In this document: in pieces, positions 1-64,000 of the stretch
Layout: every line of letters begins with the position of its first letter
Numbering within the stretch: the first letter of the stretch is position 1
Assembly (NCBI GenBank): GCA_964036665.1
Contig: OZ038527.1
Location: 8,153,835-8,217,834 of the forward strand
Length of the DNA stretch: 64,000 nt
Origin: Gordius sp. MW1
Taxonomy: Eukaryota; Nematomorpha; Gordioida; Gordea; Gordiidae
Direction: 5' to 3'
Translations under genes and position numbers: made by a program
The notes under the pieces: model-generated
Seen by the model: only the letters and a program-made list of their open reading frames with translations
Told to the model about the DNA's origin: nothing
Database searches by the model: none

Positions 1-85
1 GTTTTTTAAATGTTATTTTGATTATTTAATTGAAAGCAGATATGTTGATATTTAACATTTATGCCTAAAAACTATTACTACATAG

Positions 86-277
86 GTAAGAAGGCAGAAC
101 CGGAAGAAAAATTAGTGCCAAGCGAGGAAGAAAAGGCTATCAAGGTTCCAATAAGTATAAATATAATTTGTCTGAGAGAATCTCATAAAATTTTAGGTAA
201 AAAGGAGGACATGGAAGTAGATGAAGTCAAAAAGAAAGTTCCCGAAGAAGAGAAACGAGAAAAAGTCAAAAAAGAAG
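86..277 (+). CDS. PEVK-like exons 1-2
   Basis: Exons 86-154 (23 codons) and 197-277 (27 codons), both phase 1 at each end. The peptide is rich in Lys, Glu, Val and Pro, with motifs such as KVP and KKKVPEEEK, and has no folded-domain signature. This matches the modular PEVK exons of titin-family genes, which code for an elastic disordered spring. The block is duplicated in tandem at 1188-1377. Introns are small; 278-492 holds nothing recognisable. Confidence 0.8.
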
Positions 278-3200
278 GTAAATAAATAGGCTAACCAAGT
301 CACACTACCAGACCCTCTTTGACATTAGGCGAAAAAAAGATATATTTTCAATAAATCTTATAATGGGAATCGTCAAATACTATATTACATCAGATCTGAA
401 TATGTTTGCAAATGACTAAACTTTTAAAAATCAATTAGGGCATGAAAAATCTATTTTTTTATTTTTTTTAAATACATTTTTTGAACCATTAGCTAAAAAA
501 TATGAAGTTCCTGAAACGATAGCTACTGAAAAGGAACCGTTAGAAGAAGAAGAAGTATCTAAAATACCAAGTATGTATATTTTAAAAAGTAAATTTTATT
601 AGATTAGAAGTAGTAAATAATAAATTGATTGAGCTGATTATTTTATTTAAGTATTTTATTTAATAATTAAACCATTGTTTAACAATTTAAAAGAAACGAA
701 AAAAGTTGAAGAGCTCGAAAAGGTTGCGGCCAAAAAGGTTGAAGAACCTGAGCCAGAACCTGCAGTTAAAGTCCCAAGTAATTTTTTTAATAGTGTTGAA
801 ATAATTATATTTTTTGCATCATTTTATAATATTGTATATTTATTTATAAATGTTATATCGTAACTTATCAAGGCTAAAAAACGTTTGCTAACTGATATCG
901 ATTACTTAATGTAGAATTGCTATCCTAAGAAACTCCTTACCCCTTTTAAATTTATATTTTAAATTAATTAAAGGTAAGAAGGCCGATATTTCTGAGGAAG
1001 TTGAGGAAAAAATGGCCGAACCAAAAGAGGTTTCTGCTAAAGTTCCGAGTAATTCATTATATATGCCTTCAAAAGTTTTGCCAAATGCTTTTTAAATGTT
1101 TTTTCGATTATTTAGTTGTAAGCAGATAAGATCTGATATTTAACATATCTTACAATTTTATTTATGCCAAAAACTATTAAAACATAGGTAAGAAGCCAGA
1201 ACTGGAAGAAAAATTAGTGCCAAGTGAAGAAGAAAAGGCTACCAAGGTTCCAATAAGTATAAATATAAGTCTGAGAGAATCCTCATAAAATTATAGGTAA
1301 AAAGGAGGAAATGGAGGTAGAAGAAGTGAAAAAGAAAGTTCCCGAAGAAGAAAAACTAGAAAAAGCCAAAAAGGGGGGTAAACAAATTTACTATTCCATT
1401 TTGTCTTCATTTATTTTTAAAAGATTGGATTGGGGGCGAAATGCCGTGTAATTACCTTATAAAAAGTCAAACGTAGGTTCTAATATGTTGAGTGCATTTG
1501 TCCCCTGCTCCTTTGAGAAAAAGCTTTTATTGCGTTTTTCTTTTCACTTTTTGGTTAAAAATGATCTATCTGTTAAACAAATGGGCGCTTTTGACCTAAA
1601 ATCATTTTAGTTTGTAAAAGAAAATTTCATATTACAATATAGGTTAAATAATAACTATATTTACAAATAATTAAATCAATTTGTTGTTTAATTAAAAAAT
1701 CACAATTATTAATGCTGACCAAAAATTTAACGGCCTGTGTCTTACTCACAAGTACGCCTATGGATTTCGAATCGAATCGAGTCAAATAATAAACTGAAGA
1801 TACTGATTAGATTCGAAATAAATTTAATGATTTGAATTCGATTCAAATATGTTTTAAGTTTTTTATAGGACACTACAAATGCATTTCAAAAAATTTATTT
1901 AAAAATATATTAAACAGAAATTAAATAACAATAGCATTGGACATTAGTATTTATTATGTGTCCAAATGAAATTTAAATAAGTATGTTTATGATTACGTAG
2001 TTAAAAAAATGATAGCGGGAAATTTATCTAAATTGCGGTAAGATAAAAACAGCTGTATTTTATGCGTCTTGTCTATATAAAATAAATTGAAGTTACATGA
2101 TTTTTCAAATCTTTTTTTTTAAGGATTCGATTTGAATTTTCGAATCTCAGCAAGTTAAGATTCTTTCGAAATTTACACATAAGGATTCATATTAGAATAT
2201 AAAATAAAATAATTATAAGTGTTTTAATGGCGTTTTATACAGAAAAGCCGTCACCTCCTACTGAACCTTTTGAAGTAAAGGATTCAACTGCGAACTCAGT
2301 TACTTTAACTTGGAAACCCCCGTTGAGCAATGGTGGAAGTCCAATAAGGTAAAATTTTACTTTTATATTTACATTTTCTTATAAAAAGTTAATATAGCTG
2401 CAATCTAAGATAATAATGAAAATGAAAATAAAGTTATTTGCAAATAAAGTTTCATTTTGATTGGAGATTAGATATTACTAGGCATATCTTAAGCTAGTGC
2501 CAAGTATCGTAAAAATTCAATTATAACATAAGAAGGCTTATTTTCAAGTTTTGCAAATTCATGTCTTGTCAAACAGTTTAGCTGTTAAAAAATTTAATTT
2601 TTAAAAAAAGCTTAAATATAAGACGGCGTTCACGAAGGTTACAATTTTGATTTCGGATCGGGTTGTAAAATGAAAATTTAGATGCCATTATTAATTCAAG
2701 TACAACTCAACCAATAATTTTCAGGAAAATTCTAATTTTGATAATTTTATCAATCTATAAGTAATTACATCCTCGAGAAGCGGGAAATCGATAAAACTAA
2801 CTGGGACTTGGTTAATAATATGCTGCCTTCAACCATGGGAGTGGCCAAAAATTTGAAGGAGAAACAAAAATATTACTTTAGAGTAAAAGCTGAAAATAAA
2901 TATGGCATTTCTGAACCGTTGGAAATGACCGAACCTGTAACCGTTATGGCCAAATATGGTAATAATGTTTCTTAACAATCTTGCATGATGGATTTATTAT
3001 TTTATTTTGTTGATAAAAATTAAATTCATTGAACTTTTAAATACGTTAATATTTCTGATAACAATTCACCTTTTGGAGAAATTTGAAATGCAAGATAAAT
3101 TTGTATACAATATTAACTTGGATGGATTTACAAGAAGATCAATTCTTACATTATGGATTATTTCATGGATTTTGATTTTTTATAAAAATAAATCATTTCT

Positions 3201-6200
3201 ACTCATCAATTCATTAAACAACGTTGAATTTAAAAATATACAAAAAAGTTAAGAATATTAAAAAGAAAAATAAAAAATGCCCTGAGCATCTTATATTTGA
3301 CAACTTTTGTTACTCCCTAAGTTAAATGACCAATTTTTCGAAAAACAAGATGTACCGACTTTGCCGGGCAAACCCGAGTTGAAGGATAAGGACCAAGATT
3401 TTATTGAAGTAGCCTGGACACCATCGACAACAGACGGTGGGTCGCCTATTAAAAGGTACAGCGTTCAGAGAGAGGATATGAAAGTGAATAAATGGGAAGT
3501 CGTCGGTGAAACTGGTCCTGAGGTAGCAATCTTATGTCATAATATACGTTTACCCCTGAAAATGTTGCTATACATAATCACCATTTACAGCTGTACAACA
3601 ATTTATTCCTCAAATTCTCGGCGATAATAATCAAAAATTTATCAAACATTCATTGTAGTAGATTTTATCTAAAATTTTAATTAAAAAAATTGTTTAGAAA
3701 TGTATATATTGACTTTTCTTGTAACGGCTTAAATTCGACCTTAGATCAAGAATCATATTCTACAACCTATTATTTTTTGGTTGATGGCAAGAGTTCTGCA
3801 TTAAATCACTATAAAACAATACTGTTTTTTAAAGAGGATTCTACGCTATAATTTTTAGGAACTATCCTTCAAAGATACCGCGGTTATACCTGATAGAGAA
3901 TACAAATACAGGGTTGTCGCTGAAAACGAATTAGGCCAAAGCGAACCTAGCCCCACAAGCGACAAAATTAGAGCTAGCTCCAAAGCGGGTAAAAAATAAA
4001 TGCACTTTTGCTATTTTAACTAATAATATTAATTTATAATTGATGCAGAAAAACCTAGGTTTTTGGTGGATAAATTTCCGGGCAAAGTGTTCAAAATTAA
4101 GGCCGGAGAAAAGTTTGAAGGCATTTTCCCTTTTGTTGGCTCACCCGTCCCATCCGTCATTTGGACAAAGAATGGCGACACATTTGAAAGTTCCCCTGAT
4201 CATGTAAATCGGGTTTAAACAATTGTTGTGAAATAATTTATCCAATTTTAATTCATTAAGAAAATAGATTAGATTCGACGATGATAATTTTCTAAATTAT
4301 AATTAACCATAATTAGGATTCAAAATATCGATCCAATTGTGGTCGGGTTTATCACTTAAAAATTGAATAGTCTATGTTATTTTTATGATTTTATTTGGTT
4401 AACTTGATTTAAATTGCTCTTTTAACCTCTCCGCTTTATAAAGTTTGGGGTCAATCTTAGCTAAACATATTTCCTATATTCATATCTTAAAATCTCAATT
4501 TTGCGAACAAATTAGTTGAAGAAATGAGTATCGAAGATAAAATGTGATTCTGAACTTATATTAGTACAACCAATCTTCCATCTTTTTACAGATTATAAAA
4601 AACTCTGACGAAGACACCAAGGTACACTTTCTAAGTCCCACAATGAAGGATTCTGGAGTTTACAAAATCAAACTTGAGAATGAAGTAGGGCAAGACGAAG
4701 TCACTATCAAATTTTTTGTGCAAGGTAATACAGCAATAATTATTTTAGTTAAAAGATTCCAAAAAATAGGATAAAAATATAACGCATAATCTTTTATTTT
4801 TTAATAATAAGGTAAACCCGGGGCACCTAGAGGCCCGTTACAAGTGTCAGATATACAAAAAGACTCACTGGCCCTAAGTTGGAACCCGCCACTTTATTAT
4901 GGAGACGATTTTAAAGATTACGGTACAGAGTTATTTTAGATGTGCTGTTCTTTTAATAAAAACGTTCTTAGTTAAAATTTTTTAAAACTTTATTGGCGAG
5001 GAGTATAAATAATAAAATAAGTAATTAATTGGCAGCAAATTATTAAACATGAACCCAACGAGGCACACGTATTTAGCGATAGGAATCGGGGTTAGGGAGA
5101 CCGCGTTTTAATAAAACTAATTCAAATTTTTTGTTGGAATATCTTTTCAAGGTCTATTTTTATTATGTGATAAAAATTTTAAAAATGCCTGGGGCTAGTC
5201 ATAGCCGATAGATTAACCCTAACGTTTTCACTTCTTAGTAGTGTATGCCAACTCAATTAAATAAAAAGCTTGTTTCATTATAATAAATATAGAAAATTTA
5301 AATTTAATATGATTGTATTTTATATAATACAAATAAAAAAAGGGTCAAGATGACAATCTGACTTAAGTACACCTAAAAAACAGATTCTGCAACGGAAAAA
5401 ACTTTTAGTAGTGTTTTAATGTATAATCATAGTCTATTTTTATTACAAATGACACTAAGTTAGATTAATTACATTAAAAGTCTAATTCTATAATGTTTTG
5501 ATGTCCTTCACAACTTGAAATTGCCATAGATTATCTAATAAAAAAGTAGAAACTTTCCAATACAATAGGAATTTAAAAAAAAATAATGCATAAAAGATCT
5601 CTATTTTAATAATAACATAATAAGACAAATTCACGATCAGTATTATCAAAAAAATTAGTCATATTATTTCCTAAAAAATTGTGGAAAAGGTACTACGCTC
5701 CGTGAGAAAACGTTTTTTAAAGGAATTTTTAATCAGGCAAATAAATATGTAAAATCAATAAGATCGTTATTAAAAGAAAAGTTTAAAAAATTTTCCCGCG
5801 ATATAACTAGTGATCACTAATTATTATTATTATAATGTCGGGCCATATAGCTTTATCAATTGATTACCTTTTCATGTAATCAATTTACAAGTTTGACTTA
5901 AACGAAGACAGAGAATATTAACAAATATCTTTCAATTTTCGAAAAATAAACAAATAGACACACTAAAGAGAAGTTTTTTAAACATAGAGTGAGATATATA
6001 GTTGTTTGTATAAAAACAGAACTTTTTTCGTCTTTAGAAAGATTATAGTAATTCCGTTTAGACATTTTAGTCATTACATTTTTTGAATCTCACCTTAGAT
6101 CCTCAGAAGTAAACCCTACTTGCTGGTTCCAGAAAGTTTATTAATAGGTAGAATAATTTTCTTAAATTTTTTCAATCACAGAGGAGACCGGGGATAGTTA

Positions 6201-9200
6201 GAGCGGAACTACTTTTATCTTTGTAATTATTTTAAAAATAATAATCATAAAACATTAAAATTTTAACTATAAGTGTACTTTGTCATAAAGTATAAAAAAA
6301 ATTTCGAAAAAATTAAAATGATAAGTGGTTATTTGGGGTTTATAATAGCCTTAATAAAATTTGTTTTTTAGACATAATGCTTTTAGGTTTATTTTATAAA
6401 TGGATATCTTTTCAATAAATCCAATCCAATAATTAAATCTTTATGTAAAATCTAATATGTTAACTTATTAGATGTAAAAATAAATGGGGGTCGGGGCTAG
6501 TTGGAGATGAGTTAGTGCTAGCCATTCCACATATCTTACCTCATGAACAAATTACAAAATTTAAATTACAAAAATTTCATTTAATATTTTAACTTATTGT
6601 AAATTGGAAGAGAAATCGACTATGATTATATATTAATAAATAACTATAAGTGTTTTCCATTGCATAATCCGTCTTTTATCGATAGATATGATAGGTTGGG
6701 TTGTCACCTTGACTCGCTTTTAATGTGTGTAAAATATAATCTTAAAACTTGCATTCTCTTAGATTTTTATAATAAAACAAATTTCTTATTGATTTTAGTT
6801 GGTATACATTAAAAGAAGTGAAAACGTAATGGCTATTTTGTCTCGAACAGGGCTTTCTATGACTTACCTCGGGCATTTTTACAATTTTTAAGATTTTTAT
6901 TTTTAAACTAATCTGTGAGAAAACTATTAATTTTTTTTGTGGCAAACAAAAAATTTCAATAAAAAAAAAATTAAAAAAAAACGATTTTATTTTATATGGC
7001 TATTTTAGCCACGGTCTCCACTACTTGTTTCCTATTTTTTCTATCTGTCTTGCCCTTGCCACGCCCATGTTAGTGATCTATGTTTATAAATAACTATTAC
7101 TGTTTATTACAATTCATTATACAACTCCTATTGAAAAACACCAAAACATTGAAAGAACCATCTCTAAAATATATATGTACTGCAATTTTTAATCTTTACA
7201 CCTACAGAAATGCCGCCTATATTGGGGTATCATGTTGAAATGATGGATATCGAAGAAGGTACATGGGTATCTGTGGGAAAACCTGTTTCTGGACTAACTA
7301 AAAAAGGTAAGTTTATACACATTTAGAATTTCACATAAAATTTTGATCTCTCGAAATCAATATAAATTTTGGCCTTCCTTTTAATTAGTGCCGGATTTAA
7401 AGATTGGGAAAACGTATAAGTTTAGAGTGATAGCTGAAAATTATTATGGAAAAGGAGAACCGCTTGAGGGACTGCCGATAGTGTTTAAACCGCCCTATGG
7501 TATTTCGAATTCTTATAATGTGTTTTCAAACGTTGCTTAAACCTAAAAATTAATTGCCAATTTAGAAGTCCCAGGACCCCCGGGAAAACCGACAATAAAA
7601 GACTACGGAGAGTCTTTCGTAGCTTTAGAATGGAAACCACCAATAACAGATGGAGGCAGTCCGATTACAGGTGATTTACAGATAAAAATATAATTGTTTA
7701 ATTTGTATTATTTTAAAGTTTCTTTATATAGTTTCTCAGTCGTCAAATTTCAATTTTAAATAATGAATTTGTCTTAGAAATTACCAAAATTACATTTATT
7801 GCCTTTTTAAGGTTACATTATCGAACGACAGAGCAAAAAGTCTCCCGAATGGATTAAGTGTAACGATCACTTATGCAAAAAAACTGTCTATACAGTAAGC
7901 GGTTTACCTACTAATCAGGAATTTTCGTTTCGCATTATTGCTATAAATGATGCGGGTCCTAGCGAACCTAGCCCACCCTCACAAACCGTAATTACCAGGG
8001 AACCACCAAGTAAGTTCAATATAAGTTTAGTCTCGAAATTTCTAATGTTTTTTTTATATGTTTTGTTGCGAAAAATGATTGTTTATAATTTAATTTATAA
8101 TTAACATTTCTATTTATAATAAATTTGTGTTCACTATAATTGAAGAGTGTTAATTTTGACTAAAACACGTTAAATGTTATACAAGGCGTTCCGAAGCCAC
8201 CAAAGAACATTTACCCCGAAAAAGTCAATAACAACACAGTAAAACTGACATGGGATAAATGTCCAGATGATGGTGGTAGCCCTATTTCGGGTTATTTGGT
8301 TGAAAAACGCGCTAAGGTATTTTTAATAAATTTGCTAAAACCCATTAAAAAAACGTGCCTTGAGAAAAGCGAATAATTTTTACAATATTTTGCAGAAATA
8401 ATTTTTAAGGTCTATTTCTATTATAAGAAAAATTCGAAATCAAAAACAGAAAGAAAATTTAATTTTTTAAATTATGTAGTTAGTATTGGAATTTATAAAT
8501 ATTTTGCTCTTAGTTTGGCATATATATTGATATAAGTATTCTCAAATTTACCCTATTAACTAAAAACTAACATTTTAGGGAGGAGAATGGGAGCCCGTTA
8601 ATACTTCACCTATTGACGCCTTAACTTTGATGGTTTCAGAATTAAATCCCACGCAAGAATATCAATTTCGGGTCAAAGCAGTTAATGATATAGGTCCCGG
8701 AGAAGCAAGCAAACCTACGGGTTATGTTAAAATGGAAGATGAAGGAGGTAAGTAAAATTCCCATAATTTTAATTTCATGATATAACCTTTGTTTGTTATA
8801 TTAATCATCAGTATAAATTTTTTTATGAATCCTTTTAAAACATTCATATTTTAAAAAACATTATTTAATTTTAAAAAGCCAAAAAGTAAAAAAAAAATAT
8901 TATTTTATATAGTTAAACCAAAGATTGCCAAGGAGTTCTTTAAAGACACAAAACTGGCCGTTGGAAAGTCGTTATCGTTCGCTGTTCCTTTTACAGGCAC
9001 CCCGACCCCTGAAATAAGTTGGTTTCTAAACGGGGAACCATTGATGGCATCAGATAGCCTTATTATTAAAGACGATGGTAAAGTGACGAATCTAGAAATG
9101 CCTAGCGCAACTAAATCTCTGGAGGGATCTTTAAAAATTATGGCAACCAATTCTATGGGGGTAGATCAAGCTATAGCCATAATTAAAATATTGGGTAATT

Positions 9201-12200
9201 ATTGAAATTTATTATAGAGTTAATAATTTAGGACTTTATAGAAATTTGTATGAGACTATTTTAACATTTTTAAAGGTAACTATTGAATCTATACGTCAAA
9301 AAAGTAAATATTGAATCTATAGCGTTTTTGGCTTGCTATTTACCACTAATACTTATTAAAATTATTTAACGATAAATTCAATTTAATTAATTCCAACCTG
9401 CTATTTTATTTATTTTTTAATAATAGCTACTACTATTATACAGATCATGCATGCACAACTTCAAATTTCTAATAAAATAGGAACTTAGTTTACAAAAAAT
9501 CCACATTTTAATATGTCCGGGTGGTGAAAACAAGCAATTATAGGCTGCCCCCCCTCTAAATCCAAAAATTTGTTAAAATTTTTAAATTAAAATTATAGTT
9601 AAAATTTCAATAAATGATCATTTTGGCCCTCCCTAAATCATTATTGCCCCCCCCCCCTCTAATTCCAATGCTGGCTACGTGATTATAAACAACTTAATCG
9701 AATTTGTAAAATTTTCTCAATCATATATAAATAGATGTTCCGTCACCGCCTCAGGCGCCATTAAAAATCTCCGACATAACTGATAAAAGTTGCACTCTAG
9801 CTTGGAAAGCCCCTGCTTCAGACGGCGGTTCCCCAATAACGTGAGTCTATCACTAACATCAACGTTAAAATTGTCATTTTAGTTTCCCTTAAATTTTCCA
9901 AAATCGCTTGTTATAGCAACTCAAAACAATCTACCTTTAACAAATGATCACAATCCTATTAATAAAGATAACGATATGGTTTTATTATTTTGCCTCCCTC
10001 ATTTATATATATTATATGATATTCCCTCATATAGTTCCTATGTTTTATCCATAAGTTATGTCCTTCTCCTTTGAAACTTCAATTATAAACCCTATATAAT
10101 CCATTATATATGTGAAAATTGAAAACTTCAGTGTCTCATAAGCTTAACTATTTTCCGTTTTAACGCAGTTTTAAAAAAGAATAAAAATCTAAATTTTTAT
10201 GAAATTATTAGATCATACGTCGTCGAAAAACGAGATCTAACGGACGGAGAAGATTATTGGACTGAAGTGAGCCCGGACGTATATTCATTGAGTTGTTCCG
10301 TTCCTCATCTCAAAAAAGGACATTCCTACGAATTTAGGGTCAAAGCTAAAAATGCCATCGGTCTTTCGGAACCTCTAGTTTCACAAGAACCCATTGAAAT
10401 TAAAAGCCCTGCAGGTTCGCTTTTTAATTACTGGACATTGATATAATTAGATTTCGAGTATCTACCGAGTTTTCAGGTTTAATTTGGTAAAAATATTAAA
10501 AATCAATAAAACCTCAAAAAATTGATAAAATGCAGCATTTTTAACTTTTTGTATACACTAACACATTATTTTTAAAAGCCATATTAATTTGAATTTAAAT
10601 TCCCTTGTATAATCAGCTGTGCCTGGTAGCCCGAAAGATCTTAAAATAACGTCTTCGTCGCCAAAGGCTGTTCAATTATCATGGGTAGAGCCTGAATCTG
10701 ATGGAGGATCGCTGATTAAGGGTTATTACGTTGAGCGGAAGGAACCTACAAGAGAAAGATGGGAAGAATTGAATGAATACCCCATTAAGGTAATTTATTA
10801 TAAAAACTCTTATAAATAATTAACCTTTTTTCACTTAATTATATAATTTGGTATTACTTTAAATTTATTTAAAAACAATATAAAAATTTAATGCATAGTG
10901 CACTTGTTTTTTTCTTAGGAACTGACTTATACCGACGAGAAAATACGACCCGACAAAGCCTACCAATACCGCGTTAAAGCTGTAAACGATATCGGTAATG
11001 GATTACCGTGCAGGGCTATAGATTATGAACCATCCAAACTTTTAGGTAAAATACAGCCATAAACCTCTGCTATTTTAAACAATTTTTTAAAAATTTAATT
11101 ATTAAATTTATATCAACAACTTAAATAAAAAGTTTTTAATGTATTCTTTTATATTATATAAATCTTAAAGTTTAAAGAATATACGTTGACAAATTTAAAG
11201 TGTTTTTGCGATTCTCATGTACATTTCTAAGACAAACGTTTTTCTTCATTTTCTCATCTTATAAATAAGCAAATTTAAAATTATTAGCAGCCTCATGAAT
11301 TTATAATACATAAACATATATTCATATTTAAGGGTTACCAATAAAACCGCACGCGCCTATCGTGAAGCGCGTGGATCGGGGGAAGGTGGATTTGCAGTTA
11401 TCGTACCCAGAGCCACCGCTGGATGGTAAATTTGCCGCACCGAATTATTTGATCGTTGAAAAGCGAACTCCAGGCGGCCAATGGGTTCGGTGTGGTAAAA
11501 CGCCGGCCACCAAACTGGATATAACCATTTCCGATCTAAATGACGGCGAAGATTATGAATTTAGGGCAGTGGGAGTCAACGATAAGGGGCAAGAGGGAGA
11601 GCCTAGCGATGCTTCTCAACTTATTAGGATCCCGGATAAATCAGGTTTAACCACATCTTATTAAAATAGGAATCGGCCTACTATATATGAAGATGATAAA
11701 CAGCGTCCTGCTATAAAAAAATAAAATAGATTTGAGTGACTTGGATTATTCTTCAGAATGCTTTTGACGTCTAATTAAATGGTGAAACATCCATAAAGAA
11801 TGTTGTTTAGCAAAACAATTATTAGTAAAGGGTATTTGTATTTCATAAAACGTTAATAAATCGACTCTGGGTTGGGTTAAAAATTAATACTTAATATGGG
11901 TTGCGATTGACATCCAAAATTTTTACTCGTCACTTGTGTAAAATTTTATTATGAATTATATGTGTAGCCAAGCCGAGAATAGATCGCAACTTTTTCCACG
12001 ACTTAAAGCTCAAAGCCGGAGAAGATATTGACTTTCAGGTTCCATTTTTCGCCACTCCCATTCCCGACATCAAATGGAAATTCAATAACGCACCCGTTAA
12101 ACTGGAAGATATACCCGGTGGAGCTAAGATAAATAATACCGAACATTCGACCCATTTCAAAATACCCAATGTGTCGAGAGCTGATCATCAGGGTACTTAC

Positions 12201-15200
12201 ACCTTATCGATAGAAAATGAATTTGGATCAGACACCGAAACGATCAAAGTTACAATTATAGGTAATATAATATAAATGCAACATCAGTGAGAACGTTTAT
12301 ATTAGTATTCATGGGCAGAGCCAGAGGGGGCAGGGAGGGGCGGCTGCCCCCCTCTAAATCCAAAAATTCTTTGAGTTTTTTTATAAGAATATGGCTAAAA
12401 TTTCAAAAAAATATCACTTTGCCCCTCCCTAAATCGTGATTGCCCTCCCCTCCCCTCTAATTCCAATGCTGGCTACGCTCATGTTAGTATTAAATATAGG
12501 CGCTCATTAGCCTCTGGTTTAGGAATTTATTGCATTCACTAATGAAATAAAAAATGTAGACTCAAATTCCGCTATAGTTAACCATAACTCCAGAATTGTT
12601 GTGCTTTAATATTTAAGGTAATTGGCTCGGCGATGGGTTTGTTTTATAGATTTAAAATCGTAGTAAAACTTATGACGCGCTAGAATATGAGAATCTTTGT
12701 TGCTATTATTAGATAATAATTAAGGACCATTATAATTTTAACCATATGTTTATTTTGTCATAGGGTATAAATATAAATTTATGGCAGGAAAAATATAAAT
12801 TAAAGACTTTATAGGGGAAATGGGATTTTAAGGATGGTAGTAGCCTTGACAAAATTTTGTGATTTCATAAAAAATAATTAATTTTAGTTTTATCATATAA
12901 AGGGATATTTTTTCATATGCTAAATTATTATTTGTATAAAAATAGAGATCGGACTAATTGGGAAGGGTAGTGTTAGCCATTCCTCACTGTTTTATGTTGT
13001 CATCTTAGCACATTTTTTTGTATTGTATAAAATATAACCATAACATCTACAGTCTCTATGTTTTTCATCATAAAATAATTATTTTATTGATTTGAGTTGG
13101 CATACAAAAAAAGGCAGTGAAAACCTAAAGGCTATTGTATCGTCCTAAAGGGGCTGCTATGATTAATCCCGAGGACTTTTAAAATTTTAAGGTTTTTGGT
13201 TTTTTTAACTTAACTTATAAAAAAACTACCAATTTTTTCTCAAATTTGTTTTTCATATTAGAAATAGTCTTTAAAAATTAGTTTCAGCGAAAAAGGTTAT
13301 AAAATAATTTTTAGCTTTTTATAAAAGGCGATTTAATTTTTTATGGCTATTCTAGCCCCGGTCTCCCTAACATTTTTTCAAATTAAATGTTATGAAACTA
13401 AGTATAAAACATATTTATTCGAAATATTTTTAAATTAAAAAGAGCACTCAATTACTTGTTTATTTATAATTTATGGATTTATATTAAAAATCATTAGATC
13501 GGCCTTCTCCTCCCAAAAAACCTTTCAAAATTGATCAAGTAGATAAATCGACTGTTCGATTGTCATGGAAAGAACCTGAAGACAACGGTGGTTCACCTAT
13601 CACCAATTATGAAATTGAAAAATCTAGTGACGATGGCCAAACTTGGACTTCAGTCGGAGATGCCTACGATTTAAACGCAAAGGTTTGAAATTATTTTACA
13701 TACTAAAAAATTCCAGTTATTTAAGTGAAAAACAGGGCTTACAAACATCTATTATGAAAAATAGCTTACCAGGAACTTAATACACTATTCATTCGAACAA
13801 AAAGATTTTTCGTTTTTTGTTAGCATAAACGATTTCATGGCTCCATGGGCGTTGTCAGGGGGGGGGCATAAATTACGAGAAAAAAAATTTCAATGCAAAA
13901 ACTTTAAAAAATTAAAAAATTTATGTTTTGCCCCCCCCCCTAATACAAAACCTGGCAACGCCCATGCATGGCTTAATTATATACTATAACAAAGTGATAA
14001 TATTCCTTAAAAAGTTTTCATTAGTGATGCTTTTCTGTTAAATCGTCAGTATTTTATAGATAATTTAGTCCTTATAGACTTTTTGAGTTAATGACATACG
14101 GATATCTAAGTCAAGGATGCAATGAAGTTAGCCGTTATTTTATTATATGTATCTGAACTATGTGAAATCGCCAGCTTAGCCAAAACGCCTAAATTTATTA
14201 AATCTTTCGGGCTATGAGCGCGACGATTAACCTCGAAGGTTGATATAAATAACCAAAATTGGTGCAATTACATAAAATCATGCCTTTATCAAAAAGGCGA
14301 TGGTACTAAATAATAAATAGAAATCGATATACCAATTAGATCGAAATTTTTTGAAATATTTAGAATTTTTCAGTTTTTTCGATATTCTTCATCGGTGATT
14401 AACAGACTTCACTTTTGAAATTTAGTTAGACCATCTAGATAGACAAGGTTTGCTTAATTTATTATTAAATAAAAATAGGTTAAAAACTTGACACCGGGTA
14501 TTACGTACAAATTCAGGGTTTTCGCCATTAACAAAGTTGGAACTTCGGAACCACTATTGAGCGAACCGTACGAACTGGAAAGTGTTCCAGGTACACCTTG
14601 CCAAAGCCACATGATCATGATTTATATCTCATTTATAATACGGTTGTGCTATAAAAAACTCCTTTATTGTGGTAGGCTAAAGACAAAAAATAGGATTCCA
14701 TTACTAATAGTAATAAACTATATATATAGTTAACATTAACCCCGGGCCGTTTGTAAATTTTTGAGACCAGAAGCGCAAAAAGCCGACAATAACTTAATTT
14801 TAGCTTAAAACGACTTTTTTTAAATAAAGATAACTATCTTACCCTGCGACATTACAATTATTAGACGACGAAAGGAGGCCTAGTAAACCAACTGTTAAAG
14901 AATATGGAAAAGATTATGCCGATTTGGAATGGGAGCCTCCGGTTACAAAAGAACCTAAATATATTCCTAAGGCGTACGACGTTGAAAAAAAGGGGAAGAA
15001 AGATGAAGAGTGGAGTTTGGGCAAGCACGTAGCAGGTAAAAGTGACTAAAATTGGGTATGATATCAACTTCTCGTTCTGCGTTGTAGTGTCAATTTATAA
15101 ACCTTTTTACTATACTAAATCAAATCAGTTTTACAACTCAATACAAGTCTTTGGTTTGGTTAAATGGTTTCACTACCCATTAAACCTAAAAATACTGCTC

Positions 15201-18200
15201 TAGAATACATCGGTATGGAATAACGGCTCATCTAATTCGGCTAATTGTATAACAATGACCAAAATCTTTATTCGGACTCCAAAGAGTTAACATAGATTGT
15301 AAAGGGCATTGGTCTAGAATTCTAAAATAAGGCATTGGTCTAGAATTTTAAAATATTAATCGTTTCCTTACACTAATTAGAACCCATTACCAGGGCTAGA
15401 GTACCCCAACTGAGGGAAGACGAAGAGTACCAATTCAGAGTTATACCGCACCCATACGAAGAAACACCGTGGTACAGCGAACCTAGCATGCCCATTTTGA
15501 CTACAGATAAAGAGAGTAATCATTAAGACTTCGACATTTTTTCCACTAACTTTTTAATGTATACCCATGATGTACTTTTGGATATTAATAATAATATGGG
15601 TCAAAAAATCAAAATAATGAAGTATCGCCCAATTTACATTAGCATTTAATAGCTATTAAAGTTAAAAATAGAGTTGTAGCCAAACTTTTAATTAAAAATT
15701 CACTTTTAACAAACAACATTTTGGTCAAAATAGTTGCGCCCAAATTGGATTTATACGCTCTGAGGGATTTGGAATTGAGGGATGGTGACCGTTTGAGCGT
15801 TATAGCGCCGTTCGTGGCGAAGCCCTTACCTAAAATGACGTGGAAGTACAACGGTTTCCCCATCAGTAACCCCCTAGCCCAGACCAACATCGAAAGTTCT
15901 ATGGCAACCCTCAGAATTCCTTATGTTAAATTTGCCGACGCTGGAACTTACACTTTAACACTTGAAAATGCGGCGGGTCGGGATTCAGCTTCTTTCAATT
16001 TGAAAGTTTTGGGTAAATTAGAAAATAATTTATTTAACTTTTTGCAGAGTGTATAGAAAAATAAAAGATATGAGTAAATTGTTTGACAAATATGACTTGA
16101 GGATTATTTAAAGCTGACACATCGGGGAATTATTCTTTTTGACAACGAGGTATTTTTTAAAAATAGTCAAGCAAAAAAGAGTTATCAAAGTAGCATAAAT
16201 AATTTAAGAAATATAATTTTTAAAATAAAACACTTTTAATTGCCAAACATCTGGACTACTTTCTACTATTTAGAAATTTTGTAGATAATTACATTTCTCT
16301 ATAACATTAGGGAAACCATCAAAACCGGAATCACCTTTTGATATTCTCCCATTGTCAAATGACGAGTATAAACTTAGCTGGCGCAAGCCGAAACACGATG
16401 GAGGCTGTCCTATCTTAAATTACATCGTTGAAAGATATAGCCCGCAAGATGGATTTTGGATGCGGGTAGACGAGCCGGTCAATACGCATATGATCGGTCG
16501 ACGGTAAAGCGAATTTACACTTTGCTAGTTATTGTTTGTCAAACATTACTAATTTAATTTTTATATTATATATATACAAATAAAATATTAGAAAGTCTTC
16601 CATCCTATTTATTGTTTTTGGCCTAGAAGGAGCAATAAATCGCAAATATTACTTATTCCTCTAAAAAATCAAATTTTATTATTATTCTTAATTTATACTT
16701 GTAATCTTTATTAAGGACGCCTGGTGATTACAAATTTAGGGTTAAAGCGGTTAATAAGATCGGGGAATCGGAACCATTGGAAATGGATGAATTGGTTGAG
16801 TTGGCACCCTCAACCGGTAGGCTTTATCCTCTGTTACTTTTAACCAATACAACAATTTTTATATCATTTCTAATATTTTACGTAAATTTTTTAATAAACT
16901 ATGATCAGTAAGATTAATATTCTCCAAAAATTTTTTTTTACTAGCCTCTTTAGATATTTTAATCGAATGAAATAGCCTATTATTGAGAAACCAAATTAAA
17001 AGCTTTAGTTGTGACTTAATCTAGGTCAATCACACTCTCATCTCATCATATTCTTATTCAAAACGATCGCTATAAATATAACTAATAGTAGCAATTAGAG
17101 ATGCACCGATACCAAGTATCGGCATGGTATCGGCGCCGATACCTTGCCAAAAGAATCGGCCCGATACTTTGCTAGTATCGGCAATTACCAAGCCGATACC
17201 TTTTTTAATATGAAACTCAAAAAATAATACTTATAGTATCTCCTACGATTAAAAAATAGAGGACTTTTCAAATTTTTTGAAAATTGTTTCATTTGATTGG
17301 CTATAAATATTTCTATGTGGAGTATAATAAACTCATTGACCATCTGTTCCGACTGCGCTTTTAAGTAAATATTATTTTATTTTAAAAATTATTATATATT
17401 AAGCCTTAGATGGATTCTTTAAATTCACTATGGAGTTATTTTGTTGTGTCAGCAGATGAAAAAATTGTAATCTGTGAATTATGCAAAGCTAAAATAAGTC
17501 GTGGGGGCAAAGACAAACATTCCGTTAACACTTCAAATTTAAGGAAACATTTAAAAACTAGACATTTAGTATAAAATTTTTTTTATTATAAGTATCGGCA
17601 TGGTATCGGTATCGGCAAAAAAATCTTAAGTATCGGCTGGTATCGGTATCGGCACAAAATAGTGGTATCGGTGCATCTCTAGTAGCAATTATGCTTTAAG
17701 TTAATTTTTTTGGTAGACACATATTAATGGATAATAGGCAACCAGACTCTTACGACATAATATAACTTTTATCAAAATTATAATTTATCTACAAAAAGTT
17801 GAACCCGGGGCACCACGAGAGCTTAGAGTGGTGGGCATCGGGAGAGATAACGTCGATTTAACTTGGAAGCCTCCCTACGATTTACGCGGTGGGCGCGTGG
17901 CTAAGTATTTGGTTGAGATGAAGAGCGATAAATCTCCCACGTGGAGACGTGTAGCCGAGGTGCCTGGTTCTAAGCTTGGTGCTACGGTCAGAAATTTGAA
18001 ACGAGAAGAATTGTATACCTTTCGAGTTTGTGCGGTCAATGATAACGGCATACAAAGTCAACCGAGTTATCCCGTGGGACCGGTCAGTCTCGGACCACAA
18101 GAAAGTATTGATTTGAAAATGATCATATTATTAAAGCCTTTTTCCTAAAAAATTGTGAAGACGTCTTATACGAAATTAATAAGAGGAATGGTGAAAATTT

Positions 18201-21200
18201 GGTATAACTTTGATAAGTTATTTTAAAATAATTAGTTATAATTTATTACTCCAATATAGAATATTTACATACTTAATTAAAACATCAAATTACAATTTTA
18301 GGTAAAATCAAACCATGCACGTGTCACCTGGTAGGAAAATAAATATGAAAATTATAAGCCAAGTTGGTAGCATTTAAAGTTTGATTAGCAATGAAACTTA
18401 ATTACTGTGGTAAAAGTTTAGCGTTATTAATATTTTCCCAAGTAGGTTGTCAATCCTAAACCATTTCAGCTGCTGCGAATAATAAATTTTGTAAGAAACA
18501 ACAAAGTGAATTTCAAACTGAGAAACATTCGATAATTTGGGAAGCTTTTTTTGTCACAATTTGTTATCAAAAATATTTATCCCATTACTTATTTTTACAA
18601 TTAAGCTTTATTAAACAATCACTGGTTTCTAAAAATTACCATGAAATGGATTATGAACTACATCCTTAATGTTGTGAGAAAACAGTAAGAAAAACATATT
18701 TTTTACTTTTAAAAATGGATATTTCAAAGTCCCGATTTTTAAGCAGGACCAATTTTAGATGAAATGACCCTATCTTCTATAGGCTTTTTAACGGATTTTG
18801 CCATTATTCAGCTGCGCCCAAACTCGATAGATTCAACATTCGAGATTATGTGATAATCGCGGGAACTCCACTTAACGTAGAGATACCCTTTACCGGTTAT
18901 CCAAAACCGGAATTGGAATGGTCGTTTGGAACCAGCCCGCTCAGGAATTCACCCCGTCACAATATACTCCCTGGCTTTGATAAAGTGACGCTCAATATAC
19001 CCTGCTCGGTGCGCGGCGATTCAGGTTATTATACGCTCAAGGTTCGCAACCCCATTGGCCAAGATTACGTTACGTTTCACGTAACTGTTTTAGGTATGTG
19101 AATTTTTGGGGTAAAATTTGTTTTATTATTTTTTTAAGAAGTGAAAAGATGGAAATTTTTATTAGAATCTTGCATATACAGTGTTAATTGTTAATTGCTG
19201 ATGCGAATCGAACCATTATATAAATAACAAATGAGCGAGATTTAAATAGATTAACACATACTTTAGTCTATGAAAACATGTAAATGTTACCCTTATTAAT
19301 AATGCTTTGCAGGCGTAGAGATTTATTTGTACAATAAAAATTCGTTTAGTCCAGTAAAAAATAATCGAGTAAAATAAGATGAATTATATTCAAAGTTCTT
19401 TTAATAAGATGTACCGGATGCGCCGCAGGAACCCTTTTACATTGAACCGAAACAAGGGAATAGATTCCAATTGGACTGGCAGCCTCCTTTAGATACCGGT
19501 GGAAAACCAATTTTGTAAGATTTATGGTTAATCGTACTTTAAATAAACATTTTTTAAAAATACACATGGAAATGTGAAAATAAATTTTAGCATTATGAGG
19601 GTAAAAATCTTCTTAAATAATTATCTAAGTTAAAAATTTTAATGCAGAAATTATATCGTGGAATGTCGCACACCTGATTCCCTGCATTGGAAGTTATTGA
19701 CGGACAATTGCATGGACACCGTTTACACAACCCCAGAATTGCCCTATGACGAAATGGAATTTAGGGTTAGGGCCAGGAACGAAATCGGAATATCACAACC
19801 GATTATCAAACATTATGCTGCACCCTTAAATCTAAGAGGTTTTTTGATTTTATTTTATGCATTAACAGTGTAAATAAAATTAGTTAAATTTTCATATAAT
19901 TTTGCTGTCTTATTAATCGACGTAAAAACAAGTCAGTCACACATTTTTTATTGTATTTTTTAGCTTTATAATATTAAAATAAAATTTCTGGCTCATTATT
20001 AAAATTATTTTGGCTAAGTTTTTTCAAATTAAATATAGAGATAATATAATGTTAGTTATTTTAAAATTCCTCATTTTCTTTTTATTACATTTTTGTATAT
20101 AAAATTTCTTAATTGAGCAAAATATTTGGCTAAATTCGTATTGAATTTCTGCCTAACAATTTTTTAAAGGTGTTCCGTTCCCTCCGGGAGAACCAATTTT
20201 TACTAAAATCGAACCCCATATGATACTATTTGACTGGGAACCAACGCAAAATGAAGATCGCAGCCCAGTTTTGTGTTACGAAATAGAACGACGCGACTTA
20301 AATGCCCCGTCTTGGGAATATATAGCTCGCGTTCCTTATGATGTAAAGATTTATACTAGCAAATTTGACCTCTTATTGCAAATTAAAATATTATTTAAAG
20401 CAAATAACTTTTTTAAATACAATAAAGCCAATTATATAAGCCACAATATCTATCTGAAAAACAAAACCTTACAAAAAGCAATGCTTTTTTACATTTTTGT
20501 TTTTTATTTGGAAAATAAAGATTCATATACAAGTTAACATTTCCAGGAAAAACTTTACCATTTATCTGTAAAAACTAGCTATCTCACTATGTGGATAACG
20601 ATGCCGAGATAGGAAAGAATTATTCATACAGGGTCAAAGCGGTTAACGCCTATGGACCAAGTCCACCCGGACCTGCCTCTGTTAACGTGACTCCACTACA
20701 ATTTTACGGTAAATTGTACAAAGCATTTCGTTTATTTTAATTTTTGCGACGGTTTTTTCCGTATAAAATTATAAAACAGCCATACTACCGCTACTAAGAG
20801 TAGATAAACTCCCACCTATTTAATAAGCAATCGAGCCGAGTTATTATTAACAAATTATTCAACTCTGATTACCAGGACCTTTTCACCTGGTTAGGGATAT
20901 TTTACACAACGACTATTTCTTTTAATTTTCATTCAAATGAAATTATATTATTTTTTTGATTTAAAATAACTTGTGATTAAAGGTGTACCATATTTGGGTT
21001 CTCCGCTGGAACCATACGCCGATATAAAAGTCAGAGCCGGTGAGCCACTAGACTTGAGATTGCCTATTTACGGATCTCCGCAGCCCACGGTCGATTGGTA
21101 TAAAGGTGGCAGCAGTATTTTACCATCGGATCGAATGATTCTCGAATCTTCCGATACCTATGCCCGAATGCGTATCCCCTTTACTAAAAGAATTGATTCG

Positions 21201-24200
21201 GGGACATACGATGTGAATTTGGCAAATCAATTCGGCGCCAACACATTGCATATTAGAGCCCAAGTCTATGGTAAGCATTGAATTAGTCGCTCATAATTTT
21301 CTATCATTTTATAAAAAAAAACACTTTTTGACCAATACTATATACTAAAATTCAGGCCTTCCTTTTTCCCCAAATTAAGTTTTTTAATCTATAATCAGGC
21401 GTTATAAAAAAGGTGTTTGTAAAAGATATTTCAATGCATACAATTTATTGAAACAAAAAGATACAATCAGTTACACCCGACACTACCTCTTATTTCCCTC
21501 AACTATTTGACTTAGTGAAGAACCAATTGCATCTTATTTTTAAATTAATATCCTATTTTATCATATTATACTTATAGTTTCGATGAGCTTTTGAATGTTT
21601 TGTGGATTTATTTATCATTATGTCACTTAGATAAACCCCTCCAGCCTACTGGTCCTTTGTTAATTTCAAACGTTACGAATGACAGTGCACACCTAAATTG
21701 GTATTTGCCTGAAGACGACGGAGGTTCCGATATATTTGGTATAACAAATTTTGATATTTTTAAAGATTTGCTTAATGAACAATGGTTTCTAAATGTTTTG
21801 TGGTTGGCCTAAAGTGTTATTTTTTAAATGAGTTTATACTGTTTAAAACACGAATTCCACGAATAAATCTTATTGAAACCTATGTCCCTTTGTAAGTTTA
21901 TCAACACTTTTCCATTACCCTAATACGCCTACAAAGTCACTTTTTTATGACCTGGACCCAACCCCATCCCAAAGCTTTTAATTTTTTTTTACCCAAACCC
22001 GACCCGACCACCCAAAAGCGTTTCAAATTTTTCTACCCGAACCCAATCCTGTTTAAATCTTTCAACCCGAACCCGACGGTAAAAAACATGCGACGTGTAA
22101 AATCTATATGACAAATTAAAGCTTGCCTTAAGAAACTAAGTGACGACGTCGTTACTCGAAGAAGTAGCATGGATAGCCAAATTTAAGAGCTAATATAGCT
22201 TAGTGGCATATTTAAAAGAATAGACTCTCCACCATTCAAAAATGACTTAAATTCTAAAATTTTGAATTAATTATGATATATTTAAACCCCACAGACTCGA
22301 AACCGTTTAAAATTTTTAACTTGAACCCCACTCGACCCCAAAACATTTCAAATTTTTCAATCGAGTTAATTTTGGGTCTGGTCGGGTCACTCGTGTAGGC
22401 CTCTAAGAGGTTATTAAGGTCCTTAAGTCAATTTATACAAATCAACTTTTATAAGGCAGGGTCTTTGAAGCAATTTAATAAATTATGCTAAATAAGGTTT
22501 ATCAATATACAAAATACAGGATTCATAGTTGAAAAATGTATAACTGGAACCGATCATTGGGAACCGGTAACCAAATTTTGCTATGGGTTGAGTTACACTG
22601 CCAGAGACTTAGAGCCCAACAGACGATACAATTTTAGGGTCAGAGCTGAAAATTTGTATGGATTGAGTGAACCCCTTTACAGCCAACCTGTTGAAACTAA
22701 TTGCGGCTACGGTACATTATTTTGCTAATCAACCTTAATAAAAATTTATAATGGATAAGATATTTTTAACTAGGATAGACCTTGATTTTTATTATATTAT
22801 ATATTGATTTTAGATCTCCCTTATGCTCCTCAACAATTGCAAATCAAAGATTATGGACCTGGTTATGTATCTTTATCTTGGCTGCCTCCTCCTAACGATT
22901 TTGAGAGCGGTCTGCTAGGTATTTTAGTTAAGACATAAACCATGAAAATTTGTTTGTTTTTTTTTGCATTTATATCCGAAATATTTTTAGGCTATAATAT
23001 TGAAAAGCGTGGATTAACCGATAGCGATTGGACTAGAATAAATGAGCAGCCCTTGACAGGAACAAATGCATTTATTAATGATCTCCCCTATAAAAGAGAA
23101 CTCGATTTTAGAGTTTCAGCCGTTAATCCAGCTGGAATTTCGCCACCTTCAAAACCGACTGGCTTTTTTTTGATTAAGCAAAAACCAGGTTTTCATCATC
23201 TGTTCACCATTAATATTTGCTAATTATAATTAATATTAATAGCATACACAGAATTTAGTCAAGAAAAGTCATTGTAAATGTAGAGTTTATACATAGTCTA
23301 GGATGTCTGCTAAATTTTGTCATTTAAAAAATATAAGCCAAAATTATAGTTTACTTTTACGTTTTGCTAGATATACCCAGGGCTCCACTTTTGACAGTTG
23401 ACAAAGTAACAAGGGACGGAGTTTATCTCAAGTGGGACCATGATTTACCCCTGTCTTACGTGCCAGAACCCGATTTCCCATCACCTTTTAATTATTATGT
23501 CGAGCAAAGGAGGAGGGGCAAGGTAAACATATTATAATTCTATGCCTTGGAACTGTTCGATTTAAAAGTGATATTATTCTTGATATTTCTTTAATATTTT
23601 AATAGGGCTAAAAGCTTTTAAATATTAGTAAAAAAAGATTATTAAAATTTTGTAATCCATTATTGTGGTTATTTTTTCCTACCCGATTCCACTAGGATTG
23701 GGAACCGATAAATACTTATCCCATTTCAGACAATTATTTCATCGTACCTGATTTGATGACGGGTGATGAATACCAATTTAGGATTATACCGGAGAATATA
23801 TCCGGTCGGGGTATTCCTAGCACACCAACCTTATATGTCAAACCTGGCATTGAATATGGTGAAAATTTATATTATTATAATTATTATTCAAAATCTAAAC
23901 TTATGTAAAATTTTTAACTTAGGATTCACTATTAAGTCGACTAATTAAATTAAATCCTTAATTCTATTAAAAATGGACAAAAAAGCATGTGCATTGATAA
24001 GCTTATTATAGGGAGGGCAAAGTTTAGCTATTATGAAAGACAAAATCTTGTTTTATTAAAAATCATATATTTGCATAAAACAGTTTTGAAATGGGAGTGG
24101 GAACAGATGTTTTCCGTGATGTAAAGCATTTTAAATTGACCTTTATATTTATAAATTATCTGACTGTTAAGATTAAATTTTTGACAGCCTTTTTAAATCA

Positions 24201-27200
24201 AATTTTATACCACAACAATAATTATAAAAATAGATATGAAATATATAATAATGATTATTTTACAAATGAGCATAAATTCAATGTCAGTCAGCCTATAGCA
24301 TTCACCTCATTTTCATAATTATTTACGCGCGGTAATACAAGGTGTAAGTTTTATTCCATTGTAGTCCATACTCTGTTATAAAGTAATTCCTAATAAAGTT
24401 GTCCTATAAATTCTCAAAATATAATGAATGCCTGAGAGAATACTTTAAATATACCTTTTTTAAGAAGTTGTAAATGGTTACATTGTTTTGAAATATAGGG
24501 GCACCCATAATCGATAAATTATTTGTGGATGATCTGATTCGATTGAAAGCCGGCAAATCTTTGGACCTTAAAGTGCCCTTCAGAAGTCAAGGAGTGCCTA
24601 AAGTCACGTGGTTTTTCGAAGATAGACCCCTTTCCTACCATCCAAAAGTCCGTCCTAGCTACAGGGATGATTTTTCAACATTAAGTCTTTCAGCAGCCGA
24701 CATTGATATGGGCGGGAATTATTCGCTAGTTATAAAGAACGATTTTGGAGAAGATCGCTTGGATTTTAACTTAGCAATATTAGGTCTTGTTTAAAACATG
24801 CAATTTAATTTTCAAACCTGTGTTCGTGATTTAAATAAATGCTAAGGTTAGTTTGTAAAACTTTAACGGATAAAAATGTTGAATATTTTTTTAATATCTA
24901 GAAATTGTTAAATAAATAATTTAGCAAATTTTAACATATTCAAAATTTGATTTAACTTTTAAATAAATTTTGAACAGTGTTCTCTTATATATTTTAATAT
25001 TTTTAAAACAACTTTAGATAAACCATCACCACCAATTGGTCCCATTACTTTTTTACCACCAGTTGGAGGGACCCTTCCTTTCCATTGGAAGCCACCAGCT
25101 ATTTGTGGAGGCTCAGATTTATTGTACATCAAATAAATTTTTTATAATACAAGATTTTCAAACGACAATTAGCTAAACTTAAATTTTTTCCCAGAAATTA
25201 TATAATCGAAGTCAAAGATGGTGATATGGGTACGTGGAAACCCTTAAGCACTTTTACCAAAGAACCATCCTTTGTGCTGCCAAATGCGATGGAGGGCATG
25301 CCTTACATGTTTAGAATTTTCGCCGAAAGTCCTTATGGCATATCCGAACCGCTTATATCTAAGGCTCCCATAACATTTAGAAGCAAATACGGTATATTTA
25401 CTTCTTTAAATAGATTAATTATATATGTTTGCAAATTAAAATATATTTGTTGCGGAATGCAAATATGGTTTTAATTAGGCTAAATCAAATAAATACATGC
25501 GTTTTATGCATACTATTGCGTTCACTTAGAAATTCCTATGCGACCCGATGAACCTTACGTTTTTACTTCGGGTAAAAATTTCAACGAAATTCGTTGGGGA
25601 ATTCCACCCGGTCTCATAGAATCACCACTCCTTACTTTTAATATCGAACGTCGAGATGACGAAGCACCTAATTGGAGACGACTTAACACTTTCCCACTAT
25701 CAGTAACGTTATTTATACAAGGATGTGTTATAAAATCTATTCGATTTCAATCCGATTTACAAATTTTTCACAAATGTCTGTCATATATAGAACCATTAAT
25801 GATTATCCAATGTCGTTTTAGATTTGTTAAATTAATGGTATTTCCAATGAAATTAATTCGAACAATCAGGCATTCGATAGAAAATTTTGGGTTACTAATT
25901 GATTCTTTTTTAAATTATCATTTAGTTTTTAATCCTATATTCCAAAAAGGAGCCAAAGTACATAGACCGTCAAATAGTCCCGAACCAAACTTATTATTAT
26001 CGCGTTTACGGGATTAATGACAGGCAAGTGAGTGAACCCAGTTACCCATCCCTTCCCTTTACAACGGAAGAGGGTAGAGCTAAGCCTAAAATATACATTG
26101 ACCAATCGCCCCTCAATTCACTCCTAAGAATTCCCTTTGGAAAACCGATAGAGTGGATAATTCCTGTTTCTGGAGTACCACAACCAAAGGTGAACTTTTA
26201 TTTGCTAAAACTCTTGATTTTAGTTGCCATTTTATCGACTTATTAAAAATAACCAGGGTTACTGAAAATGTTTTTTATGAGTTCATAAAAAAAACAATTT
26301 TTTCTAAATTCTGTGGTTTAAATCACTTTGTTTAAGCACAATTTTTAATGAAAACATTAATATTTAAAAATTGCATGTTTGGTTAAGGTTGAGTTCTACC
26401 GGTCCGGAGTACCGTTGCTAGCCCCTTACGATTGGATAGTGAGAGATGGAGGTCAGCAATGTGTTAGAGTTCGCATATCAGAAATCGATAAAGATTTTGA
26501 AGGGAGGTACATGCTCATGGCAAAGAATCCATATGGCATGGATGTTTTTGAATTTAAAGTTAACGTTTCCGATAGGCCACCTAAACCCCACGGACCCATT
26601 CGTTTAGACGACGTGGGTCCAGATTATGCAACCATCTCCTGGAGACCCCCAACCTTGGAAGACGATATGCCCTTATCTAGTAAAAATTATAATCTCTTAA
26701 AATACCTGTTAGTGAATTCGTTTATCAACGACAAACATTCAAAATACTTTATTGTCCCAGGAAAACTTTATTAAAGGAAACCCTAAATTTGGGTAAAATC
26801 TGAAGAGGCAGATTTAAAATTTTATAATTTGAATCATAATAACAATTTTCATGCCAATGGGAGAGAGGCTTTTTCCCACTTAGCTAATCTCGTGATTATT
26901 TTATTAGCCTTGTATGATTTCTAAGTTTTTAATATTACAATATTTTTTTCACACATGTTAGTTTCTAATGAATTTTTTTTAGAAAAATGAATGTACATGG
27001 GTGAAAATGGGGCGTTTTGTTTCAATATAGATGTTATATGCATTTAATTTAGATAAAAAAATGGAGGCAGCTATGCAGATGGTTGACCTAAAATAAAATC
27101 CACTTAGCTGGATTTCAGCATTATTTTAATTTTAAATAATTTTTATAAAAAATATATAAATTTACACCATAGGAATAGTTAAGTTTTAATTTCAGTGCCC

Positions 27201-30200
27201 CAGTAAGGATATTATATGGGACAGAAATAACGTTAATTTTTAGTATTTTAGAACCTGTATTAACGGACCACCTTTGATTAAGCCCAAGCATTTTTGTAAT
27301 TTTTTAATAATGGTGGTAAGTTAAGATTTAACATGTTCGGCATTAATGGTTTAGTTTAGTCAATATTATAATTTATCGCAATAGTTCCAAACTATTATTA
27401 ACAGGTAATCGCTTAAGCATATCACCAAATTAATAATTTTGTCCTCGCTGTGACAAGCTTATTTAATTCCATGGTGTAATCCTTAACAAATGCTTGAGTT
27501 TTGGTCGTGCCATTTGAATCCTACTAATAATTATTCATATTCGACCTAGGTTATCACGTAGAATACAGGCCGAGAGATATTAAAGACGTAGACTCTTGGA
27601 TATCTTGCGGCCAAATTTCCCCCGACCTTACGCGATATCGTGTACCCGACCTTTACAGCGCATCTCCCTACACGTTCCGCGTCTCAGCGTATAACGATTA
27701 TGGTTGGAGTCCTTACTTGGAGAGTGACGAAATTTTAACCCTGCCTCCTTACAATCGCATGCCATTGTACCCAGATCTCCCGCTAGTGCCGAGGTACGGA
27801 CCCGATTATGGGGACATAGATATGGAGTTCCCAGAAACTAAGTATTACGGGAGACGCATGTTATCGCCTTACGATAATATGTACGAAGATGAATGCGAGG
27901 ATTGGTTAGTTCGACACCCCCGGAGAATGATGGGAATTATTCAAAGTATGCACCCTGGTTACTTTAGGATATTGATAGCATTTTTGTTAAATAACTATAG
28001 GTAAAAAATAATCTACGGCCTACAAAAAATTAAAGCATATTTAGGAGTGGTTAAATGTTTTTTTGCTCTTTAAAAATTCAATTATGTTAAAGGAGTGGGT
28101 GTAAGTTGTAATTCGTCGATTAGGCCTATTTATTTAATAAAAGCATATTATTTATTTTTTTGTTAAATAATTAGTAGGATTGTTAAAGTATAGCGAAAAA
28201 ATATTAGAAGAATCTGTGTTTAAAAATCATAAAAAGGACATCTTCATAAAAATATTTTATTGTAATTGCAAAAATAATGGAAAGTACTTAATCTTTATTA
28301 AATAAACAATTTTATGATCGCTTATTTAATAGTTCCAGAACCTCCGCTAAATTTGAGAATTGAGCGTTTGATTGGGATGGATTTGCAATTGTTTTGGGAT
28401 CCATCGATCGAAGAATATAACGATCGATTTTTGGGATATATGGTAGAAATGAGTGTTTGTGGAGGTGAATGGGTGTGTCTCAATGCTGCTCCCGGTAAAA
28501 ATACTTATCCGTTCACCTTTATAAATCAAATTTTACAAATTTGATTTCATTTTGTTAAACTTCCAAATTTAAAATAAAATGCAAAAAAAATGAAAATTTA
28601 AATTGTTCAAAAATATTTGTACATTATTTATGTTTCCATTATTAATTTTATATAGTCTTGGAACATTTTTACGTGGTAACAAATCTTAACGAAGGTCAAG
28701 ATTACGCGTTCAGAGTTAGAACCGAGACGATGTTTGGCCTATCACCACCTACTGTGCCATCGAACACCATGTTTGTTGAATATTTTAGGGGTACATACAA
28801 TTGAAATTTGACTCATTCCTCTAATTTATGTAGCAAAATTTTACAATTTTTCTTCTTTTAAACACTTTAATTTATTACCAGGTCCATTATTAGAAGAAAG
28901 AGTTCCTTACAAATTTAGAGTGCGACATTTTGAAGTTTTGGAAGCCATTTTTCCCCATTCAGGACTCATTGTTCGTGATATAGAATGGTAATTTAATTCA
29001 GAAACAGTTTTCAATATTTAATTTGCCTTTTATAAGTTAACTTATTTAGGCCTTAATACTTTTAAATTTAATTTATCATAGGATGGTTGAAGGCGAAGTA
29101 ATAGCGCCGTCTTCCAAAAATTGGTGGATATGTCACCCTGATCATATCGTGTTTTTTATACCAAAAGTGACGGCCGACTTTGCCGGACAGCATCACATAA
29201 CGCTTTGGACCGATTACGGAATCGAGCATTTTGATTTTTTTGTCACTATATTTGGTAATATCACAAATATGCAAATAAAAAAATACATATTATGGATAAC
29301 ATAATTTACCGATGAAAATAAAATTTAAGGGCCTCCTGGACCAATTGGTGAGCCGATATTAATTGATCAAATTTCAAAAGATGGGTGCTACCTCAACTGG
29401 ATCCCACCCCAATTCGATGGTGGCGCTGAAATAACGTGAGTGTTTAAAACCGTTCCCTTTCCTTATAACAATTTTGATATATTATTAAATTTAAACATTT
29501 ATTTATAATATAATACTTCAACAGTTTTCAATTTTAAAAATACTTTTTAGAAATTATGTTATTGAGTTTCGGGAAAGAGGAAAATTGAGTTGGAAGCTCG
29601 TTGCAAAATTTTGTATCAAACCACATTACCCGATTATGGAATTGGAACCGGGGAGAGATTATCAATTTAGAATTTTTGCCGAAAATATATACGGTCCATC
29701 CTTACCTGTCGAAACGGGCTTTATAACTACGCTTCCCGATATTTGTAAATTCATTTTTCTCTAACGTATAACGCAATCCGTATAAAGCTACTTTTTATAG
29801 GAAATTCTGGCAAATTTTATTAAACATTTAACAGGTGTACCTGATGCCCCAGGAATTCCCGTTTGTATAGGAGAGGGACCAGGATTTTTTAAATTAGGCT
29901 GGAAACCACCTCTCTTCGACGGTGGATTGCCAATTTTAGGTAAGTAATATTGATCCTATATTGAAATTGATATATATTTTCTATTTAATTAAAACTTGTC
30001 CTTTTATAGACTTGTATTATACAACTATGCTCTTTATAATTAAAATATGATCATTTGGTTTCCCATATAACATGTATATTCAAATTAGAGTAATGTGATG
30101 ATATTTAATGAAGTTTTTAAAAATTCATCTATAAGAATGATTGCAACGGACAATTATAATTGGCACGAAGGAAACATTTTGATCAAACACAGTTTTAATG

Positions 30201-33200
30201 ACAGAATTTTATTATACGAAATATTATGACAAAATTTAACGAGATCCTAAACATTGATACACTTTGTTCTTGGACCAGTTTATAAACAATTTTTATACCT
30301 CTCCCCCACATTAAATGATTTTCTCGGGCCTATCCTGCAAATGTATACTATTATATTCCCCCCCCCAATTTATCGCCAAGGTTTTCGGGTCGAGAGAAGG
30401 TACATTGACGACGACAGGTGGATGATTTTGTTGGATTGTCATCCCTTCAATCAATTCGTAGACGATCGCATTTATCGGCGAACCGTGGATTTTTGTTACC
30501 GCGTTTTCGCAGTTAATCAATTAGGTTGTGGGCCTCCTAGTTTGCCTTCGCCTTTCTTCACCCATTTCGAAGGCAAGAAACCGATGCTCATGTCATCTTT
30601 GGTCTCATCCGAACCCAAACTTTTTAGGCTTAGAGTTAAAGATCCCTTTTCCATCAAGATCGAATATTTGTCAGAGGATAAACCGGTCACCATAACATGG
30701 CTCAAGGATAATTATCCCGTTAGGTATCATAACTCTAACGCAACGTTTTTAGTTCACCCTTTTTATATATTAGGAGTGGAAAATGACTTGCTAATAAATA
30801 AAAAATTAGGCAAACTGGTGTTGGGATCGGGTTTTAAACAATAAAAATTTCTGAATATGATTAAAATTAAAAAAAAAATTGCGGTCTAATTCCGTTGAAT
30901 TGTGTTAAAAAATTTTAGATGATTAAAATCTAGTAGCATTTATTGAGAAATAAGATATTTTATCATGTTTGAATTGCAAAACCTGGACAATTCTAAATTC
31001 GGAAATTGGGTTCGGCAAGATTTGAATATGGTACTTGATAAATCTTTGTTCGGGATTAGAGTCGATCATGACGTAATTTTTAGTAAAATATTAAAAATGC
31101 ATTTATTTCGTTAAAATATTGGCGTTGCTTTTTCCCTTTTTTATCGCGGCAATTAACTTACAAGTAATTATTTTTAGAATCCTTGGTACGGACGTCCAGG
31201 AAGAAATGGATAGTGCTACTTTCAGAATTTTTTCGTGCAAACCTGAAGACGATGGTAATTATGAATGCATTTTTTCCAATAAATATGGATCGGCATCCGC
31301 TTACTTTACCATAATGATAATCGATGTTCCCTCTCAACCAATTGGTCCCGTCCTTGTGATGGACCCAACCCCTACTTCGGTGAGATTGCATTGGAAAACA
31401 CCAGACTTTTTGGGTGGAAATAAGTTAACAGGTTTTATAATCATATATAAACATGCTACTCGTATAATGGCCTATTGATAAATTTTTTAACAGCGGCCTT
31501 TAAATAGCCTAAAATCAAAAACACTAAAAATTATTTAATTAAAGTCTTAATTAACTTTAATGAAAGAATATATTGCAGAACTTTAAAAACAAGCATAAAA
31601 ATTATATATAAATTACAACTGTTATAACAATATATTATTTAAATAATAAAAAAGCTTAAAATTACGAAAAATAAATTTAATGCAACAACCTAAGAATGTT
31701 TTCACATTAAAAATCACCTAGTGAATTAAATAATTGCAGAATCTATTAGACCAATAAACACTCAACCTTTGAAGGCTATTTAAAATTTATAAACACCTGA
31801 AGGTTATACCGTGGAATATCAAGATATTGAGACAGATCGATGGGCAAAACTCCCCTTTACAATTTTATCCCCATCCTGTTTACTCGAAGGAATCAAAGAT
31901 GACAAAAGATATATGGTATATTTGATGTTGTCGTAGTGAATCATTGTTTATTATGCAGGAGTGGGTACCATATTGGTTAAAATCCCCCCTAAAAATTAAA
32001 ATCACCCAGAAAGTTAGATATATATATTTTGAGAGCTGAAGTTTGTTAAATAATAGGTAAATTGCTAGATATGATTCCCAAAGATCAGGACTTAATAAAA
32101 TATTCTAAAAAAAACCCAAAACCCAATCACTTGCTCTAGAGTTTTAAGGAACTTATTTTTTGAAGATTTTTACCCGGACGTAAACAAATAGATTTATTTT
32201 TGGGAATATTGATAAATCCTTAACAAATTTTTTACTTTGTTTTGGTTAACTTTAGGTCCAAATCCATTATTAAAAACCCTGCATTCTCTAAATTTTAACA
32301 TTTTAGGTGAAGATATGTGCTCACAATAACATTGGACCAAGCCCACCGCTCTATAGTGCATTAATAGTGGGTGCTAAACCCCCACCACTTGATTCCATAT
32401 TTACTCGTCCGATCGCCAAAAACGTTGAATACAACGCCTTAGACCTTGCATGGAGTCCAATTTCAATAAGTGCTGATGATAGCAATTTACAAGGTTTGCA
32501 GAAATAATTGATAATACAAATTATTTAAGGGCCTTGAAAGTTAATATTCATTATATATTTTTTGGAAATTATACCGAGGGAAGCAGGAACGAACAAATGT
32601 TACATAGGACTCTAACTTTCTTTTCTCTTATCGACTGTTTCTTTAAAATACATAATCAAGGACACATTTTAAATACTGTGTTAGGCTTCGGTTGAAGTAA
32701 AAAATAAAATTTAGTTGAAATCAACCTTATATTGAAAAACATCTTATACAAGACAGAAACTTTGGACAATTTTATTCAAGTTTTTAATATTGTTAAAAAT
32801 TCGTATATGCTCAATTTATAAAGAAAATTTATTTATTTTGTCTTGCGCTTAGACCGATCTGATTTGATCTTATGGTCTATATAAACGACTAAATGGAAAA
32901 CATTTGATCAAATTATCCCCTTTTAGGCTATTTCGTTGAACAACGTGAATATGCGGGCGATTGGTGTAGGTTAAATGCGTATGCCTTGCGCGATAAGTGT
33001 TCCTTTTACGTAAATAATCTGAGACCGAACGGAAAATACGAATTTCGTGTCTTAGCTCTTATGGAAAATGGTGTGACTTATACCAGCGAACCTTCTAACT
33101 TGATCATTACCCAGCGCGAACCAGGTGATTTTTGGCTTAACAGCCAGGCTGATTTAATGTATAAAGTCATTAAATATAAAATATTTGAGTTTTTAATTTA

Positions 33201-36200
33201 AACTGTTATTAATAATATTAGCAGTACAAAAAAGATACTAAATTTGTTGCAAAATTGATATTAATTATATGTTTTGATAGCACCTCCTTCACCGCCAGAA
33301 TCCCTTGATGTATTTAACATAAGTCGAGGTGTGATGCTTCTAAAATGGAGCAGCCCGTGCGACATTGGGGAAAGGTTAATATTGAATTACGAAATTGAAA
33401 TCAAAGCAAGGATGGACGTGTGGAGACATTGGATCACTGTTCCCGTAAACAATGGATTTATTACTTCTTGTTCATTAATTATAGTTTATAAATATTTAAA
33501 TAAAATTAAAATTTGGAAACAGAAATGTAGGACTTTATAAATTTTCTTGAAATAGGGTAATCTTAATGCCGTAGAAATAGTCGATCTTAATCAGGGAGAC
33601 GAATACCAATTCAGAGTCATAGCTGCCAATGATATAGGCTATAGCAAACCTAGCGAGCCGTCTCCTTACGTAACATTTACCGATGATACAGGTTAATATC
33701 TAGAATAATATTAAAATCCTAAGATAGTTTTTGTCAATACTCAATTGAAGACACGAGGGATTTTTTTGCTAATTCGCAGAAATATGTGTCTTAAGGCTAT
33801 TTCTGCCACAGAAAAAAATGGAGAGAAAAAATGTAAAAGTTTTTAAATAAATTAATTACTTAGTATTTTTCATGTACCGAGCAAGTTACAGCGTTGTTTA
33901 GAAGATGAAAAAATCTTCTTGTCTTTTTTTAATTTCTATGCAATTTGTTATATAATCAAATATACCCATGCCTACATAAAAGCATATTTTGTACTATTGC
34001 AAATACGCTTGCTTTCGTTTAGCTTATCAATATTAATATTCTCTTGTAAAATCCTGTCATGTTAATCAACAAAACTACACTTAATACGTAGACTAGATAG
34101 ACTGCTCATCAACGCACAAAATGTGTACCCTTTTTTCCACCATTTTGAAACGAGGATTGTAACGTTGTGAGCATATGGAAATTAGTAATTTTCGCATTAA
34201 ATAATTTTAAAAAGGTTAATAAAAAAATATTAAAGTGGGTAGATATCAAAAACAGCATTTTAAAATAAAAAACATTTGAAAAATACATAAAAATTAATGC
34301 TGTAAAAACTGCGATTAAAGTTTGTTTAATAATATAGTGCCATCAATATTTTGTATAATATTATTTATTGACGTTTTTTTTTAATTTATAAACTAGTGAG
34401 GAAGGTAAATTGACTGTTATAGGGCAAAATTACAGGTTAAAACACACCAAATACACTCTTCATAACGGAGGAAAATTAGACACACAAACCCATATTTAAC
34501 ATATGGCATGAGCAGTCTATAGTCTAAGACTTAATACCCCGTTACGACTAGCCTCATCCCTACTTTTTTAATCCTAAAAAGAAATAATTCTTTATGAAAT
34601 AAAACTTAAATTAGCTCAGATTGATTGACTCAAAAGTATATATGTCGAAAACAAAATTTTATTATAGTCCCATCCCACCCCAAAAATTGTCTTTTCTCTA
34701 GATCATGTTTTAAAATTGATTCTTTCTTAACAACATTTTCTATATACCTTATGATAAAATACACATACAAATATAGAATTTTAATTGTTATTTGTAATAA
34801 AAACACTTAAGTTATAAGCAACCCCGGACTATAACTAGCCCTGGTCTCCTCCACGTAACCAAATGTTCAAGTTTTATAAGAAACGTTATAAAATAATAGG
34901 GATGGAGACTAAGCCTTAATTACTCTATTGAATACCATGTTTAGATCCTCCGAGAATCGAGGCCGAAGTACCGGTCGAGATAATAGCTCACGCCGACAAA
35001 CCATTTCAAATTTATGTTCCTTGCCATGGGGGCTTTGAGCCCGAATTTCGATGGTTCTTTAATCGAAAACCTCTTAATCCTGGCACTAAATACAGCTACG
35101 ACAAAGGTGAATTTGCTCTTATAAGAAATCATGATATACATAATTCATGTAATAAAAACAAATTAGCTATTTGTATACGATAAAATTTATAGTTAGAATC
35201 TAGTTTTGCTCTTGTTAAGTCTTATTAAATAGCGCTCTAGCTACCCTAAAGCTCTTATTTCCAAGCTCCTTTAGTGTACTGCTCGCTATATCTGGACAAG
35301 GTCCAAACATTCGAAAAACAATTTAATAGTTAATGTCAATATTAGTATGCATAAATTTTATTGTAAATGAACATTATTTAGGTAACAAATCTAGTTTTGC
35401 AATTGTTATGAAATGCAATAATCTTTAAGCAAATAACCGAACTTTAATTTATGGTGTCCTAATCTCTAACCCCAAAATCTATTTATGCTCTGCTCTGAGG
35501 AATGGGCGTATCGGGGTGGCAGGGAGGGGTGGCTGCCCCTTTATAAATCCATGAATTTGTCAAGATTTAATATAATTAAGGCTTAAATTTTAAAAAATTA
35601 TCATTTTGCCCCCCCAAGGCATTATTGCTCCCCTCTAGTTCCAACCTTAGCTACGCCCTTGGGAGAGAATGCAAATTTTTGTTTAAAAAACACCCGAATA
35701 CGGGAAGGCATCTAGGGCAGCTGCCTCTTTCTAAAAAAAATTGCACGATTATTACGTTTAGACTAAGAGATATGTGTAAAAAACCAGCTATATTGAAATT
35801 TAAGTGGACCTCAATCGACATTTTCTATTAAATTAACTTATATGAAATAAATTATAACTCTCTTATGATCACATTGTGATTCCATGAACACTTTAATTTA
35901 TTATTGAAATCTACTGTGTTTGATTAAAACATTGAACTAACAATTAAATCTCAAAATTTTTCAATATTCGTTTTCCACTGACTCGGTACTGCCTAGCCAC
36001 TAATTTGAATTAAACTTAAAATGCCAGATGACGAGGGACAGTTTGTGGTAAATGATTTGCGCTTGGATGACACGGGCGTCTATACTTTGGAGATCATCAA
36101 CAAATTTGGGCGAGTTCACGCCGATTTTTACTTAAAAGTGTTGGATGTTCCCAGTCCACCCCGAAGGCCATTTGTTGTAGATAATGGAAGACCGCATGAG

Positions 36201-39200
36201 CTAAGTTTAAAGTGGAAACCTCCGAACTCCGATGGAGGAAGACCGCTATTGTAAGAAATCGATGAATTATCCTGAAATGAAATAATTTTTTTTCGTATTA
36301 TAGAGTCGCTTATTTATAATTGTGTAGACGTTTAAATACCACTTATTGTCACATACAGCGGGTATACGATAGAAATTTTCGACTTTCTCACCAAATCCTG
36401 GGCTACCATAATCAACGGGCACAAATATGAAGAAATCATAGTTCCCAATTTGGAACTCGATAAAGATTACCAATTCAGGATATACGCAGAAAATGAAATC
36501 GGCAGATCCAAACCTCTAGTCAGCGAAGTTGCCCGCCCTAAAATATTATACCGTAAAAAAATAATATAACCTCATGCAAAAATTTGTAAATATTAATAGT
36601 AATTTGCCTCATGTTATCACTCGAATTTTTTTTTAATTTTTATAACATATTAATTATAGATAAACCTCAACCTCCCACCATGCCTCAAATAATCGATTGG
36701 GGCTTTAATCAGGCTACCTTAGAGTGGAGTTACCCAAAGACGGACGGCGGAAGGCCTGTTATAGGCTATCATTTAGAGAGGCGAGAATTACCAGATGGTA
36801 CATGGGATCCCATTGGGCCTAAAATTATTCGGGTACATTTATTACAAAATCAAGTTTTAAATTGACTTATTTCATTTATTAATGTTTATTTGTAAATTTT
36901 AACATTGAATCTGGATTTTTTCAGGATTTGGCCTACCAGGATACGTCTATACAGCCCAAACATAGTTATGAATATAGGATATCGGCTTTTAACGATATCG
37001 GTTGCAGTGAGCCAAGTGAGCCTTCGTTGGCTGTTCAAGCGACACCGTGTAGAGGTATGAGCATCAAATAAACTGTAAATGATCCCTTAAGCTCGTTTAC
37101 TGCAATCAGGTCATCTTGAGAGTTTTTAAAATCAATTCTGACTTAAAAACTAATTTAGACTAAACGTTCTAGGTTTAAAATTCTTAATCTATTTCTTATA
37201 AAATTGTTACCTTTATACCTAAGAGCGAATTTACCTTGTTAGGGGAAACAATTATAATTAATAAATACATAACGCAGGAGTTGTTTTTTAGGGGGAGTAA
37301 GGAGAAATACGTCCCCCGCCCAGATTGTCCATTAAACCCCACCCTCTACCGACGTTATGAAATTCCTTTCAGATAACTTTCTTTAGAAAAACCCTGACAT
37401 AACATAGATATATCTAATATATAAAATTCTCGTGTCACGGTGTGCGTAGTTAAAAACGGCTAAACCGATTTTAATTTCTGCGAGCGAATATTTGGTAGGT
37501 CTGAGAATAAATTTTAATCTTTATTCCAAATATCTAAGTGATAAGACGGTCAAGTTATCTTGTTTCATACGCTTTGACACTTTATAAAATTACAATCAAA
37601 TTCAACCTCATAACTTCATATACTGTAAAATGCAACAATGTAAATAATCTTTCATATATAAAAAGGGCTGAAGTATTCTATTTATTAAAAGTATGAAATC
37701 AAAAATTTTCAATCCGTTTATATAAATGTCATTGTATAAAATCGGTGGATTTGCATTGATAGCGTAGGTAGAGGGAAATGGAACGCGATATTTCTGGCTA
37801 TAAAAGCCCATCATCAGGGGAAAATATAATAAAAATAAAAAGGAGGAAGATGAAGTCTCGAAAAAATTAAAAATGAAGTACTATAACCAGTTTTGTAATT
37901 TCTATTGTTTTTTTTATATCTATATCTCCTTATTTACTAACTTAAACTTTACTTCATTTTTAATTTTTTCGAGACTTCATCTTCTCCCTTTTTATTTTTA
38001 TTATTTTTTCCCCTGATGATGGGCTTTTATAGCCAGAAATATCGCGTTCCATTCCCCTCTACCTACGCTAGCAATCCAAATCCACCGATTTTATACAATG
38101 ACATTTATTAAAAGTAGGTATTATATTTATTAACATATCAGCAATAATATTTGGCCCCGTACGTTGCTGGATGTATTCGAATGAGTGGCAAATGCCAGGA
38201 TTAGCACATGCTCACATTTTGATTTAGTTCATCGACAAAATACGTCCTGAAGACATCGATAGTTTAATTTATGCAGAAATTCTAAATCCGTCTACTGATA
38301 AATTATTGTTTGATATTGTTACTACAAACATGATTCATGGCCCATGTGGATATTTGAATCGTTCATCGCCTTGCATTTTAGATGGAAAATGTACAAAGTG
38401 TTTTCTTAAAGATTTCATCAATGATACGGTCATGTCGACGGATATCCAATATATCGTCGAAGAAATAATGGCGGACAAGTATTTACTAAAACTATCAGTA
38501 ACAAAGCCATTGCCATTGACAATCGATGGGTTGTACCAGTTTCACCTCTGTTGTGCAAAACATTCAATGCTCATATAAATGTTGAGTTTTGCAGTTCGGT
38601 GAAGAGCATCAAATATATGTGCAAGTATGTGAATAAAGAAAGTGATATAGCTGTATTTAGAATTGATAATACCAATGTGAATGCTCCTCCATTGAATAAC
38701 AGTGATGAAATAACGAATTCTACCTATAAAAACACCATATAGCATTGGCGTAGCCTGCATGGGAATTCGAGGGGGGCAAAAATAATTTAGGGAGGGGTAA
38801 AATAATATTTTGTGACAATAGTTTAGCCATTATTTTAATAAGCTTAAAAAAGTTTTTGGATTTATAGGGTAAGCCGCCTTTTTTGTTTTATACGTTTTGA
38901 CACTTGATAAAATGTCAATCTTAGGCAACTTTATGACGTCATACAGGGAAACTGTAAAATGCTGACATTTTGATTTAGTTCATCGACAAAATACCTCCAG
39001 AAAACATCGATAGTTTATTTTATGCAGACTTAGGCTTGCTAGAAGACGACCACCATCGGGACAGTATTCTTATTGAAGCAGAATTAAACTGTACAGGAAC
39101 ACAAATTAGTGTTGACTGCATGTTTCCCACCCCGAGCACAAACGTGTGGGATAAGCAAAGATTCAATGACTGATGATAGCGACATCCTTCAAGGTGCAAC

Positions 39201-42200
39201 GATCTAACGTTATCATTCAGCGACGCAGTGTATAATGAAGTATTTTGATAGCTATAGAATCTTTGCATTGTCATTGCCAATTTTAAAATTAGTCATTTTG
39301 GTATGAGTTAACCAAATCGATGTACATCGGATTTACTCAACACTGATATGAGTCTTGAACTGTAGTACAATACTTTAGAAATGGCAGGGTTTGTTACTCG
39401 CAATGTCCCACCACTAACTCATGAACAAAAAACCATTTACGACCGCATTATGCTGATAGTTTCGGCAGGACAAGGGGTTTCTTTTTTTTTGATGCATCAG
39501 GTGGAACTGGCAAAACATTTCTCATTTCGATGATTCTTGCCTAGATACGATACAAAAATGGCATCGCATTGGCCGTGTCATTAAATTATTAATGAAAAAC
39601 TAGAAGTGTATGCTGCCACGAATCCCTATTATTCCAACATATGCGCCGGTTGAATTCAAACGCATTAACCTTCCAATTAGATTGGCATTCGCAACGACAA
39701 TCAATAAGGCGCAAGGCCAAACGATGTCTATTTGTAGCTTAGATTTTGCCACACCATGCTTTTCTCACGGACAGCTATACTGGGCATGTTCTCGCGTGGG
39801 TAAACCATCCAGTTTGTTTGTGTTGACTAAAGACGGACTACCCAAAAATATTATATACTTCATCGCACTTAGAGATTGATGATGAATTATTTGTTAGTGG
39901 TCATAATTTGATGTATATATAGGTATCAAAAATGATTTAATAAAGTATAAAGAATGAAATTAATAAATGATTAGTGTGTTGTCATTTTATAGGCCAACAT
40001 TGTCACAATTATCCATTCTTATTTCAATCATAACCACATACCCATACACCTATAGTATTTTCTAGAAATAAGCTGACCCAAATTCCCTCATATATTTCCT
40101 ATTGATAGGTACCAATTATTTAGCCAAATATGAACTATGCCAAAGCAACGCTTGGCCGGGCACAGCTAGTTATTAAATACATTTTTAATTCCTATGCAAT
40201 TTTATGTATATTTCTTTTGCTACTTTTATTATAAAGAGAAACCCATTATCATTTTGTCGCCAACATTGATTCGCGGGCTGAACGTTAGTGCACACGACCC
40301 TTTAAGTATAGGGATTCCATATTCGGCATCTCCACTACCGAAAGCTTATTTGACTTTCAACGGCAAACCCTTGATTGATTCACCGCATCTAACTTATTGC
40401 GTCCAATGGGGTACAGTTAACTTGGGCATATCCAACCCAACACTTTTAGATTCGGGCACCTACAAACTGCGACTAGTTAATATAGTGGGATCCGATGAAA
40501 CGGAATTTAAACTGAAAATTTTAGGTATTTAGTGTAAACAGCTTGTAATTAAAAAATTTATTAATTGCTATGCAATTTATGGGCTCGTTTTATTATTATG
40601 GTCAATTATAGAAATTAAATATTTTCTACGCATTGATCAGACTAAAACCTTTAAATAATGCTAAGTTAAAATTCCTTGGTGCTAGATAAACCCAGTGTCC
40701 CGCGGGAACCCATAAAAGTGTATTCGCTGGAAGATGGAGTTATAACCATAGAATGGACTGAACCTGAATTCGACGGAGGACTGACTATAACTGGTTAGTC
40801 TAATTCTGATATTATATGTTTATTAATTATGATTGATTGCAGGCTAAAAATTAATTATTAAATGATAATATAACAATTGCTCTTTTATATAATGATAATT
40901 ATAATGGCATATTAAATATTATATCATTAGCTCGTTTTTGTAATTTATGTTCTCAAATTGTCCATTAAGACCCTAAATTTAACCATCTTATTTAAAATTC
41001 TCATTTTCACATTGCAACCCAAAAACTCAAAGGCTACACAATAGAAAAATATAACCCTGGTTACAGCGATTGGGAAGAGGTAGGGGCCACTTATGGCACA
41101 TTATACAAGATTTACGAGGCAGAGCCTGAAACTGGATACGAATATAGGTAGGCATTGCATTATTGCAAAACCCATTTTTATTAAAATTGCCAATATTTAA
41201 GATAAAATTTAAATTGAAGTCTTGAATAAACAGATTCGTATTCTATTTTATTTTATTTTATTAATGGTTTAATTTGCATTATACATATAATTTTTTTTAT
41301 TTATAATGAATAATACACATAGTTTTATAACAACACTTTGTATCTGAAAGGATTATATTATGATAACATAAAATTATGGCCTATAGTGAGTTTGTACAAA
41401 TCAATTGACGCCCAAAATGGAACCAGTATATTGACAAGAAATTTTTTTATTTTTGCATAATGACCTATGGTATTGTCCCAATTTCAAATAACCATACATA
41501 TTTAATTTGAGCTGTTTTTTGGAGCTAAAGGTTTTAAATATTTGTTAAGTTTTAATTGCTTGCCTTTTTTCGTTGCGCGTTAATAATAACAAAGCGAAAA
41601 TTTGATAAAAATAAGTCGCTTAGCTCAATTGAAAGATTTAACAAATAAATATAATGATTATTTATTAAGTTAAGATATATTAAAAAAATGATCGGGAAAG
41701 GGGCCAGGATTTTGCTCTTGTAGGGGCCTTGACCCCCCCCCCCCCCCCCCCCCCTTAGCTATGCCACTGTTCATAAACTCGTCCGGATCTCATAAATAAT
41801 TAATGAAAGTTTAGATTTCTAAAAACAAAGAATTATATTCAACGTGTTAAACAAGTTATCTATTAGCGGATTTCCATTTTAGACACAAGCTTACTCGCTT
41901 ACCCGTTTAATTCTCTTTTTACCTTAATTCAGGATTAAGGCCAAAAATTCTAATGGACTCAGCGAGCCTTTCACTCTAAGGGCATTCACTACGGCCGAAG
42001 TATCAACTAAGCCTTCGACTATGGAGCCACCTATCGCCAACGAAGTTGGAAGTGATCACATATCTCTTATGTGGTATCCACCGCTTCTGGATGGAAACGA
42101 AAATATAGGTATTTGTGCTGTGCCCGACCAAGCGTTGCTTTGGCTGAGTTCTTAATTGGCTAAATAATTGGTCCTATCAATAGGAAATATATGAAAGAAT

Positions 42201-45200
42201 TTGGGTCAGCCTAGAAAATATTATAAGTGTATGAGTATGTATGGGGTTATGATTGAATAAGAATGGAGCGTTGTGACAATGTTGGCCTATAAAATGACAA
42301 TACACTAATCATTTATTAATTTTATTCTTTATAATTTACTAAATCATTTTTGATACCTATCTATACATCAAATTATGACCATTAAAAAATAATTCATCAT
42401 CAATCTCTAAGTGCGATAAAGTATATAATATTTTTGGGTAGTCCGTCTTTACTTTAGTCAACACAAACAAACTGAATAGTTTCGCGAGAATATGGCACAA
42501 ATAGTTGTCCGTGAGAAAAGCATGGTGTGGCAAGATCTAAGCTACGACATCGTTTGGCCTTGCGCCTCATTGATTATCATTGCAAATGTTAATCTAATTC
42601 GAAATTTAGAGCGTTAGTTCAATCGGCACATATGTGGGAATCATAGGGATTCGTGGCAGCATACATGTTCACCTCGGAACTTGCCATTCAAAATGCTGAC
42701 TTCGAGTTTTCATTTATATTTTAATGACACAGTCAATGCGATGCCATTTTTGAATCGTCTCGGCAAGAATTAACGAAATGAGAAATGTTTTGCCAGTTCC
42801 AACTGATGCATTCAAAAAAAAGAAACCCCTTGTCCTGCCGAAACTATTAGCATAATACGGTCGTATTTGGTTTTTTGTTCATGAGTTATTGGTGGGACAT
42901 TGCGAGTAACATCGCTGCCATTTTTAAAGTATTGTACTGCAGTTCAAGACTCATATCAGTGTTGAGTAACAGATGTCCATCTTTTAAATCATACCAAAAT
43001 GACTCATTTTAAAATTGGCAAGAATGACAATGCAAAGATCCTATAGCTATCAAAATGCTTCATTATACATTGCGTCGCTGAATAATAACGTTAGATCGTT
43101 GCACCTTGAAGGATGTCGATATGATCAGTCATTGAATCTTTGCTTATACCACAACGTTTGTGCTCGGGGTGGGAAACATGCAGTCAACACTATAGCGAAT
43201 AGTAGACGAATTTGTGTTCCTGTACAGTTTAATGCTGCTTCAGCAAGCATACTGTCCCGATGATTGTCGTCTTCTAGCAAGCCTTATGTAAGGCATGCAT
43301 CCTTATACGTTAGATACTGTTGTCCATTTACTTTACATATATCGTGAAATGACAATGAGCCGGTGACATTAACCAACAACAGTCGCAGATGAAAGCACTA
43401 AGTCTGCCTTGGATTCACTGTATAAACACGATTCAAATTGTTTGATTTGAATAACCCGGGCCATTCATCAATTGGTATGCCTTGCTTGCGGGGCATCCAT
43501 TTTTTCGATTGAGTGCACGTAAAATAGCGTGGTACTTCTGAATAGAGTAGTGTTCGTGCGAAGGAACCATAACCATCGGAACGATTACACAATTCAAAAA
43601 CAATTGGTGAGGTAGTTTTTGGTGGATTTATAGCACGATCAAGCGCTGTCCGTTCGTGAAAAATATGCGCTGGCCGTTTGCAAGATGGACATCTATTGAA
43701 TAACTACTGTATCCCGTTCATGAATTGTGAAACCGAAAATACGCTAAACAGCTTCATTTGAGCTGATGTCCCGATCAATACGGTAGTTCGTTACTTCATC
43801 ATTGTTATTCAATAGAGGAGCGCTCACATTGGTATTTCCAACTCTAAATACATCCGTATCATTTCCTATATTCACATACTTGCAAATATATTTGATGCTC
43901 TTCATTAAATTGCAGAACTGAACATTAATATGAGGCACTGAGTATTTTGCACAGCAGAGGTGAATATGGTACCACCCAACGAATGTCAACGTCAATGTCT
44001 GCATGATAGTTTTAGTAAATGATTGTCCGCCATTATCGGTACTTCTTCGACGATATATTGGATATTTGTCGACATGTGTGACCATATCGTTGATGAAATC
44101 TTTAGGAAAACGCTTTGTACATTTTCCATCTAACATGCAAGGCGATGATCGAATAAAATATCCACATGGGCCTTGAATCATATTTGTAGTAACAATATAT
44201 CAAACAATAATTTATCAATAGACGGATTTGGAATTTCTGCATAAATTAAATGTCTTCAGGACGTATTTTGTCGATGAACTAAATCAAAATGTGAGCATGT
44301 GCTAATCCTCCCATTTGCCACTCATTCGAATCATCCAGCAACGTGCGGGGCCAAATATTATTGCTGATATGTTAATAAATACAATACTTTTAATAAACAG
44401 AATACTTCAGCCCTTTTTATATATGAAAGATTATTTACATTGTTGCATTTTACAGTATTCCTGTATAAACGTCAGATGACGTCATGAGGTTGAATTTGAT
44501 TGTAATTTTATAAAGTGTCAAAACGTATGAAACACTTGACCGTCTCACGAGATTTGGAATAAAGTTTAAAACCTATTCTTGGACCTACCAAATATTCGCA
44601 AAAATTTTCATAAAAATCGGTCCAGCCGTTTCGGAGGAGTTTAACTACGCACACCGTGACACGAGAATTTATATATTAGATATCATTTTGTGCATAAACT
44701 ATTAATTTTCAGAGATATCATGGTATTATTTGTGATTTTGGCGAGAATCCACAATTATTTAATATTTTGTAATGCACTTAAAGTGAATACAAGTTTTTTT
44801 AAAAAATGCTCAATGAGACTTGAAGGAGACTACTTTACTAGCAATACAATATCAAAACTAACTTACATAAATCTTAAGTTTATAGATTTTTAAAATTTAC
44901 ATTTTATAAGGTTATTTTGTGGAGCAACGCAGCACTGATTCGGCCATCGATAGTTGGTTCAAACTCAATCTCGATCCGATTCACTCTAACAAATACATTG
45001 TGCGAGACTTGTTACCGCGAAAGGGTTACCAATTCAGGGTCTACGCCATCAATAGTTTAGGGTCTAGCACACCAAGCAAACCATCATGCACTATAACTAC
45101 CGCCTCAAATATTAGTATAATTTTTATAAAATGCCTATTAAATAAGACTTATTCTCTAAATAGATATTAATGGGCGTAGCCAGGTTTTGGATTAGGGAGG

Positions 45201-48200
45201 GGGGGGGGCGATACGGTTAAAAGTTCAATTAGGGGGGGGGGGGGAGGGCAAAACACATTTTTTTAATTAGGGTTTTTGCATCGAAAGTTTTTTTTCGTCA
45301 TTTAGGGGCCCCCCCCCCTGGCTGCGCACATGGATATTAGGATATATTTATTTGCTGTGAATTTAAAATATATTACATATTTAACCAAATTAAGATGAGA
45401 GTATATCAAATTAAAAAAGCACTTTATACATTAAATCAGGATTTGTATAAGAAAGTGATATTGTTATTTTACTTGAAATTTAACTTTATAATAAATATGA
45501 TATAAAATTGCTTGGCAAAAAAACTTATTGACGATGAACAAAACGTACTGTTCTAAATTCTTTGGGTAAAAAATCACTTATTTCGCATTTTTTTGTAAAG
45601 GGGCACCTTCGTTTCCACGGAATTTTCAAGCCATACCAATCATGCCAGATCAGATGTCGTTTGTATGGGATAGACCTTCCTATGACGGCGGAGCCAAATC
45701 GGGCCTTATTTATTACGTTGAATACCAAGCCTTTTCGCCCAGTTCATGCATCAACGAACCCAACGCGAAACAAGCGCAATTATTATCATTGAATTGGATC
45801 CCTTTAAATATAGAACCCATACATGGTTTAAGTTACGTAACGAAAAGTTTGGATTGCGACCTGCAATATCTCTTTCGCATATATGCCAGCAACGAAGCGG
45901 GTCGGAGTGAACCGCATCAGATTGACCAACTCATACAACCTCCCCATAAATTGTGTAAGCGATATTTCCTTTTCACAAAAACGAAAATTATAACATTTAA
46001 TTTCTAGCAAATTTTGTGACATTCATTTTTTAATTTATGAACTATTTCTAAAACTTGTTGTATTGCTATTGTTGAGCTGAGTTATATCCTCTGATAACGA
46101 TAGCTTAGGAGCTTTAGTTTAATTTATTGTTATAAAAGGTTGTTGTAAATATGCATAAAAGCATATGGTTGGGAAAACCTAACCACTAACTCAATTTGTG
46201 TCATAGTTTTAGTTATTTCGTTTTAAAGCATCAATTATAAAAAAAAATTATAATATTTAATTAACTTTAATAATGATTAAGTTTATAATGTTTATAAAGT
46301 ACCTTCAATATTATGTTAATCGCAAAATCTAATAAGCATTATCATTAGAGCCATTTAGTATTAATGACGATTATAAAAAAATATCTAAAAAAAATTTTCA
46401 TAAAAAGAAAAAAATATGCTTTAAAACAAAGGCGTTTTTATTATGTTATTAAACTTAATTTGGTTAAATGATTGCAATGATGGTAAAAGATATATAAATT
46501 ATTAAGCTCTTCCCGAAATCACGTCATCCACATTGAGGGATATTGAAATCCGACCTGGAAACGATCTCTCGTTTTACATATCGTTCCGTGGTTATCCTTC
46601 ACCCCAAGCCAAGTGGTTCTTGGACGGGAAGGAAATCATTTCTTGCCCAGGGAATATCGAAATTTTAAACAAGATCGGCAGTTCCGAAATCTCATTTAAT
46701 CATTTGAATTCGTGTGTTTTTGTCAACCACCTGGCTACCCTCACGCTCGAACTTGCAAACAGCGTCGGAACAGAACGAAAGATGATTAAAATTAGAGTTT
46801 TAAGTAAGTTGTTATAACCTTAAAATCACGGATAATGTTTTTCATTTTTTTAAATTATGTGCCGATAAAGTAGTTGTGGTTGGAAATATTAAAGGAAACG
46901 TAGCCATTTCGTTTTAAACACTTGGATAACATATCGTTACCGTGTATTATCTATTTTTATAATTTATGTGACAAATTTTTGCCCTTTTGATTTACTATAT
47001 AAGGGCAGTGAGTTTATTTGATTTAAATGGGGAATCATGACTTAAATTCTGAGGGGACCTCTGTTTTATAATAAACTTTAGATACGATATTCCATATTTT
47101 GGTTATGAATGAGGGAATAATAATTTGTTTTACAGATCAAATTAGTATTACAAATTTAATTTTCTTATTTCTCAATGCGAATTTATTAATGATCGCCGCT
47201 TAATATGTCGCAAAAACCAGGATATTTACATCTTTGACTTTTTCCCTCAGTGCCACCGTCGATTCCTCAAGGCCCTGTCACACTTAATTACGTTAGACCG
47301 GGCATATTTTCTCTATCCTGGAATCAGCCAGAAGACGATGGAGGAGCTTCAATAATATCGTACGCTGTTGAGAGTAGATACGTTGATACTGGCGCTGTGG
47401 ATAGGGAAGAGACAGAATCTTCACTAGATGATGAATCTTATTGTTTCGATCCCGATGGGCCCTGGGTTGTTGTTAATGATTTAGACGATTTGGAATATCC
47501 CATTCGTTACGGACAGGATAAAAACCCGACTCTCAAAACATATGTGAACTTTCATTATTTATCCTTGATCCCCAGGGAGCATGCTAGACCCATCCCAGTT
47601 CCGACTGAATTGTTATCGCTCCCCCTACCACCCAACCTAAAATTTTGGTTTAGGATTCGAGCAATTAATGCCAATGGGTGCTCTCAGCCACTATCTAACG
47701 TTACACCCATGTCTATAGATTACAAATACGGTATCAGTGGAATAATTTTTTTAAATATTTGATTAGATGGCATGTGCTTAAATCTCTTATCAACCCCCTT
47801 TTCAATATTTCAAGAATCGTTTATAGTATTTCCAATAAGTTATAAAAAAGTGATTTATGTACTTATAAATAAAAGTTTTTGAAATAATTTTTATAGTATT
47901 GTATTTGTAATAATATATTCTGACAATGACTGTTGATTTGGCTGTAAATAATACGTATAGAACATTGGGGTAGCAAAAATTAAAAAATTGATGAATTATT
48001 AAATAAATTAAGAATAATTATAGCCGCATAAAAGAATGAGACACTTATAAATACTCTGAAGGTTACATATACTTTTTCTTTTTAAATTAAATTTTCGACA
48101 CAAAAGCTTTTAATCAGTAATTTCCATTTTTCGAAAACATTTGTTTGCTTGCCCAAAAAAATTTGGTTGAGCATCTTCCCCACAAGATTAACAGGCCCTC

Positions 48201-51200
48201 TCACACCTAAGTAGTTTTAAATTATAGGGGTATTTCTATTCGGCAATCTGTAAACTATATACTTGATTTCCCTTTTATATTTTAATAAATTTTCATCAAT
48301 ACATCCTTACTATGCAAATAATTTCAGAACAAGGATTTTTGACATTCAACAGGGGATTCAACTTGCAGATACTTTGCAAATCATATAAAATTTATAAGAA
48401 AGAGTGTTGGTGAACAAGTTTTTTTTATTAGCAAAAGCTAATTTGATTTAGATATTAAATCTAAACCTAGATTTGCTGAGAGGCATAGTTTTGGTTTATA
48501 TAAATTAACAAATTTATCTTTTTGATCGAATCCTTTATTATACAAGTTAATGAACGGTTTTAGATAAAAAAAATAAGTTCTAACTAATGAAATATTGTTT
48601 CGACAAGATCCGTCAATTATTATGCTAACTCAGAAAAATTTTTGCTGAATTTTATTGAAATAATTTTAAATGGCACACATCAACTAAAATAAATGTTTTA
48701 TGGTATGTCTCAAACTTAAGAGACAAGTGGTCCCAAAATATTCTAAACGCCAGTAATAGAGGCACTTTAAATACACGTTTTTCTGTCTCCTTATAACCAC
48801 ATGCACCACTGAAATATCAAATAGTATGTCCACATAAAATTAATTGGCATTATTAACAATTCATCGGTCGTTGGGTGAATTTCTAGATAGAAAATCGCTG
48901 AGCAAAATAAATTAACCTTTTTTCATAATGTCTATTTTTCATAACGTTTTGCAGTTTATGCTCAGAATTCATATTTTATAAGTCAGATTTGTTAATAGAT
49001 TTGCCCGAACCCGCCCCGGTCCGATTTTATAATCAATAGCCCTCCCGTGCCCTCTTAACTCTTGCCTGCTTATCTCCAACTTATTAACTGCCCTGTCCGA
49101 AATCATGATCAAAATTTGTAACAATAGTTCATTTTTTAAAAAATTATAGATTTAGCTTGTTTTTTTAAGATAAATAACACGTTTAATAAATATTATACAA
49201 TCAAATAAAAATATGACGACATAATACACATAGACATATAATACACTATATAAAAAATCATATTGGGCCCTAATGGCTCGAATCTTGTTAATGTACCCGC
49301 CCGGGCTCGCGAAAATCTAATTTTACGACAACGGCCCAGCCCGGCCCGTTGGACAATCGGGCCAGACTTTTCTCATCTCTCATCTTTATTATATTAGAAA
49401 TAAAAATTATAAAAAATCCTGGCTATGCGCCTGGTAAAGAACAAGTTCGAAATGGCAAATGCTTCTTGCAAAAATATAATAGGGTTTGACTTGTGTCGGC
49501 TGCATAAGGAATAATGAGTATGTATAATAAATATTCATGGCTTAACATTTTGATGCTAAAACATTGATGGAACTTATTCATCTTAAAGAGGGGTCATAAG
49601 GGATTTGGTCATTAAATTTTACTTTTACAAGCATCAATAAGGCTAGTAGCCATTATTTTATTTTAAAATATGAATTTATAATCGTTCTACAGACCTTTAC
49701 CCGCCGCTACTAAAGCCGATCATTGAAGAAGGCTCGCACGACTACGTCAAAATCAATTGGAGCGAACCCCAAAAAGATGGAACACATCCCCTTTTAGGCT
49801 ATGACGTTGAAAGGATGGAAATTTTTATAGATCCCTTGGAACAACCCGTTGATTTTGCCTCTTCTGTATTTAATAGTTCTGATCTAGGGGGCGGCTGGGT
49901 ATTACTCAACTCTAGCGGATTTATAAAGAAAGCCTTAACCTATTATGACAGAACCGTAACGCCAGGGGCTACTTATATTTATCGAGTTTTTGCCGTTAAT
50001 TTTCAGGGCCGGAGTTTACCCAGTCCACCTAGCGACCCGGTTACTGCAGGTTATCTAAAATTTACGCCCGAGTTCGAACTGACCCCGGATTTTCCAGACG
50101 TAGTCAAGGCCAAAGTCGATTCTTGCTTTGATTTTAACGTGATGTATCGTGGATATCCCAAACCCACTGGTAAAAATAATTAATTTATCTGCTAATATTT
50201 GCTCATCGTCTTTTTAGTGAAAATTAGCAAAGATGGCGAATGGATCACTAAGTGTAATTCGTTATCCTGGTTCCTAGGGGATTCTAATCTGAAACTTACA
50301 TTCCCCTGCTTTACCAAGAAGGACGCCGGGCGATATAAGCTCGTACTTGATAATGAATGTGGATCTACTAAAATGGAAATAGTCATGGATGTCTTAGGTA
50401 ATCTCAGCCTTAACCATGTACAAGTTTAATATTAAGCCTGTGTTCATATATAAACATTTTAAGTGAAATATATAAAACATTTTTATACTTCGTTAAGGCG
50501 GGCCACCACAACCTCGGGGGCCTATATGTATCGATATTTACGAAAATAACGTGACTCTGGAGTGGCGAGCGCCGAAGGAGTTAATCGACGAAGTTGATTG
50601 TAAATAAAAAATATTTAAAGCGTGTTTTTATCACGCGAAGTGTTTGGTGTTGCTAAACAACGATCCCACATGTCGTGTAGGTTACGTTATCGAACAATAC
50701 GACATGGAGGATATCAGAGCTTGGTGTCCCGCAAACACGATTGACCACGTTATACAAGGTCCCACTGCCAAATCCCAGGCTACAGTCCTCGATTTGTGCT
50801 ATGGGAACAAATACAAATTTGCCATTCGCGCTAAAAGTCCGTTCGGCTTAAGTGAAGCTCTCATCAGTCAAGTGGTGAAAATCCCTCCCCAAAAAAAGGT
50901 ACCGGGACCTCCGGAAAGTTTAATAGTTTTGGATCAATCTTCAACCAGCATACGACTAGGCTGGTCTCCCCCCACTATACAAGGAAATCATGGCATTATA
51001 GGTAACTTTGAAAGTCCAAACCCCAAATTATAAATCCTTTATTACTCAATTTTAAAAGAAATAATCGAATCTGGGGTTGTCATAGAATATATTGCGATTT
51101 GTTAAGGATGTTTATGCCAGGCCCCTGAGTATTTAGTGTTGGGCTAAGGGAAAAAATTAATTCGATACATCTGATGACCTTAAACTAACGATTTTGAATA

Positions 51201-54200
51201 ATTTGAATAATAGTTGGGGTCAAAAACTAAAGAATTTTTATAAGATGCAGAAGCAGATAATTAAGGCTTGTTTTAAGACCAATTATTATTTCTTATAATT
51301 ATCAAAATTATTGGGAAATTATCTAACCTCACCAATTTACGAGTTGTGCACCATATGAGCCTAGGTCGAAGGAGGGTAGCATACCCTATTTAAAAAAATT
51401 ATACTCAATAATTTTATCTTTAGGTCATACCCTAAATTATTACATTTTGATTACAGATTCCTCACAAATAAAATTTTTGTTAATTTGGATAACTTTTTCA
51501 GGATACATGATTGAGAAACAGATGTACGAAGGCTTTTGCGAACCCATGTACTCAGGCTACGTTGACGATGACGAACTCGACATCGATTATCCTTTTGTAG
51601 AAATAATTGAAACGGGAAAATGGTATCCGATTAACCATTACCCCGATCCTTTATGCGAAAAATTAATCCCTAATCTCACCGGGGGTGACAAAATAAGATT
51701 CAGGGTAGCGGCCGTGAATAAAATAGGAGCAGGATCTTTCTGCCAGCCTACAGACTTTATCACAGTGGGGGACAAACCGAGTGAGCTAATGTCTTTTAAG
51801 GAATTTAATACCTTTAAAGGCGTATTTTTATTATTTCTACTTGTGAAAAATGCCTTATTATTTAATTAATAATAATTTAATTTAAAGACAGCTTGGTCAA
51901 GTACTTTAGGGCATTTAACAGAATATGTAGTGTTGCGTCAATTACTATTTTGCTCGCGGCATATTACTTATGTCTTGTAACTTAATTGACTCATTTACAT
52001 TACCTTACTATTCGCGACGTTAATTGACCAGTCACATATAACTCGCATTCACCACTAAATGTAATTGATTTACTCAATTAATTCCTGATTATATAAAGGC
52101 GTTTAATTCACTTCTTCATAACTCTTCGAAATCTTTTCTTTTCCCTCACTTTATTATATACCTTCAATAAAGAGTCTCCCCTCCCAATAAATACGTCATA
52201 AAAAACATCTCGCTTAAAGCATTCCACTTTGTTATTTACAAATTTATGTATACGAATAAAACCTAGACCTTTTTTAATTTACATCCCACTATTTTACAAT
52301 ACTAGGCATTATAAATGTTAAATACACGAATATATGGCAAAATAAATATATTAATTGTAAAATAATGGAAATTTCACATTTTAACCCTCATATAAGTGAA
52401 ATGACAGGATTCTAGGTAGAGCGATTAAAGTCAAAAACGAGCTAGTCGAAATCCTTCCCACATTTTATAACTTTTAAAGACTTAACTACAATCTGTGTAT
52501 AATGTTTTTGGAATATTATTATAATAAGCGTGATAGCTTTAAGTAAATGTGATTATAAATTTTAAAAATTATTACAGAACCACCGTCGGTTCCGCAAAAT
52601 TTTGTCGTCATGGCAACGTCTGAGCCAGGTGTTTTTGATGTCAAATGGTCACCGCCACTTGACGATGGCAACAGTCCTATATTTAATTACGTCCTGGAAA
52701 GTATATTCTGCGACGACGAAACAGAACCCAGGAGCGAACAATGTTGGCAAACTTTAGTAGAACCCATTATTTCCCATTCGGGCCCGACTAGTTGTTCGGT
52801 CGACACTAGACGAATATTGGAAAAGAAATCTTCGGGACTTAATTATAGAGGGAGGGTTGGTATGGAATTGAGGGTCAGGGCACGTAATTCAGAAGGACTC
52901 GGTGATGCAACTATACCCATAAATATTGAAACCACTATGGGTGGAATTAAAAGTAATACGAATAGCTATTAAATGTATTTTTTAATGAGAGATATATCCA
53001 AAATTATTACAGTAATAAATTATAGAATAATATGTAAAGATATATAATCTTGAATTAGAGTTTAAAAGTATATAGTAAAAGTGAAACGAAGTGCATTTTT
53101 TGGCTCAAATTACAAATTTCTTGAAGTATTATGGTGCACGACCTTTTAAAGATGTCGCTTAACTAAATTATGCAAATGTTATAGAGGCGCCCTATCTAGA
53201 GCTGTTAAGAACTAGTTCATTTTGAACTAGTTCATTGAACTAGTTCACTTTTTTGTGAACTTCGAACTGAACTAGTTACCTTTCCAAAAATTGAACTATG
53301 AACTTGAACTAGTTCGTTTTTTTAAAGTTGAATTATGAACTTGAACTAGTTCTTTTTTTAATATTCTGAACTTGAACTTGAACTTTGCAATATAAATGAA
53401 CTAGTTCATCACAAAAATTATTATTTAAAATGATTTTATAGGCCGAGTTTGATTGTTTTTAGTGTTTCGATCTCATCTCGGTCTCGAAAGCAAAATCTCG
53501 TCTCGAGAGCGATCATGAGAATCTCGCCCCGGTCTAAAAAATCTCGGTCTCGACGAGATTTCTCGACTTGTCTCGACTTTTTAAAAAAATATTATACTAA
53601 ATAGAAATTTTTCTTGATGTTATGAAATTATAAAATAAGTGAAAAATCAAAAATGACAAACTATTTTATTTTTTAAAAATTTCAATACACAAACTTGATA
53701 AAGATTTAGTGCGACATGTCATTGACAATATAAAGATATGAACCAATTATTAAATTAAAATAGATAGTGCAATATGAAAAAAGCACTATAAATAACCTAA
53801 AGTATAGAATATAATTTTTTTTAGTTTTAGCGAATTATAACATTTATATCAAATTCACTGTGTCAATTATAAATACACATATAACAAAAATCATTATAAT
53901 AAAAAGTAAACTATGATATTAATGTTTAAGGTCCCATTTTATATACCAAAAAATTCCCTCCCATTTCTAACTAACTTTGCTGTTAAATATTTATTTTCTA
54001 ATAAAGTATATATCGTATATTTAATTTGCAGAATTTCCACATAGGAATTTTTGTTGAATGCACATGCCAACCCTATTTTATAAGTTCATCTATATTAAAT
54101 GATAATTTTGAAAATAATATTTTATTCGGGTCTAATTCCCATCTACTTCCCCCTGATTTCTATTATCAATTGTAATTATATATATTATATTGTTTGAAAT

Positions 54201-57200
54201 GAAAAATAAAAGTTTTACACATTGAATTGTTTTTCACAATTATATAGCTGATTTAGTTTGTATAAAAAAGCTTGTTGGTATATGAAAAATGTTTATTGAT
54301 TTAGATTTTTATAATGGACTATTTCCAATTTAAATTAAAAAATAATAAGCTTTAATTAATTAAACTCAATCATCAATAAAAATTTGTTTCATAGAATTTT
54401 AAAATTGCGGATTGGACTTAGACTTAAAAAACTGATTTTGGGTCAGATAAAATGTTTTTCAAAGACCCCTTAGATCGGATTAAAATTCTATAATATTGAA
54501 AAAAATGAACTGAACTATGAACTGAACTTAAACTAGTTCATTTTGTAAAATTTGAACTAAGAACTGAACTTGTTCGTTTTTTTTTCAAAATGAACTTGAA
54601 CTTGAACTAGTTACTTTTGAAAAATTATGAACTTGAACTTGAACTAGTTCATATCTAAGATGAACTTTAACAGCTCTAGCCCTATCATATAAGTGCATTT
54701 ACCGTATAATTTTAAATCGTCCCTTTGATATATGTGCTTTATATATTTTTACTCTTTTTAAAGCGGTTCCCAAAATCGATCAACTCATTCATCCCGAATA
54801 TATAATGAATAGCGGGCAAGTTTTTAGATTGGACATACCCTACACTTGTTTACAAGAATGTTCTGTCGAGTGGAAGAAAGACGGAATATCATTATTTGGT
54901 GTAGATGACAAGATAAAAATCATGGTAATTTTGTCAAAAATTCATCGTTTTTCATAAAATTGGAATTACAAAGTTTTGTCCCCGATATTGTTAAATAAAT
55001 TTTTTAAATTTCATATAATTAATTTTAGCGTGAGCCTCATTTTACTTCGCTTTCACTTGCCGACATTGATTCAAGCGATAGTGGATTTTACTCTATTAAT
55101 GTTGGGAATGATTACGGATCGACTGAATCTTGCTTTAGGTTGAAAGTCAATGATAGACCGTTCAAACCGTATGACGTTATATGTAAAGGTAACGTCAGCA
55201 CAAATCTTGACAATATAGCCAAAAGATTTATAATTATATTGTCAATTTTTCTATCTTTATACGTTTAGAGTGTAACGGAGAAACAGCTATTATAACGTGG
55301 TTCAATAATAAAAACAATGACGGTACGGAAACATTTAACGTAGATATTAAGAGCACTACCAATTTGGCTTGGGAAAATGTAGGGGACCATTTGACCCAGT
55401 CCAAAATCAAGGTAATACAAATGGTTATTGACATTTTATGCGAATTATGTGTATGATAACGATGTTGTAATGGCTAGATCGCAGACTTGACCTTGGGGGA
55501 AGAATATCAAGTTCGGGTTTATGCAGAAAATGTTTATGGAACCAGTGATTATGCCGAAATTATGACACCTTTTGTAGCTCAGTTCCCTTTTGTGGTGCCC
55601 AGTGCTCCAGGTTTACCGTACGCGTGGGAATTGGGACCCGATTTCGTTATACTGAAATGGTCGGCACCGCATAAAGATGGTGGCAGCAATATTTTAGGTA
55701 TTAATTGAAGATGATTTTTATTGTAATATCTATCAATTAAATCTACTATTTAAGGTTAGAATCAAATACTGTCACTTTTATTTCTCTTCTTCCTCCAATG
55801 GTCTTATGTAATTCCTGACAAATTTTCGAGTTACATTTTTATCATAATCTTTGTTTATATTTTATATACAAATACAATGCCTGTATTGGAATAGATATAT
55901 CTTACTTAAATTTTAGTAACCATTAGGTTTTCTTAAAAAATGAGCACAGATCTTGAAGCATTTATTTTCAAAAAAATCTGCTGATTGCTTTAATAACATC
56001 AAAGGATATCGCGTTGAACAATGTGATGAGGGCGGAGAAGAGGTTTGGACATGTCCTTTTAGCAAATACCGAGCCGACGAATATGGGCCGGATACTTCTG
56101 CATTTATAACAGATTTGATACCCGGTCTCGGGTATAAATTTCGAGTTGCCGCTTATAATTTAGCCGGCGAAGGGGTCATGTCCCAAACTTCGGATATTAT
56201 AGTTCCCGCTATGCCTCCATGTAAAAACCAATAAATGTTTGTATATTTTCCTTAAAATTATTAATAAAAGAAAGTTGGTTATATAAATGGTGTCGTCAAA
56301 GATGGGAGTGAAGGTATTCCAGTAGTTTTACAGGGGTTTGTCTCGAACCCGAACCCCTGAACCCGAACCGGGTAAAACCCGATGTTTTACAGAACCCGAA
56401 CCCAAACCCGAACCCCTTTTTAAAAATATCCTCCCAATTCCTTAAACCCAAACACGAACCCGAACCCGATTTCAAAATTTATGCCAAACCCGAACACGAA
56501 CCCGATTTTATTTTGGGCGGGTTCAAACCCCTGGTTTTATTTATGAAACAATAGCTAGTTTAAAACTGGTGATGGATAGAGAGTATGATAAAATGGGCCC
56601 ATTTGGGCCGAATTATTGGAACACCTTCCCTCGCACTTATTTTAGCAATCCGACAAGACCATTAATAAAAACCAACCTTCTTATACAATGGATTGAACAT
56701 TTCGAATTTTATTATTAATAAAAGTTTATTTTCTATTTTTTATCATTGCTTAATTTATTAAGTGGCTCCTCAAATACCGTATCACTTGATTGAAAAAGAA
56801 ATCGTGGCATTTGTCGGCAATGACATTCATATAAATGTTCCATATCAAGCCTATCCTAAACCGGTGGCCATTTGGACAAAGGTAATTATTTCTAATTAAT
56901 TAAACTTTTATTTGAAATCCATTTTCCATTTTGTAATAAATGGTATTTTTATTATGTAGTATACATGTTTGCACACGATTATTACTATTAAAATTGGTGA
57001 GATGTGTAACTATTGCGATCCTAAATTTAACAAAAACTCTCAAATATTTGCGGCTAATTCGTATTTAACATCCATTTATTTACAAGGGTAATTTGGACAT
57101 CCCGATGGGTTTCGGCAGCAAATTTATGTTTCTGAACGAGGATGGACAATCAACCCAATTACTCATACCCCACGTCGATTTAGCCGATGTTGGGACATAC

Positions 57201-60200
57201 AACTTGACGCTGCGTAACGAGAAAGGTTTCGATAACTTATCCATAAAGCTTAAAGTAGTTGGTCCCCCGAGTTCACCCATAGGCCCTTTAAAAGTAATTG
57301 CCCAAAATCAAAGTAGTGTACGGCTATCTTGGCATTCACCAATCGACGATGGGAACTCAAGCATATTGGCATACGAAACCGAGCTTCGTAGGGTAGGCAC
57401 CGTGCGTGTGGATGAAGAAGGAATTGCTTTGCCGGATAATTATGCCAATACTCCCTGGTTGCAAGCCCAAGAATTTACGAACTTAAATCGGTAATTTTTT
57501 CATTTATAGTTACCCTAATGAAAGGCTTAATCAATTTTGAAAAGCCATTTAGGAAATGATTTGTAAACCGATCGAAATACTTTTCTAAACGTTAGGGCAG
57601 ACAATTACTAGATCAAATAAGAAAATTTGTATTTTTTTCACTAAGCTAAATTATAAAATTATTTTATTTGGATTAAATAAACTAAATAATATAGACTATC
57701 TTATTTATACTTATTTGATAAATTATTAGAGTTGTTTTGAATAACTTGGAAGAGGATGCCACATACATGTTCCGAGTAAGGGCTGTCAATAAATATGGCA
57801 GTAGCGAACCCTTAGAAACTTCGGGACCATTTACCCTGCACATTCATTATGGTAATTGTTCTTATTATTAAGCATATTTTCATAAAAATGGAAATTTCAA
57901 ATTATTAGTAAAACACGGGATAGAGAAATTAAATCCTATAAAATCGATGATAAGTATATAATATAGGATGGAATTAAAAAAAGTATATCTTAAATTTTTG
58001 TTGGAATCCTAGATAAACCCGGAGCCCCTGGACAACCCATAGCCATTTATATAGACGACGATTCTATCCATCTTAAATGGTCACCGTGTACCGATGATTG
58101 TGGAAATTCGATAGAAGAATATGCTTTAGAATATTTGGAAGAAGGAATCTGGACGCGATATTACGACGGAGGAAATCTAAATTCATTTTTGAACTCAACT
58201 CATATCATAGGTAAATTTAATTAAATTTTTGGATTGCTTTAATCTCTAAATTTAAATTAATATGAGCTTTGTCTTAAAAAATTTTGCAAAATATATTTTT
58301 GCTCCCCCCCCCCCCCCTTTACATTTAAATTTGTTTAAAGGTATTGAAATTTTTTTGAAAATCTCTAAGCATTTCTAAATCGAGCTATTTTATTATTAGT
58401 TTTTAAGCTAGGTAACCATTTCCTAATTCTGCTCATGTTCGTTAACATTCTTAATAACAAGAAAGGTTTAGCGACCTAAATCCTTATGACCAATAAATAA
58501 AACCCTAACATCTAAATCGTACATATTTATTTTACTGTCAGTGCGGGATTTGGAACCGTTCAAGAAATACGAATTTAGGGTTAAGGGCAAAAATGCGGGA
58601 GGTTGGAGCGAGTATGGCCCTACCTCAGAACCGATACAGTTAACATCCCGTATTAGAATACCGGGGAAAGCTGGTCCCCCAGACATTTTAAACGTTGGAA
58701 ATAATTTTGTCGAACTGCTGTGGAAACCTCCGATAGACGATGGTGGCGATCCATCTGTTGGTAAACAAAGACTTTGAGCTTGAACTTTCCATTTTTATAG
58801 ATAAAGAAATGTAAGACTTTATAAAAACGGAAAGTAATGACGCTAATATTAAAGAGAAATCAGTTTAAGTGTGCCTTCCAATATGGGATAATATTAATTT
58901 AGATCACAAAGCTCTTCTTACCTATTTATAAGCCGTCTCACAATATTTAAGAGTTACATTCATTCTTTGTAGCCATTTTGTAGCATACAACCATTAAGAT
59001 TTGTAAAATAGTATCTTTGCCTGATGTAATGGATTGGATCCTAAACAATTTCTGACAATTAACAGTTTGCGTGTGCAGTTTAATGTGTGTATAATATTTT
59101 CGTGTATTTTAGAATATACGCTCGAATATAAAGAATGTGGCTCAGAGTGTTGGATTAGGGCAGCGGATAGGATCAGAAGAAATCGGTACATGGTGGGAGA
59201 TTTGAAAGAGGGAAAACGCTACGAATTTCGCCTCATCCTATCGAATTTAGCTGGTAAGGGTGTAGCCGGCTTTCCTACTCCCATAGTCAAATTACATTCT
59301 TGGGCCAACGGTATGCCCGAAGAAAAGCCTAGGGTTATAAGATCATTAATGGACGCTACTTATGCCTTGGGTGCCACGCTAAATCTAGAATGTCAAATTT
59401 CGGCTAACCCTATCACAAAAATTAAATGGTAATATTTTTTTCCAATTTCTATTTTATACGTCATAATTAACAGGATCAAAAATGGGAATGAAGTTAAAGG
59501 TGATATGAGAGTAAAGATCTTGGAACCAGCTCCCGGGTTCTATTCGTTGTTTATTACGAAAGCTGATGAAGGCGATAAGGGCAAATATACAATTACACTA
59601 CAAAATGATCTGGGCATTATATCTTCAAGCGCATATGCCACTTTTATAAGTATGCTTCTAATTTATAATTTAAGCTTCTCTTGTAATACTATAAATCATT
59701 TAAATTTATAATAATTTTAGTCTGCTATCATTGTTTCACATAGTAACATGCCACTTGCTACCTCAGCAGTGAATTTTGGCGGTCTTATGAACGACGATAG
59801 AATCACCATTGTCCATATTTAATTCTGTTAAAATTTACGATTTTTTTAAAGGAGCCTATATTCGTCTTTTGAAGGACTTTTTAATAAAACACTTTGCTCT
59901 TTATATATTAAATAAAAGGCACTCTTTAATGATTATTCTACAGTTCCACCTGCCTTTATCGAAGTTCCAAAGAGTGTGATAACTTTCAAAGAGGGTCGCA
60001 TAGGAAAGTTTAAGGCTACGGTAGACGGTACGGCTCCTTTCGACTTTCAAGTCTTTAAAAATGGGTCGTCTTTGGTCTGTAGCGAAGGGTTGGACGAACA
60101 AGAAGCGCAACAACACATCCGAAATACAGCTGCGTTTGAAGACCAAGACGCATTTGACGATAGGCCATGTTCTAGGTTCAGCAATTCCCGCCTATCTTTG

Positions 60201-63200
60201 GGTAATTTTGTAAATGGGGAATAAATAGACCCACTGATTATTAATATAATGTAGAATTGTCAATCCGTTTATATGAATATTGTTGTATAAAATCGGTGAT
60301 TTTGAATTGGTAACGTAAGTAGAGGGAAATGGAACGCGATATTTCGGGCACTGATTATTAAATTTGTTGAAGAGTGTTTTCTAAGACTTGTCCTTAACAA
60401 GCAGTTATAAATAATTAGTTTTATGTGCTTGAGGGTTTTACATCACATGATTGCAAAAAAATAATATATCTCTATATTTAAAAATAGGGCGATTTAAATT
60501 TTGGCAAACGTTTTGGTCTTGAAAAAAATTCATAGTCCATATAGTCATCCCTAGCACAGAACAATGTTAACGCATGCAATTTTTGAAGTGAGTGTTAAAG
60601 TTTTAAAGATTTTAAATTGGCCATATAATAGCTGTTTGAGTTTATCTTCACCACGCTATAAATTATATACATTCTGCAACCAAGGACAATTAAAACACAT
60701 TATTATTAAAAACTGACATATTCTCAAAAAATTATTCATAGCTACTAAAAATAACTCTTTAGGTAGGACATCGATCAATGGAAGGGATAGTAGATGTAGT
60801 AACTCTAGCACTGTTTACTCTGATTCTATCACAACAATTGAGAAAATTAGCAAAAGATCTCGTTGCAGAATCCTTAAATCTCAGGATAGCGTGACTGTTA
60901 TATTTGGGCGCGTAACGTTGGGTGAAGCCGGGGAATACAGTGTACAAGCTAGCAACCGTAGTGGATTCGTTAGTGGTACATTTCGGGTCATCGTTATAGG
61001 TAAGAAAAATACCCAAAAAGTAAATATACATTTTTAAAAGAGGAAGAATGGTTATAACTGAGGTTATAACGCCTAGGCGATTGGTTATAAAATTTTTTAT
61101 CGATCTTACAATAACATCCTTTACCTTTACATTTTGTATATAAATTGCATTTAAATAATTTGCCAGTATTTATTTGAGCGAGTCTAATTCTTCAAGCGTG
61201 TCGTCTAGCTTTAGCTTTTTAATTGCTCGTTTACAAATTTGAAGGGCTGCCAACAGCTCCGCGTGGTCCTTTGGGTGTCGAAGTTATAAGCAAATCCGAA
61301 CTTTATCTGACCTGGATGAAACCGGAAGAGGAAGGTGGAACATCTATATCTCATTACGAGGTAGATCGTAAAATGCTCGGTAAAGATTATTGGATGTCCG
61401 TCACGTCGTTTTGCAAGGTATTTTATTAATTAAATTTTATTTAAAAATATTGACGTTTGCGACAACAAAACTGAAATTATAAGCATAGAGTAATATTAAG
61501 TGTATTCTCATGATTAATTTATGTGTAACTTAAATTAAAATAGAAAATGGTAACTTAAGTCATTAACTAAGCATCAATTTGATTCAACAAAAATTTAAAT
61601 ATTAATCTTGTTTAGAGTAACAATTGTACGGTATCTGATCTCTGTCCAAACAAACACTATTATTTCCGCATACGAGCTGTTAATGAACAAGGCAAAGGAC
61701 CCTATTTGGAACCACAGCAAGAGTTTATGATACCTGTGGACATAAGTTTGTTTTCTATATGTTGTGATATTAAATCTTCTTGTTTTATTTAATGCTTGTT
61801 ATTGCAGCAGTTACCATTTAGTCAGAGCGGAACCTATATATTTAGCCGCCATTTTTACCATTTAATGCACTAGCTCTAACATATATAGGATACTTGCAAT
61901 TACAACCTTTTCGAAGACAGCGGCAATTATATATAGTTATATAACTTAACACATCAGATAATTTTGGGACACCTTATTAATGCATCCTTACAAATGTCAA
62001 TGATTTCTAATTTAAAATTTCGTTAGCTCTTCCCGACCCTCCGACAAATTTGAGGTTTCAAGATGTAATAACGCTGGAAAATACTATTCAACTCAGTTGG
62101 GACGAACCTTTTAACAAAGGTAACGGCACCTTTTTAGGTTACTTGGTGGAGAGATGTGACGACTTCGGGCAAACCTGGGTCCCGGTTTCGACGATTCCCG
62201 TATCTGGCAATTCTATCCGAATTCATGATTTAATCCCCGAATCAAATTACGAATTTAGAGTTTATTCCTTAAACGAAATGGGCAAAAGTATTCGGGCAGC
62301 TCAGGTCACGAAGCGCAAAGAAGAGATTGCGTACCCTTTTAGTAAGCAACATTTATTTAAAAAGGATCGCATCCAAATGCTCAGTCAAAATTAATAATGC
62401 TCATCCGTTTATGATATTACTACTGTCAATATTTTGTAATATAATTCGTTGTACAAATAAGGTGGGGTTGGTGTCACATTAAATAGGCTTTAAGAAAAAA
62501 ATTTATTGTGTAAAGAAAATAGTTTGAATAAAGAGGTAATAAATATATAATACAAACGTTTACCTGCACCAAAGGTACTATTAATGATTTGAATTCGTTG
62601 TATGAAAGCGGCTCACTTTACTTCATTATTTTTTGTTTGATTTCATCCCCATTTCTTTTCCAAATGATGGGCTACATTTGCCCCTAATATCGCCCACTCG
62701 TTTTATCAAAAACGTAACAAATTATATTATCAGTTTATGATTGGTATTTATATGTGAGACGCCTTATATGATTTTCGCACGTAATCATTCGGTATCCGAC
62801 GGAAACAAAGTTCTTGTCAAATTAGTATTAACATAGTCGACACAATAAAACTAAGCCAAATTAATAAGAATAAGTATCAAAATAAATTTTTCTCTTCGAT
62901 TGAACGTCTTAGGGTGCCTCTTAATACGCGATTTTGAATCTAGATTAAAAAAGCAAATGCATGTTAAAACATAGCCGCGCCTTAATAGGAGCGTCACGTC
63001 ATTTTGTTCTATTTTTGTGTTTTTGCTCATAAAACAAATATTTATCCTTTAATTACGCTTATTAATGCATATTCATATGGTAACTAAACTAAAATTGTTG
63101 ATTCCACGAAATGTATATCGCATATTTAGACAAACAAAAATATGGCGCTTGAAGTTGAATCGTATATTATATCTTTTTTCTTCGACCAACCATTTTAATG

Positions 63201-63908
63201 CAGCACGCATACGCATATTTTTATGTAAATCTGAAAAATACAATATTTTGCAAAAGTCCATTAGTAGTACAAATAAAGGTCGGTTATAATCGAGTTTAAA
63301 CTTATACTTGAGTTATAACTAGTAAGAAATGTTATATAAATTTAGATGGCTCTATGGAAGTAATTCTGCCCTTACGAAACGTTTTTGTGATGGAAGGCAA
63401 ATCCCTTCATTTGGAAACTCATATAAAGTCACCAGTCAACTCAATAATCTGCTGGTATTATATTCATATATATCTGATTAAATTTGTTGCTGCAATCACC
63501 AGCATAAGTAAAATGTTTTTTTCACCCGTTTTCCATAGTTTAAAATATGCATAATTGCATGGGCATAACCATGATTTAAATTAAAGAAATTTTTTAAAAT
63601 TCGAACCAAAATTATGTTGAATATCTGCAAATTTTTTATTGGGGGGAGGGGTGGGTGATCTGCTTGTCCCTCGTCCCTTAGCTACGTCTATGTACATTGC
63701 ACAAAATAAAAGCTAAACTTTCAATGTTTTCGAAGGTTTAAAGATTTGATCGAAATATGCCCATCATCAAAATACACTATATTTACCATGGACTCTCGTC
63801 ATATTTTGATCGTCCACAATTTCGATGAATATGATCAAGGAGAATACACCTGTGTATGTCGCTACCTCGAAGATAATATTTCTACCAGTGCTACGATTCT
63901 TTTGAGAG
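86..63908 (+). CDS. titin/twitchin-like giant sarcomeric protein, partial at both ends (106 exons)
   Basis: One gene spans the whole window. Spliced by hand, 106 exons give 6,654 codons without a stop: a PEVK-like segment, then 43 Fn3 and 19 Ig domains. Fn3 domains show the LxW, DGGxPI, GYxVExR and YxFRVxAxNxxGxSxP signatures; Ig domains show PxxxWxxxG and DxGxYxLxxxNxxG. Family knowledge: titin, projectin and twitchin lie in muscle sarcomeres and bind myosin filaments through Fn3/Ig arrays. Most domains start after a phase-1 intron. The N-terminus, the C-terminus and any kinase domain lie outside the window. Which titin-family member this is remains open; twitchin/projectin cores are strictly Fn3-Fn3-Ig, whereas this array mixes two- and three-Fn3 blocks. 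Individual domains are listed separately, with exon borders. Confidence 0.93.
493..1048 (+). CDS. PEVK-like exons 3-5
   Basis: Exons 493-570, 694-777 and 974-1048, each 25-28 codons with phase-1 borders and each ending in a K(V/I)P motif just before the donor. The acceptor of the middle exon is inferred from the reading frame (AAAAG before 694) and is the least certain of the three. The composition is Glu/Lys/Pro/Val, without hydrophobic core residues, so a disordered spring segment is likely. Because all exons are phase 1, any of them could be skipped without breaking the frame. Confidence 0.72.
1188..1377 (+). CDS. PEVK-like exons 6-7 (tandem copy of exons 1-2)
   Basis: Exons 1188-1256 and 1297-1377 have the same lengths (69 and 81 bases), phases and nearly the same peptide as exons 1 and 2, with a few substitutions. 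The intron between them and the upstream intron are also similar, so this is a genomic tandem duplication rather than convergent repetition. After this exon the next coding sequence is the first Fn3 domain; no Ig domain separates the spring from the array. Confidence 0.8.
1764..2155. repeat. possible old MITE rich in GATTCGAATC-type subterminal repeats
   Basis: Within the intron 1378-2242, the two ends of this stretch carry several short direct and inverted copies of GATTCGA/TCGAATC (near 1766-1860 and 2118-2155) around an AT-rich centre. This resembles subterminal repeats of hAT-like MITEs. I could not find clean terminal repeats or a target duplication, so the borders are approximate. Confidence 0.35.
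2243..2958 (+). CDS. Fn3 domain 1
   Basis: Exons 2243-2348 and 2762-2958; the internal intron is phase 2 and cuts after NGGSPI. Motifs: LTWKPP, YILEKR and [16 protein letters not shown]. First folded domain after the PEVK-like segment. The intron 2349-2761 holds nothing recognisable. Confidence 0.92.
3350..3988 (+). CDS. Fn3 domain 2
   Basis: Exons 3350-3522 and 3859-3988 with a phase-0 internal intron later in the fold. Motifs: [32 protein letters not shown]. The reading frame continues through a GGTACA at the DGG site, so the intron found there in domain 1 is absent here. Intron 3523-3858 is plain AT-rich sequence. Confidence 0.92.
4049..4724 (+). CDS. Ig domain 1
   Basis: Exons 4049-4203 and 4592-4724, phase-0 internal intron after the C-strand region. 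Motifs: PSVIWTKNG with the core Trp, and [17 protein letters not shown], typical of I-set muscle Ig domains. It closes the first Fn3-Fn3-Ig block. Intron 4204-4591 shows no feature. Confidence 0.92.
4812..7499 (+). CDS. Fn3 domain 3
   Basis: Three exons, 4812-4922, 7208-7306 and 7389-7499, all phase 1. Motifs: [27 protein letters not shown]. It is one of the few Fn3 domains cut into three pieces. Its first intron (4923-7207) is one of the longest in the window and contains an old transposon-like repeat. It is the first Fn3 of a three-Fn3 block. Confidence 0.9.
6183..7019. mobile_element. old DNA-transposon/MITE-like repeat with GGAGACCG ends
   Basis: The left end reads GGAGACCGGGGATAG and the right end is the imperfect inverted form (CTATTTTAGCCACGGTCTCC at 7000-7019). 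The interior, with TAGTGCTAGCCATTCC near 6510 and a stretch at 6780-6930, is clearly similar to 12780-13366 in another intron and the same right end recurs near 34849. It has no convincing coding capacity; the reading frame on the opposite strand inside it has no recognisable domain. I see no clear target duplication. Confidence 0.6.
7566..8009 (+). CDS. Fn3 domain 4
   Basis: Exons 7566-7670 and 7812-8009; phase-1 intron immediately before the GY of GYIIERQ. Motifs: [30 protein letters not shown]. Middle Fn3 of a three-Fn3 block. Confidence 0.92.
8186..8747 (+). CDS. Fn3 domain 5
   Basis: Exons 8186-8316 and 8579-8747; phase-0 internal intron. Motifs: [37 protein letters not shown]. Third Fn3 of its block, preceding Ig domain 2. 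Confidence 0.92.
8913..9194 (+). CDS. Ig domain 2
   Basis: A single exon. The PEISWFLNG motif carries the core Trp. The usual DxGxY of the F strand is replaced by SLEGSLKI followed by [10 protein letters not shown], so the F-strand Tyr is missing, although spacing is kept. Downstream intron 9195-9734 holds a copy of the GC-tract repeat. Confidence 0.9.
9542..9680. repeat. GC-tract MITE family, copy a (partial)
   Basis: This stretch contains GGCTGCCCCCCCTCTAAATC, an AT-rich centre, then CCTCCCTAAATCATTATTG, a run of Cs, and ATGCTGGCTACG. It matches copies at 12311-12483 and 35502-35661; the left terminal repeat is eroded. Confidence 0.7.
9735..10414 (+). CDS. Fn3 domain 6
   Basis: Exons 9735-9840 and 10212-10414, phase-2 intron after DGGSPIT. 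Motifs: [29 protein letters not shown]. Intron 9841-10211 has no recognisable element. First of a three-Fn3 block, but its intron is of the two-Fn3-block type. Confidence 0.92.
10617..11045 (+). CDS. Fn3 domain 7
   Basis: Exons 10617-10789 and 10919-11045, phase-0 internal intron. Motifs: [36 protein letters not shown]. Intron 11046-11332 is plain AT-rich. Confidence 0.92.
11333..11644 (+). CDS. Fn3 domain 8 (single exon)
   Basis: The whole domain lies in one exon. The B-strand Trp is replaced by Tyr (LQLSYPEPP) and the DGG turn reads LDGKFAAP; the rest is canonical ([25 protein letters not shown]). It is an extra, intronless third Fn3 in the block and may derive from a retro- or exon-duplicated copy; this is inference. 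Intron 11645-11967 shows nothing. Confidence 0.9.
11968..12261 (+). CDS. Ig domain 3
   Basis: A single exon with PDIKWKFNN (core Trp) and [17 protein letters not shown]. The Asp of the usual DxG motif is His. The following intron (12262-13497) carries two repeats, listed separately. Confidence 0.92.
12311..12483. repeat. GC-tract MITE family, copy b
   Basis: The left end ATGGGCAGAGCC and the right end GGCTACGCTCAT are imperfect inverted repeats. Between them lie GGCAGGGAGGGGCGGCTGCC, an AT-rich core and C-rich blocks shared with copies a, d and e. It has no coding capacity. Confidence 0.75.
12700..13366. repeat. second copy of the GGAGACCG-ended repeat
   Basis: It shares with 6183-7019 the segments TAGTGTTAGCCATTCCTCA (near 12970), the GAGTTGGCATAC region (near 13095) and the right end CTATTCTAGCCCCGGTCTCC (13347-13366). 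The left end is not clear and may lie between 12590 and 12700. The two copies are strongly diverged, which suggests an old family. Confidence 0.55.
13498..14590 (+). CDS. Fn3 domain 9
   Basis: Exons 13498-13682 and 14479-14590, phase-0 internal intron. Motifs: [36 protein letters not shown]. The intron 13683-14478 contains a 123-bp palindromic MITE; the remainder is unremarkable. Confidence 0.92.
13844..13966. mobile_element. short palindromic GC-tract MITE (copy c)
   Basis: The ends CATGGGCGTTG and CAACGCCCATG are perfect inverted repeats. Internal G and C runs face each other, so the element is a near-palindrome. It is flanked by CATGGCTC (13836-13843) and CATGGCTT (13967-13974), a target duplication with 7 of 8 bases matching. 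Confidence 0.8.
14865..15515 (+). CDS. Fn3 domain 10
   Basis: Exons 14865-15035 and 15381-15515, phase-1 internal intron. Motifs: [32 protein letters not shown]. The usual AxNxxG turn after the F strand is replaced by [10 protein letters not shown], an uncommon variant. No DGG turn. Intron 14591-14864 is plain; intron 15036-15380 carries a two-copy tandem repeat. Confidence 0.88.
15305..15356. repeat. two-copy 26-bp tandem repeat
   Basis: GGCATTGGTCTAGAATT followed by an AT-rich spacer occurs at 15305-15330 and again at 15331-15356 with one clear substitution (TTC to TTT). It lies 25 bases upstream of the acceptor of the second exon of Fn3 domain 10. Confidence 0.8.
15734..16012 (+). CDS. 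Ig domain 4
   Basis: A single exon with PKMTWKYNG and [17 protein letters not shown], a well-preserved I-set domain. Ends the two-Fn3 block of domains 9-10. Intron 16013-16310 shows nothing. Confidence 0.93.
16311..16816 (+). CDS. Fn3 domain 11
   Basis: Exons 16311-16503 and 16716-16816. The phase-2 intron lies unusually late, just before PGDYKFRV. Motifs: [36 protein letters not shown]. The next intron (16817-17798) carries a hAT element. Confidence 0.92.
17096..17681 (+). mobile_element. hAT-type transposon fragment with complete ends
   Basis: The terminal inverted repeats TAGAGATGCACCGATACC (left) and its perfect complement (right) bound a 586-bp element. An identical 8-bp target duplication, GTAGCAAT, lies at 17088-17095 and 17682-17689. 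Many subterminal copies of GTATCGGC/GCCGATAC follow each end. This combination is diagnostic for the hAT superfamily. It is too short for a full transposase, so it is an internal-deletion derivative. Confidence 0.93.
17410..17574 (+). pseudogene. BED-type zinc finger remnant of a hAT transposase
   Basis: A 54-codon open reading frame starts [11 protein letters not shown] and contains CELC, then [10 protein letters not shown], that is Cys-x2-Cys with His-x4-His, the BED finger pattern found at the N-terminus of hAT transposases. It ends at a stop shortly after the finger; the catalytic core is missing. It could encode a stand-alone finger that still binds element ends, but there is no evidence of expression. 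Confidence 0.8.
17799..18104 (+). CDS. Fn3 domain 12 (single exon)
   Basis: The whole domain is in one exon. Motifs: [31 protein letters not shown]. The DGG turn is replaced by DLRGGRVA. The downstream intron 18105-18811 contains nothing I can identify. Confidence 0.93.
18812..19093 (+). CDS. Ig domain 5
   Basis: A single exon with PELEWSFGT and [16 protein letters not shown]; canonical. Intron 19094-19408 is unremarkable. Confidence 0.93.
19409..19838 (+). CDS. Fn3 domain 13
   Basis: Exons 19409-19514 and 19648-19838, phase-2 intron after GGKPIL. Motifs: [29 protein letters not shown]. The same intron position and phase occur in Fn3 domains 1, 6, 18, 22 and 27. Intron 19839-20169 is AT-rich without features. 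Confidence 0.92.
20170..20708 (+). CDS. Fn3 domain 14
   Basis: Exons 20170-20342 and 20579-20708, phase-0 internal intron. Motifs: [29 protein letters not shown]. No DGG turn. Confidence 0.92.
20983..21270 (+). CDS. Ig domain 6
   Basis: A single exon with PTVDWYKGG and [17 protein letters not shown]. The flanking introns (20709-20982, 21271-21630) hold no recognisable element. Confidence 0.93.
21631..22711 (+). CDS. Fn3 domain 15
   Basis: Exons 21631-21738 and 22520-22711, phase-1 intron after DGGSDIF. Motifs: [28 protein letters not shown]. Its intron contains a CCCGAACCC-type repeat. First Fn3 of a three-Fn3 block. Confidence 0.92.
21925..22412. repeat. CCCGAACCC-rich repeat, probable MITE
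   Basis: Many imperfect copies of ACCCGAACCC/AACCCGACC occur at the left and similar motifs (CGACCCCAAAACATTTC, GGTCGGGTCACTCG) at the right. Short inverted ends ACGCCTACA (left) and TGTAGGCCT (right) are visible. Borders are approximate. A related subterminal repeat is at 56331-56533. Confidence 0.5.
22814..23188 (+). CDS. Fn3 domain 16
   Basis: Exons 22814-22918 and 22991-23188; the phase-1 intron is only 72 bases and sits just before GYNIEKR. Motifs: [23 protein letters not shown]. Middle Fn3 of its block. Confidence 0.92.
23371..23858 (+). CDS. Fn3 domain 17
   Basis: Exons 23371-23522 and 23696-23858, phase-0 intron. Motifs: [33 protein letters not shown]. The usual A before xN is replaced by IPEN, as in Fn3 domain 10. 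The DGG turn is replaced by a longer Pro-rich loop. Intron 23859-24498 shows no feature. Confidence 0.9.
24499..24783 (+). CDS. Ig domain 7
   Basis: A single exon with PKVTWFFED and [16 protein letters not shown]. The Asp-x-Gly turn is MGG. Canonical length. The donor GTCTTG is weak but gives the right phase. Confidence 0.91.
25018..25391 (+). CDS. Fn3 domain 18
   Basis: Exons 25018-25123 and 25195-25391, phase-2 intron of 71 bases after GGSDLL. Motifs: [29 protein letters not shown]. Confidence 0.92.
25530..26075 (+). CDS. Fn3 domain 19
   Basis: Exon 25530-25702 and the first part of exon 25950-26189, joined by a phase-0 intron. Motifs: [30 protein letters not shown]. The reading frame open across 25703-25949 is intron, because the domain resumes in another frame at 25950. 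The boundary with Ig domain 8 carries no intron. Confidence 0.9.
26076..26570 (+). CDS. Ig domain 8
   Basis: Second part of exon 25950-26189 plus the first part of exon 26388-26679, phase-0 intron. The C-strand Trp is replaced by Phe (PKVEFYRSG). The F-strand motif [15 protein letters not shown] is kept. Neither domain border has an intron, unlike the first 25 kb of the array. Confidence 0.88.
26571..27737 (+). CDS. Fn3 domain 20
   Basis: End of exon 26388-26679 plus the first part of exon 27550-27945, phase-1 intron before GYHVEYR. Motifs: [21 protein letters not shown]. The intron 26680-27549 (870 bp) shows no recognisable element. Confidence 0.9.
27738..27945 (+). CDS. Tyr/Pro/Asp/Met-rich interdomain linker
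   Basis: About 69 codons continue in frame beyond the end of Fn3 domain 20 in the same exon. The sequence has repeated Pro-Tyr, Asp-Met and Arg-Met pairs (for example [20 protein letters not shown] and an acidic YEDECEDW) and no Ig or Fn3 signature. No other domain border in the window has such a linker. The donor at 27946 (GTATGC) is preferred; 27958 (GTTACT) would also fit the phase and add four codons. Intron 27946-28332 is plain. Confidence 0.8.
28333..28790 (+). CDS. Fn3 domain 21
   Basis: Exons 28333-28494 and 28656-28790, phase-1 intron in mid domain. Motifs: [29 protein letters not shown]. The AxN turn is TET, a divergent version. Confidence 0.89.
28882..29254 (+). CDS. Ig domain 9
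   Basis: Exons 28882-28987 and 29082-29254. The phase-2 intron splits the Trp codon of RDIEW. The F-strand region is [18 protein letters not shown], where the usual Tyr is His. A divergent but recognisable I-set fold. Confidence 0.85.
29330..29744 (+). CDS. Fn3 domain 22
   Basis: Exons 29330-29435 and 29551-29744, phase-2 intron after DGGAEIT. Motifs: [30 protein letters not shown]. Confidence 0.92.
29835..30571 (+). CDS. Fn3 domain 23
   Basis: Exon 29835-29939 and the first part of exon 30381-30723, phase-1 intron after DGGLPIL. Motifs: [30 protein letters not shown]. The frame then runs straight into Ig domain 10. Intron 29940-30380 holds nothing recognisable apart from a short C run before the acceptor. 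Confidence 0.9.
30572..31322 (+). CDS. Ig domain 10
   Basis: End of exon 30381-30723 plus the start of exon 31178-31431, phase-2 intron inside an Arg codon. Motifs: VTITWLKDN and [17 protein letters not shown]; the F-strand Cys is present. Both borders lack introns. Intron 30724-31177 is plain. Confidence 0.87.
31323..32372 (+). CDS. Fn3 domain 24
   Basis: End of exon 31178-31431, exon 31803-31915 and the start of exon 32307-32493. Internal introns are phase 1 (before GYTVEYQD) and phase 0 (after KRYM). Motifs: [20 protein letters not shown]. The FRV of the F strand is VKI. Introns 31432-31802 and 31916-32306 hold nothing recognisable. Confidence 0.87.
32373..33124 (+). CDS. Fn3 domain 25
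   Basis: End of exon 32307-32493 plus exon 32927-33124, phase-1 intron before GYFVEQRE. Motifs: [26 protein letters not shown]. The turn [11 protein letters not shown] is longer than usual and the DGG turn is absent. Intron 32494-32926 is plain. Confidence 0.88.
33281..33691 (+). CDS. Fn3 domain 26
   Basis: Exons 33281-33444 and 33556-33691, phase-0 intron. Motifs: [30 protein letters not shown]. Third Fn3 of a block. Confidence 0.91.
33692..34944 (+). other. intron with a remnant of the GGAGACCG-ended repeat
   Basis: This 1.25-kb intron has no exon. The sequence ATAACTAGCCCTGGTCTCC at 34831-34849 matches the right end of the repeats at 6183-7019 and 12700-13366, and a GACTAGCCTCATCCC near 34547 may belong to the same remnant. 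The rest is AT-rich without visible structure. Confidence 0.5.
34945..36143 (+). CDS. Ig domain 11
   Basis: Exon 34945-35106 and the start of exon 36028-36250, phase-1 internal intron. Motifs: PEFRWFFNR and [17 protein letters not shown]. The acceptor CCAG at 36027 is inferred from the frame. The internal intron (35107-36027) contains a GC-tract MITE. Confidence 0.88.
35502..35661. repeat. GC-tract MITE family, copy d
   Basis: Left end ATGGGCGTA and right end TAGCTACGCCCTTG are inverted repeats with mismatches. The interior GGCAGGGAGGGGTGGCTGCC, the ATCATTTTGCCCCCCC block and the CTCTAGTTCCAA block match copies a and b. Confidence 0.72.
36144..36552 (+). CDS. Fn3 domain 27
   Basis: End of exon 36028-36250 plus exon 36359-36552, phase-2 intron after DGGRPL. 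Motifs: [29 protein letters not shown]. No intron separates it from Ig domain 11. Confidence 0.91.
36660..37054 (+). CDS. Fn3 domain 28
   Basis: Exons 36660-36832 and 36925-37054, phase-0 intron. Motifs: [38 protein letters not shown]. The next intron (37055-40236) contains a whole Helitron. Confidence 0.92.
37694..38116. mobile_element. foldback insertion within Helitron 1
   Basis: Compared with Helitron 2, Helitron 1 has an extra segment here. It is flanked by a 13-bp duplication, TTTATTAAAAGTA, at 37681-37693 and 38104-38116. The insert is a large inverted repeat: arms 37722-37880 and 37950-38108 are almost perfectly complementary over about 159 bases, with a 69-base loop. It would form a strong RNA or DNA hairpin. 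The superfamily is not recognised; a related single-arm copy is at 60245-60348. Confidence 0.85.
38150..38742 (+). pseudogene. Helitron Rep (HUH nuclease) fragment, Helitron 1
   Basis: The frame reads [13 protein letters not shown] and then hits a TAG stop at 38225-38227; AHAHIL is the HUH two-histidine motif. After the stop the frame continues as the Helitron-like N domain, with [20 protein letters not shown] and CTKCFLKDF. The coding sequence is broken and ends where the MITE is inserted. Confidence 0.85.
38743..38880 (-). repeat. GC-tract MITE copy e, nested in Helitron 1
   Basis: Reading the other strand gives the same order as copies a, b and d: GGCTTACCCTATAAATCC, AT-rich core, CCCCTCCCTAAATTATT, then ATGCAGGCTACGCC. 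It interrupts the Rep fragment, so it inserted after the Helitron or arrived with a deletion. Confidence 0.7.
39020..39290 (+). pseudogene. Helitron coding fragment between Rep and helicase, Helitron 1
   Basis: In the plus strand the sequence [14 protein letters not shown] is readable, the conserved segment that lies between the Rep and helicase parts in Helitron proteins. Frameshifts follow. The reading frame on the opposite strand at 39020-39280 is only its shadow. Confidence 0.65.
39400..39550 (+). pseudogene. PIF1-like helicase fragment with Walker A, Helitron 1
   Basis: The stretch around 39488-39540 reads [17 protein letters not shown], the Walker A (GGTGKT) of PIF1-family helicases. 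A run of Ts just before it shifts the frame. The middle of the helicase is missing, since the C-terminal part follows directly at 39610. Confidence 0.8.
39610..39879 (+). pseudogene. PIF1-like helicase C-terminal fragment, Helitron 1
   Basis: An open frame of 89 codons contains [16 protein letters not shown] and [16 protein letters not shown], the conserved C-terminal helicase motifs (the T-x-N-KAQGQT and SRV region) of Helitron helicases. It ends at a stop near the element's 3' region. It lacks the N-terminal helicase lobes. Confidence 0.85.
40237..40524 (+). CDS. Ig domain 12
   Basis: A single exon. PKAYLTFNG replaces the usual PxxxWxxxG, so the core Trp is lost. The rest is canonical ([17 protein letters not shown]). 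It sits only 67 bases after the end of Helitron 1 and begins the interval between the two Helitrons. Confidence 0.9.
40686..41996 (+). CDS. Fn3 domain 29
   Basis: Exons 40686-40793 and 41033-41147 and the start of exon 41933-42108. The internal introns are phase 1 (before GYTIEKY) and phase 2 (splitting the Arg of YRIKAKN). Motifs: [29 protein letters not shown]. The second intron, 41148-41932, holds a GC-tract fragment with a C22 run. Confidence 0.9.
41691..41770. repeat. GC-tract repeat fragment with a 22-C homopolymer
   Basis: The piece contains AGGGGCCAGGATTTTG, then a run of 22 Cs at 41733-41754, then TTAGCTATGCCACTG. It resembles the right end of the GC-tract MITE family, but the left half is missing. 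Confidence 0.6.
41997..45114 (+). CDS. Fn3 domain 30
   Basis: End of exon 41933-42108 plus exon 44911-45114, phase-1 intron before GYFVEQRS. Motifs: [29 protein letters not shown]. The donor (GTATTT) at 42109 lies five bases before the end of an inverted Helitron. The 2.8-kb intron is almost entirely this element. Confidence 0.91.
42420..42620 (-). pseudogene. PIF1-like helicase C-terminal remnant, Helitron 2
   Basis: The minus strand reads a decayed version of the Helitron 1 fragment ([12 protein letters not shown] and a frameshifted PCFSHGQL region). It is more degraded than the copy in Helitron 1. Confidence 0.7.
43398..44350 (-). pseudogene. Helitron Rep region, Helitron 2
   Basis: On the minus strand the pieces include AHAHILI followed by the same TAG stop as in Helitron 1, [14 protein letters not shown], and further on [22 protein letters not shown]... 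interrupted by frameshifts, then a [12 protein letters not shown] segment read beyond 43398. It is non-functional as written. Sharing the stop with Helitron 1 suggests a common defective ancestor. Confidence 0.82.
45170..45331. mobile_element. GC-tract MITE copy g with target duplication
   Basis: The ends ATGGGCGTAGCCAGG and CCTGGCTGCGCACAT are inverted repeats. G runs near the left and C runs near the right make it strongly palindromic. It is flanked by AGATATTA (45162-45169) and GGATATTA (45332-45339), a 7-of-8 target duplication. Confidence 0.8.
45601..45954 (+). CDS. Fn3 domain 31 (single exon, enlarged)
   Basis: One exon of 118 codons. Motifs: [38 protein letters not shown]. About 20 extra residues ([18 protein letters not shown]) sit between the C' strand and the W of LNWIPL. 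Donor TGT|GTAAGC keeps phase 1. Intron 45955-46506 shows nothing. Confidence 0.9.
46507..46803 (+). CDS. Ig domain 13
   Basis: A single exon with PQAKWFLDG. The D-E region is longer than usual ([12 protein letters not shown] insert). The F strand reads [17 protein letters not shown], so the DxGxY motif is absent. Introns 46804-47250 and 45955-46506 are plain. Confidence 0.87.
47251..47730 (+). CDS. Fn3 domain 32 (single exon with a long acidic insertion)
   Basis: One exon of 160 codons instead of about 100. The start ([21 protein letters not shown]) and the end ([16 protein letters not shown]) are ordinary Fn3. Between them about 60 extra residues occur: first acidic ([20 protein letters not shown]), then DLDDLEYP and a basic/Pro stretch ([10 protein letters not shown]). 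It probably forms a long loop between strands C' and F. The frame is open throughout. Confidence 0.9.
47731..49692 (+). other. long intron with a GCCCG-rich repeat
   Basis: This 1.96-kb intron has no exon. Between about 49000 and 49385 there are GCCCGAACCCGCCCC, CCCGCCCGGGCTCG and GGCCCAGCCCGGCCCG motifs that resemble subterminal repeats of the CCCGAACCC family. TCCTGGCTATGCGCC near 49418 resembles an end of the GC-tract MITE family. The remainder is AT-rich and unremarkable. Confidence 0.5.
49693..50048 (+). CDS. Fn3 domain 33
   Basis: First part of exon 49693-50169, without an internal intron. Motifs: [31 protein letters not shown]. About 20 extra residues ([20 protein letters not shown]) sit between the C strand and the W of GWVLL. 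Confidence 0.9.
50049..50397 (+). CDS. Ig domain 14
   Basis: End of exon 49693-50169 plus exon 50218-50397, joined by a 48-base phase-1 intron, the smallest in the window. The C-strand reads PKPTVKISKDG with Ile where Trp is expected. The F strand is canonical: [17 protein letters not shown]. Confidence 0.87.
50498..50898 (+). CDS. Fn3 domain 34
   Basis: Exon 50498-50599 and the first part of exon 50681-51001, phase-1 intron of 81 bases. Motifs: LEWRAP, (C)[23 protein letters not shown]. The G of GY becomes Cys across the splice and FRV becomes FAI. The DGG turn is absent. The 5' acceptor (TTAAG) is inferred from the frame. Confidence 0.86.
50899..51780 (+). CDS. Fn3 domain 35
   Basis: End of exon 50681-51001 plus exon 51502-51780, phase-1 intron before GYMIEKQM. 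Motifs: [22 protein letters not shown]. An acidic insertion with [12 protein letters not shown] occurs after the C strand. Intron 51002-51501 has no recognisable element. Confidence 0.88.
51781..52577 (+). other. intron without recognisable element
   Basis: Nothing but AT-rich sequence was seen here. A GTCAATTACTATTTTGCTCGCG block near 51935 and a similar ACTATTCGCGACGTTAATTG near 52008 hint at an old repeat, without clear ends. Confidence 0.4.
52578..52940 (+). CDS. Fn3 domain 36 (single exon)
   Basis: One exon of about 121 codons. Motifs: [36 protein letters not shown]. About 20 extra residues lie between the E and F strands. Two donors fit the phase, 52941 (GTGGAA) and 52953 (GTAATA); the second would add four codons. 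Confidence 0.87.
53197..54678. mobile_element. hAT-like element with GAACTAGTTC subterminal repeats
   Basis: The ends TAGAGCTGTTAA and TTAACAGCTCTA are inverted repeats. A perfect 8-bp target duplication GCCCTATC lies at 53189-53196 and 54679-54686. About 200 bases at each end are packed with GAACTAGTTCA and GAACTTGAAC copies. The centre is AT-rich and non-coding. The combination indicates a non-autonomous hAT element. Confidence 0.9.
53455..53580. repeat. CTCGTCTCGAGA-type repeat nested in the hAT-like element
   Basis: About 120 bases with repeated (T)CTCG(G)TCTCGA and inverted TCGAGAC/CTCGAC motifs, quite unlike the surrounding AT-rich sequence. It looks like the subterminal region of a different MITE, but only one end is visible. 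Confidence 0.5.
54764..55148 (+). CDS. Ig domain 15
   Basis: Exon 54764-54924 and the start of exon 55029-55188, phase-0 intron. Motifs: CSVEWKKDG and [17 protein letters not shown]. There is no intron between this and the next domain. Confidence 0.9.
55149..55588 (+). CDS. Fn3 domain 37
   Basis: End of exon 55029-55188, exon 55269-55411 and the start of exon 55478-55697. The introns are phase 1 and phase 0. Motifs: [22 protein letters not shown]. The A strand is short ([10 protein letters not shown]) and the DGG turn is NNDGTE. Both introns are under 90 bases. Confidence 0.86.
55589..56220 (+). CDS. Fn3 domain 38
   Basis: End of exon 55478-55697 plus exon 56005-56220, phase-1 intron before GYRVEQCD. 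Motifs: [30 protein letters not shown]. Intron 55698-56004 is plain. Confidence 0.91.
56331..56533. mobile_element. short MITE with CAGGGGTTTG ends and CCCGAACCC subrepeats
   Basis: The ends CAGGGGTTTG and CAAACCCCTG are perfect inverted repeats. Six-base direct repeats GTTTTA flank it (56325-56330 and 56534-56539). The interior is made of many CCCGAACCC copies, in the same orientation at both ends. It lies in intron 56221-56762. Confidence 0.75.
56763..57260 (+). CDS. Ig domain 16
   Basis: Exon 56763-56881 and the first part of exon 57087-57490, phase-0 intron. Motifs: PVAIWTKG with the Trp, and [17 protein letters not shown]. The following Fn3 begins in the same exon. Confidence 0.91.
57261..57851 (+). 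CDS. Fn3 domain 39
   Basis: End of exon 57087-57490 plus exon 57730-57851, phase-2 intron late in the fold. Motifs: [37 protein letters not shown]. An insertion of about 15 residues ([16 protein letters not shown]) precedes the W of PWLQ. Confidence 0.9.
58013..58657 (+). CDS. Fn3 domain 40
   Basis: Exon 58013-58210 and the first part of exon 58542-58760, phase-1 intron. Motifs: [33 protein letters not shown]. Intron 58211-58541 contains a C14 run at 58304-58317. There is no intron at the border to the next Fn3. Confidence 0.9.
58658..59309 (+). CDS. Fn3 domain 41
   Basis: End of exon 58542-58760 plus the first part of exon 59113-59428, phase-1 intron after DDGGDPSV. Motifs: [28 protein letters not shown]. 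The AxN turn is LSN. Intron 58761-59112 is plain. Confidence 0.89.
59310..59649 (+). CDS. Ig domain 17
   Basis: End of exon 59113-59428 plus exon 59474-59649. The 45-base phase-2 intron splits the core Trp codon (TKIKW-IKNG). F strand: [17 protein letters not shown]. No intron at its left border. Confidence 0.91.
59944..60999 (+). CDS. Ig domain 18 with a Ser/Gln/Asp-rich expanded middle
   Basis: Exons 59944-60201 and 60763-60999, phase 1. The start [16 protein letters not shown] and FDFQVFKNG mark strands A to C, with the core Trp replaced. The end [18 protein letters not shown] marks strands F and G. Between them lie about 80 residues of low-complexity sequence rich in Ser, Asp, Arg and Gln. 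It follows Ig domain 17 directly, the only Ig-Ig pair in the window. Intron 60202-60762 holds a short mobile element. Confidence 0.85.
60245..60348. mobile_element. short unclassified insertion with a 13-bp target duplication
   Basis: The 104-base insert is flanked by CACTGATTATTAA at 60232-60244 and 60349-60361. From 60260 on (TCAATCCGTTTATAT, GTATAAAATCGGTG, AGAGGGAAATGGAACGCGAT) it matches the arm of the foldback insertion in Helitron 1 (37709-37800). Both sites have 13-bp duplications, so both are real insertions of one family. Confidence 0.85.
61245..61745 (+). CDS. Fn3 domain 42
   Basis: Exons 61245-61417 and 61616-61745, phase-0 intron. Motifs: [36 protein letters not shown]. The acceptor GAAG at 61244 is inferred from the frame. 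The final donor GTTTGT is atypical but keeps phase 1. Intron 61746-62026 is plain. Confidence 0.89.
62027..62341 (+). CDS. Fn3 domain 43 (single exon)
   Basis: One exon. Motifs: [37 protein letters not shown]. The DGG turn is KGNGT. The next intron (62342-63345, 1.0 kb) has no recognisable element; the overlapping open frames there are not coding. Confidence 0.92.
63346..63908 (+). CDS. Ig domain 19
   Basis: Exons 63346-63454 and 63736-63908. The phase-2 intron splits the core Trp codon (SIICW-WFKD region). F strand: [15 protein letters not shown] with Cys. The final donor at 63909 (GTAAAC) keeps phase 1, so the gene continues beyond the window. The internal intron contains GGGGGGAGGGGTGGG...TTAGCTACG at 63641-63688, a fragment of the GC-tract MITE family. 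Confidence 0.88.
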
Positions 63909-64000
63909 GTAAACAACAAAATTGAATCTTTATACCCTCGTTTTTTTAAATTGTTTTTTATACGTTTGATTCGACTAATGCTTATTTTTGAATTACCTTA

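Follow-up and report, generated by a model that had tools for sequence, protein, structure and literature searches.

The 64,000-nucleotide stretch of the Gordius sp. MW1 genome analysed here (the window; G000:C1:8153835-8217834, + strand, in an assembly of 212 Mb and 12 contigs) carries a giant array of immunoglobulin (Ig) and Fn3 domains predicted to belong to one gene, hereinafter designated W. Judged from its predicted domains, W is likely to be a fast-evolving paralogue of hairworm twitchin whose kinase end was lost and to which a spring and further A-band repeats were added.

Results

Domain order of W

Domains were modelled with our own spliced-profile aligner, in which Fn3 and Ig profiles are threaded through GT-AG introns in three phases. 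The aligner was run on 224 kb around the window first, and then on 110 kb with better profiles, trained on both loci (W and twitchin). The model places 43 Fn3 and 19 Ig domains on the + strand of the window. Upstream of the window stand six consecutive Igs, perhaps one further Ig, and then three Fn3s, which gives W a total of 46 Fn3 and 26 Ig, or 72 domains; W is thus predicted to begin upstream of the window.

The numbers of Fn3 domains per block between Igs in the window are 2,3,3,2,2,2,3,2,2,2,3,2,3,2,3,2,3, followed by Ig-Ig, 2 and Ig, and the longest consecutive stretch of 2-blocks is three. An earlier sequence-only reading of the window had listed the same order, which the model reproduces with one Ig added after the final Fn3 pair. 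Its broader proposal, a giant A-band-type Ig/Fn3 gene that has two- and three-Fn3 blocks and is no plain twitchin, is borne out by the domain model. The main segments, with blocks of W labelled B and blocks of twitchin labelled b, are as follows.

2243..4720, + strand: block B1b, two Fn3 (2257-2930, 3364-3960) and Ig (4084-4720), immediately following the PEVK segment
4826..12257, + strand: blocks B2 and B3, three Fn3 and Ig, twice
13512..23830, + strand: blocks B4-B7 (2,2,2,3), collinear with hairworm twitchin b9-b12
24537..52918, + strand: putative insertion relative to twitchin, B7 Ig to B15 last Fn3, 27 domains, from alignment and Fn3 types
25032-33663, + strand: second 2,2,2,3 of the sequence-only reading, probably a pair of (2,3) modules with a single Fn3 missing
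54796..60995, + strand: B15 Ig, B16 (2), Ig, B17 (3), Ig-Ig, collinear with twitchin b12.I-b14
61259..63908, + strand: B18, two Fn3 and the last Ig (63375-63904), from the spliced-profile model

Reliability of the domain calls

As a control, domains were scored with profiles from the other locus only, which gave 63 window rows (one Fn3 was split in two). The chance threshold of 39.9 bits is the best score of 84 spurious domains in ten 110-kb third-order Markov sequences. Above it lie 48 of the 63 rows; the 15 rows below include Ig 28911 (13.1 bits), Ig 63375 (21.0 bits), Ig 30617 (23.6 bits), and Fn3 52592 (26.5 bits), and the weak-scoring domains stand in register within the array. On the reverse strand, the same profiles found two domains, at 15.5 and 17.8 bits; profiles from both loci found four there and seven in one random sequence, as counts of domains that were not scored singly.

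The three-Fn3 blocks were also compared with Pfam: fn3 matched all ten submitted middle or last Fn3s (out of 14), with E from 1.3e-14 to 7.1e-4, and six of the ten passed the curated fn3 cut-off. For the third Fn3 at 52592, which scores weakly, AlphaFold2 predicts mostly beta strands, at low confidence (pLDDT 63).

Four calls of the 224-kb run, far from the array or broken up by many introns, were dropped as spurious: an Ig at -58274, an Ig at -14389 (7.3 bits in the control scoring), an Fn3 at 85692 with 9 introns, and an Fn3 at 103531 with 7 introns. Dispersed repeats translated by the aligner, for example at -14485..-12024 and beyond 64000, were not counted as exons, nor were those inside the twitchin model between both Fn3s of the sixth block.

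The titin-like family in this genome

Besides W, the family includes the following loci.

C1:682832-615559, - strand: hairworm twitchin, kinase-bearing, from the spliced-profile model
C7:14.79-14.876 Mb: third locus, an Ig-rich array ending in three Fn3, from its layout

Twitchin lies on the same contig as W, about 7.5 Mb away. Its order is four Ig, a S/T/P-rich linker, six Ig, Fn3 blocks of 2 (seven times),3,2,2,2,3,2,3, then Ig-Ig, 2, Ig-Ig, 1, kinase, and five Ig; the locus was read up to C1:685000, and more may stand upstream. A middle exon of the predicted kinase appears to be missing. The locus is identified as twitchin from a 909-aa end region running from Fn3 to Ig: among kinase-holding solved chains, the highest scores are those of twitchin 3uto (565 bits), 1koa, and 1kob, as against 229 bits with titin kinase 6ygn. 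Two rows above the twitchin chains are titin A-band chains, which match the Fn3/Ig part of the region. The eighth block of twitchin (C1:646179-644507, - strand) has an extra Fn3, and the middle one, b8.F2of3, groups with b11.F2.

The sequence-only reading held the cores of twitchin and projectin to be strictly Fn3-Fn3-Ig. The hairworm's own twitchin contradicts this, with 3,2,2,2,3,2,3,IgIg,2,IgIg,1 before the kinase. For projectin, one source counts 39 Fn3 in total (PMC9886281) and another describes a core of 14 x 2 Fn3 modules (PMC3835035); the remaining 11 would fit 3+2+3+2+1.

No kinase was found in the 20 kb examined at the Ig-rich C7 locus, which from its layout alone is apparently Sls-like. 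Part of this locus (C7:14846018-14867000, + strand) contains near-identical Ig copies every ~537 bp, some equal scores recur every 3,228 bp, and the array looks like the product of recent tandem growth. The hairworm thus apparently has three titin homologues, namely twitchin, the Sls-like gene, and W. A 2025 survey assigns two titin homologues, one I-band and one A-band, to all Ecdysozoa (PMC12063666).

In the open-access literature searched, no papers were found that treat Nematomorpha together with titin, a broader search returned no title on hairworm titin among the matches listed, and a search on hairworm thick filaments returned no title on hairworms among the matches listed. Two further loci in this genome carry kinase matches: C1:22409952-22414418 (+ strand) has five tandem Pkinase matches in one open frame of 1838 aa, and C7:16514617-16516008 (+ strand) combines Fn3 and kinase matches within one 1281-aa open frame, which is unusual in a family rich in introns.

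W is collinear with twitchin

The 72 domains of W were scored against 66 domains of twitchin, and the domain strings were aligned with affine gaps at three gap costs. At the middle cost, the alignment scores 41.7, compared with a mean of 16.0 (sd 3.4, maximum 28.2) for 200 shuffles that preserve domain type and position in block; 0 of 200 reach 41.7. The main segments are unchanged at all three gap costs. Specifically, the six N-terminal Igs are aligned, B1b-B2 are set on b7-b8, B3.I..B7.F3 on b8.I..b12.F3 (13 domains, summed z 18.3), with the B3 Ig on the b8 Ig, and B15.I..B18.I on b12.I..b15.I (12 domains, summed z 17.3). The pre-kinase order 3,2,3,IgIg,2,Ig of twitchin is present in W. This collinearity, domain by domain, is what argues for W being a paralogue of twitchin.

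A linear-gap alignment that set B7 on b8, and not on b12, was replaced, because the affine ungapped placement is stronger: over 17 domains, B3-B7 on b8-b12 have a summed z of 20.1, compared with 8.1 for B7-B11 there. The linear-gap score (68.6, compared with a mean of 49.4 and a maximum of 61.3 for class shuffles) agrees with collinearity.

The Fn3 tree, in which 45 of 77 inner branches are open and the bootstrap is unsettled, contains the expected pair of B16.F1 and b13.F1 (99/91). It also groups B1.F3 with b12.F2 (97/91), and B17.F2 and F3 with b14.F2 (97/85), B17.F2 and F3 being flagged as long branches that meet. Against collinearity, it groups B13.F2 with b13.F2 (95/87), B11.F3 with B5.F2 near b7.F2 (98/82), and b15.F1 with b10.F1 (97/77), not with B18.F1. 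The second and third Fn3s of B2 group with b12 in the tree, yet B2 is placed on b8 by the alignment. In a comparison with solved chains, the end of W matches titin A-band best (287 and 268 bits) and twitchin 3uto at 45 bits, over one Fn3; this comparison has no long twitchin array among the matches listed.

Alternatively, W could be the counterpart of the A-band-like, Fn3-bearing part of nematode I-band titin (TTN-1), ancestral and not a copy of twitchin. Some Fn3 domains and a kinase are present in TTN-1 as well, and a PEVK segment such as that of W is typical of I-band titins. The collinearity of W with twitchin, from the N-terminal Ig to b15.I, speaks against this origin, as do the separate Sls-type Ig-rich array on C7 and the domain content of W, with its 46 Fn3 and 26 Ig. 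We consider descent from a TTN-1-like gene unlikely, and the twitchin paralogue remains the preferred reading.

The extra domains of W as probable copies of twitchin's (2,3) module

The 27 extra domains of W (B7 Ig to B15 last Fn3) stand between the positions of b12 and b13. Probably the seven-domain (2,3) module b11-b12 of twitchin was copied here four times, less one Fn3. From B6 to B15, the raw score differences of the last Fn3 (b11 versus b12 type) are +71,-94,+40,-40,+19,-43,+60,-35,+35,-4. Over 18 blocks, this alternation has a lag-1 autocorrelation of -0.56 (p 0.0075; p 0.03 when shuffled within block size), and a sign-runs test is not significant (p 0.16). In the tree, the last Fn3s of B1b, B6, B8, B10, B12, and B14 group with b11.F2 (87/94), in a group that also holds b8.F2of3, B1.F2, and B3.F2. 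Block B9 (26586-28762) has two Fn3s, and because the last one is of the b12 type, B9 reads as a 3-block minus one Fn3. Neither the first Fn3 (p 0.17) nor the Ig (p 0.47) shows a b11/b12 preference by block size, which makes the module account likely rather than proven. The fit to b11-b12, as summed z over seven domains, is 11.3 for B6-B7 but weak for B10-B11 (4.1) and B14-B15 (2.3).

The sequence-only reading had instead seen a 13-domain 2,2,2,3 super-repeat, followed by 7-domain repeats, as a new molecular ruler along the thick filament. The block sizes can be read that way, and lag 13 has the highest mean domain similarity over lags 1-30 (0.82, compared with 0.77 at lag 3 and 0.60 at lag 7). 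Despite this, 2,2,2,3 is probably no genuine repeat and was set aside on the twitchin alignment and the Fn3 types: the first 2,2,2,3 sits on twitchin's own b9-b12, and the second, given the b12-type last Fn3 of B9, would be a shortened 2,3,2,3, that is, two (2,3) modules. Moreover, with 4 nm for each domain, the array from the first Fn3 (46 Fn3 and 19 Ig, ~65 domains) would extend over just ~260 nm (0.26 um). A ruler along the whole thick filament is unlikely because it would need a far longer array; C. elegans myosin filaments are ~15 um long, and a classical ruler has been excluded for them (PMC12063666). Taken as a whole, the super-repeat ruler is very improbable, and copying of the (2,3) module of twitchin better describes the extra domains.

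A predicted PEVK spring between Fn3 domains

Between the third upstream Fn3 and the first exon of the sequence-only reading (2243), W has a segment of nine small exons, 69-105 nt long, with every length divisible by three.

-536..-459 and -368..-264, + strand: PEVK exons A1 and B1, upstream of the window
86..277, + strand: PEVK exons C1 (86-154) and D1 (197-277), with a 42-nt intron by homology to C2/D2
493..777, + strand: PEVK exons A2 (493-570) and B2 (694-777), duplicates of A1 and B1
974..1377, + strand: PEVK exons E (974-1048), C2 (1188-1256), and D2 (1297-1377), with lengths that are multiples of 3 and phase-1 introns

The model reads 86-277 as a single exon, and the split into C1 and D1 was placed by homology to C2 and D2. 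All nine introns in the model are in phase 1; the tenth is the one placed by homology. The residues P, E, V, and K make up 75% of 231 aa, or 69% of 270 aa. A published definition of PEVK asks for >40% of these residues over 250 aa (PMC12063666); the W segment exceeds 40%, a lax limit, since a window in the Fn3 array of twitchin reaches 43%. This is the best 231-aa window of hairworm twitchin, whose linker has 32%, so that twitchin has no comparable PEVK segment. The 270-aa gap before 2257 had also been considered as a hidden, missed Ig, which was rejected because the gap is the PEVK segment.

Eight of the nine exons derive from a tandem duplication, four in each copy. Between the copies there are 17 changes in 239.8 non-synonymous sites and 16 in 60.2 synonymous sites (dN/dS 0.23, Fisher p 8e-5), which points to coding sequence under purifying constraint. 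About 100 to 30 bases upstream of the window start is an apparent relic of exon E, with the 3' end readable and the 5' end missing. We know of no relative with a PEVK segment between Fn3 domains, and this predicted spring of phase-1 exons appears to be new in that position.

That W is instead a decaying gene copy, with fast evolution, weak domains, and a lost kinase, is very improbable: its Fn3 tips are ~3x as long as those of twitchin in the tree (medians 1.65, n=46, and 0.58, n=34) and some of its domains are weak, but the duplicated PEVK exons are constrained, and the 62 window domains join in one model without frameshift or in-frame stop, which shows that such a chain exists, given that the aligner permits neither.

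The C-terminal end of W

The sequence-only reading had proposed to look for a kinase in the rest of the gene, and none was found: across 224 kb, a tblastn search with the hairworm's own twitchin kinase gave no match at E 10, while the twitchin locus itself, as positive control, was recovered at 5e-63, and there were no kinase matches near W among the 126 of 539 candidates scored. A kinase as fast-evolving as the other domains of W could escape tblastn. No further convincing Ig, Fn3, or kinase was found in the 80 kb after B18, and no C-terminal Ig tract was found for W.

Probably at least one more exon of W follows, since a phase-1 GT donor stands at 63909, after the last Ig, where twitchin also has a phase-1 intron. 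Unspliced, the frame would read through 63909 to a stop five codons on. The open frame at 64320-64580 was rejected as the terminal exon, as its codon score is within background.

Discussion

W shares the N-terminal Ig tract and the Fn3/Ig array with twitchin (UNC-22) and projectin (bent), and with hairworm twitchin in particular the collinear domains and the end pattern 2,3,IgIg,2,Ig in the same order. It differs from them in that it has no detected kinase or C-terminal Ig tract, most of the core 2-blocks are gone, and it carries 27 additional domains, interpreted as four (2,3) modules. The core of projectin is described as a run of 14 Fn3-Fn3-Ig (PMC3835035), whereas the longest 2-block run of W is three. 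The PEVK segment of insect projectin is placed between two Ig tracts in the same source (PMC3835035), whereas that of W lies inside the Fn3 array. With Sallimus (Sls) and Ce-titin, W shares a PEVK spring and an N-terminal Ig tract; however, Sls is Ig-rich, with five Fn3 reported at its end (PMC9886281), whereas in W Fn3 domains outnumber Igs.

The seven-domain Ig-2Fn-Ig-3Fn pattern of W is also that of the vertebrate titin D-zone (PMC7427331). The modules of W resemble b11-b12 of hairworm twitchin, and this likeness of pattern does not imply inheritance from titin. Unlike vertebrate titin, W has no run of eleven-domain (2,3,3) C-zone repeats, and no kinase or M-band part was found.

By analogy with these proteins, W may be a thick-filament-bound strap with a spring on its N-terminal side and no signalling end; its binding, position, and elasticity are inferred. 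At ~4 nm per domain, each Ig-2Fn or Ig-3Fn group of titin is positioned close to a single 14.5-nm myosin level (PMC7427331). The Ig/Fn3 array of W would similarly lie on the myosin filament, with one such group per ~14.5-nm level, and a (2,3) unit, at 7 x 4 = 28 nm, would cover about two of these levels. The super-repeats of projectin are reported to cover 250 nm at the A-band edge in flight muscle (PMC9886278); the ~260-nm array of W might decorate the A-band edge or tile along the filament, like projectin and twitchin. Through the PEVK segment, the N-terminal Ig/Fn3 part would be connected elastically to the array on myosin. Lacking a kinase, W would serve as a structural and elastic link, with signalling left to twitchin.

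More tentatively, and more likely wrong than right, W could represent a third class of titin homologue in hairworms, a kinase-free, twitchin-derived protein that serves as a dedicated elastic strap of muscle and converged on the plan of vertebrate titin (Ig tract, PEVK joined to a thick-filament array, D-zone-like super-repeats). If so, this third homologue would be an exception to the rule of two per ecdysozoan, uniting repeats of the A-band and a spring of I-band type in a single chain, and titin-like super-repeats could arise by tandem copying of the pre-kinase (2,3) module of twitchin. The alternation of two- and three-Fn3 groups in vertebrate titin could be better understood by comparison with W.

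The mitochondrial contig

One contig of the assembly (C12, 14,798 bp) is mitochondrial and was read with the invertebrate code; cox1 was identified by Pfam and the other genes were named by eye from reading frames. In 10.8 kb of mostly protein genes, it contains 30 inverted-repeat pairs of at least 20 nt, with arms of up to 107 nt; 25 of the 30 pairs are fully complementary, and many overlap one another. Coding palindromes in mitochondrial genomes are described as a mark of Nematomorpha (PMC6649704; PMC10380579), and on this evidence the animal is most likely a hairworm. An Rfam search of this contig found only two rRNA pieces. Just before cox1 (L034:3635-4088) is a tandem repeat with a repeated peptide in three frames, which is perhaps the control region. 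Nuclear copies of cox1 are many on C1, C3, C4, C5, and C8, and the one at C8:2829490-2830827 is as long as the mitochondrial match.
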